Shown here one piece after another: positions 1 through 39,131 of a stretch of 39,131 nucleotides of DNA; the stretch's first letter is position 1, and every line of letters begins with the position of its first letter. The notes beneath the pieces are model-generated. The model saw only the letters and a list, made by a program, of their open reading frames with translations, was not told the origin of the DNA and did no database searches. The stretch comes from a virus. The stretch lies in IMG/VR virus record IMGVR_UViG_3300044630_007080, positions 1 through 39,131 of that record; one strand, 5' to 3'. Position numbers and translations under genes: made by a program.

Positions 1-1
1 T

Positions 2-193
2 TTTCCTAGGGGTGACGACGCTCAGAGGCCAACTGCATATGCAGTATTGGGTATGACTAGATATAACATAAACTCAAAGGCCTTAGAAGTATGGGACGGG
101 TTAACTTGGGCATCACCAGCTGGTTCAAGCGGTGCTGTATCTGAAACCACAGCCAACGATATTTCAGCATCATTTGCTATAATGTTAGGATAA
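2..193 (+). CDS. Tail fibre-like structural protein, 3' end only
   Basis: The reading frame is open from the left edge of the window and ends at TAA 191-193, so only the last 63 residues are seen. They contain an AQRP segment, then VLGMTRYN, then LEVWDG and LTW. This is the same short module that begins the three glycine-rich fibre genes at 15310, 16386 and 17537 (QRP, G-hydrophobic-RYN, LE-aromatic-DG, W). In marine T4-like phages this module is common in fibre or collar proteins, and here it sits near the C-terminus rather than the N-terminus. It lies directly upstream, on the same strand, of other structural genes and is probably co-transcribed with them. The start and full domain content lie outside the window. 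Confidence 0.75.
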   Translation, partial: FPRGDDAQRPTAYAVLGMTRYNINSKALEVWDGLTWASPAGSSGAVSETTANDISASFAIMLG

Positions 194-200
194 AAATAAA

Positions 201-533
201 ATGCCAACCCTATTTAGACACGCAGTTACAACTTCAGTAGGCACTACACCAGTAGATGTGCTACAAATTCCTCTAGGTGTGCGAGCCACAGTAATTGGAT
301 GTAACATTGCCAACGTCACTGACTACGACACTGTGGTTGTTAACATGTATGTCGTAGATGAAAATTCTACACAAGCCACTTATGTGCGAGGTATTATTAT
401 AGCGCCTAATACCGCGGTCAAAGTTATTACACAGGGTGAAAAATTAATTCTACCTGCAACTTCGGGAATTCGTATTGAAACAGATACTGAAGACAGCGTA
501 GACGTCACAATCAGTTATGTTGAAATATCATAA
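201..533 (+). CDS. Small beta-rich virion protein
   Basis: This 110-residue protein has alternating hydrophobic and polar stretches typical of an all-beta sandwich, with no signal peptide, membrane segment or catalytic motif. It follows the preceding stop by 7 bases and precedes the next gene by 9, so it belongs to the same structural operon. Its pattern (N-terminal RHAVTT, a VD-hydrophobic strand early, C-terminal strands rich in V, T and I) resembles the 106-aa protein at 14211, which occupies the equivalent place after the two giant fibres. Both may be fibre-attachment or decoration proteins. The virion role is inferred from context and composition; I do not recognise a named family. Confidence 0.7.
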   Translation: MPTLFRHAVTTSVGTTPVDVLQIPLGVRATVIGCNIANVTDYDTVVVNMYVVDENSTQATYVRGIIIAPNTAVKVITQGEKLILPATSGIRIETDTEDSVDVTISYVEIS

Positions 534-542
534 GGATATATT

Positions 543-908
543 ATGCCAAGTACATATTATTTAGGTCAAAGTCCAGATGAAGCACTAGGAGATTCTCCAA
601 GATATTGGTACGCTCTGCGCAGAAATCAAGACGGCGAGTTGTTTCTTTTGAGAAGCGATCAACTCAAAGACAAAGACAGTATTGAATTAAATACCCCCGG
701 AGGCCCATCTGAAAACTTTGAAGATTTTGAGCCGGGTGTTGATTACTTTGATGGCGTTCAATCAGATCACGAAGTGGAATACGATAATTTAGTATGGACA
801 CAATATCGTTGGGATAATAGAAACTTACTGTATTATGTTGATAATCAGGGAAGACTAACACAAAGAATAAATCAAGGATACACTTATCCTATCGGACATT
901 CAAGTTAA
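543..908 (+). CDS. Conserved marine T4-like phage structural protein
   Basis: The product has 121 residues and is acidic and rich in Asp, Tyr and Trp. It contains the blocks RNQDGELFLLRSDQLKDKDS (residues about 28-47), an acidic ENFEDFEPGVDYFDG block and a TQYRWDNR-LLYYVD block near the end. I recognise this pattern as one that recurs in T4-like cyanophage genomes next to fibre genes, where it is normally annotated only as a hypothetical or virion structural protein. A weak ribosome binding site (AAGGAT) precedes the ATG. It lies between the small beta protein and the first giant fibre gene, with 13 bases to the latter. The exact position in the particle is unknown. Confidence 0.75.
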   Translation: MPSTYYLGQSPDEALGDSPRYWYALRRNQDGELFLLRSDQLKDKDSIELNTPGGPSENFEDFEPGVDYFDGVQSDHEVEYDNLVWTQYRWDNRNLLYYVDNQGRLTQRINQGYTYPIGHSS

Positions 909-921
909 AACGGAATAAATC

Positions 922-3900
922 ATGGCAGAATTTAAGATCAGTAGAATTAGATATACATGGAGAAATGTGTGGACCACAACCACAGCATACAATCGAGACG
1001 ATGTTGTTAGCTACGGTGGTTCGAGTTGGGTGTGTGTTAGACAGCATGCTGCTTCAACTTTCAACGCTGATCAAGCATATCTAGCAAATCCGGGTGATTC
1101 GTCACCAACACCAGCATGGATTAAAATGACCGACGGATATGCTTTCCGCGATGAATGGTTGCCATCTACGCTTTACAAATTAGGTGACGTTGTTATTAAT
1201 GGCGGAAATTTATACCTATGTGTAACCAGCTACACATCGACCAGTATTTTTGATGAAGGGTTAGCAAACTGGACGGTATACAGTTCAGGTGATACTTTTA
1301 AACAGGACTGGACAGCAAATACACGATATGGTATCGGAGCTGTAGTAAGATACAATGGTATTGTCTATAGATGTATCGTCGGACACACTGCTTCTAATAC
1401 GGCCAACGGTCTAGAACAGGATCAAACAAAATGGCAGGTATTTTTCCAAGGTGTGGAATATCGAGGACCGTGGGCAACTGGAATAAGATATCGAGTCAAT
1501 GACCTCGTAAAATTTGGCGGAACTATATTTCGATGCAAGCAAGGCAATACCCCAGGCACAGACTCTACTCTAAATTTTGATCAAGATGAAAACTGGGAAA
1601 TAGAATTTCCTGGATTTCAATATTCTGCAGAGTGGAACTCTACCACAGTCTACCAAATTGGTGACTTAGTTAAGCATGGCGGCTGGCTGTACTACAGTCT
1701 AACTAATAATTATGCCAGCAATCCCAGCAACAGTCAATATCAACTGGAGGATCGAACAAATCCGGTAGATTGGCAAATAGCTGCCAAAGGAATAAATTTC
1801 CGAGGCGAGTGGTCTGCAGATTCTTTATATAAAACTGGTGATGTAGTTCGTCGAGGCGGCAACGTATACGTTGCGTTATTAGACACTACCGACGACGGTA
1901 GCAGTTTAGATTACCTTGACAGTACAAACTGGGAATTACTGACTACAGGACAAAACTGGAGAAATTTCTGGCAACCAGCTCAAAGATATTCACCAAACGA
2001 CCTAGTGATCTTTCTTGGCAGCACCTACTCCTGTAATCAAGAACACGATTCTGCGATTGACAATTATCCAGGAGACAATGGTTCTGGATATTTCTTCTGG
2101 GATTTAATTTTACAAGCAGGATCAGAATCAGGACTTAGCAAACGAGGAGATTTATTAACCTACGATCTAAGTAGAACTCTAACCGGAGACGGTAGCACAT
2201 TTGGTCTAGCAGCAGTGAATATAAGCGATGAGCCTGGCCAACTATTATCAATTGACTCTGAAAACTCAGTCATCTATAGAAAGCACGGCGAAACAAATAG
2301 AGTAGTATATGTTGAGCTTGACGGGGTTGATGACACAACAGATCCCCAACGCGGAATAAGCCCTTACAAGCCATGGCGCACTGTGAGATTTGCCTGCGAT
2401 CGAATGGATGACGGGTTCAGCGGAACCACCACAGTACATGTCGGTGCCGGCAAATTTGAAGAAATATTACCTATCATTGTGCCTGCAAGAACTGTGGTAT
2501 TAGGGACTGAATTAAGAACCACGGTGATTTCAGCAGCCGGAGCTATACCAGCACTGGCATTGGACAGCACATATACCATCGCAGTACTGAATAGAATATC
2601 AGGAATAATTCAAGCGGTTATAGCAGGCACTGCTATCAACCCGCCAAAATCCACAGGAAATATTTTAAATCCAACTGTACTTACTGAAACAATAACAACC
2701 AATGTTTCGTTCGATCCACCACAGTTTGATCAATTTGCCAACGAAATCTATCAATCAACAACTGTAGAACAAAGACCAATTCCTACAAGTTCAGTAGCTG
2801 CTGTAGCAATACAAAGTAAAATTGTTAATATTATATCTTATATTAATTTTTATATAAATTCCACAGGAGTCAATCCTACATTGGTAGGAACTAACACAGC
2901 GGTATCTAGCACAGCATATGCTAATACTGTTTTAATGTTAGAAGCTAATAAAGAATTCTTAGCTGCTGAAGCAGTGGCATATATGAGAGTGACTTTTCCA
3001 TCGTATAATTTTGACAGCGAATTATGTAAAAGAGATGTTCGTAGATATATAGATGCTTGGAAATATGATATTATCTATACTGGAAATTATAAATCTTTAT
3101 TAGCAGCTCGATATTATAAAAATGCAGTACTCGGATCTGCAAGCGAAGACATGTTCTATTGCCGAGATGCAACTGGCGTGAGAAATTGCACATTAACAGG
3201 CCTGTCAGGATCGCTTAACCCGCCTGGCGTTGCGGATATCTTCAGATTGCCCACAGGCGGATCATTTGTGTCATTAGATCCGGGCTGGGGACCAGCTGAT
3301 AATCGTACATGGATTATTAACCGAAGCCCGTACATTCAAGGTGTAACTACTTTTGGTACAGGGTGCGTTGGACAGAAGATCGATGGATTATTACACAATG
3401 GCGGCAATAAGTCTATAGTATCCAATGACTTTACGCAGGTTATTAGCGATGGTATCGGTGCTTGGGTCAAAGATAACGGCCGTGCAGAACTTGTTTCGGT
3501 GTTTACTTATTATGCTCACATCGGTTATCTAGCACAAGCGGGCGGTGTAATTCGTGCAACTAACGGTAATAATTCTTATGGCAGGTATGGAGCAATTGCT
3601 GACGGTGTTGATCTTACAGAAGTTCAACAGACAGCAGTAAGTTATACTAGAGCACAGCAGGCAATCGTTGCTAATGCATTTGCAGGTGATTTCGTTGACG
3701 AAATTCAAATTTTAGAATGGACCAATGCTGGGCAAGATTATTCTTCAGCAACTGCTGCATTTATTGGTGCAGGTGTTGGTGCAGAAGTATTGTTTGAAGA
3801 GTTTCGGGACGACGCAGTATTTGAAGCTAGAAGATTAGATGCCAGCACAACAATAACACAAAACATCGGCGGCGGCGGCTACACAATTATTCAAAATAAT

Positions 3901-6531
3901 GCGCAAACAGGAACACTTACTTCGATTACTATCGCTACTAACGATCCTAACGAAGAAGAAAATTATCTAGGCATGCGTGTAGTACTAACCAGCGGACCAG
4001 GTACTGGTCAGTATGGGTACATTACTGCGTATAATAATGTTACCAAAGTTGTACAGGTAGCTAGAGAATCAGACAATCAGCCTGGTTGGGATCATGTTGT
4101 GCCAGGAAAACCATCAACCAATCCACTGACCACAGGTACCACTTATAGAATTGAGCCTAGAGTTATTTTTGATGCTCCGGAATATTCTGCTACACAGATC
4201 ACAGTGCCTACCAACACATCTTGGACTGACATTGCCTACAGCGACACTACAGAAACATATACAAATCTAACAGGCGGCCCAGGAACAGGAACAGTTGTGG
4301 GCGATGACGGACTGGTACCTGAAGATGCAATCTTCAATGTTACAAAAACAGGAAGAAATTACACAATTTCCATAGTAGATGGCGGTGCAGGATATGAGTT
4401 TGGTCAGGAATTAATAATTCCAGGAGATGATCTTGGCGGGGAGACTCCGTTAAACGATTTAACAATTTTAATTACTGCGGTCAGTAACGATAGTACAAAT
4501 TCAATCATATCTGCAGTGCAAAAAACATACGGTACTGGTGAAGACAACGAAGCTGCTGCTGGCAGATTTGTTGCTGTATCTTCCGGCGGAAGTGCAGCAC
4601 TATACAGTTCAGACGGAGTCGATTGGACAGCGTTTAACATGCCAACTGCCGGCGACTGGAAATGTATAGCAGGCGGCAATAATAGATTTGTGGCTATTCG
4701 TACAAACAGTGCAGTAGCAGCCAGCTCTCTAGACGGAATCAATTGGGTTACAAGAGCCATGCCATCGTCGAGAGCTTGGAATTCTGTCGCATACGGTGGC
4801 GGAATATTTGTAGCAGTCGCTGGAAATTTAGACAGCGGTGCAATCAGTACTAACGGTACAACTTGGGCTTCGACAACATTACCAGACATCGGAGACTCAA
4901 CGTTCAACGAGTGGGTTGATATCACATACGGTCGACAAACATTTGTAGCTCTATCAAACAGCGGAAATTTTGTAGCCACTGGAATATACAACAGCGAAAC
5001 AAGCACTATTACGTGGACTGGTAGAGTCATGGATGTGATTGCTGACTCGACAAATAGATCTTGGCAGAGCATTGCTTATGGAAATAACAGATTTGTTGCA
5101 ATTTCTAACACCGGTGAGGTTGGTTATAGTTTTGATGGTACAGCATGGTTACCTGCAACTATGCCAACACAAGACGGATCATCAAGACATAATTGGAAAA
5201 AAATAAGATATGCTCAAGGTGTGTTCTTCGCAGTAGGCGATACCGGGTCTCGAGCAGTGGGTGCAGACGCAACACTGGGCCCGACTACATATTCAGCCAC
5301 ATCGTTTGACGGAATAGTATGGACTCCGAGAACATTAGCATCTGAAGAATCTTGGGTATCAGTGGCATTCGGAAATCCATATAATGCAGCTAGAGATTCA
5401 ACCATAGGAAAAGATACTCCGATGTGGGTAGCAATTTCTACAAATTCAAATAAGTTTAATAAAATTCAAACTGGCGCAAGAGCATTAGGTAGAGTTTCGG
5501 TGGTAGCTGGTCAGATATCTGAAATCAAGTTATGGGATCCAGGCTCCGGTTATACACAAGGCCCAACTGTGACTTTAGTAGATCCAAATAACACGTCGGA
5601 TGTTAGAGTTCAAAGCAGAACAGCAGACGGTGTATTAACTAACCCAACATGGATTAATCGAGGTTTAGGATATCGTACAAATTCCACACGTATTACTATA
5701 ACAGGCAACGGGTTTGCAGATGTAACGCCGTCTGGAAAATTTATAGTAATAAACGACTTAGACACATACCCAGGACCGGGAGCACAACTTAGTATTCAAG
5801 GGTTAGCATCAATATACACATTGGTATCAGTTACTCCTATTGGACAAACAGATCGAGGGTTGGCAGCATTGGTTAGAATAAGTCCAGAACTTCGAGTAAG
5901 AGACGATCTGCAACATCTTACACCGATAACAATCAGAACTAAATTTAGTCAATGCCGTATTACAGGACATGATTTCTTAGATATCGGCACAGGTAATTTT
6001 GAAGAAACAAATTATCCAGAATTATATTCAGGATTTTACACGCCAGCTCCAGAGAACGAAATTGTCGAAGAAGACGGCGGCCGTGTGTTTTACACAAGTA
6101 CTGATCAATCGGGTAACTTCCGAACAGGTGAATTGTTTGCAGTTGAACAGGCCACAGGTACAGTAACAATTTCCGCTGATTTCTTTGACTTCAGTGGATT
6201 GACAGAATTACGACTAGGTGGTATTAGAGTAGGTGGCACTGGAGCAGTTGTTAGAGAATTCTCAACTGATCCGTTATTCACTGAAGACTCTAATAATATT
6301 GTACCGACACAAAGAGCTATCCGTGCATATCTTGCAGGAAGATTAAGTATTGGCGGTTCAGAAATTTCAGTAGGTAGCTTTATTGCAGGTACAGTAATAG
6401 TTGGACCTAGTAGAATCGGAAACGCAGCAAGCATAAAAAATATTGTCCCTGTGAGAGCCGATTTTGTCGGAACAGATGCAGGAGTGAGCGGTAGTATATT
6501 AGCGCAGACTATGTTTTACAAGTCGTTCTAA
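922..6531 (+). CDS. Giant modular tail-fibre protein (1869 aa)
   Basis: This is a multi-domain structural protein. Residues about 12-400 hold seven tandem repeats of 50-60 aa, each with W, then Y-x-x-x-D-x-V, a GG, an aromatic and often a Cys, and a closing W. This is the pattern of chitin-binding-like (CBM5/12) modules. A block near residue 466 (DGVDDTTDPQRG, then PWRTVRFAC) resembles the start of a beta-helix. One helical module with CKRDV follows at about 700, then a long conserved fibre block ending with NNSYGRYGAI near 884. Residues about 1214-1515 are propeller-like repeats with VAYG-FVAV and S-DG--W signatures. The C-terminus has the GGRVFYTSTDQ-GNFR block (about 1719), also present in the next gene. 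An ACGGA element precedes the ATG. It probably forms a long fibre that binds host surface sugar; receptor and symmetry are unknown. Confidence 0.85.
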   Translation: MAEFKISRIRYTWRNVWTTTTAYNRDDVVSYGGSSWVCVRQHAASTFNADQAYLANPGDSSPTPAWIKMTDGYAFRDEWLPSTLYKLGDVVINGGNLYLCVTSYTSTSIFDEGLANWTVYSSGDTFKQDWTANTRYGIGAVVRYNGIVYRCIVGHTASNTANGLEQDQTKWQVFFQGVEYRGPWATGIRYRVNDLVKFGGTIFRCKQGNTPGTDSTLNFDQDENWEIEFPGFQYSAEWNSTTVYQIGDLVKHGGWLYYSLTNNYASNPSNSQYQLEDRTNPVDWQIAAKGINFRGEWSADSLYKTGDVVRRGGNVYVALLDTTDDGSSLDYLDSTNWELLTTGQNWRNFWQPAQRYSPNDLVIFLGSTYSCNQEHDSAIDNYPGDNGSGYFFWDLILQAGSESGLSKRGDLLTYDLSRTLTGDGSTFGLAAVNISDEPGQLLSIDSENSVIYRKHGETNRVVYVELDGVDDTTDPQRGISPYKPWRTVRFACDRMDDGFSGTTTVHVGAGKFEEILPIIVPARTVVLGTELRTTVISAAGAIPALALDSTYTIAVLNRISGIIQAVIAGTAINPPKSTGNILNPTVLTETITTNVSFDPPQFDQFANEIYQSTTVEQRPIPTSSVAAVAIQSKIVNIISYINFYINSTGVNPTLVGTNTAVSSTAYANTVLMLEANKEFLAAEAVAYMRVTFPSYNFDSELCKRDVRRYIDAWKYDIIYTGNYKSLLAARYYKNAVLGSASEDMFYCRDATGVRNCTLTGLSGSLNPPGVADIFRLPTGGSFVSLDPGWGPADNRTWIINRSPYIQGVTTFGTGCVGQKIDGLLHNGGNKSIVSNDFTQVISDGIGAWVKDNGRAELVSVFTYYAHIGYLAQAGGVIRATNGNNSYGRYGAIADGVDLTEVQQTAVSYTRAQQAIVANAFAGDFVDEIQILEWTNAGQDYSSATAAFIGAGVGAEVLFEEFRDDAVFEARRLDASTTITQNIGGGGYTIIQNNAQTGTLTSITIATNDPNEEENYLGMRVVLTSGPGTGQYGYITAYNNVTKVVQVARESDNQPGWDHVVPGKPSTNPLTTGTTYRIEPRVIFDAPEYSATQITVPTNTSWTDIAYSDTTETYTNLTGGPGTGTVVGDDGLVPEDAIFNVTKTGRNYTISIVDGGAGYEFGQELIIPGDDLGGETPLNDLTILITAVSNDSTNSIISAVQKTYGTGEDNEAAAGRFVAVSSGGSAALYSSDGVDWTAFNMPTAGDWKCIAGGNNRFVAIRTNSAVAASSLDGINWVTRAMPSSRAWNSVAYGGGIFVAVAGNLDSGAISTNGTTWASTTLPDIGDSTFNEWVDITYGRQTFVALSNSGNFVATGIYNSETSTITWTGRVMDVIADSTNRSWQSIAYGNNRFVAISNTGEVGYSFDGTAWLPATMPTQDGSSRHNWKKIRYAQGVFFAVGDTGSRAVGADATLGPTTYSATSFDGIVWTPRTLASEESWVSVAFGNPYNAARDSTIGKDTPMWVAISTNSNKFNKIQTGARALGRVSVVAGQISEIKLWDPGSGYTQGPTVTLVDPNNTSDVRVQSRTADGVLTNPTWINRGLGYRTNSTRITITGNGFADVTPSGKFIVINDLDTYPGPGAQLSIQGLASIYTLVSVTPIGQTDRGLAALVRISPELRVRDDLQHLTPITIRTKFSQCRITGHDFLDIGTGNFEETNYPELYSGFYTPAPENEIVEEDGGRVFYTSTDQSGNFRTGELFAVEQATGTVTISADFFDFSGLTELRLGGIRVGGTGAVVREFSTDPLFTEDSNNIVPTQRAIRAYLAGRLSIGGSEISVGSFIAGTVIVGPSRIGNAASIKNIVPVRADFVGTDAGVSGSILAQTMFYKSF
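955..2118 (+). repeat. Seven tandem Trp-rich carbohydrate-binding-like repeats
   Basis: The first seven modules of the 1869-aa fibre are 50-60 codons each. Each starts with a positively charged residue or aromatic followed by W, then an aromatic Y about ten residues later, D-x-V, GG or an equivalent, Y or F with C, and ends with a W six or so residues before the next unit. The repeats are visible at protein level; the DNA has diverged, so these are old duplications. The pattern is that of CBM5/12-type chitin-binding modules. Confidence 0.75.
4561..5376 (+). repeat. Propeller-like (BNR/Asp-box-like) repeats in the first giant fibre
   Basis: Six or so repeats of roughly 40-50 codons carry an A-Y-G-(N/G)-x-(R/I)-F-V-A-(V/I) strand followed by an S-x-D-G-x-x-W turn. 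The S-x-D-G-x-x-W turn resembles an Asp-box. Together they suggest a beta-propeller or a similar sugar-facing fold within the fibre. Confidence 0.65.
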
Positions 6532-6541
6532 AAATTAACGG

Positions 6542-6549
6542 AATAAATA
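6542..6549 (+). promoter_or_regulatory. T4-late-like promoter box AATAAATA
   Basis: AATAAATA lies 18 bases before the ATG at 6568, in the short gap between the two giant fibre genes, and is followed by an ACGGAG ribosome binding site. It matches the T4 late consensus TATAAATA at seven of eight positions. In AT-rich DNA such a match can arise by chance; support comes from similar boxes at other block starts in this window. Confidence 0.4.
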
Positions 6550-6567
6550 TATAATACGGAGTAGAAA

Positions 6568-9500
6568 ATGGCAGAATTTAAATTAGGTAGAATCAGATTT
6601 GTATGGAAAGACGAATGGCTTAATGGCACCGTCTACTATGTTGATGACGTAGTTAGAAATGGCGGAAAGACATACATTTGTCAAGTAGGTCATACCTCGG
6701 CTGCAGATTTTTATACCGATCTTGATTATTCCCCAACTAAGTGGAATCAAATGACCGATGGCCAAGAATGGCGCGGAGATTGGACTACCGGTACTTTTTA
6801 TAAACAAAATGATGTGGTAAAATACGGCGGAGTTGTGTATATCTGTAATGATTCACACACTTCTGCAGCTACAACCGCTTCAGGATTAGAAGCTGATCAA
6901 TCCAAGTGGGATGTATTTGCTGAAAGTATTGATTGGAAATCAGCTTGGACTGTAAACACTCGATACAAGGTAAATGATCTAATCAAATATGGCGGCTATA
7001 CGTATGTGTGTAATACTGCCCATACATCTGCAGCCACAAGTACATTAGGATTAGAAGCTGATCAAGCCAAGTGGGACGAATTTAATCAAGGTTTAGAATA
7101 CAAAGGCACATGGAGCGGCAGCTTTGTGGTTTACAAAGTAAACGACATTGTTAAACAAGGTGCAGGACTATGGATCTGTACAGCTAAACATGAGTCAACA
7201 GCCAGCTTTATTGCAGATAGTGCTACATATTGGAGCCAGTTTGTTGAAGGTCTTGAATTTGAAAATGCGTGGAATTCAGGTACAACTTATCAACCCGGTG
7301 ATGTGGTTCGATACGGCGGTAATCAATACATTGCAAAAACCAATCACTTTAATGCAGTACCGAGTACCAGCACAACTAATTGGGATCTTTTCCAAGAAGG
7401 AATCGCATTTCAATCTGACTGGGTTAACACTACCTCATATAAAATTGGAGAAGTTGTCAGATACGGCGGCCACTCATATTTGGCCACAGCCGATTCTAGC
7501 GCAGCAACATATTCAGTTACCGCAGTAACAGCTTCAAACGATCGATTTACCATAGCCGATACTACAAATATTGTAGTAGGTATGACTATAAGATTCACTG
7601 GCTCTACATTTGGCAATGTATTCACAACTGCTAGATACTATGTTAGAACAGTGGGGACTGGATTTATTACAGTCAGCGCGACCAGCGGTGGCGCAACATT
7701 TAACATTACAGCAGATGCCAGCGGTACAATGACCGCTACGGTGTCGGCAGAACCCCCAAACGCAGCATATTGGTCAAGACTCAATGCTGGTATCAGCTGG
7801 CAAGGTCTGTGGTCAGACGATACAGAATATCGTATTGGTGATGCAATTCGATTTGGTTCAAACGCTTATATCTGCGTTCTAGCCCATAGATCCGAAGCTG
7901 ATGACGGCTCTACAGTAGGAGCAGCAGGTGGCGGACAAGCGAATAGTCGACCAGATCAGGATACCTCAGGTACATACTGGAATCCGTTGTCTATTGGTAC
8001 AGAAACATCTATATTAACAACACGCGGCGACTTGGTTTATTATGGCGGATCGGGTCCAACAAGATTGCCTATCGGACTCGAAGGGCAAGTCCTACGTGCG
8101 GGTGCAGATGATCCAGAGTGGGTAACTCTCGGAGCCACCGATCAAGTTTATTATGTAGCACCACACGGTGTTGACGCACCAGCTCCGATTCAAGGTAAGA
8201 GCTTAGACAAGCCATTTAAAACAATTCGATACGCTTGCGAACAAGTTGAAAAAGGCCCACGCAATCCAAATGCACAACGTCTATTAGAGATGAATCGTGT
8301 ATTCATTCAACGTGAAGTAGGCGCCTGGATTGATTATCAAGTTACAAATGCCGGCGGTGCTGGAATTTGGAATGCCTTTGACTACGACGAAGCCAAGTGC
8401 GAACGAGATGTCGGATTTATTGTTGATCGTCTACAGTGGGATATCGGACACGGCGGCAATTTAAAGATACGTGCGGCGGCTCAGTCATTGTTAGGATTAT
8501 TAAGCGAAGGACCATTTTCGACAGAAGAAGAAGATGCTCCGTATGCCACACTATCATCTGAGAGAGAACAGGGAATTGCAGCATATAATTACATGCTAAC
8601 TGTTGTTGATGCAGTGTTGGATAATAGAGCTCCAACAGTAGTTTATCAAACCCTTGCGCTTGATTCAGCAGCAATAGCTGATCAGTTTATCGATACTGAT
8701 GTAGTTGCTGAAACAGGAGTTATGACAGATATTACAGCACTGGTTACTATTATAACTGATGCATTAGCTAATCCTACGCAAACAGGTACGCTACCTACTA
8801 TCCCAACAAGATATGTTCCGTTCACACTAATCAGTGTAGCAACTGGACGATATCGTGAAACATTACCGATCATTGTACCAGCTTATACCTGTGTACAAGG
8901 TGACGAGTTACGTTCTACAAATACAGGCCCTGCAGGCAGTCAAGTTGATATTTCAGATAGTTACTACAGTATTGATACATTTAACCGTGTAGAATCAATT
9001 GTTGGCAGCATTGTTACTGGTGCTACTGTAACTCCAACTTCTGGAAACACTGAGACACAAAGTCAAGAGTGGCCATTTGCTACTGCTGCTGAAACAACAG
9101 CGGTTACTGATCTAGTCGAAGTGATGAAACAACAGGCTGATCATCGTCTAAGCACTATGCATGTTGCAACACTTACAGATCCTGTAGGATATAATGTTGG
9201 ATACTTAGCTGGGTACGGAGATGCAAGGAAATTAATTAAAGAAAACAAACGATTCCTACAAGAAGAAGTTGTTAGCTATATTAATACTACCTACAGCCAA
9301 TTAGAAGTAGTTGGATCAATCAGCGGAAATACACTAACAGTATCGTCTGTGGTTAGTGGTGTGGTAACAGTTAACTCTGTGATTAGAGGACAAAACATTG
9401 TTACTGGCACTGTAATTGATGAGCAGATTTCGGGTACCACTGGAGGTGCTGGAACATATCGGGTAAACACCATTCAAACAGTTGCTTCTACAACTATTAA

Positions 9501-12500
9501 AGCAGATACACATTACTCTAGAACAAAGACTCGCAGAGATGCAGGCTATATAATCGATGCAGTGATTTATGATTTGACCTACGGCGGAAATGCGCAAAGC
9601 GTATCTGCTGGCCTAGCATATTTTGACGGGGATAACGCAGACAGTACTATCGCAACAGCTCAGCTGCCAGCATCAATCAAATCTGCTACGCTGGGCACTA
9701 TTAGCTTCTTGAAAACAAGAATGCAATCTGTGGCTACTGGTGGATCATTTACTGCATTACAAAATACAATACCTCGATATACTGACACTGTGGGCAGTGC
9801 TGGTGCATCGACTTTAATCGGTAATAACGTAGATGCTATTATAGCAATCATAACATCAGGACCTGGCGCAGTGGGTACAACAGTAACGTTAACTGATCCT
9901 GCAACAACCAATGGGGTGAGTTCTACCACAGCATTAATTTCAGCATATTCAACGCTAAACGCTGCGGCCTCAACTATTCGATCAAATACAATATCGTATA
10001 TCAATGCTACGTATCCAACATTAGTCTACGACACTGCCAAGTGTTCTAGAGATGTAGGTACTATTTTAAAAGCAGTCGGCTACGATTTTATGTTAGGAAA
10101 CACTGCCAGCATCGGTGAGTTTACCAACTACCAATCTTTAAAAGCAGCACACTCATACTTGAGACCTAATGCTGGCGATGTGTATACTCTAGGACAGAAA
10201 ACTGTTACTATTGCAGCGTTAGAATATGCTCGCACACAGGCCATAGCCAACGTTGGAGGTGATGCCACTGCGATCGCAAGAATCAACGTACTGATGGAGT
10301 TGATCAAGAACATCATCTACGGTGCAACAAATGAAGGCGATGTTTGCTCAACAGAACTACGCACTAGAGATTATGCAATTCTACAATTAGAGCGTAATCG
10401 AGCATTTATCGCAGCTGAAGTTAGTGCTTACATTGCAGCAACCTATGCCGGAACCGTCACAGCATCTAATACAACTACCGACATATTTACAATTGGTAGC
10501 ACAAGTTGGATGAAACGAAATGTTGCTATTAAATTTACCGGAACAGTATTTGGCGGCGTAGTTGCTGGAACAACATACTATGTTCAGAATGTTGTTAGTT
10601 CTACAACATTTACTATTGCTGCTACAAGAAACGCCACAACTGCATTTAATTTAACAACTGTAGCAAGCGGTTCAATGTCAGTGGCACTGGTCTATAATCA
10701 GGCATCATGCTTGCGTGATGTCGGTACATATATTGATGCACTAAAGTGGGATTTAAAATACACTTCAAATTATAAATCACGCTATGTAGCTCGTTACTAT
10801 GCAAATGCTGTACTAGGCAGTCAAGAAGAAGACATGTATTATCTACGCGATGGTTGCGGATTACGTGATCAAACTATGGAAGGACTAAACGGCGATTTAC
10901 TGCCGCCAAACAGTTACGGTACAAGCCGTGTATCTGCTGGTGCTTATGCAAGTCTAGACCCGGGCTGGGGCCCAGATGACTTCCGTACATGGATTGTCAG
11001 TCGCTCGCCGTACGTACAAGGACTAACAACATTCGGTAATGCAGCTATTGGTCAAAAGATTGACGGTGCTCTACATAATGGTGGTAACGATTCGATCGTA
11101 TCCAACGACTTTACACAAGTTATCAGTGACGGTATCGGTGCATGGGTAGCAAACAATGGACGTGCAGAACTTGTTTCTGTGTTCACTTATTACTCACACA
11201 TCGGTTATCTATCAACAGAGGGTGGTCGTATTCGTGGTACCAACGGCAACAACTCATACGGAGATTTTGGCTCTGTAGCAGAAGGGTTTGACTCAACCGA
11301 AACTCCTAACACAGGTGTAGTGGATAACAAATTCCAGTTTGTGGCCACAGTGGGCAATGTAACCACAGACGGCGCTGGGTTCCTTGGATTGGAATTTGAG
11401 AATGCAGGCGTCGATTACACTGAAGCAGAATTTACTCTTACAGGTGGTGGAATAAACGCTGCTGCCGAAGCTAACGAAATTCGAGATGATGCTGTTTACC
11501 AAGTTAGATTGCTACAATTAGCAGCAGACGGCAGTGATGGCGAGTATGGAGGACAAGGATATCTTACAAATTCTAACACAGCTCAGGGAGGCGGCGCATC
11601 GTCGATTACTCTAGCAGCCACTGACCCAGAATCCAGCACTGCTTACATTGGTATGAAAGTGGTAATCACTGGCGGAGCAGGTGTTGGACAGTTTGCTATC
11701 ATTAACACATATAATTCTGGTACTAAACTTGCAGGTGTAGTTCAAGAATCCACAGGATCAGCAGGATGGGATCATTTTGTAGCAGGGACTGCAATTGTTA
11801 ATCCTGATGCAAGTTCAACATATACTGTTGAACCAAGAGTGACATTTACCGCTCCCGCATATGCATCAGCGGCAGGCACTGGATTACCAACCGCAGGCAA
11901 CTATACCGCAATTGGGTATGCGCCTGCTGTACAAACGTACCTCGCAGCGGCCACTACTGGTGGTAGCGGTACAGGAGCCACGTTTAATGTAATCAAGAAA
12001 GGTACCAAATATATTGTCACAGTGGCCGCAGGAGGCACTGGATATACAAGATTAGGCGTTCTTACTATTGCGGGTACAAGTCTAGGCGGCGCAAGCACAG
12101 CCAACGATATAACACTAACAATAACTTCGATTAATTCTGTAACCGGAGCAGTTACAGCAGTTGATCACGTAGGGGTAGGCCAAGGCGGGAATTATGTTGC
12201 ACTGTTGTCGGGATCTAGTACCGCAGTAACTTCTATCGGCGGCACTTGGGGCACACAGACATTACCAGTCAGTCGAAACTGGACTGCTCTAGCAGCCGGT
12301 CAAGATTTAACAGCAATTGCAGCTGCTTCACTGGTAGCAAACACTGCTTACAAGATTGTTTCACTGGGTGATTCTGTATTCAGTGCAGTGGGAGCAGAAA
12401 ACAACTTTGTTGGTCAAACATTTATTGCTACAGGAGCTACATCAGGAACTGGTACAGTCGTAGCAATTAATTCTGTAATGGTAGCAATTGCTACAGGTTC

Positions 12501-14190
12501 TAATAGTACTATACGTTCAACCAATGGTGGAATTACGTGGGGTAGCGGAGGAAATCTTCCAAGTTCGACTACATGGGTCAGCGTTGCTTACGGCAACGGA
12601 CGTTGGGTAGCCGTGGCTTCGGGAGGTACTGCGAATGCATATTCCACAGATGGCGGCCAAACATGGGCTTCGGGTGCAGCACTACCAGCAAGTACAACTT
12701 GGACCAGTGTTGCGTATGGCGGTGGAAAATTTGTTGCAGTAGCAAGCGGAGGCACACAGGCTGCAAGCTCAACAGATGGCGGCCTAACATGGGGTTCTAG
12801 AACACTGCCTTCAAGCACAAACTGGAGCAGTGTAGCATTTGGTAATAATAGATTTGTTGCAGTATCTAGTACCAGCGGCACAGCAGCAGCCTACAGCTTA
12901 AACGGTGTTGACTGGACAGCCAGCACTATTACCAGCGCAGCGTATTTGTCTATCACATACGGCCAAGGAACGTTCCTGGCAGTAGGTGCATCAACAACTG
13001 CCGCAAGCAGCCCAGACGGAGTTGTATGGACTTCAAGAACCATCAGCACCAGCGACAGTTCAGGAGTTGCATTTGGTAATGTTAATAGAACTGGAAAATT
13101 TATCACTATCAGTAATACCGGAGCAACTAATGCCAGCGTAATCACTCTTGGGGCAACTGCTCGAGCAAGAGCATCGGTGGCCAACGGTAAGATATTTTCA
13201 GTTAGGGTGTTAGAACCTGGTTCTAGTTATGCATCAGCACCGACGATGACCATTGTTGATCCTAACAATACCTATGAAGCACCGTTTACAGTTAGAACAG
13301 GCGACGGTGTATTAGCCAATCCGACCTTTACTAATCGCGGCACACAGTATGAAACAGCTTCTGCAGAAATTTTGCGAGGCGACGGATATGCTGATAACTT
13401 CCAATCTGGATCGTTTATTGCATGCCGTAGACTGCAATCTAGACCAGTACCTGGCTCAAACGTGGTATTCGGCAATTTACCAGATAGAACTTTCAAACTG
13501 GTTAATGTGATCACGTTCCGAGGCAGTCTCGACGGATCGTACACTGGATTCTTACAGGTCAGTCCAGCACTTACCATCTCAGAAGCTCCGAGTCATTTAG
13601 ATTCTGCTTCTCTAAGATTGCGTTACAGTCAGGTTCGATTAACTGGACACGATTTCTTAGACATTGGTACAGGAAGTTTTGTAGAATCAAACTACCCAGG
13701 TACTCCTCTACAAAATCCAATTCCTGCGAATGAAACAGTAGACAACAACGGCGGACGAGTATTCTTTACAGCCACAGACCAAGACGGTAACTTCCGAGTT
13801 GGTGATTTGTTTGCCATTGAACAGTCCACTGGTATTGCTACATTAAATGCTGATGCATTTAATATTTCAGGGCTACAAGAACTTAATTTAGGCAACGTTA
13901 CACTTGGCGGTGGATCTGCAACAGTTACTGAATTTTCAACAGACCCATTCTTTACTGCAGATTCAGATAACATTGTGCCAACTCAACGAGCAATCAAAGC
14001 ATTTATTGCAAGCCAAATTGGTGGAGGCGGTGCTTCACTGAACGTTAACTCAGTAACTGCTGGTTCTGTGTTTATCAGCAGCAATGTGATAACCACAGTT
14101 ACTGGAACACCAATTACTATGAATGCAACCTTCGAATTCCGCGGCGGAGTTACTGGGTATCCTTTAGCATTCAACTTCTTTTTAAACTAA
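6568..14190 (+). CDS. Giant modular tail-fibre protein (2540 aa), paralogue of the 922 gene
   Basis: This is the largest gene in the window. It has the same order of modules as the 1869-aa protein: seven Trp-rich carbohydrate-binding-like repeats (residues about 12-478), a beta-helix-like start near 528 ([20 protein letters not shown]), and a long fibre block ending [16 protein letters not shown] (about 1562). Propeller-like repeats (about 1875-2165) and a [17 protein letters not shown]-terminal block (about 2395) follow. It differs by having four helical modules with the C-x-RDVG-type signature (near 600, 1000, 1150 and 1385) where the paralogue has one, and by several inserted beta domains (about 313-393, 914-976, 1294-1376, 1911-1967). 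An ACGGAG site precedes the ATG. It probably forms a second long fibre; both fibres may be trimers, which is inference. Confidence 0.85.
6601..8001 (+). repeat. Seven Trp-rich carbohydrate-binding-like repeats, one interrupted
   Basis: These are the same repeat type as in the first giant fibre: W, about ten residues, Y, then D-x-V, YGG, Y-x-C and H-T-S, closing with a W. Repeats 2 and 3 are the most alike (both contain GLEADQ-KW). The sixth repeat is interrupted after its GG-Y core by an inserted beta domain of about 80 residues. Confidence 0.75.
12193..13068 (+). repeat. Propeller-like (BNR/Asp-box-like) repeats in the second giant fibre
   Basis: Repeats of about 40 codons carry S-V-A-Y-G-x-G-x-(F/W)-V-A-V-A and S-T-D-G-G-x-T-W signatures. 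The units starting near 12570, 12700 and 12825 are the closest to each other. The first unit is split by an inserted domain of about 55 residues (about 12301-12470). The pattern suggests a beta-propeller-like or solenoid sugar-facing region. Confidence 0.65.
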
Positions 14191-14210
14191 ATACAACGGA
14201 GAAATAAATT

Positions 14211-14531
14211 ATGGCAACAGGAAGATTAGGAACAGCAGATCTAGCAGCAGCAACAAATACTACATTGTATACCGTGCCTGTTGATACGTTTGCAGTAGTA
14301 ACAGTTAGTATATGTAATCGCGGCGCATCACCGTGTACCGTTCAACTTGCAATATGCGATACTGCAACACCAGGAGGAGACGAATATCTAGAATTTGACA
14401 CATCGTTGTCAGCAAAAGGTGTTTTAGAGCGCACTGGTGTTGTAATAGATGCAGGTAAATTGCTGGTGGTAAGATCCAGTGCTACAAGCGTAAATGCTGT
14501 GGTCTACGGTATCGAAACAACTACAGCTTAA
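14211..14531 (+). CDS. Small beta-rich virion protein
   Basis: This 106-residue protein is composed of short beta-strand-like stretches, with two Cys in the central part (CNRGASPC region and a later C) and no catalytic signature. The start is supported by an ACGGAG ribosome binding site about 12 bases upstream. It lies between the second giant fibre and the S74-type fibre gene and is likely co-transcribed with both. It resembles the 110-aa protein at 201 in size, composition and location beside a giant fibre. It may act as a fibre connector or decoration protein; this is inferred from context only. Confidence 0.7.
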   Translation: MATGRLGTADLAAATNTTLYTVPVDTFAVVTVSICNRGASPCTVQLAICDTATPGGDEYLEFDTSLSAKGVLERTGVVIDAGKLLVVRSSATSVNAVVYGIETTTA

Positions 14532-14546
14532 TAAAAGGACGAGATC

Positions 14547-15308
14547 ATGGCAAGAAAAGTATCAGGCGGACTAACAGGATCACCTAGCGTAGGAGCACTT
14601 AACATAGCTCCGACGGCTGTGGTTACCGCCGCAGACGATCAAAATATTACTCTAAGTCCCGCAGGAACTGGAATGCTAATGATAACTGCTAATGCGCAAT
14701 TACAAGCACAGGCAGATTTGAGATGGGCAGATGCTGACAGTACAAATTGGGTGGCTTTTCAAGCCCCAGCTACTATCACTTCAAACATAACATGGACTCT
14801 ACCTGCTACTGATGGAACTACAGGTCAGTTTTTATCGACAAACGCATCAGGAACACTAAGTTGGGCCAGTGGCAGTTTGAGTTTAACTGATCAAACAGCA
14901 TCAGCGTCCACACATTATCCGTTGATTACTACGGCATCTAGCGGCACAGTAACATCGGCTAATGTAAGTTCGACAAAATTTACATTCCAGCCAAGCACTG
15001 GAACACTCAGTTCAACAATTTTTACTGAAACATCCAGCATTGCTTTAAAAGAAAATTTTACTCCAATTGACGATGCTCTAGAAAAAATACTTCAGCTGAC
15101 TGCTTGGATTTATGATCGTAAAGACGGTTCTCAGAAACAAGAAGCTGGCCTAGTTGTTGAACAGGTATATCCAATTATTCCAAACGTTGTTACATTAGAT
15201 GAAAATGGAAAACCTTCAAGTATCAATTATTCTCGATTCTCAGCATATTTGATCGAAGCGATCAAATCATTAAAAATTGAGATTGACGAGATCAAGGGTG
15301 TAAAATAA
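14547..15308 (+). CDS. Tail fibre protein with S74-type intramolecular chaperone domain
   Basis: The 253-aa product has a beta-rich fibre-like N-terminal part (residues 1-160) with a TNASGTLSWASG element. Its C-terminal domain (about 162-253) matches the pattern of the Peptidase_S74 intramolecular chaperone: S-S-x-x-LKENF, then an LEKI-LQL segment, a short AGLVVEQV element, a Pro-rich PIIPNVV, and a final INYSRFSAYLIEAIKSLK helix ending in a coiled coil. In this family the domain trimerises the fibre and then cuts itself off using a Ser-Lys pair. Ser163 and Lys168 have the expected five-residue spacing, but the usual Asp after Ser is Ser164. The start has AGGACGAG upstream. The gene is followed after one base by the first glycine-rich adhesin gene. 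Confidence 0.85.
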   Translation: MARKVSGGLTGSPSVGALNIAPTAVVTAADDQNITLSPAGTGMLMITANAQLQAQADLRWADADSTNWVAFQAPATITSNITWTLPATDGTTGQFLSTNASGTLSWASGSLSLTDQTASASTHYPLITTASSGTVTSANVSSTKFTFQPSTGTLSSTIFTETSSIALKENFTPIDDALEKILQLTAWIYDRKDGSQKQEAGLVVEQVYPIIPNVVTLDENGKPSSINYSRFSAYLIEAIKSLKIEIDEIKGVK

Positions 15309-15309
15309 T

Positions 15310-16371
15310 ATGGCAAACCTCCAAGCAAGTTCGTTTACCGATCTTACTTTACCGAGTGGCACCACTGCGCAACGTCCAGCAAGTCCGACGCTTGGAATGG
15401 TCCGTTATAATACCACTATTAGTTTATTAGAGTACTACGACGGAACTAATTGGAGACCAGTAACTGGGTACAGTGCTGGAACGATCGGCAGCGGCGGAAC
15501 AATTACCAAAGTCAACAACAACATTGTTCATACATTCACAACAGTCGGTAGCGCAACCTTTACACCTTCGTTTACTGGATACGTACAAGTATTAGTAGTC
15601 GCTGGCGGAGCAGGCCCAGGCGGCGGCTGGGGTGGCGGCGGCGGTGGCGGTGGCATGCTATTCAATCGTGCATTCCCTGTTAGCGCCGGAACAGCATATC
15701 CGCTAACTGTCGGAAATGGCGGAGCGAGGGGAACTCAAGCAAATGGCGGCAACAGCGCATTCAGTACAATTACGGCTAATGGTGGTGGCCATGCGGGAAC
15801 TTGGGATCAACAAACTCCCGGTAATCCAGGAGGAAGCGGCGGTGGCGGCGCAAACACATCTATTGACAGTAGCCGACTGCGAGTGTTTGGTGGCTTAGGC
15901 ATTACTGGACAGGGATTTCCCGGCGGCTCAGGAGTACGTTTCAACGATGACAGCGAAAATACACACAATGGTGGCGGTGGCGGTGGTGCGGGTGGCCCAG
16001 GATGGGCGAGTCAAGACGAAAATCAACAACAGGCCACACATGGAGGCCCAGGAGCTGCCAGTGATATTCTAGGCGATATATTGTACTGGGGTGGAGGCGG
16101 AGCCAGCGGACCGCATATCTGCGACGGAGGTGGCGGCGACGGTGGTGTTGGAGGAGGTGGCGGTGGAGCTGCTCACTATGTTCCGGGATTTCCTCGAGTT
16201 GGAAACGGCCACGGTGGTGGACAGGCACTAAACAAAGGACAACCAGCAACTAATAACGACGGTCATGCTAGATACGGCGGCGATGGTGGTGCTAATACCG
16301 GAGGTGGTGGTGGCAACGGCGGATCAACACACGGTGGTGGTGGTTCTGGTATAGTTGTGGTAAGATATTAA
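15310..16371 (+). CDS. Glycine-rich tail adhesin-like protein 1
   Basis: The product has 353 aa. Residues about 17-58 form the QRP, LGMVRYN, LEYYDGTNW, VTG attachment module shared with the neighbouring paralogues and with the partial gene at 2-193. A short beta segment with VHTFTTVGSATFTPSFTG follows. From about residue 96 the protein is extremely glycine-rich, with runs of up to eight Gly, and it ends in GSGIVVVRY. It resembles the Pfam-type glycine-rich phage fibre domain, and the composition is compatible with a polyglycine-II sandwich like that known for T-even tip adhesins. It is the first of three tandem paralogues (16386 and 17537 follow with 14-base gaps). A receptor-binding tip role is inferred. 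Confidence 0.8.
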   Translation: MANLQASSFTDLTLPSGTTAQRPASPTLGMVRYNTTISLLEYYDGTNWRPVTGYSAGTIGSGGTITKVNNNIVHTFTTVGSATFTPSFTGYVQVLVVAGGAGPGGGWGGGGGGGGMLFNRAFPVSAGTAYPLTVGNGGARGTQANGGNSAFSTITANGGGHAGTWDQQTPGNPGGSGGGGANTSIDSSRLRVFGGLGITGQGFPGGSGVRFNDDSENTHNGGGGGGAGGPGWASQDENQQQATHGGPGAASDILGDILYWGGGGASGPHICDGGGGDGGVGGGGGGAAHYVPGFPRVGNGHGGGQALNKGQPATNNDGHARYGGDGGANTGGGGGNGGSTHGGGGSGIVVVRY

Positions 16372-16385
16372 AGAGAAGAATATAA

Positions 16386-17522
16386 ATGGCAACGTTTCTA
16401 AATACAACAATTAATGATACTGGATTTATTACTATCCCGGGAGGCAATACAGCCCAACGGCCTAGTCCTACTCCTGGAATGATTCGACTTAATAATACTA
16501 ACAATTTATTAGAATTCTATGATGCAACAGGTTGGAGACCGATTACTGGAGTCAGCAAAGGATCTATAGGAACTGGCGGAAATCAAATTTTGTATGCTGG
16601 ATCAAATATCGGTCGAGCTCAGGGCGTTGTTCATATGTTTACCGCAGTTGGTAATCAAACATTTACTCCTGCATTTTCCGGAACAGTTGAAGTTCTAGTA
16701 ATCGGAGGTGGAGCATCGGGTGGAGGTCACCTTGGAGGTGGCGGCGCTGGCGGCGGTATGATCTACAACAGAGCATTTCCGGTCAGCTCAGGAACCAATT
16801 ATTCTATAACAGTAGGTAATGGGGGCGCAGCTAACACATACGGACAAAGTCCTCCATCTTATACTGGAGGCAATAGTGTGTTTTCTACTATCACTGCCAA
16901 CGGTGGTGGCGGTGGTGGAAGTTGGGACGGCGCAGCAGCGGCCTCTGGAGGGTCAGGCGGCGGTGGAACTACCAGTAGTCAAGGGTCAGGATCCAACAAT
17001 CACACTGGTCCTAACGACAGTCGAAACACCTGTATGGGCGGTAGAGGAATTTCTGGACAAGGGTTTCCAGGTGGTTCGGGCATTAGATTTAACCGTCAAA
17101 CTGACAACAGTCATAAAGCTGGTGGCGGTGGCGGTGCAGGCGGCCCAGGATTTAGTTCCGAAGACGACTGCCACGAAGGACGTATGGGAGAAGGCGGCCC
17201 CGGAGCAGCCAATGACATTCTAGGTTATACCCTATATTGGGCAGGCGGCGGCGGTGGTGCCTGCCACCAAGGAAACACCACTGTTGGGTCAAGTGGCGGT
17301 ATCGGTGGTGGCGGTGGCGGAACTATGAATCATGGCGGGCCACGCCACCCAACTTCGGCTGTTAGTAGCAGTGGTGGCGGCCAAGCATTAAACAGTGGCG
17401 GTGGTGTTACTACCAGCGGATATGAAGGCGGAACAGCCGGCGAAAATACCGGCGGTGGTTCAGGTGGCGCATACGGTTCTGCAAAAATTGGCGGTACTGG
17501 CATTGTGATCGTTAGATATTAA
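16386..17522 (+). CDS. Glycine-rich tail adhesin-like protein 2
   Basis: The product has 378 aa. Its architecture matches the preceding gene: an N-terminal TAQRPSPTPGMIRLN, LEFYDATGW, PITG module, a beta segment with VHMFTAVGNQTFTPAFSG, then a glycine-rich body ending GTGIVIVRY. The blocks GQGFPGGSGIRFN and GGGGGAGGPGF align with the other two paralogues, whereas the segments between glycine blocks differ in length and sequence. The start is preceded by AGAGAAG. As with its neighbours, a receptor-binding role is likely but not shown, and no catalytic motif is visible. Confidence 0.8.
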   Translation: MATFLNTTINDTGFITIPGGNTAQRPSPTPGMIRLNNTNNLLEFYDATGWRPITGVSKGSIGTGGNQILYAGSNIGRAQGVVHMFTAVGNQTFTPAFSGTVEVLVIGGGASGGGHLGGGGAGGGMIYNRAFPVSSGTNYSITVGNGGAANTYGQSPPSYTGGNSVFSTITANGGGGGGSWDGAAAASGGSGGGGTTSSQGSGSNNHTGPNDSRNTCMGGRGISGQGFPGGSGIRFNRQTDNSHKAGGGGGAGGPGFSSEDDCHEGRMGEGGPGAANDILGYTLYWAGGGGGACHQGNTTVGSSGGIGGGGGGTMNHGGPRHPTSAVSSSGGGQALNSGGGVTTSGYEGGTAGENTGGGSGGAYGSAKIGGTGIVIVRY

Positions 17523-17536
17523 GAGAATATACAAAT

Positions 17537-18682
17537 ATGGCAACGTTAAAAAATACTATAATCAATGCAACATCAGCATTAACAGGGCCGACTAACGCTA
17601 CCAGTACAGCTATCGGAACTGGAAAAATTCGATACAACACTACTAACAGCCAGAACACTTTAGAATTTTATGACGGAACTGCTTGGCGCCCAGTTACAGG
17701 ATACAGTCAAGGAACAGTAGGTACGGGTGGTCAGACTATTTCATACGTGTTGGGAAATATTGTGCATCTGTTTACCACAGTGGGCGGTCACACATTTACA
17801 CCGGCTCATACAGGAACTGTGCAGGTTTTAGTAGTAGGCGGCGGTGCCGCCAGCGGATATGATTGGGCAGGTGGTGGCGGTGGTGGTGGAGTTATTGTTA
17901 ACCGCAGTTTTCCTGTTAGTGCCGGAACCGGATATACTGTAACAGTCGGTGATGGATCAAAACAATACGACGGTGGGGGCTCGCCATCAGGTCCCACAGT
18001 GTCTGCAGCAAACGGCGGAAGCTCAGTATTTTCAACTATTACTGCGTCCGGCGGCGGCGGCGGCGGATCGTGGCAACCTAGTTCTCCAGCATCTATGGAT
18101 AACGGAAGAACTGGTGGACGAACCGGCGCATCCGGCGGCGGCGGTTCTAATACCGGTGACGGTGTTGATAGTCGTCAGCGCAACTATGGTGGCAGCGGAA
18201 TTGATGGTCAAGGATATCCAGGTGGGTCGGGAGTACGATTTAACGTAGACACCGAGAACACTCACCAAGGCGGAGCGGGAGGCGGAGCGGGAGGCCCCGG
18301 CGCAAGTGCTCCTGACGGTCGTCAGCGTTATCGCTCATCATTTAGGGGTGATCAAATCGCCGGAGGTCCCGGCCGCGCAACAGATATACTAGGAGGCACG
18401 CTATACTTTGGTGGCGGTGGTGCAGGCGGCGGACATTTAGGCTGGAACGTTAATGGTGCAGCTGGCGGTATCGGCGGTGGTGGGGGTGGTAGTTTCCACC
18501 ATAGCGGACCCTACGGCGGTGATAGAAAATTTGGCCAAGGCGGAGGCCAGTCATTAAACAATGGCACTGATGGATTTGCCACAGCACGTGGCGGCGAAGG
18601 CGGAGCTAATACCGGAGGCGGTGGCGGAGGTGGCCAACACGGTCGTAATGGCGGATCCGGAGTAGTTATTATTAAGTATTAA
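17537..18682 (+). CDS. Glycine-rich tail adhesin-like protein 3
   Basis: This 381-aa product is the last of the three tandem paralogues. The N-terminal module is slightly diverged (the QRP is missing; GTGKIRYNTT, LEFYDGTAW, PVTG kept). The beta segment VHLFTTVGGHTFTPAHTG and the glycine-rich body are retained, ending in GSGVVIIKY. The block GQGYPGGSGVRFN is shared with the others. The stop TAA (18680-18682) overlaps the stop of the convergent halogenase gene on the other strand, within a shared TTAA. This gene closes the plus-strand fibre module; everything to the right up to 33931 is enzyme genes. Confidence 0.8.
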   Translation: MATLKNTIINATSALTGPTNATSTAIGTGKIRYNTTNSQNTLEFYDGTAWRPVTGYSQGTVGTGGQTISYVLGNIVHLFTTVGGHTFTPAHTGTVQVLVVGGGAASGYDWAGGGGGGGVIVNRSFPVSAGTGYTVTVGDGSKQYDGGGSPSGPTVSAANGGSSVFSTITASGGGGGGSWQPSSPASMDNGRTGGRTGASGGGGSNTGDGVDSRQRNYGGSGIDGQGYPGGSGVRFNVDTENTHQGGAGGGAGGPGASAPDGRQRYRSSFRGDQIAGGPGRATDILGGTLYFGGGGAGGGHLGWNVNGAAGGIGGGGGGSFHHSGPYGGDRKFGQGGGQSLNNGTDGFATARGGEGGANTGGGGGGGQHGRNGGSGVVIIKY

Positions 18683-20244
18683 TCTTTATAGAAAGTATCT
18701 TTAAGATACTGATATAACGAAGGGGCTGTTTCTACAGCCTTTTTCCATTTTGTTTTCTTCTGTTCGAGTTTTTGAATCACAATAGAAAACTCTTGTTTAA
18801 GATCTGTACCAACAGGAAAGATGTGATTTAATAATGCGATATCGTTAGCATTCCAATTCATCCCTGCCGCTAAACAATTAATGCCTGGGTCTTCTTGAAA
18901 ATATCTCACAAAGTTTTTTTGATACATTGTTTGATAGTATAGACCCTGTGTTTGTAAATTATTAACTGTAGATGATAATTTAACGTAAGAGCGTTTTCCA
19001 ATATCTCGCCAATATTCCGAATCGTCGCGATGACTTAGTGCATAGTGCATTGAAACAAAATGTGCCCAATAGTTGAATTCGTCTTCGCATTTTAAATTAA
19101 ACTCATCTCGATCCCACTGACTTACGCTACCACGCAACAGCACACTACACAATGTTCGAGCAAATTCGTGTGTAGTAAGCAGCCCTGTGCTTTCTAATGG
19201 TTCGATAAATGCAGCACTTAGTCCTAAAGCAACAACATTTTTTTCCCATAAACGTTCATGAATGCCTACACGCATTTTTATATCTCTAAATTCACAATCG
19301 GTTGGATCAAGCCCTTTAGAAACTAGATGTTGTATAAAATCTGTTTTGGCTTGTTCCGGAGTTATGTATTTGTCGCTGTACACATAGCCTGTACCAATTC
19401 TTGACCATAACGGAATATTCCAAACCCAACCGTTGTCTAGTGCTGTGCAGTCTGTTACAGCATTCAGTTGAGATTCTTTATCAGTGTAATTAATTCTTGT
19501 AGCCCAAGCTCGATTGTTGGGCAGAAGATTTTCATAACTTTTAAATGGAACCTGTAATGCTTCTCCTAACAGCATAGATTTAAATCCAGTGCAGTCAACG
19601 AATAAATCGCCTGTGATTATTTCGCCGTTGTCCAATGTCAACGATGTGATCCCTGTTTCGTTTGTACCAACATCAACGACTTCTGCAGCAACGTGTACAA
19701 CTCCTCGAGGCTTGCAATGTTGATCACGCAACCAAATGCCTAGTTTTGCTGCATCAAAATGAAATGCAGTATCATTATAAAAATTAAAATTATCTAATTC
19801 TATATTGTCAACGCTGATCTTATTAGCATTGACCAATGCCATTTGGGAATAATAACAATTAACATAATCATCTGTTGATGTTTCTGGATACAATGCTTTT
19901 TTAATAAACCAATCATCTTTGAGATGTAGATTTCCAGTCAAACAAGGAAGGCCAAATGGATAATACCAAGTACCTGTATCTTTACTATAAAAGTTATTAA
20001 ACTTAATGGCGAGTTTATATGACGCATCAGTGGCTTTCATAAAATCGCGATCAGTTATTCCGACCATCCTAAGCCATCCGCGAATTCCTCCCACGGTGCT
20101 TTCGCCAACTCCTACAGTAGGAATACTAGGAGATTCGATGACTGTGATATTTTTATCTTTTAATTGCGTGACTAGAGATGCAGCAACAATCCAACCTGCA
20201 CTGCCTCCTCCAACAATTACAATATTTTTAATTTTTTGGCTCAT
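18679..20244 (-). CDS. Tryptophan halogenase family flavoenzyme
   Basis: The product has 521 aa, the usual length for flavin-dependent halogenases. It shows the N-terminal FAD-binding VGGGSAGW (residues 11-18), VGVGEST (44-50), and Lys77 in ASYKLAIKF at the position of the catalytic lysine (Lys79 in PrnA). The halogenase signature WxWxIP is present as WVWNIP (273-278), and an EPLEST block (348-353) holds the Glu-Ser pair near the active site. All known landmarks are intact, so it is a credible halogenase using FADH2, O2 and chloride or bromide; the substrate may be a free indole, a peptide or a protein. It is the last gene of a three-gene minus-strand operon, and its start overlaps the upstream gene by 17 bases. 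No flavin reductase is seen in the window. Confidence 0.88.
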   Translation of the reverse strand: MSQKIKNIVIVGGGSAGWIVAASLVTQLKDKNITVIESPSIPTVGVGESTVGGIRGWLRMVGITDRDFMKATDASYKLAIKFNNFYSKDTGTWYYPFGLPCLTGNLHLKDDWFIKKALYPETSTDDYVNCYYSQMALVNANKISVDNIELDNFNFYNDTAFHFDAAKLGIWLRDQHCKPRGVVHVAAEVVDVGTNETGITSLTLDNGEIITGDLFVDCTGFKSMLLGEALQVPFKSYENLLPNNRAWATRINYTDKESQLNAVTDCTALDNGWVWNIPLWSRIGTGYVYSDKYITPEQAKTDFIQHLVSKGLDPTDCEFRDIKMRVGIHERLWEKNVVALGLSAAFIEPLESTGLLTTHEFARTLCSVLLRGSVSQWDRDEFNLKCEDEFNYWAHFVSMHYALSHRDDSEYWRDIGKRSYVKLSSTVNNLQTQGLYYQTMYQKNFVRYFQEDPGINCLAAGMNWNANDIALLNHIFPVGTDLKQEFSIVIQKLEQKKTKWKKAVETAPSLYQYLKDTFYKD

Positions 20245-20959
20245 AAGGACACTGTTTTATTCTTTCTTCTTTCAATGAAGTGTATCTGTCATCGAGTGGT
20301 CTAAAGGTATCGGCCTGTCTAATATTGTTGCATAATTTAATTTCTTCCCAAGGAGTAGAACTTGGCACTAACTTGATCAGTTGATCTGAGTGAAATTTAA
20401 AGTATGCTATAGCATCGCCTTTTTTAATAACTATTTTTTCTTGGTTTGATCTAATTTCAAATACCAGCTCAACAGGTCTAGTCCACTTGCTGATATTAAA
20501 TTCTCCTGGAATTACTGCGGTTTTTTCAGTAAATTCGTTATGATGCATAAACGCAGGCAATACCTGCATCAGCACAGATTCGTCGCTGGTAAAAACATTA
20601 AGCCAGTCTATCCCAATAAGAGGAAATGGATTGGTTTCACTGTTATAATCTTCTAAAAATCGAGTATCGATTAGGTTGTCAAATACTTCTTGAGTTAAAT
20701 TTATACTGGTTACTGCTCTATTAGAATCAGTAATAGCGATGTCTAATGTAATATCAAACGGTGCTAAGAAAACAAATGTATTTTTTAAAAAATCAGTATG
20801 TGCAGGGCATTTTAAAAAAGTCGATCCTTTTCTAGTAGTCGCTATAATTTTTGTTAAATTTTTGTAAGGGTAGGTATCATCAAGTAGAGATTTCACACAA
20901 TCTAAATGATCAGTGTCCCATTGATGACTTGTGATAAAAGACCAGCGAACTATTTTCAT
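20228..20959 (-). CDS. Unrecognised protein between two halogenases
   Basis: The product has 243 aa and I do not recognise a family with confidence. Visible landmarks are a short N-terminal RWSFITSHQW segment, CPAHTDFLKNTFVFLAPFDI (about residues 51-70), and a second conserved-looking part PGEFNISKWTRPVELVFEI (about 151-169), followed by KKGDAIAYFKF. The strand-rich second half resembles a cupin or jelly-roll-like fold, but no clear metal triad is visible. Similar unknown proteins are, as far as I recall, found in marine T4-like phages. It overlaps the upstream halogenase by 4 bases (ATGA) and the downstream one by 17 bases, so the three are translationally coupled. That suggests a partner or substrate-handling role in the halogenation pathway, which is inference. 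Confidence 0.75.
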   Translation of the reverse strand: MKIVRWSFITSHQWDTDHLDCVKSLLDDTYPYKNLTKIIATTRKGSTFLKCPAHTDFLKNTFVFLAPFDITLDIAITDSNRAVTSINLTQEVFDNLIDTRFLEDYNSETNPFPLIGIDWLNVFTSDESVLMQVLPAFMHHNEFTEKTAVIPGEFNISKWTRPVELVFEIRSNQEKIVIKKGDAIAYFKFHSDQLIKLVPSSTPWEEIKLCNNIRQADTFRPLDDRYTSLKEERIKQCPYEPKN

Positions 20960-22425
20960 AGTTTAGTCAGCTCTGCGATACGGTCAACCTCCTTGCTGTG
21001 AGGCCTACTCCATATATGCCGATTCTTTTCGTGCTCGATATAATTTTTAACCAACAACTCGGCAGCTATGTCGTCGGAAATTGACAAATTTCGATTAGCT
21101 GGTTGATATCCCAGCTGTATCAACATCAAACTCCAATTAGACCCCCCAAACATATAATTGTATTTTCCTGCATTAGGAACTGATATGTTTGAGTTGCTAA
21201 GTTCTTCAATAAAATGATTCATCCTGCTAGAAGGTTGAAATTTAGCATTGACCCAATTCCAAAATTTACTAGAACGAGAACTATTAGCATAATGCATGCT
21301 GACAAAATCCACACAGTCTTCAAATAATATTTTCATCTGTAGATTAAAATTAGTTCTATCGATATCACTAAAACGTCTTTCATAGATCGCACTGTTTAAT
21401 TGTCCTATACCGTAGGTGATTAATCCGATGCCTGTGCTTTCTAACGGTTCAATAAAACCAGCACTTAGCCCGATACTTACAACATTGCCAGCCCACTGAT
21501 CTTCATTATAAAACGGGTCCCAATCTATAACTCTGATGTTTTCTTTTTTAATTCGATTGTCCCAGTGATCAACAAAATAGTCTTTGGCTTCGTCAATGTC
21601 TGTGATATCACGATTGAATACCATACCGCTACCGATTCTAGATGCTACTCCAATTTTCCAGATCCATCCGTGATCGACCGCCTCACATTCTGCATACGGT
21701 TTAAACTCAGCTGCACGATTTTGATACGGGATCGGACATGCAATTGCAGTGTTCACAAAAAGTCGATCGCTAAGGTCAATTCGGTTAGTAGGCTTACGCA
21801 ACACATTTTTAAATCCAGTGCAATCGATGTACAGATCACTTTGTATTAATTCTTTATTTTTTAATTCTAAAGATTCTATAGCATTCGAGTCTGTGTAGTT
21901 GACTTTCATTACATCAGAACGAATAATGTTGATTTTATCTTTTAATTTTTCCTGCAAAAATACAACTAACTTTCCGCAATCGACATGAAACGCATAATTA
22001 TCGATGCTGTTAGCATCCAACGCATTATAATCTATTGATACATCATAGCAGGACAGTGCATATTTTTTAAAATCCAGATGTTGATTGCATGACCAACTAT
22101 CCCAAACATTAACGCTGTTGCGTAGTTTTCGGTTGCCCTTATAAAACGGATGCCAAATATTGTCGTTAGGATGCCGCCAATTAGAAAATAATATTCCAGA
22201 CTTGTATCCGGTGTCCAATGCAGAAAACCAATCTTCTATTTTAAAACCACATTCTTCCATGAAAGGTTTGAAACTTAACAGTGTAGCTTCACCTACGCCA
22301 ATTGGGGTTCCTATTTCTTTATCAACCACTGTTATCTTAATATCTGGTTGATTTTTGTACAGATATGCCGCGGCGAGCCACCCGCTGGTTCCGCCTCCTA
22401 CAATGGTTATACTAGACACGTTCAT
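20956..22425 (-). CDS. Tryptophan halogenase family flavoenzyme, WxWxIG variant
   Basis: The product has 489 aa. The FAD-binding VGGGTSGW (residues 9-16), IGVGEAT (42-48), Lys75 in TGYKSGILF (catalytic lysine position) and EPLESTG (326-332) are intact. The signature WxWxIP reads WIWKIG (254-259), so the last Pro is Gly. The start has a good GAGGAAA ribosome binding site and a NATAARTA box upstream. It is the first gene of a minus-strand operon with the 243-aa unknown and a second halogenase. It is divergent, across 74 bp, from an oxygenase operon on the plus strand. Its function is probably halogenation of an aromatic substrate; the substrate is unknown. Confidence 0.85.
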   Translation of the reverse strand: MNVSSITIVGGGTSGWLAAAYLYKNQPDIKITVVDKEIGTPIGVGEATLLSFKPFMEECGFKIEDWFSALDTGYKSGILFSNWRHPNDNIWHPFYKGNRKLRNSVNVWDSWSCNQHLDFKKYALSCYDVSIDYNALDANSIDNYAFHVDCGKLVVFLQEKLKDKINIIRSDVMKVNYTDSNAIESLELKNKELIQSDLYIDCTGFKNVLRKPTNRIDLSDRLFVNTAIACPIPYQNRAAEFKPYAECEAVDHGWIWKIGVASRIGSGMVFNRDITDIDEAKDYFVDHWDNRIKKENIRVIDWDPFYNEDQWAGNVVSIGLSAGFIEPLESTGIGLITYGIGQLNSAIYERRFSDIDRTNFNLQMKILFEDCVDFVSMHYANSSRSSKFWNWVNAKFQPSSRMNHFIEELSNSNISVPNAGKYNYMFGGSNWSLMLIQLGYQPANRNLSISDDIAAELLVKNYIEHEKNRHIWSRPHSKEVDRIAELTKL

Positions 22426-22450
22426 ATATTTCCTCAGACTTGATGTAATG

Positions 22451-22458
22451 TACTTATA
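22451..22458 (-). promoter_or_regulatory. NATAARTA promoter-like box TATAAGTA
   Basis: TATAAGTA on the minus strand lies 25 bases before the ATG of the halogenase at 22425. It differs from the T4 late consensus at one position. The same 25-base spacing is seen for CATAAGTA before the halogenase at 31130, which makes a regulatory role more likely than chance alone. Confidence 0.4.
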
Positions 22459-22484
22459 TTTTTTTTGATGGCCGCTGTTAATTT

Positions 22485-22492
22485 CATAAATA
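22485..22492 (+). promoter_or_regulatory. T4-late-like promoter box CATAAATA, close to start codon
   Basis: CATAAATA lies only 7 bases before the ATG at 22500, and no ribosome binding site is visible. With T4 late spacing (the box ends at -6), transcription would begin about two bases before the ATG, giving an almost leaderless message. Confidence 0.4.
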
Positions 22493-22499
22493 TCGCAAT

Positions 22500-23087
22500 A
22501 TGATACAGATTATCGATGACTTTATATCAGCTGATTTTCAAGAAGAGATTAAACACACGCTGCTTGGGCATAGTTTCCCATGGTACTTTACTGAAGATAT
22601 TACTTTTGGAAAATCTCTAGTCGAATCTCAAAATCTAGGCCAGCCTCATCCTGCTCACGCACATCTATTTTGTAGGAACAAGAAGCCTACAAGCAACTAC
22701 TTTGACCTAGTACTGCCGTTAGCACATTTTGGAGCATCGGCAGCAAATTTTAAATTTAATAATGTTGTGCAGTGCAGGAGTTTTTTGCAGTATCCGTTAA
22801 GCAATGATTTTTTAGAGAAGAATATAGATAAACTGCATATTGATTTACCGTACGACCATTTGGTGGTATTATATTACGTCATCGATTCCGACGGAGACAC
22901 ATTAATTGTTGATAAAGTTAGAAAAGGCAACATCGAAGAATATCATCATAGTGCCGAGGATTACAAAATACTGCAACGAGTAAAGCCAAAACAAGGTCGA
23001 GCAGTGATATTTGATGGTAAGTATTATCATACCGCAGAACAACCATCAACGAATATGCGTTGTATTATTAATTTTGATATCGTATAA
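22500..23087 (+). CDS. 2-oxoglutarate/Fe(II) oxygenase, prolyl-hydroxylase-like (FPW type)
   Basis: The product has 195 aa. It has an N-terminal IIDDFIS and a FPWYF block (26-30). The double-stranded beta-helix core has iron ligands His113 and Asp115 (HID), a YYVIDSDGDT strand (125-134), distal His177 (YYHT) and Arg187 ten residues later, which would bind the 2-oxoglutarate carboxylate. All expected residues are present, so it should be a functional hydroxylase of protein residues or small molecules. It is the first of four overlapping plus-strand oxygenase genes; its TAA overlaps the next ATG by one base. It belongs with 23087, 28946 and 31159 in one FPW subgroup. The substrate is unknown. 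Confidence 0.85.
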   Translation: MIQIIDDFISADFQEEIKHTLLGHSFPWYFTEDITFGKSLVESQNLGQPHPAHAHLFCRNKKPTSNYFDLVLPLAHFGASAANFKFNNVVQCRSFLQYPLSNDFLEKNIDKLHIDLPYDHLVVLYYVIDSDGDTLIVDKVRKGNIEEYHHSAEDYKILQRVKPKQGRAVIFDGKYYHTAEQPSTNMRCIINFDIV

Positions 23088-23701
23088 TGATCAACAGTAA
23101 AATACATGTAATAGATAACTTTTTACCAGACCTTGAATTTTTAAAATTACAAGAACATGTACTGTCGGTTAATTTTCCTTGGTTCTATTGCGAACATGTA
23201 TCACTGGCGCCTGAAGACAATGTAATTCAAGATCCGTTAGCAGTCGAGACTGATGGGTTCCATCATATTTTTTATGATAAAGAATACAAAGTTCAGAGTT
23301 TTACCTATGACTATCTAGATAATTTTTTAAAACGATTGGAAGAATCTCTAGGTTTTACACAAGAACATCTTGTGAGATTCAGGGCCAGTATGAAAAGTCC
23401 TAAAGTTAATTTTACTGAAAAAAATTACAACTTGCCCCATGTGGATTATTTTTTTCCTCATGAGACCATGATATATTACCTCAACGACTCAGACGGCGAT
23501 ACTCGTATATTTGATCAAGAGTTTGAAGCCACAACGAATAATTTTGGAATCGGTCACCACGATACATTCACAACAAAACATCAAATAACTCCAAAAGCCA
23601 ATCGATTACTTTGGTTTAACGGTTTTAGGTATCACACAGCCAGCAACCCAATAAATTCTAATAGAAGAGTTATCCTTAACATTAATTTACTACCACGATG
23701 A
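23087..23701 (+). CDS. 2-oxoglutarate/Fe(II) oxygenase, prolyl-hydroxylase-like (FPW type)
   Basis: The product has 204 aa. The N-terminal HVIDNFL and FPWFY (30-34) blocks match the preceding gene. The active-site residues are His118 and Asp120 (HVD), a strand YYLNDSDGDTRIFD (130-143), His183 (RYHT) and Arg193 ten residues later. It is clearly paralogous to the gene at 22500, with about the same length and layout, so the pair looks like a tandem duplication that has diverged. The start codon shares a base with the upstream stop, and the next gene starts in an ATGA overlap, so translation is coupled. The role is hydroxylation of an unknown substrate. Confidence 0.85.
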   Translation: MINSKIHVIDNFLPDLEFLKLQEHVLSVNFPWFYCEHVSLAPEDNVIQDPLAVETDGFHHIFYDKEYKVQSFTYDYLDNFLKRLEESLGFTQEHLVRFRASMKSPKVNFTEKNYNLPHVDYFFPHETMIYYLNDSDGDTRIFDQEFEATTNNFGIGHHDTFTTKHQITPKANRLLWFNGFRYHTASNPINSNRRVILNINLLPR

Positions 23702-24312
23702 GATTAGATCACCTGTTTCCAATTCCTATTGTTAGAATATCCGTCGATCCGTCGATGGTTGAGAACACGCGATCTCTAGTCAATCAATATATAGATTCTG
23801 AAAAACTCATAAGCCCGGACACTGCCCATACCGAATTGTTGACTACGTTTTATGACAGTAAGGATTTTTTAGGTAAGCTAAACGACCGATCTCTTTTAAA
23901 CTTTATAAATGCTAAATCAAGAGAATTTTTAAATCTTCGAGGATTTGATCCGAAGTGTTATTTAGAAATAACTTCGTGGCTACAGCTATATCCGCCCGGA
24001 ACACATTTTAATAAACATGATCACTACGGCGCAATTATCAGCGGTGTTTTATATTTAGAAACACCGCCTGGCTGTGGCAATATAAGATTTTATAATCCAA
24101 ACACTGGACGCAGAGCAACTGATGTATTTTTTGATCGAATAAAGATAACATCAAATGAATACAACTACAGTTATGTCGAATATACTCCGATAAAAGGTGA
24201 AATGATAATGTTTGAATCTTGGCTAGAACACTCAGTTGATATGAATGTAGCAACTGAAAATAGAATTGCAATTTCTTTTAATATTTGGGGAGATACACAT
24301 GCCCAAAGTTGA
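23698..24312 (+). CDS. 2-oxoglutarate/Fe(II) oxygenase-like protein, HxH type
   Basis: The product has 204 aa. It starts with the LFPIPIVRI segment common in the 2OG-FeII_Oxy_5 type family (PF13759/TIGR02466-like). The core has H107-D-H109 followed by ISGVLYLETPPGCGNIRFYNP (strand and turn), distal His178 (LEHSV) and Arg189 eleven residues later. The usual HxD pair is thus HxH, a pattern shared by four further genes here (24299, 27017, 27664, 28326). Whether the second His is an iron ligand or the motif is offset is uncertain. It is third in the overlapping plus-strand oxygenase operon. Confidence 0.78.
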   Translation: MRLDHLFPIPIVRISVDPSMVENTRSLVNQYIDSEKLISPDTAHTELLTTFYDSKDFLGKLNDRSLLNFINAKSREFLNLRGFDPKCYLEITSWLQLYPPGTHFNKHDHYGAIISGVLYLETPPGCGNIRFYNPNTGRRATDVFFDRIKITSNEYNYSYVEYTPIKGEMIMFESWLEHSVDMNVATENRIAISFNIWGDTHAQS

Positions 24313-24880
24313 AATGTGGTTTCCTGTTGCAGTATATCAGGAAGATAATTTAATTTCTCAAGAAGAAAATACAGAATTAGTAAACTATTCGTTGGAACTT
24401 CGAAAAAAGGTTCCATCTGGCGGAGAAGATTGGTATGGTGATACGTACAATACTCATGGCACATACGATCTTAGAAAAGATATCAAATTTCGACCACTAT
24501 TAAATTTGATATCGATGCATGCAAACAATTTTGCTAAAATGCATAACTCCGATGCCAGCTACGAGATCAGTTATGCATGGCTTAACATCAATACCGAAAA
24601 CACCTATCAAGAATTACATACGCATAACAGTGCTATTTTTAGTTGTTCTTATTATCTGTCTGCTCCGTCTGGCAGCGGCGGAATAGTGTTTGAGGATCCT
24701 AAAGAACCTGATATGTTTCCATTAAAGGCAATCGGGGAGAAAAATTCTTTAAGTTTCACTCGAATAAAATATCCAGCAACTGAAAGATCCTTGCTGATAT
24801 TTAGATCATATCTAAGACACATGGTTCAGCCCGGATCTAACATCGAGCCTAGAATTTCGATAGCTGTTAATTTTATATAA
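24299..24880 (+). CDS. 2-oxoglutarate/Fe(II) oxygenase-like protein, HxH type
   Basis: I chose the ATG at 24299 (193 aa) rather than the more upstream one at 24266. It is preceded by a GGGGAGA ribosome binding site, and the protein then begins with the MWFPVAVYQ segment matching the family start. The core has H107-T-H109, then SAIFSCSYYLSAP and a SGSGGIVFEDP turn, distal His174 (LRHMV) and Arg185. It overlaps the upstream gene by 14 bases. It ends two bases before the convergent methyltransferase gene, without a visible terminator. The substrate is unknown; the family often hydroxylates proteins or peptides, but this is not established for phage members. Confidence 0.78.
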   Translation: MPKVEMWFPVAVYQEDNLISQEENTELVNYSLELRKKVPSGGEDWYGDTYNTHGTYDLRKDIKFRPLLNLISMHANNFAKMHNSDASYEISYAWLNINTENTYQELHTHNSAIFSCSYYLSAPSGSGGIVFEDPKEPDMFPLKAIGEKNSLSFTRIKYPATERSLLIFRSYLRHMVQPGSNIEPRISIAVNFI

Positions 24881-24882
24881 AT

Positions 24883-25524
24883 TTATCTGTTGTATCTTAT
24901 ATTTGGATTGATTTTTTCTAGTACAAACATATATCCTAGACAATTTTCAAAATCAGTATCGGTTACAAACGGTATCTCTTTTGCCAATATTACTTTAAAA
25001 AAGTTAGAAGAATAATATTCTATTTCCCCCAAAAATATCGGCGGCGGCATACACGAATCTATAATAGGCTGACACGGACTACCTGTTATAATAATCAGCT
25101 TTCCGTTATCAGCTAATAAGATATTCAATTTTTCAAAAATTTCTTGTAATCTATTTTTGTAATTATGTAAAAATCCTCTATCGTAAATTACATCAAATTT
25201 TTTGTCTGTAGTTCCTTGAAAAAAATCTGTTGCTATAAAATTTACTTTAGAATTTATATGTATTTTTTTTGATAATTCTATTACGTCTTCTGAAATATCT
25301 ATAGCTGTAACATTAAATCCTCGATCAGCAAGATATACGCTGTCGTATCCGCTTCCGCATCCTAATTCTAAAAGTTCACCAGCATTTAAATCAACAGAAT
25401 CTAAAAATTGTTTCAGGTTCGGATCAACTGTTTTGATCTCCCAAGGAATAACATCGCTATTATTTTTAGAAGCGAATTTTACTTTTCCTTTATAAACGTT
25501 TTTCCAATATGTATTATCGTCCAT
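24883..25524 (-). CDS. Class I SAM-dependent methyltransferase, TPMT-like
   Basis: The product has 213 aa. The SAM-binding motif LELGCGSGYDS (52-62) is followed by an acidic end of the second strand in VTAIDIS (72-78). A DFF element and FDVIYDRGFLH precede the third conserved block, and a later strand GKLIIITG closes the core. The N-terminal YWKNVY and PWE elements and the IYDRGF block recall the thiopurine/thiol (TPMT) methyltransferase superfamily, which also includes halide and thiocyanate methyltransferases. The substrate cannot be read from the sequence. It is the last gene of a minus-strand operon with a halogenase and two oxygenases, so it probably modifies the same product. Confidence 0.82.
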   Translation of the reverse strand: MDDNTYWKNVYKGKVKFASKNNSDVIPWEIKTVDPNLKQFLDSVDLNAGELLELGCGSGYDSVYLADRGFNVTAIDISEDVIELSKKIHINSKVNFIATDFFQGTTDKKFDVIYDRGFLHNYKNRLQEIFEKLNILLADNGKLIIITGSPCQPIIDSCMPPPIFLGEIEYYSSNFFKVILAKEIPFVTDTDFENCLGYMFVLEKINPNIRYNR

Positions 25525-25551
25525 GATAGTTTTTGATTAAATTTGTCTATT

Positions 25552-27024
25552 TTATATAAGTTTTTTATTTCGAATTGATGAAATAAATTCTTTATGGCTT
25601 ACAGTGGGATTCATTTTTTCAAGAGTTCTAGTTTCTCGTATGAAATTTTCAGCAACATTTTTTATATCATGATGCATCATATCGTACTCTTGTTTTATTT
25701 TTACTCGATCAAATAAATCTAATCCGGCAAGCACCTGTAGATAATGTGCATCTCGAAACAAAACATACGCAGTCTGACTATTGAAGTCGTCGACTATAGG
25801 TAAGTTTGTTCGCCATTTCTCTAAATTTTCTTTAAGTGAATCTGGAAGTTCTATTTGAGAAACATCTTTCCAAAATTGTGTATTGGTTTTATTTGTGATA
25901 TAATGTAATATTACAAAATCACGAATGTTCGTCATTATATCGTTTACATCTTTGTTGTATTTTTCAATAGTCTTTTCAGTGTAGTTAGGCAAGCGATGCA
26001 TTAATAGAAACGCCTGTTGGATACTGGTGCCTATTGATGTGGCCTCCAACGGCTCGATGAAATTAGCACTCAGCCCAATAGCACAACAATTCTTAATCCA
26101 CACACGATCTAAATGTCCAGGATCAAAATTAATATGCTTTCCGACAGTTATTTCATGCCCTAAAAATTTCTCAACCTCGGCCTTGGCCTGTTCTGCATTG
26201 ATGTAATCACTGTCAAAAATATATCCGTTTCCACATCTACCCCAAACAGGAATATTAAACATCCATCCGTAGTCCATTGCTTGTGCAGTGGTCCACATAT
26301 TGTATTCTTCTTTTTCTTCGGTCGGAAAAACTATTGCAGATTTCATTTTAAGATATTTGCTATGTGATTGCCAGGTAGCTCCTAGTTTAGATATCAACAA
26401 TTTTTTAAATCCTGTACAGTCGATATAGAAATCTGAAGAATAGGTATTATGTTCTCCTACTAACTGTTTGATATCCCCAGCATTAGACAACTGCACATCT
26501 AAGATTTCGTCGTCAATCACATCGATGCCTCGAATTCCTGCAATTTTAGTGAGGAAATCGTTTAATTTGTTAGTATTAAAATGGTATTGATTGAAAGGAG
26601 ACCCGCTGTCTGGTTCTAGATGTTTAGCATATACTTTGTTTTCCCAAACAAGGCTGGGATTAAGCATATGATTCGGTGCTCTAGAGCTTAACAATTTTCC
26701 GTATACTGTAGGATATTGTCCGTTTTTGATATCATTTTCTGGACCTATGCTGTGTAGGTAATCTTGTTTGCCCCATCCCTTAAACATAATTCCACATTTA
26801 AATGTGGCGTCGCAGTGCCTGATTACAGTTTGAAAAGGAACATTTATATATTTCATAAACTCGTTCCAGTGTTCGGTGCTGCCTTCACCAACACCTATAA
26901 TACCAATTTTTTTGGAACGGATCACTTCAACCTGTAAATGAGGAAATCTTGTTTTTAAAATTAATGCAGCAGTAAATCCTGCGGTTCCGCCGCCGACCAC
27001 TGATATTTTTTCTAATTTATTCAT
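25552..27024 (-). CDS. Tryptophan halogenase family flavoenzyme, WxFxIP variant
   Basis: The start chosen is the ATG at 27024 (490 aa), which gives MNKLEKISVVGGG at the FAD-binding end and overlaps the upstream stop by 8 bases; an upstream ATG at 27069 would add 15 unrelated residues. VGGGTAGF (10-17), IGVGEGS (43-49) and Lys76 (ATFKCGIMF) are present. The signature is WMFNIP (254-259), with Phe for the second Trp. The block is EPLEATS (324-330), with Ala where Ser usually follows Glu. The fold is clearly halogenase-like, but these two changes make activity or halide handling less certain. It sits between two oxygenases and the methyltransferase. Confidence 0.85.
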   Translation of the reverse strand: MNKLEKISVVGGGTAGFTAALILKTRFPHLQVEVIRSKKIGIIGVGEGSTEHWNEFMKYINVPFQTVIRHCDATFKCGIMFKGWGKQDYLHSIGPENDIKNGQYPTVYGKLLSSRAPNHMLNPSLVWENKVYAKHLEPDSGSPFNQYHFNTNKLNDFLTKIAGIRGIDVIDDEILDVQLSNAGDIKQLVGEHNTYSSDFYIDCTGFKKLLISKLGATWQSHSKYLKMKSAIVFPTEEKEEYNMWTTAQAMDYGWMFNIPVWGRCGNGYIFDSDYINAEQAKAEVEKFLGHEITVGKHINFDPGHLDRVWIKNCCAIGLSANFIEPLEATSIGTSIQQAFLLMHRLPNYTEKTIEKYNKDVNDIMTNIRDFVILHYITNKTNTQFWKDVSQIELPDSLKENLEKWRTNLPIVDDFNSQTAYVLFRDAHYLQVLAGLDLFDRVKIKQEYDMMHHDIKNVAENFIRETRTLEKMNPTVSHKEFISSIRNKKLI

Positions 27025-27667
27025 CTTTATTTTTTTCCGGAACTTGAAATTTATAATTTCCCGATACACTTATGCGATAATTATCAGACGTGTAAAATGG
27101 AGACACCGAATGATTTAACGGTGCAGGAAATAAAAAGAAATGATTTACCATATTACAATCTGCGCCAATATGCTGATGACATATTTTTCCTAGACTGTTT
27201 GTGTAGTGAAATGTGAAATGTCCAGCAAGCGGATTTAAAGATTCAGAACCAGGCGCCTGCGATTTTTCGTCTTCGATACTATAGGGAATATCAATCCAGA
27301 TTACAAAACTCAGTACACCGGTGTGAGAATGGGTGGGATTAAATTCATGTTTTTCTTGAAAGTTAACCCACATCGAATCTATAGCTAATAAACAATCAGA
27401 GTTTAGAACCGCCACTGAACTAAGATATCCAAACGAATTATCAAATTCCCAAACATATGGTTCTAATAGTTTATTAATATGATCTTTAGATTTAGTTAGC
27501 TCAAATTCTTTTCTAATGTTTCCGACCAGTTGATGATTATGTTTTTTAGATTGACTGAAATTATTTTGAATTTCTAAAATTTCTTCTCTAAGGGGAGCTA
27601 ACTCTTCGTCAGTGAGCACCGCGGTAATAACTCCAACGTTCGTAAATTGTAAAGTTTTTGCATTCAT
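27017..27667 (-). CDS. 2-oxoglutarate/Fe(II) oxygenase-like protein, HxH type
   Basis: The product has 216 aa. The core has WVNFQEKHEFNPTHSH, giving H113-S-H115, then a VLSFVIWIDIPY strand, an insertion of about 20 residues, HFTFHYTN, a FLFPAPLNHSV element with His186, and Arg198 twelve residues later. The layout matches the HxH subgroup, though the SGV block typical of the family is replaced by LSFVIW. It overlaps the upstream oxygenase in an ATGA and the downstream halogenase by 8 bases, so the genes are tightly coupled. The role is probably hydroxylation of an unknown substrate. Confidence 0.75.
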   Translation of the reverse strand: MNAKTLQFTNVGVITAVLTDEELAPLREEILEIQNNFSQSKKHNHQLVGNIRKEFELTKSKDHINKLLEPYVWEFDNSFGYLSSVAVLNSDCLLAIDSMWVNFQEKHEFNPTHSHTGVLSFVIWIDIPYSIEDEKSQAPGSESLNPLAGHFTFHYTNSLGKICHQHIGADCNMVNHFFLFPAPLNHSVSPFYTSDNYRISVSGNYKFQVPEKNKDE

Positions 27668-28287
27668 GTTAATTTAATCTTTAAGTTATCTACAGTTAAG
27701 TCAGAACCAAATTCTCCAAACGTAAATGAATTAAAACCTATAATTCTACGATCAGTTGGATGTAAATTTGAGCTTACTTGATGACTAACCCAACTTGGGA
27801 ATATTACAAGCATATTTGGTTTTAACCCCAATGTCCAGCTTTTAGAATTTAATAAATTATATTCATCTACGGTGTAATCAAATTGGAATTTTTTCGAAAA
27901 TGCAGGCTCGAACAGTAGTTCTAAATCGCCGCTATCAATGTCAATATATAACACACCAGAAAAAATACTGTTACCGTGAAAATGTTCAGCATGAAATGTA
28001 TTTTGCGGATTACGTGTTGCCCAGCTATCGGTTATAGCAAACTGATTTTTAATTTTTAAAATATCGTGTACATAATGATTTAACGATTCTTGTAGGTCCG
28101 TTTTTAAATCTTTAAATTCTTCTAAATCTAATATTTGACGATTTTTTGAAATATAATTATTGCCGCCACCACCTGACATTTTTTCTTCTAAACTTGTTAA
28201 AGTTAAGTATTCAGTCGAAGATAATTTTCGATAATCTTCAACGATGAACAATGGGATACTTGCTAACGGAATGAGTAATTCTTTCAT
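27664..28287 (-). CDS. 2-oxoglutarate/Fe(II) oxygenase-like protein, HxH type
   Basis: The product has 207 aa. After an N-terminal IPLFIVEDY and a GGGG linker (39-42), the core has H102-F-H104 followed by GNSIFSGVLYIDI, a beta strand LELLFEP, then LVIFPSWVSHQV with His169, and R180-R181 in DRRIIGF. It is the first gene of the minus-strand operon that ends with the methyltransferase. No Shine-Dalgarno is obvious before the ATG, and the upstream region is shared with the divergent gene at 28326. The family assignment is good; the substrate is unknown. Confidence 0.78.
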   Translation of the reverse strand: MKELLIPLASIPLFIVEDYRKLSSTEYLTLTSLEEKMSGGGGNNYISKNRQILDLEEFKDLKTDLQESLNHYVHDILKIKNQFAITDSWATRNPQNTFHAEHFHGNSIFSGVLYIDIDSGDLELLFEPAFSKKFQFDYTVDEYNLLNSKSWTLGLKPNMLVIFPSWVSHQVSSNLHPTDRRIIGFNSFTFGEFGSDLTVDNLKIKLT

Positions 28288-28313
28288 TTTATTTTTAGTA
28301 CTGCAATAAATTC

Positions 28314-28321
28314 CATAAATA
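28314..28321 (+). promoter_or_regulatory. T4-late-like box CATAAATA touching the start region
   Basis: CATAAATA ends 4 bases before the ATG at 28326, with no ribosome binding site between. With normal late-promoter spacing, transcription would start inside the start codon. So either the spacing differs, the box is coincidental, or the true start lies further in. Confidence 0.3.
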
Positions 28322-28325
28322 ATCG

Positions 28326-28943
28326 ATGTTTAAACTAACTGAGAATTTGCTATTTGTAACGTCGTGCTTTACTACTTATGTCGACAGTATTAATCATACC
28401 GACATAGTTGATGCAATAGAAAGAATTCAGAAAGAAGAACCAGGGAATCAACGAAGTAATCAGGGCGGATTTCAGTCGATGGTTAAACACTCTCCCGATT
28501 TTGATAATTCAGAAACCATTAGACTTTTTAATGATGTAATTTTTCCAGCGGCACAGTTAGTCGGTAAAGCGTGGTCAATCCCATCAGAGATGGACAAGGT
28601 AGCATATTGGTATAATGTTAATTACAAATATTCTTCAAATCGAGAACATACACATCCAAATTCTTTTTTAAGCGGTGTTTATTATATCAAAGTTCCGCAA
28701 GACAGCGGAAACATCATGTTTTTAAGAGCAAATTCTGAACATGATAAAATGGAATTTATACATCAACTTATAACAGAAAAAAACTTACAAATTGATAATA
28801 ATCGAATCAATACCGAACATTGGTTTGCACCAGCGGAAGGAATGTTAATTTTGTTTCCGGGACACCTAACACATTACGTTCGACAAAATTTAACCAATGA
28901 TACAGACGATCGAAGAATCTCGTTGTCGTTTAATTTTTATTAG
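28326..28943 (+). CDS. 2-oxoglutarate/Fe(II) oxygenase-like protein, HxH type
   Basis: The product has 205 aa and shows the clearest 2OG-FeII_Oxy_5 pattern in the window: YWYNVNYKYSSNREHTHPNS with H108-T-H110, then FLSGVYYIKVPQDSGNIMF, and the C-terminal LILFPGHLTHYV with His183 and R196-R197 in DRRISLSFNF. It is a single plus-strand gene between two minus-strand operons and ends two bases before the convergent oxygenase gene. No Shine-Dalgarno is visible; a CATAAATA box sits immediately upstream. The substrate is unknown. Members of this family occur widely in cyanophages. Confidence 0.82.
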   Translation: MFKLTENLLFVTSCFTTYVDSINHTDIVDAIERIQKEEPGNQRSNQGGFQSMVKHSPDFDNSETIRLFNDVIFPAAQLVGKAWSIPSEMDKVAYWYNVNYKYSSNREHTHPNSFLSGVYYIKVPQDSGNIMFLRANSEHDKMEFIHQLITEKNLQIDNNRINTEHWFAPAEGMLILFPGHLTHYVRQNLTNDTDDRRISLSFNFY

Positions 28944-28945
28944 GA

Positions 28946-29596
28946 TTATTCAGTTTCAAAATCAAAATTAATCACTATCCGTGAACTGTAAGTTATGGGA
29001 TAATTTCCAGCATGATATCGGTGCCCGTTAAAAAACAATCCTTGACCTTTTCTTGGAGTTATTCTTGTTAATTCAGGAAGGGGATCAGCAAATACCGGGT
29101 TATATATTTCTTCTTGGGGATTAAAAATCTTATCAAAAATAATAGTATCACCGTCGCAATCGTTTACATAATATACAAGAGTTGAATAAGGATGCCCGGT
29201 ATTAAAGTCTACATGCGGCGCAGCATATTTAAAACCGTCATGTCCTTTACCTTTGTGCGTATAGCGCAATCGTATTCTTAAAATATTAGTTACTTTGATG
29301 TTTGTTTTTTCTGTAAAAAATTCTAATATTGCCCTAAAGAAGTCGTAGTGTGGTGATGCATGATTGCCATCAAATGCCATATGGAAAAAACCGACATCGT
29401 CGGTTATGTTCGGGTCAACATACTTGGGTGTAGTTCCTACTCCGTAATGATCTGGATGCCCAATACGGTGTAATAAAAACCACGGAAAATGTTGATCTCC
29501 TTGAACCCTTTCAATTACAGCATTTTGAAAAGTCTCAGGAATTACATTGTCGATGACTAAAATTTCATCTTTGATTTTGTTAATTTGATAAGCCAC
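28946..29596 (-). CDS. 2-oxoglutarate/Fe(II) oxygenase, prolyl-hydroxylase-like (FPW type)
   Basis: The product has 216 aa with a GTG start; no other in-frame start is close to the family N-terminus. The blocks are LVIDNVI and FPWFL (37-41), then APHVD with His128 and Asp130, the strand VYYVNDCDGDTIIFD (141-155), RYHAG with His195, and Arg206 eleven residues later. It belongs to the same subgroup as 22500 and 23087. It overlaps the upstream halogenase (29580) by 17 bases, so it is translationally coupled to it. Function: hydroxylation of an unknown substrate. All expected iron and co-substrate residues are present. Confidence 0.83.
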   Translation of the reverse strand: MAYQINKIKDEILVIDNVIPETFQNAVIERVQGDQHFPWFLLHRIGHPDHYGVGTTPKYVDPNITDDVGFFHMAFDGNHASPHYDFFRAILEFFTEKTNIKVTNILRIRLRYTHKGKGHDGFKYAAPHVDFNTGHPYSTLVYYVNDCDGDTIIFDKIFNPQEEIYNPVFADPLPELTRITPRKGQGLFFNGHRYHAGNYPITYSSRIVINFDFETE

Positions 29597-31130
29597 GATC
29601 TAATCTAATTTTTCTAAAATAATTTATAAATTCTTCGTAGGATTGATAATTTCTAATTTCTTTAGCAAACTCTTCTTGTAGATCGTAGTATGCCTGCGCA
29701 GTAATATCTCGCATGTTTCCGTGAATTGGGATTGAAAAATCTAATTCAGACAATGCCGACGTGTTGTTTAGTCTTTTGATGCCTGCCATGACATAACTAT
29801 ACAGTGCCCACCCTGCAGAACCGGCGTATCGAGGAAAATCATGTGATGTGGGTAGTCTTGTTTTTGCCATCTCTAACAAATCCTCAACAAACGGAGTTTT
29901 TGTAACGCCTGTATTAATGTATTTCCAAAATTCAGTGTCAGATCGCCCGCCCATATAGTGCATTACTAAAAAGTCTTTAACATCGTCGAACATTTTTCGA
30001 GTTCTATGATTATAGATATTTTGTGATCCTGCGTTTATTGTATCATCTAATGTGGACTTGATGTACTCAAATATCAAAGTCCTGCCTTGCACTATAGTTG
30101 AATGGATCGATGTTGCTTCTAACGGCTCTAAAAATGCAGAGCTGAGTCCGATGGTTATACAGTTGTTGATCCATGCTGCATCTTGTCTGCCAGTATCAAA
30201 TTTAATAACTTTAATCGGATCAATTTCTTGACCTAGAATTGTTTCAATTTCTTCCTGTGCCTTGTCCGGAGTAGTAAATGCATCACAAAATACATAGCCA
30301 CATCCTTTTCGATCCATCAACGGAATTTGCCACATCCATCCGTTTTTTTGTGCCCATGCAGTAGTGTACGATTCCGGAATCTCATTTTGTTTATATTTTA
30401 GTTGAAACGGTAGTCCAGTATTTAACGGAAGATTTTTTTGATAACTGACCCACTTGTTTCCTGGCATGTGCTTCATTAACACTCTACCAAACCCAGAACA
30501 ATCAATAAACAAATCTCCGTCTACAGTCCCACCACTTTTTAAAACAACAGATTTAATAAATCCTTTTTCGTTAAGAACTACATCAACAACTTCGTCGTCG
30601 ACATGCCTGGCATTGCGCTCAGCTAGACATTTCTTTTTAAAATATTTTCCAACCAGCACTGCATCAACGTGCATGGCATGTCGATAATTGGCAAATTGAT
30701 TGGTATCTTTTTCAAAATTGGATACACCCTTATCAATCCAGTATCCGCACTGCGAAACATTAACTAATTGGCTTGGATGCAAGCGATTAAGACCGTAAGC
30801 AAATAACGCATCGGGCGTGGCTTCTTTGGTATGACTGCCGTCGATTGGACCAAGATAGTAGTCATCGATATTATTAGTCCACCCTTTGTGCTTGATTGCA
30901 TATTTTAACGTGGCTCCGGTTTCGATAATAAACTCGTCGTGATCACAACCAAAGTCTGCGCCATGGTTAACTAAGATATCAGTTAGGTAGCCTGTTGTAC
31001 TTTCCCCAACTCCAATCACACCAATTTTAGTAGATTCAATAACAGTAATATTATGATTTGGATGGCGCTTGGTTGCCATTAGGGCAGTTGCCCACCCTGC
31101 CGTTCCTCCGCCCACTATTACAATTTGCAT
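29580..31130 (-). CDS. Tryptophan halogenase family flavoenzyme
   Basis: The product has 516 aa. VGGGTAGW (6-13), IGVGEST (39-45) and Lys76 (ATLKYAIKH) are present. The signature WMWQIP (265-270) is a perfect WxWxIP. The later block reads EPLEATS (335-341), so Ala339 stands where Ser follows Glu in PrnA-type enzymes; the same change occurs in the 25552 gene. The start has an AAGGA ribosome binding site and a CATAAGTA box 25 bases upstream. It is followed by a coupled oxygenase (28946) and preceded by another oxygenase (31159). It is probably an active or specialised halogenase; the substrate is unknown. Confidence 0.87.
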   Translation of the reverse strand: MQIVIVGGGTAGWATALMATKRHPNHNITVIESTKIGVIGVGESTTGYLTDILVNHGADFGCDHDEFIIETGATLKYAIKHKGWTNNIDDYYLGPIDGSHTKEATPDALFAYGLNRLHPSQLVNVSQCGYWIDKGVSNFEKDTNQFANYRHAMHVDAVLVGKYFKKKCLAERNARHVDDEVVDVVLNEKGFIKSVVLKSGGTVDGDLFIDCSGFGRVLMKHMPGNKWVSYQKNLPLNTGLPFQLKYKQNEIPESYTTAWAQKNGWMWQIPLMDRKGCGYVFCDAFTTPDKAQEEIETILGQEIDPIKVIKFDTGRQDAAWINNCITIGLSSAFLEPLEATSIHSTIVQGRTLIFEYIKSTLDDTINAGSQNIYNHRTRKMFDDVKDFLVMHYMGGRSDTEFWKYINTGVTKTPFVEDLLEMAKTRLPTSHDFPRYAGSAGWALYSYVMAGIKRLNNTSALSELDFSIPIHGNMRDITAQAYYDLQEEFAKEIRNYQSYEEFINYFRKIRLDRGLSN

Positions 31131-31155
31131 ATTGTTCCTTAGATAATTAATTTAA

Positions 31156-31163
31156 TACTTATG
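31156..31163 (-). promoter_or_regulatory. NATAARTA promoter-like box CATAAGTA
   Basis: CATAAGTA on the minus strand lies 25 bases before the halogenase ATG at 31130 and overlaps the stop codon of the upstream oxygenase gene. The spacing is the same as for TATAAGTA before the halogenase at 22425. Confidence 0.35.
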
Positions 31164-31764
31164 CGTATGTAACCACAAATACAACTCGTCTGGAGCACAT
31201 CTCCGGAAAACGGTGAGCGTGCCACATTTCAGGAAATGTAACAGCAGTATATTGTTCACACGGCAGAATATAACTGGTGGAAAAATCGTTAGGCCATACT
31301 ATTGTTTGCCCTTGTTTACAGGTATTTAGATACATTATAAAATTATAATGCGGCCATTTGTGATCTCTGTGAGGTTCAGTATGCCCCGACCCGTTATGCC
31401 AATTTAGATTTAAATTAGCTCGAAATATTTTTTTATATTTTAACCCGTGTTCGATCATAAATCTATGAAAGATTTCTATAAAAAATTCGTAAAAATCGCC
31501 GAAGTGGTTAAGAGGTCTGTCTGTATGATCGACTGATTCGTCTTCGGTCCTGCGTAGTAATGTATGACTAAGAAACGCAGAATTAATATGACTCATATAA
31601 GGTCTCATCGATTCGGGCAAATACTCGGGAGATTTATTCATAGTTTGCTGACCAACATAAAACCAAGGAAACATCTCTCCCATGATCACAGTCTCGATGA
31701 TTTCTTGCTCTCGTGGAGAAACAGACACAGCAGCACGAGTAATTAGATCCAATGGCATGTTCAT
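31159..31764 (-). CDS. 2-oxoglutarate/Fe(II) oxygenase-like protein (FPW type, divergent)
   Basis: I place the start at the ATG at 31764 (201 aa). A GTG at 31779 would add five residues and an ATG at 31758 would remove two; none has a clear ribosome binding site. The FPWFY block near the N-terminus links it to the 22500/23087/28946 subgroup. The core has PHRD (His and Asp about residues 130-132), then a PHYNFIMYLNT strand, QGQTIVW, a FPEMWHAHRF element with the distal His, and an Arg pair in CSRRVVF. The DGDT block of the others is replaced by KQGQT. It is first in a minus-strand operon with a halogenase and an oxygenase. The substrate is unknown. Confidence 0.75.
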   Translation of the reverse strand: MNMPLDLITRAAVSVSPREQEIIETVIMGEMFPWFYVGQQTMNKSPEYLPESMRPYMSHINSAFLSHTLLRRTEDESVDHTDRPLNHFGDFYEFFIEIFHRFMIEHGLKYKKIFRANLNLNWHNGSGHTEPHRDHKWPHYNFIMYLNTCKQGQTIVWPNDFSTSYILPCEQYTAVTFPEMWHAHRFPEMCSRRVVFVVTYA

Positions 31765-31833
31765 GGTTATATTTAACACAGCGTATTATTCTTATTTGTC
31801 AAACCGAAACTTTAAATCTATGTACAATACAGT

Positions 31834-31841
31834 GATAAGTA
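31834..31841 (+). promoter_or_regulatory. NATAARTA promoter-like box GATAAGTA
   Basis: GATAAGTA lies 28 bases before the ATG at 31870, followed by an ACGGAG ribosome binding site. It sits in the 105-bp divergent region between two oxygenase operons, the longest gap in the window. I see no other clear element there. Confidence 0.35.
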
Positions 31842-31869
31842 ATAAACAAAACTACTAACGGAGTATTTT

Positions 31870-32493
31870 ATGACCCCAGACTCACCCGAAATTTCCTTTG
31901 AAAATTCTGATAATTTTACCGATTTAGCAGAATTTAGCAATGCTAAAAAAGCAACACTAGACATTGTATCAATTAATAAATCAAAGTTGTTTACAAAAGA
32001 ACAATGTGCTGAAATTTTAAATAATGCCATCGAAGAATTATGGCTACCTACAAGAATAATCGGCGACAATAAATTGCATGTTGCTCGACGCCAAAAAGTT
32101 CGAGGAGACTTAACAGGATTCCCATTCATGAACATTCGAACAGTTACTAAAGATGCTAACGACGAAATATATGATTTTAATTTATTAGGAATCATCGATC
32201 AAGATTTTCCTCAATTGTTTAAGTATTCTGAAAAAGAATATTATAATTGGCATATTGATTTAAATGTAATGATGCCGTCGAGAAAAATAACATTCATAGT
32301 TAACCTTTCGGATCCCAGTGAATATACAGGTGGAGAAATTGAGTTTTTAAACATTGATACGGCTACTGCTGATATCAACGAGCAAGGAGCATGTTTGATA
32401 TTTCCCTCATACATGCCGTATAAAATTAATCCCGTTAAAACCGGCAACAACTGTATTTTAGTAGGACATGTTCACGGAGCACTTTTTAAGTGA
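31870..32493 (+). CDS. 2-oxoglutarate/Fe(II) oxygenase-like protein with broken active site
   Basis: The product has 207 aa. The HID pair is kept (His128, Asp130 in NWHID), followed by a KITFIVNLSDP strand and the YTGGEIEF turn. The C-terminal part aligns with the next gene through IFPS and NPV-x-x-G, but Tyr184 stands where the distal iron-binding His should be, and Asn194 stands where the 2-oxoglutarate-binding Arg should be. It is therefore probably inactive as a classical dioxygenase, or works differently. An ACGGAG site precedes the ATG. The next gene, with an intact triad, starts in a 4-base GTGA overlap, so the two products may form a hetero-complex. Confidence 0.78.
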   Translation: MTPDSPEISFENSDNFTDLAEFSNAKKATLDIVSINKSKLFTKEQCAEILNNAIEELWLPTRIIGDNKLHVARRQKVRGDLTGFPFMNIRTVTKDANDEIYDFNLLGIIDQDFPQLFKYSEKEYYNWHIDLNVMMPSRKITFIVNLSDPSEYTGGEIEFLNIDTATADINEQGACLIFPSYMPYKINPVKTGNNCILVGHVHGALFK

Positions 32494-33275
32494 TATTAAA
32501 ATATAATTATTGGTATTTTTTATCGGCCATACCACCCGGTGTTTGCGACCAAATAATTGAAGCCGGACTGTCGGCAATGCACGAACAAGAAGCAAAGTAT
32601 GGCAAGGATGCATCTAACGCCTCAGTAGGTGGCTGGCGACAAAAAACCAACGATGATCGAATACCTGCAAAATCAGCATCAATAAACGGTTTGCACAAAA
32701 AAGGGATCGATATTGACAAAACATATGTTCGTGATTCTAATGTATCGTGGCTCAATGATCCAGCAATATATGAGATTATTTGGGGATTTGTTAAGCAAGC
32801 AAACAAAGCCGCAGGTTGGAATTTTGATTGGGATTATACAGAAGATTTACAATTTACAAAATACAGTCCGGGGCAGTTTTACGGGTGGCATACTGATGTG
32901 GGGATAGAACCGTATAGAAGATTCGATCCGACTGTAGATACGTATCATACAAATCCAGACGGCTCAATTATGGTTGACACATTTGGAAATCCTCAAGTCG
33001 AGGATCAAGCAGCAACTGAAAATACAAATCAAATAGGCAAGATAAGAAAATTAAGTGTTACAATAAGTTTAAACGATCCAGCTGAATATAAAGGCGGAAA
33101 TTTAAAATTCGATCTTGGGCCACACGGAAAAACTCGTTATCATACATGTAAAGAAATCCGACCCCAGGGATCGATTATTGTGTTTCCGTCTCACATTTAT
33201 CATCAAGTTACTCCAGTTACTAAAGGAACTAGATACAGTCTAGTAGCATGGAACTTAGGAAAGCCATTTAAATGA
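32490..33275 (+). CDS. 2-oxoglutarate/Fe(II) oxygenase, PKHD-type
   Basis: The product has 261 aa and starts at GTG within a GTGA overlap with the upstream gene. The core has KYSPGQFYGWHTD with His134 and Asp136, an insertion of about 40 residues, KLSVTISLNDPAEYKGG (187-203), then VFPSHIYHQVTPV with His238 and Arg248 in KGTRYS. This is the classic PiuC/PKHD hydroxylase pattern with all ligands present. The N-terminal half contains GGWRQKTNDDRIP. Paired with the degenerate upstream protein, it may supply catalysis for a two-subunit enzyme. It overlaps the next gene by 4 bases (ATGA). The substrate is unknown. Confidence 0.87.
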   Translation: MILKYNYWYFLSAIPPGVCDQIIEAGLSAMHEQEAKYGKDASNASVGGWRQKTNDDRIPAKSASINGLHKKGIDIDKTYVRDSNVSWLNDPAIYEIIWGFVKQANKAAGWNFDWDYTEDLQFTKYSPGQFYGWHTDVGIEPYRRFDPTVDTYHTNPDGSIMVDTFGNPQVEDQAATENTNQIGKIRKLSVTISLNDPAEYKGGNLKFDLGPHGKTRYHTCKEIRPQGSIIVFPSHIYHQVTPVTKGTRYSLVAWNLGKPFK

Positions 33276-33931
33276 ATAACCCAGAAGAATTTAAAAAAAA
33301 CAAATATCTCAATTTAAAAAAAGTTGTTCCTGTTGATCTTTGTAGAATTGTAACAAAATATGCACTGCTGAAAGAAGAACACGAGTTTTCCCCAGAAAAA
33401 GGCAACAATGCTCAAGTCAAAGATGCACACTCGGTGTACAGCGACACTCTTATGGAAACTATGATGCATTTTTTATTACCTCATATGGAGCATCATACCG
33501 GACTATCGCTGTGTCCTACATATACCTATTACCGAGTTTATCGGCCTGGGATGATTTTAGAAAGACACAAAGATCGACCTAGCTGTGAAATAAGCACAAC
33601 TGTGTGTTTTGGATTCAATTATAATTACATGGACCCTGGCTATCGATGGGGAATGTACGTTGACAAGGATTCATGGAATGTTGCTGGCCCTTCTGGAGAA
33701 TTTATCAGTGCTAAAAACACCGGGATAATGATAGATCAAGATCCAGGAGATTTAATAATTTATCGAGGCTGCGAAATAGAACATTGGCGAGACCCATTTA
33801 ATGCAGGCCCGAACAGCTATCAAGTACAGGCATTTTTTCATTATGTCGATAAAAACGGTCCATTTTACCCGGAATATGCTTACGATAAACGCCCTGGTAT
33901 CGGGTTCCGACTTGATAAAACGCATAAATAA
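33272..33931 (+). CDS. 2-oxoglutarate/Fe(II) oxygenase-like phage protein
   Basis: The product has 219 aa. The central block YRVYRPGMILERHKD supplies His99 and Asp101, and EIEHWRDPF supplies His171. No Arg follows at the usual ten to twelve residues; Arg173 lies next to the His, and the C-terminal strand reads YQVQAFFHYVD. This pattern recurs, as I recall, in T4-like cyanophages where it is annotated as an iron/2-oxoglutarate oxygenase, and co-substrate binding may use another residue. It overlaps the upstream gene by 4 bases. It is the third member of a plus-strand oxygenase operon and the last enzyme gene of the island. Confidence 0.8.
   Translation: MNNPEEFKKNKYLNLKKVVPVDLCRIVTKYALLKEEHEFSPEKGNNAQVKDAHSVYSDTLMETMMHFLLPHMEHHTGLSLCPTYTYYRVYRPGMILERHKDRPSCEISTTVCFGFNYNYMDPGYRWGMYVDKDSWNVAGPSGEFISAKNTGIMIDQDPGDLIIYRGCEIEHWRDPFNAGPNSYQVQAFFHYVDKNGPFYPEYAYDKRPGIGFRLDKTHK
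33923..33930 (+). promoter_or_regulatory. T4-late-like promoter box CATAAATA
   Basis: CATAAATA overlaps the end of the preceding oxygenase gene and lies 22 bases before the ATG of the tail assembly chaperone gene, followed by a GAGGAG ribosome binding site. This is the expected layout of a T4-type late transcript. Confidence 0.45.
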
Positions 33932-33952
33932 ATGATAGTATTTTGAGGAGCT

Positions 33953-34390
33953 ATGATGATTAAAACATTTACAGTAGACAACATACAGGAAATTAAAGAT
34001 GCCTGCTATATCACAGGAGTTGACCAAGTATGGTGTCGTATCCTTTTTAAAGGATGTGTAAATCCGCATGAATTTTGCGCACACCCGAAATCCGAAAGCG
34101 AGTTTTCACGTGATTTATACGAAAGACTTAAATCAGGGCAATATGGTGAATTATCCCACGGTACAGGAATGTATAGAACTCAGCCTGCAGAACAAGCCGA
34201 CGTCGAAGCTAGAGTTGTTGCTAAAAGAAACCAACTATTATTAGAAAGTGATTATGTTGACTTGCCAACTACCCAAGCAAGATTCACTGATGTACAAAAA
34301 GCAGCGTGGGCTGCATATCGACAGACACTGCGAGATATTCCGGCAAGCTCAAGGTTTCCGTGGGATCCAGCTTGGCCAGTAACTCCTTGA
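33953..34390 (+). CDS. Phage tail assembly chaperone-like protein
   Basis: The product has 145 aa. The C-terminal half carries a pattern typical of phage tail/fibre assembly chaperones (PF16778-like): RNQLLLESDYVDLP, then a W-A-A-YRQTLRDIP block and a PWDPAWP ending. The N-terminal half (about 1-80) has the FTVDNIQEIKDA start and several Cys and His residues (C18, C28, C35, C42), which are unusual for this family and of unknown role. A GAGGAG ribosome binding site precedes the ATG (a second ATG follows immediately). In other phages such proteins assist tail fibre or tail tube assembly. It ends 14 bases before a strong terminator. Confidence 0.78.
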   Translation: MMIKTFTVDNIQEIKDACYITGVDQVWCRILFKGCVNPHEFCAHPKSESEFSRDLYERLKSGQYGELSHGTGMYRTQPAEQADVEARVVAKRNQLLLESDYVDLPTTQARFTDVQKAAWAAYRQTLRDIPASSRFPWDPAWPVTP

Positions 34391-34404
34391 TACTATTTCT
34401 CAAT

Positions 34405-34432
34405 AAAAAAGGCGCATTATGCGCCTTTTTTT
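34405..34432. terminator. Bidirectional intrinsic terminator
   Basis: A six-base-pair stem GGCGCA/TGCGCC (34411-34416 and 34420-34425) with a TTA loop is followed by a T-tract (34426-34432) on the plus strand and preceded by an A-tract (34405-34410), which serves the minus strand. It separates the convergent tail chaperone and GroEL genes and is the only strong hairpin terminator I see in the window. Confidence 0.85.
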
Positions 34433-34448
34433 ATGTCGCAGCAATCAA

Positions 34449-36414
<1,966 letters not shown>

Positions 36415-36454
36415 AGTTTCTCCTGGAATTATGTACGTGCTTAATGCAGACACT

Positions 36455-36462
36455 TATTTATG
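36455..36462 (-). promoter_or_regulatory. T4-late-like promoter box CATAAATA for groES-groEL
   Basis: CATAAATA on the minus strand lies 40 bases before the groES ATG. It would start a transcript of about 35 leader bases with an AGGAGA ribosome binding site. It suggests expression as a late phage gene rather than by a heat-shock promoter; I see no CIRCE inverted repeat in this region. Confidence 0.5.
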
Positions 36463-36483
36463 ATAGAAAAGGTTTCAAATAAA

Positions 36484-36491
36484 AATAAATA
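36484..36491 (+). promoter_or_regulatory. T4-late-like promoter box AATAAATA
   Basis: AATAAATA lies 22 bases before the ATG at 36514 in the 99-bp divergent gap shared with groES. A CCGGAA element lies between box and start. It is part of the set of boxes at block starts, but the surrounding A-rich sequence makes a chance match possible. Confidence 0.35.
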
Positions 36492-36513
36492 TACTATCAA
36501 CCCGGAATATTAA

Positions 36514-37611
36514 ATGGCAAAAATACCTGTTTTAGACGCAGTAAGAATTATACCTAGAGAAGCAGATTTTCTTAACAGAAAGTCTGGTATTCGCGGAGAG
36601 ATATTTTATGACCGTGATGCAAATTCGCTAAGATTGTATGACGGAATCAGTGCAGGCGGCATAAATCTAGCCAAAGCAAATCTCACAAATGTATCTAACG
36701 CTGATTTTTTAGCCAAATCGATTGCTGCTGGAACTGGGGGTGCAGGAGGCAATTTCGAATTAACCATAGCTGGAGATGACTCTACAGTTAGAACTGTCAC
36801 CAGTGGAAATGTCTTAAAGTTTGTAGGTAGCGGCGGAATCACTACAGCAACAACAGTTAACGGCGAAATAACAATCAACGGATCAAACACATTTTCAACA
36901 ATATTAGTAGCCGGACAAAGTAATGTGGTTGCTGATTCAGGAACTGATTCATTAACTCTGGTAGCAGGAACTAACGTAACTATTACCACAGATGCCAGCA
37001 CAGATACTATAACGATAGCAGCAGCGGCCGGAGCATCGACAAACAGTTTTCAAACAATAGCAGTAGCTGGACAGAGTAATGTAGTCGCAGACTCTGCGAC
37101 TGATTCGTTAACGTTAGTAGCAGGCTCCGGCATTTCGATTACTACAAACGCCAGCACTGATACTATCACTATTACCAGCTCGGCTACATTGGTTAATGAG
37201 TTTACTGATTTAGGAGATTCTGCCGGGCTAACTGTGGATAAATTTTATCTTCCAGCAATTACTATGCTAACAGTTTCCAACAGCGGTGCAGCAGCTTACA
37301 GATTCGATCAATACGGGGCTACCGACAATCCTACAATATATGCCATCAATGGAACTACTATCGCATTTAACATAACTGCTACCGGGCATCCGTTTATTAT
37401 ACAGAATGGCGCTGGTGTGAATTATAACACTGGACTAACTCATGTAACTGTGGCGGGAGTAGTCACTGTCGGATCGGCAGCGCAGGGAAAAGATTCCGGA
37501 ACACTATATTGGAAGATACCCACAGATATCAGCGGCGGCTACCGATATCAATGCGGTGTCCATGCTCCTATGGTAGGTAGCATCGTTGTTAAGGCATTTA
37601 GTACTCTTTAA
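36514..37611 (+). CDS. Fibre-like virion protein with C-terminal cupredoxin-type domain
   Basis: The product has 365 aa. The N-terminal block IIPREADFLNRK, GEIFYDRDANSLRLYDG, GG (12-49) is a module common in marine phage structural proteins. Two tandem repeats of about 43 residues (127-169 and 179-222; VAGQSNVVADS, DSLTLVAG, DASTDTITI) follow. The last 75 residues have NITATGHPFII with His292, and YRYQCGVHAPMVGSIVV with Cys347, His350 and Met353. The C-x2-H-x2-M spacing is that of type 1 blue copper proteins such as amicyanin, with the first His about 55 residues before the Cys. A copper- or other metal-binding fibre tip is inferred. It shares a TTAA stop with the convergent gene. Confidence 0.82.
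   Translation: MAKIPVLDAVRIIPREADFLNRKSGIRGEIFYDRDANSLRLYDGISAGGINLAKANLTNVSNADFLAKSIAAGTGGAGGNFELTIAGDDSTVRTVTSGNVLKFVGSGGITTATTVNGEITINGSNTFSTILVAGQSNVVADSGTDSLTLVAGTNVTITTDASTDTITIAAAAGASTNSFQTIAVAGQSNVVADSATDSLTLVAGSGISITTNASTDTITITSSATLVNEFTDLGDSAGLTVDKFYLPAITMLTVSNSGAAAYRFDQYGATDNPTIYAINGTTIAFNITATGHPFIIQNGAGVNYNTGLTHVTVAGVVTVGSAAQGKDSGTLYWKIPTDISGGYRYQCGVHAPMVGSIVVKAFSTL
36892..37182 (+). repeat. Tandem repeat of about 43 codons within the fibre-like gene
   Basis: Two units begin at about 36892 and 37048. Each encodes VAGQSNVVADS, DSLTLVAG and STDTITI elements in the same order, separated by a short Ala/Ser-rich linker. Units of this type are common in beta-solenoid fibre shafts. Confidence 0.75.
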
Positions 37612-37886
37612 ACTGTAGAAGAATGCTGTTCCCAGTCTCTAAGTAGAGTATCGAGTTTTTTACGAATGCTGACAATATTACTTCTAGCATCCCCTAATCC
37701 CATAGGTACTCGGTTACCTGAAAACATCTCTTGATGCTGACCATCTAATTTTTTTACTTCATTGACTAGAGTTTTTAAAAACCCAATAGCTTGATTTTTT
37801 GTATCAAGGTTGGTAATTTTTTCAATTCTAGTTTGATAGTTTCGATATTCTTCTTGAAATCGTCCACTCTTAATTAGTTCTAGCAC
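37608..37886 (-). CDS. Small helical hypothetical protein
   Basis: The product has 92 aa, highly charged and predicted mostly helical (two long stretches rich in K, E, L, Q and I around residues 1-50 and 66-88), compatible with a coiled coil. The start is GTG, with a GGAG element 8 bases upstream; no in-frame ATG gives a better N-terminus. It overlaps the upstream gene by 17 bases and shares its stop region with the convergent fibre-like gene. I do not recognise a family. The position among structural genes suggests an assembly or virion role, but this is only context. Confidence 0.65.
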   Translation of the reverse strand: MLELIKSGRFQEEYRNYQTRIEKITNLDTKNQAIGFLKTLVNEVKKLDGQHQEMFSGNRVPMGLGDARSNIVSIRKKLDTLLRDWEQHSSTV

Positions 37887-38256
37887 GTTCTAACTCCATT
37901 ATAGTTTCAATTTTAGTTCGTATTACTGAATTATTTAATGTGACCTTTAACCCGTTATGCAGTTGTTTAGGCAAATAATCTAAGTGACTCCAACAGATAG
38001 TAGGTGCAGCCTGCGTTAAAAATTCATCTTCGACTAGGCAAACATACGTTCCGTATTCAAACCCACGATCTTCTGATAGATACAGCTCGATAGGTACTAT
38101 ACGACCCTGTGAGTATTGAGTCATTAGTGCGTGTGCATCTTCTAAGAGACTGTTGTTACGCTGAAATGTAGGCACGGTCCATCGATCGTTGTCTAGGATC
38201 AGTAGGATTCTACCTGTGGTTTTAGCTAAGAATAATAATCCGGCACGCTGTTGCAT
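37870..38256 (-). CDS. Degenerate Nudix-like phage protein
   Basis: I place the start at the ATG at 38256 (128 aa), nine bases after the upstream stop. An ATG at 38292 would add 12 residues, but its AGGAGA touches the codon. The beginning RAGLLFLAKTTGRILLI, then DRWTVP, and the C-terminal CWSHLDYLPKQLHNGLKVTL follow the order of a Nudix fold. The catalytic box should follow the WTVP element with a RE-x2-EE signature, but only SLLEDAHALMTQ is found, so hydrolase activity is unlikely. Related Nudix-like proteins lie among structural genes in marine T4-like phages, as I recall. It may be a scaffold or binding protein. Confidence 0.65.
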   Translation of the reverse strand: MQQRAGLLFLAKTTGRILLILDNDRWTVPTFQRNNSLLEDAHALMTQYSQGRIVPIELYLSEDRGFEYGTYVCLVEDEFLTQAAPTICWSHLDYLPKQLHNGLKVTLNNSVIRTKIETIMELERARTN

Positions 38257-38264
38257 GCAGATAC

Positions 38265-39131
38265 TTATCCGCCTGCTGCTTTGAAGTTCCATTCTCCTGG
38301 CATATACTCGCCTTCAAACGCCTTGAGCCATTGATCACCGTCCCACTTATACTTGATTCCTGTGCGAATATTTTGGATATGAGTGGGGGAGAATGTTTCC
38401 CCGGCCATATCGGCAGCTTCTAATGTGTTGTCCACGGGATTCCAAACGGTGGCCCATGTCTGTCCAGTCCATTCTATAATGGAGTTGGCTATGATAACAG
38501 GATCTGTTCCGTCTTGGTTTTCCCAACTTGAGTCGTTGTTGCTGGGATTGCGCCAAGCCTGCGGTCCTCTATATGGAATCCGTGTGCTGTCTGCTGGGTT
38601 AGAAGGAAGATTAATAAATCCTCCACGGTTCTCACTGTTGTTAACATCATCTAACATTAAAAATCTTAAACCAAGCGGTATGGCAGCATGCGAGCCGTAT
38701 ACTTCTAGAGGATTGTATTTGTAAGGATCTATGATAGCGTCTACTGTGCCTCTAGCAGCGATGCCTGGTATTGTACTGGCGATGTCGTCATTGGCAGGGT
38801 ATGTGTCTGCATCTAGAGTCACAGTGAGTACAGTAGCGTCTAAAGGGTTGATCACAAACGTTCCTACTATTTCAAATCCGCTGAATTTCTTAAACCACAC
38901 TTCACTGCCCGGTACATATCCGCCCTGCACTTCTAAAATCTTAGCCCACTCTACAGGCTCACCATTTTTGTATTCACGCTGATCAAGCCCAGTTGATATT
39001 ACTGCGTCTGTAGGGTTCACTATAGTGAGATCATATTGGTTGTCATTGACTGAACCGGTGTTAGATTTAAACAGCAACACTCGATAACGTCCGTATGTTT
39101 TTCCAGCTAATGAAGTGTTAGGCTGTGAAGT
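38265..39131 (-). CDS. Virion structural protein, 5' part beyond the window
   Basis: The frame is open to the right edge, so 288 residues are seen and the true start lies outside; an internal GTG at 39080 is not needed as start, because the codons before it continue the protein (LAGKTYGRYRV). It is beta-rich, with blocks such as EVWFKKFSGFEIVGTF, a VNNSENRGGF element, EWTGQTWATVWNP and a C-terminal GIKYKWDGDQWLKAFEG. The sequence has the look of a baseplate, collar or fibre-attachment protein from a T4-like phage, but I cannot assign a gp number. It is followed by the Nudix-like gene with a 9-base gap or overlap depending on the chosen start. Confidence 0.75.
   Translation of the reverse strand, partial: TSQPNTSLAGKTYGRYRVLLFKSNTGSVNDNQYDLTIVNPTDAVISTGLDQREYKNGEPVEWAKILEVQGGYVPGSEVWFKKFSGFEIVGTFVINPLDATVLTVTLDADTYPANDDIASTIPGIAARGTVDAIIDPYKYNPLEVYGSHAAIPLGLRFLMLDDVNNSENRGGFINLPSNPADSTRIPYRGPQAWRNPSNNDSSWENQDGTDPVIIANSIIEWTGQTWATVWNPVDNTLEAADMAGETFSPTHIQNIRTGIKYKWDGDQWLKAFEGEYMPGEWNFKAAGG

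Follow-up and report, generated by a model that had tools for sequence, protein, structure and literature searches.

The closest described counterparts of the locus analysed here are the gp35-gp54 regions of cyanophages syn9 and Syn10, which, like the window (the whole stretch of viral DNA that was analysed, 39,131 nucleotides), present in this order a fibre, glycine-rich tips, a small chaperone-like gene, halogenases, a gene designated d, and oxygenases. At this place syn9 carries two halogenases and about 10 oxygenases, P-RSM6 likewise two and about 10, and S-CREM1 one and about 9. These published sets contradict the view, taken in a preliminary description of the window, that cyanophage halogenases and oxygenases are known as single genes. 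The translation of syn9 gp42 matches the VirX1 chain along the aligned part, indicating at the sequence level that this characterised viral halogenase derives from a fibre-halogenase locus of the syn9/Syn10 type. VirX1, whose locus is of the type studied here, has a wide-open active site and accepts bulky substrates (PMC8407142); no native substrate of VirX1 is reported in the open-access literature examined. The window differs from syn9/Syn10 in that it encodes four halogenases rather than two and lacks the JmjC-like gene present there. All genes of the syn9/Syn10 locus lie on the fibre strand, whereas those of the window are on mixed strands, with the halogenases facing the tips.

Other described systems resemble parts of the locus. 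Tail fibre gp24 of cyanophage Pam3 has a TNF-like and glycine-rich receptor-binding tip, in which the glycine-rich domain was assigned to receptor recognition (PMC9608196), and the Pam3 chaperone gp25 has its parallel in a chaperone-like gene that adjoins the tips in window-related loci. In contrast to the window, Pam3 has no described tailoring enzymes. The polyglycine adhesins gp38 of T2, S16 and PP01 (PMC12892980) likewise present receptor-recognition loops on a glycine-rich lattice at the tail-fibre tip, but these loops are hypervariable, whereas the loop ends of window-type tips are conserved (W, H) among relatives. As in the window, many 2OG oxygenases occur in cyanophage S-SCSM1, which has 24 such genes (PMC9602691), and in metaviromic islands that contain fibre genes, Fe(II) oxygenases were placed under host recognition (PMC3909814). 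The oxygenases of these two systems were read as metabolic or left unexplained, and neither a halogenase nor a residue coupling was reported. No proposal of fibre protein halogenation, or of a link between halogenases and glycine-rich tips in cyanophages, was found in the open-access journal literature examined.

The window originates from a marine, tailed, T4-like phage, and no near-identical DNA was found among phage records. Downstream of a long tail-fibre gene (6568..14190, plus strand) lie three plus-strand genes that the preliminary description had not singled out, G1 (15310..16371), G2 (16386..17522) and G3 (17537..18682). G1 was assigned to PF21722 and phrog_2295, the Gly_rich_2 domain (PF21722) of the fibre-tip protein being recognised with an E-value of 1e-13. 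A search of the PDB with the G2 sequence gave no match, and a fold search was therefore required. The best PDB match of the G2 model (pLDDT 85.6) was the receptor-binding fibre of Pam3 (7ypx; E 2e-4, probability 1.00, TM 0.49 by target length); gp38 of T2, S16 or PP01 was not among the Foldseek matches listed. Compared to Pam3 gp24, G2 is one of three paralogues and, judged by sequence length, is devoid of the long helical stem. Based on domain assignment and modelled fold, G1 to G3 (15310-18682) are predicted glycine-rich fibre-tip adhesins located directly 5' of the enzyme island.

This island (18679-33931) comprises exactly 18 genes that overlap or nearly do so: four flavin halogenases, 12 members of the 2OG/Fe(II) oxygenase family, one methyltransferase and one protein of putative dUTPase-like fold, confirming the tightly packed set counted previously, with its single unknown. 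The four halogenase genes (18679..20244, 20956..22425, 25552..27069 and 29580..31130, numbered 1 to 4) are all on the minus strand. PF04820 was found above cut-off in each (E 1e-86 to 1e-105), and the closest solved structure to halogenase 1 is VirX1 (6qgm, E 6e-95). All four retain the flavin site GGGxxG with the catalytic Lys (K79 of PrnA/VirX1) and the Glu of F(I/L)EPLE (E346 of PrnA). Within the WxWxIP motif, WxW is kept in three of four (WxF in halogenase 3) and IP also in three of four (IG in halogenase 2). Thus, by their catalytic residues, the island halogenases are an intact enzyme family with predicted activity.

Seven of the 12 oxygenase-like genes reach the Pfam cut-off, either for PF13759 (23698..24312, 24266..24880 and 28326..28943 on the plus strand, 27017..27667 and 27664..28287 on the minus strand) or for PF13640 (31870..32493 and 32490..33275, both plus). 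Two phrog_274 members remain just under the cut-off for PF13640 (23087..23701, plus; 28946..29596, minus), and three genes are recognised only through PHROG families 274 (22500..23087, plus; 31159..31779, minus) and 2954 (33272..33931, plus); the labels that these families carry, 'endonuclease V' and 'ferrochelatase', seem to be misapplied. The two metal-binding His and the 2OG-binding Arg (H..H..R) are kept in 11 of 12, among them 22500-23087 and, as HxD..H..R, 33272-33931; the exception, 31870-32493, is without the distal His and the Arg and is possibly inactive. The SAM-dependent methyltransferase (24883..25524, minus) has same-place relatives in only two loci, L215 and L220. The d protein (20228..20959, minus; phrog_17480, with distant PF19541-like relatives) is a recurrent halogenase neighbour with a possible, degenerate dUTPase-like fold. 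Its match to that fold is weak (E 8e-4, TM about 0.3 by query), and the usual signature GxxDxxYRG was not seen in its alignment.

As stated previously, peptide-synthesis and precursor genes are absent: no NRPS, PKS or RiPP scaffold enzyme or precursor peptide was found among the window genes by Pfam and PHROG, a search that covered precursors of at least 60 aa. This bears on the idea that the enzymes halogenate and hydroxylate a small molecule, for instance free tryptophan or some metabolite of the host, to defend the infected cell or as a signal. Enzymes acting on free Trp do belong to the halogenase family, and phage prnA was once proposed to have an antibiotic function (PMC2984593). However, twelve oxygenases would then operate beside no scaffold enzyme, and the coupling to the fibre tips would be left unexplained; we regard this as very unlikely.

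The T4-type late motif ATAAATA occurs six times in the window, in each case at most 45 bases before an ORF on the coding strand. Two of these motifs precede island operons, at 22486..22492 (plus; 14 bases before the first oxygenase, 22500-23087) and at 28315..28321 (plus; 11 bases before oxygenase 28326-28943). Others are located at 6543, upstream of the long fibre gene, and at 33924, upstream of the tail-fibre assembly chaperone gene (33953..34390, plus; PF16778). For the minus-strand halogenase operons, no exact ATAAATA was present in the window.

In the 11 complete cyanophage genomes, a glycine-rich gene lay no more than 5 kb from 10 of 13 halogenases (1.0 expected, p=5e-5) and no more than 10 kb from 66 of 138 oxygenases (17.7 expected, p=5e-5). 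Circular-shift tests on one genome at a time mostly gave values of 0.03-0.4. When gene order was shuffled inside halogenase loci, tip-halogenase closeness was not significant (p=0.63), because tips sit at the island edge and the loci are short; whole genomes were tested instead. Of the 48 loci (≥10 kb) that were selected by a halogenase, 31 contain a glycine-rich gene. Some halogenase loci are without one, and further halogenases occur elsewhere in cyanophages. The conserved linkage among related phages, whose absence had been named as evidence against a common pathway, was found: all 15 close relatives identified by the tip triplet share the island start and the order of three tip genes followed by halogenase, d and oxygenases, which supports the notion of a conserved, dedicated tailoring set. 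Scanning with His-rich syn9-type tips alone, a halogenase adjoined in 70/70 loci (≥10 kb), while His-poor tips yielded a halogenase in 0/11 loci, oxygenase clusters being present nonetheless; this hold-out scan counts few evolutionary events because each tip family is either all with or all without halogenase.

The fibre region might instead be a hot spot of gene gain, with halogenases and oxygenases as auxiliary metabolic genes that act on the metabolism of the host (2-oxoglutarate levels, for example) and were brought near fibres by chance recombination. The metabolic reading of such oxygenases in the literature (PMC9602691), their occurrence elsewhere in cyanophage genomes, and the AT-rich composition of the island, whose distal end differs among relatives, are consistent with this explanation. 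A hot spot predicts mixed cargo, however, and the island is almost purely halogenase and oxygenase. Neither the 70/70 versus 0/11 split, nor late promoters common to virion genes, nor the His coupling described below would be predicted, and we consider a hot spot unlikely.

The His content of the tip domains follows halogenase presence (PGLS, p=2.9e-8), also without the window clade (p=2e-8) and in tip-selected loci only (p=1.9e-7); the phylogenetic correction is rough, the tree being built from the same short, glycine-rich domains. His per 100 was 2.23 or 2.88 versus 0.59 in tips, and differed little (1.58 or 1.81 versus 1.24) in the other proteins of the same loci. In G2 numbering, the halogenase-linked loop positions are H243 (73/114 versus 6/97) and H294 (79/114 versus 6/97), and loop position W180 gave 58/114 versus 2/97; without the window clade the per-position tests were weaker (p about 0.005; W180, p=0.15). 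These positions are occupied by W165, H219 and H269 in G1, and the corresponding residues of G3 are W179, H243 and H300. In syn9-type tips, H179, H202 and H235 are kept in 130-132 of 132. Within S-RIM44, His makes up 2.8-4.3% of the tips beside halogenases, compared with 0.4% of a glycine-rich protein encoded at a distance of 64 kb. Exceptions are S-CREM1 53542, with 0% His although beside the island, and Syn19 35308, with 2.6% His and no halogenase. The coupling is correlational and extends across hundreds of related viral sequences. Tyr content of the tips showed no halogenase effect, no tip residue tracked oxygenase presence, and 2OG genes alone had no effect on tip composition. Visual inspection of the fibre translations showed no collagen-like GXY repeats that could serve as a prolyl-hydroxylase substrate.

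The preliminary description had proposed Trp halogenation. Trp as sole target was rejected, since the striking raw counts of W180 are clade-bound after correction; His is the residue that tracks halogenases, with Trp added mainly inside the window's clade. Histidine is a less usual target of flavin halogenases than tryptophan or tyrosine, and in the T4 fibre tip His residues bind metal. The tip His might be metal ligands, linked to halogenases only by shared ancestry or habitat. The conserved His are clustered, and both tip families are all-or-none for halogenase, as would be expected; yet both of two diverged tip families show the coupling, which is also seen inside single genomes and survives PGLS, and metal binding supplies no reason for the halogenase linkage, making this explanation improbable to a high degree. 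As to precedent for the modified residue, 5-bromohistidine occurs in the skeleton of a marine sponge (PMC8659048).

An alternative in which the enzymes alter a surface component of the host (its receptor, LPS or exopolysaccharide), perhaps as a barrier to superinfection, and co-evolve with the tip that binds it, would account for the adhesin linkage and for some residue coupling, the tip being adapted to an altered receptor. Late promoters are compatible with a late surface change but suit virion assembly better, and we judge such a role to be rather remote. The reading we favour, with moderate confidence, is that the enzymes of the island are expressed late and tailor, after translation, the glycine-rich adhesins at the tips of the phage's own fibres. 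The earlier idea of virion protein modification is partly supported, and its likeliest substrate is narrowed from the adjacent fibres in general to the glycine-rich tips.

Late promoters would turn on the oxygenase operons along with fibre, chaperone and baseplate genes, and the flavin halogenases would use reduced flavin of the host and seawater halide to act on aromatic residues located where the loops of the glycine-rich tip domain end. The main halogenation sites may be the conserved His (H243 and H294 of G2), with W180 in addition in the window clade and perhaps Tyr. Hydroxylation of residues in these tips by the 2OG oxygenases would form a second, more general layer, which is found also without halogenases. 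The outcome would be a receptor-binding tip with chemistry beyond the twenty amino acids; the tip as substrate, the reacting residues, the identity of the halogen and an effect on adsorption are what we infer from the observations above.

We give an even chance to the broader proposition that a viral multi-enzyme system halogenates His, along with Trp or Tyr, and hydroxylates further residues on receptor-binding tips, and that this system is common among marine T4-like phages and extends to one or more other types of phage. To our knowledge, there is no earlier case of a virus that chemically expands the range of residues in the protein with which it binds its receptor. If true, this would explain both what VirX1 and other viral halogenases naturally act on and the reason for the many 2OG oxygenases of marine phages. 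The sequences pinpoint exact candidate residues in cultured phages, and such a system would have consequences for host range, for adsorption and for the discovery of protein-acting halogenases.

The window is a virus contig of 39.1 kb from IMG/VR, whose fibre proteins share approximately 31–34% identity with those of T4-like cyanophages and a pelagiphage; no near-identical DNA occurred in the phage collection. The 18 genes of the island (18679–33931) encode four PF04820 halogenases, twelve 2OG/Fe(II)-oxygenase-like proteins, one methyltransferase, and one phrog_17480 protein (the d protein, 20228..20959, minus strand). The flavin motif, catalytic Lys, and Glu are intact in all four halogenases, and the metal His pair plus Arg is present in 11 of the 12 oxygenases. 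As the other halogenases are only 25–28% identical to halogenase 1 (18679..20244, minus strand), recent duplication is unlikely. In phage records, PHROG families 274, 2954, and 1644 carry the labels 'DNA endonuclease V', 'ferrochelatase', and 'minor coat protein' onto oxygenase-like proteins. Immediately before the island lie three glycine-rich paralogues (15310–18682), the fibre-tip proteins G1 (15310..16371), G2 (16386..17522), and G3 (17537..18682), all on the plus strand.

Across the complete genomes of 11 cyanophages, 10 of the 13 halogenases were no more than 5 kb from a glycine-rich gene, compared to 1.0 expected from circular shifts (p=5e-5), and 66 of the 138 oxygenases were no more than 10 kb from one (17.7 expected, p=5e-5). 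When IMG/VR loci were selected by halogenase, 48 had a length of at least 10 kb; a glycine-rich gene was present in 31 of these and an oxygenase in 39. The preliminary description had suggested checking a common pathway by conserved co-occurrence of the gene set, and a reciprocal search with the G1–G3 triplet revealed such linkage: the d/halogenase/oxygenase block follows right behind the triplet in all 15 close relatives obtained. Many loci without halogenase or oxygenase, within a broader sample of glycine-rich loci, served as controls. In 35 of 57 cases, the d protein, with a weakly dUTPase-like fold, adjoins a halogenase; it is nearer than chance in halogenase loci and may be a helper.

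The same type of module follows the fibre genes in syn9, S-RIM44, P-RSM6, P-TIM40, S-WAM1, S-CREM1, Sf-FR1, and Sf-CH11: glycine-rich proteins are accompanied, in most cases, by a small chaperone-like gene, and further by one or two halogenases and by oxygenases. Along the printed alignment, syn9 gp42 is identical to VirX1 (PDB 6qgm), an iodinase by in vitro characterisation whose active site is open (PMC8407142). The window island is among the largest retrieved; two relatives (L009 and L010, the latter on a 76.6-kb contig) have five halogenases each beside the same triplet. L012, where the remaining genes appear podovirus-like by eye, shares the arrangement. Two further loci (L047 and L079), with several glycine-rich genes, one halogenase, d proteins, and no oxygenases, represent a minimal halogenase-only version. 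S-RIM44 (172205), S-PM2 (121559), and P-SSM2 (175255) have an additional halogenase outside the tip locus, in the former two near other large structural genes.

We aligned 211 unique glycine-rich domains, 114 from loci with and 97 from loci without halogenase. Trp at G2 position 180, in the turn between two glycine runs, occurred in 58/114 versus 2/97 domains, His at 243 in 73/114 versus 6/97, and His at 294 in 79/114 versus 6/97, a contrast partly explained by shared ancestry. In phylogenetic regression across 20 residue types, His content increased with halogenase presence by 1.04 per 100 residues (p=2.9e-8); the effect persisted when the window's clade was excluded (p=2e-8) and when only loci retrieved via tips were considered (p=1.9e-7). 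The association was weak for Pro (p=0.02) and not significant for total Trp in these domains, and oxygenase presence had no effect on tip residue content. Position-wise and without the window clade, H243, H294, and an aromatic residue at 180 remained associated (p=0.004–0.007), W180 alone did not (p=0.15). His in other proteins of the same loci differed little. In a separate halogenase-bearing triple-tip group (L231, L232, L237–L239), position 180 is occupied by Tyr rather than Trp; these tips, too, have high His and Pro contents.

As a hold-out, the syn9-type tips, a second His-rich family, were scanned after the residue analysis and fetched without reference to halogenases. All 70 loci with a length of 10 kb or more had a halogenase adjoining the tip, compared to 0 of 11 in a scan using His-poor tips from cyanophages without halogenase, although few independent events underlie these counts because each tip family is all-or-none for halogenase. 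Oxygenase clusters were often present in the latter scan. The syn9-type glycine-rich segment contains 4.1% His; H179, H202, and H235 are retained in 130–132 of 132 sequences, and Tyr, Phe, or Trp are common substitutes at three of the variable His positions. Within S-RIM44 and S-PM2, glycine-rich proteins distant from their halogenases are His-poor. Two exceptions to the His–halogenase rule were found (S-CREM1 53542 and Syn19 35308).

Only one PDB match to the G2 model (pLDDT 85.6) had an E-value below 0.001, namely the fibre of cyanophage Pam3, in which receptor recognition is assigned to the glycine-rich domain and loop ends carry polar residues (PMC9608196). W180 and H294 each fall, in sequence, between two glycine runs and by analogy may be positioned at a loop end. 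At their N-termini, both giant fibre proteins (922–6531 and 6568–14190) have common repeats, approximately 50 residues long (W..G..Y..DVV..GG..Y.C...H), that are similar to carbohydrate-binding repeats. The baseplate–fibre connector (phrog_677, 36514–37611) has a C-terminal plastocyanin-like copper-site pattern (H...C..H..M, by eye only), as if a blue-copper domain were incorporated in the virion.

The window contains six T4 late motifs (ATAAATA), and every one lies at most 45 bases ahead of an ORF on the correct strand. The ORFs so preceded are the fibre gene at 6568, the oxygenase genes at 22500 and 28326, the chaperone gene at 33953, the connector gene at 36514, and GroES. Of the matches across the window and its relatives, 52% were so placed, compared to at most 10% for the same letters reordered; an exact match is absent from the window's halogenase operons on the minus strand. 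The phage-borne GroEL (34449–36113, minus strand), 45–51% identical to its best matches in the phage collection, adjoins GroES (36106–36453, minus strand) with its late promoter.

Cyanophage oxygenases have been regarded as metabolic (PMC9602691) or grouped under host recognition with no mechanism given (PMC3909814). The locus type already exists, unexplained, in public genomes. Based on families, motifs, linkage, coupling, and promoters, the island is best interpreted as serving late modification of the tip adhesin through halogenation and hydroxylation, for which we infer the tip as substrate as well as the modified site, the halogen, and the biological effect. The adhesin would be halogenated late in infection, at His in the first place and at aromatic residues generally, and would be hydroxylated alongside.

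Follow-up and report, generated by a model that had tools for sequence, protein, structure and literature searches.

The window, a 39,131-nucleotide stretch of viral DNA (IMG/VR record IMGVR_UViG_3300044630_007080), carries a gene, A, whose product belongs to a family that lacks the distal metal-binding His of 2OG oxygenases in every member and is encoded just upstream of a gene for an intact relative, B. We favour, with moderate confidence, the reading that A is a conserved pseudo-oxygenase and a non-catalytic partner of B, or of B together with the product of a third gene, C. A retains half of the metal site within a predicted PHD/P4H jelly-roll but has lost the distal His; under this proposal it would bind or position the substrate, or stabilise or regulate B.

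A degenerate oxygenase gene overlaps an intact one

The product of gene A matched PF13640 at 34.3 bits (cut-off 27) and phrog_61 at 1.5e-19, and its nearest solved proteins by sequence were the PKHD hydroxylases 3dkq and PiuC. The initial annotation had described a retained HxD pair (here H128-x-D130), a Tyr184 replacing the distal His and an Asn194 replacing the 2OG-binding Arg, and each of these residues was borne out. The intact site described for B was likewise present (H134-x-D136, H238, R248), with W254 in addition, and so was the 4-base overlap of the two genes, A ending at 32493 and B starting with GTG at 32490 (Table 1). The C-terminal parts of A and B aligned without gaps, as had been claimed, through the stretches INPVKTGNNCILVGHVHGALFK and VTPVTKGTRYSLVAWNLGKPFK; the equivalent A and B stretches were also joined by BLAST in L001 and L002. 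Counting the window copy, scans of viral contigs yielded 36 distinct A proteins; all family counts below refer to these, in window numbering.

Table 1 Positions in the window of genes A, B and C, of key codons and of neighbouring genes
Feature	Position	Strand	Residues or remarks
Gene A, 207-aa PHD/P4H-type fold protein (predicted), degenerate 2OG-oxygenase site	31870..32493	+	H128, D130, Y184, N194, H200, A-specific H70
His70 codon, A-specific His	32077..32079	+	35/36 in A; Lys/Arg/Asn in canonical sisters
Codons 128-130, H-x-D still present	32251..32259	+	H 36/36; D 22, E 14
Tyr184 codon, distal-His site	32419..32421	+	Y 27, W 5, F 4, zero His
Asn194 codon, 2OG-carboxylate site	32449..32451	+	K 26, R 2, N 3, A 3, M 2
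His200 codon; Trp there in canonical relatives	32467..32469	+	H 29, N 4, S 2, C 1
Gene B, intact 2OG oxygenase, PHD/P4H fold (predicted)	32490..33275	+	H134, D136, H238, R248, W254
GTGA overlap, A stop / B start	32490..32493	+	4 bp; exact in 33/36 distinct A-B pairs as called
Gene C, phrog_2954 protein, 'ferrochelatase' label	33272..33931	+	HxD...H triad invariant 38/38; after B in A loci, also near B without A
Tail-fibre assembly chaperone (PF16778)	33953..34390	+	Conserved downstream neighbour of A-B-C
Phage GroEL	34449..36113	-	Conserved downstream neighbour, most A loci
Flavin-dependent (tryptophan-type) halogenase	29580..31130	-	Usual upstream neighbour type

Predicted structures of A and B

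Structure prediction places both A and B in the PHD2/prolyl-4-hydroxylase (double-stranded beta-helix) fold. The AF2 model of A (pLDDT 81.5, pTM 0.78) was matched by VIA-align to PHD2 5l9r (Z 16.8, rmsd 3.0, 172 residues) and to vCPH 5c5t (Z 16.5, rmsd 2.8, 164 residues), and the best match of the B model (pLDDT 91.5, pTM 0.88) was the P. putida P4H 4iw3 (Z 17.1, rmsd 3.2, 178 residues). Predicted viral structures shared 12-26% identity with A among the matches listed. By alignment, F84 of A would correspond to PHD2 Trp258, and H200 of A (W254 of B) to PHD2 Trp389, a residue lining a cavity ~8 A from the iron (PMC13151054).

Loss and retention of active-site residues across the A family

The absence of the distal His from 36 of 36 family members exceeds chance. 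Since this residue is lost in every A protein and always replaced by an aromatic one, A is unlikely to carry out ordinary Fe(II)/2OG hydroxylation and presumably lacks turnover altogether. Of the conservation to be checked at the two substituted sites, only the loss of His held throughout. Trp or Phe stands in for Tyr in 9/36 proteins, so Tyr184 is not a conserved metal ligand, which rules it out as an iron ligand by family rule. Asn194 is found only in the window and two other proteins, and with Lys in 26/36 it was discarded as a defining trait of the family. Collagen P4H also has Lys at its 2OG site, and Lys194 was for this reason not counted as a loss; given its frequency, the 2OG-binding residue cannot be called lost across A proteins as a whole, Lys or Arg together occupying site 194 in 28/36.

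Other positions are held tightly. His128 and an acidic residue at 130 are invariant, as is His202 (36/36). Nineteen residues were conserved in at least 90% of A proteins and differed from the canonical sisters: I32, F41, I63, G65, H70, K76, R78, G79, F84, F86, R90, T93, Y101, L106, I108, I109, Q111, Q115 and N145. Most of them fall within residues 63-115, before or around the barrel mouth by alignment, and the decades of highest conservation were 100-109 and 110-119 (means 0.86 and 0.88). Conservation was 0.64-0.65 at residues 180-199, the strands where the distal His and the 2OG-binding Arg formerly stood.

This pattern leaves room for an unlikely alternative, namely that the site of A has been rebuilt so that the protein is active or at least binds metal, with His128 and Asp/Glu130 joined by His70 or His200 as a substitute for the distal His and with Lys194 holding 2OG in most members. 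The universal His128 and acid at 130, His70 in 35/36, His200 in 29/36 and a basic residue at 194 in 28/36 would all suit such a site, as would the alignment of site 200 with PHD2 Trp389 and its cavity. However, His200 gives way to Asn, Ser or Cys in 7/36 proteins, with at least four changes on the tree, 8/36 have Ala, Met or Asn at site 194, the window included, and His70 would lie, by alignment, in a loop at the mouth of the barrel. The invariant His128 and acidic 130 nonetheless go beyond the needs of a pseudoenzyme that is purely structural, and the A-specific His70 and His200, taken with them, speak against such a role. With the former pair kept in 36/36 and the latter two gained, new chemistry is conceivable for A. 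We hold it rather doubtful that A binds metal through such a rearranged site (His128, Asp/Glu130 and His70 or His200) and supports a non-canonical reaction, whether alone or as half of an A-B active complex.

The A-specific residues also bear on a further reading, that A functions as an independent binder of a ligand, a substrate or 2OG as a signal, makes no contact with B and is only co-transcribed with it. Eight of them (G65, H70, K76, R78, G79, R90, Q111 and Q115) lie before and around the mouth of the barrel by alignment and could form a ligand pocket. We rate this reading improbable but credible; the gene order that also bears on it is described below.

Distribution, phylogeny and selection

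A tblastn search of phage records returned 123 matches, all below 60% identity. The isolate matches inspected with the alignment shown had a distal His, as in 'PHRVRPVTKGKRISLVGWVHG' of S-CAM22, and the A family was not recognised among phage isolates at this level of identity; it is known here from environmental contigs only. Zero A-family relatives came up in a pattern scan covering one genome for each prokaryote species, and a cellular origin of A was rejected on that result.

A phylogenetic analysis placed the A proteins in one clade with support of 98/98. The sister clade comprised seven canonical proteins (L143, L145-L147, L149, L150 and L152), which are the nearest to A and carry His at site 184 in 7/7, Arg in six and Asn in one at site 194, and Trp at site 200 in 7/7. 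An eighth canonical protein, P-SSM7 ADO99070 (L005), sat on a long branch and its placement is unsure. The canonical relative at L149:980-1603 has a full metal triad and Asn replacing the 2OG Arg. Homologues with His and Arg restored, which had been raised as an argument against a degenerate family, exist in the neighbouring canonical clade only and number zero inside the A family. Loss of the distal His is most simply placed once, at the base of the A clade. Site 184 changed eight times in all on the tree and was aromatic in every state inside A; site 130 changed four times and was acidic in every state. His was lost at site 200 through at least four changes.

Purifying selection holds A as strictly as the intact enzyme B. 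NG86 dN/dS values for closely related pairs were 0.054-0.115 for A and 0.052-0.132 for B, the latter range omitting one pair with saturated synonymous sites, and 37 columns were invariant across the 18 A members first aligned. That gene A is decaying, or an artefact of assembly, is accordingly close to inconceivable: the lost catalytic residues fit it and nothing further does, and it is refuted by 36 distinct intact frames, a dN/dS of ~0.1, the invariant columns and a confident predicted fold. As selection preserves A, and A always lies just before an intact B, it is probably a partner protein and not a dying gene.

Pairing of A with B

A B-family gene lay downstream on the same strand of all 36 distinct A genes. 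The exceptions to the exact 4-bp overlap were L111, where the longest frame begins 39 bases further upstream, L026, where the called B frame starts 284 bases downstream of A, and L017, where a 261-aa gene parts A from B. The N-terminus of this inserted gene (L017:6582-7367) is similar by eye to that of the L034 gene (3735-4493) that immediately precedes A. The H-D-H-R-W set of B was intact in 34/34 A-paired partners scored and in 49/49 other B proteins, the latter including the B of L002, which is identical to the window copy and accompanies an A truncated at the contig end. Two residues, G132 and Q239, were specific to A-paired B proteins in comparison with unpaired ones. A and B were separate frames in all 36 cases; among them there was no natural A-B fusion and no single chain with a double DSBH.

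Strict conservation together with exclusive pairing with an intact relative argues for a partner role for B, in which we infer physical contact between A and B; an A-B heterodimer is plausible. The idea of a pseudoenzyme-enzyme pair, put forward in the initial annotation, gained from the conserved degeneracy (36/36), dN/dS of 0.05-0.12, adjacency in 36/36, the B triad in 34/34 and the same predicted fold, but loss of the 2OG residue does not extend to the family. Against the partner reading, phage operons commonly show conserved adjacency and overlapping of genes. The overlap by itself is weak evidence, since unrelated upstream genes also overlap B by 4 bp in L035 and L036. Short gene overlaps elsewhere in these operons, and the gene inserted in L017, fit the separate binding protein described above, whereas a free-standing protein does not require B nearby in 36/36 cases.

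A possible origin of A is suggested by L145, where a canonical A relative directly follows a B relative and both are intact by eye; A could go back to a pairing in which both enzymes were active.

Gene C and the genomic neighbourhood

The B-C overlap in the window is 4 bp, as for A-B. Despite its ferrochelatase label, C has an invariant 2OG-oxygenase HxD...H motif, and the usual basic 2OG position is Gly in 17 and Asn in 15 of its 38 proteins (32/38). Among B loci without A, a C relative was found within 2.5 kb in 36/48 by hand count of the listed loci. Many phages have B and C but lack A, and B therefore has no general need of A, which counts against the partner reading, as does the B-C overlap.

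The order A-B-C, tail chaperone and GroEL recurs in most loci, with a flavin halogenase upstream in many. The first two genes of the window are very large (1869 and 2540 aa), and the earlier one matches phage tail-fibre families. From the neighbouring genes alone, it is a reasonable guess that the target could be a protein of the phage tail or of another part of the virion.

Further features of the window were recorded. Three consecutive glycine-rich proteins, alike in layout, follow the large tail genes (15310-18682) and are possible hydroxylase substrates. Four flavin-dependent tryptophan-halogenase-like genes (18679-31130) differ in their WxWxIP motifs (WVWNIP, WIWKIG, WMFNIP and WMWQIP). 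About a dozen 2OG-oxygenase-like genes, assigned to PF13640/PF13759 or phrog_274/2954/61, occupy 11 kb on both strands (22500-33931), and the phage GroEL and GroES-like genes adjoin this cluster (34449-36453). The window GroEL shared 45-51% identity with phage-collection proteins among the matches listed; in the huge phage LR756501, GroEL and a canonical A relative lie ~11 kb apart.

Comparison with known systems

Marine phages encode many 2OG oxygenases of unknown purpose, and the A-B pair offers a testable handle on such clusters, through what A binds and whether B needs A. Flavin halogenases and 2OG oxygenases of the kinds seen here are carried by marine phages as auxiliary genes (Sullivan 2010, PMC3037559; review PMC10452541); the portions available of these two sources describe neither a degenerate oxygenase family nor its pairing. 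A narrow search of open-licence literature found no 2OG-oxygenase pseudoenzyme heterodimers or separate-gene pairs, and natural pairs of pseudoenzyme and enzyme encoded by separate genes seem to have been little documented in this group of oxygenases.

The canonical phage P4H-like 2OG oxygenases (phrog_61) resemble A in length, family and C-terminal VHG motif and are adjacent to it on the tree, whereas the combination of distal His, Arg194 (6/7) and Trp200 that marks the sister clade occurs in zero A members. A shares its predicted fold with PHD2/EGLN1, P. putida P4H, PBCV-1 vCPH and the PKHD hydroxylase PiuC, at 11-20% identity in structural alignments, and keeps HxD; it differs from them in lacking the distal His and, in the window copy, the basic 2OG residue. 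The nearest known arrangement is that of OGFOD1 and Tpa1p, in which an intact P4H-type catalytic domain is joined to a related second domain without a working metal site; the C-terminal domain of OGFOD1 'lacks a metal binding site' (PMC4396695). Unlike these one-chain proteins, A and B are encoded by two genes with the degenerate partner first, and A keeps His128 and Asp/Glu130.
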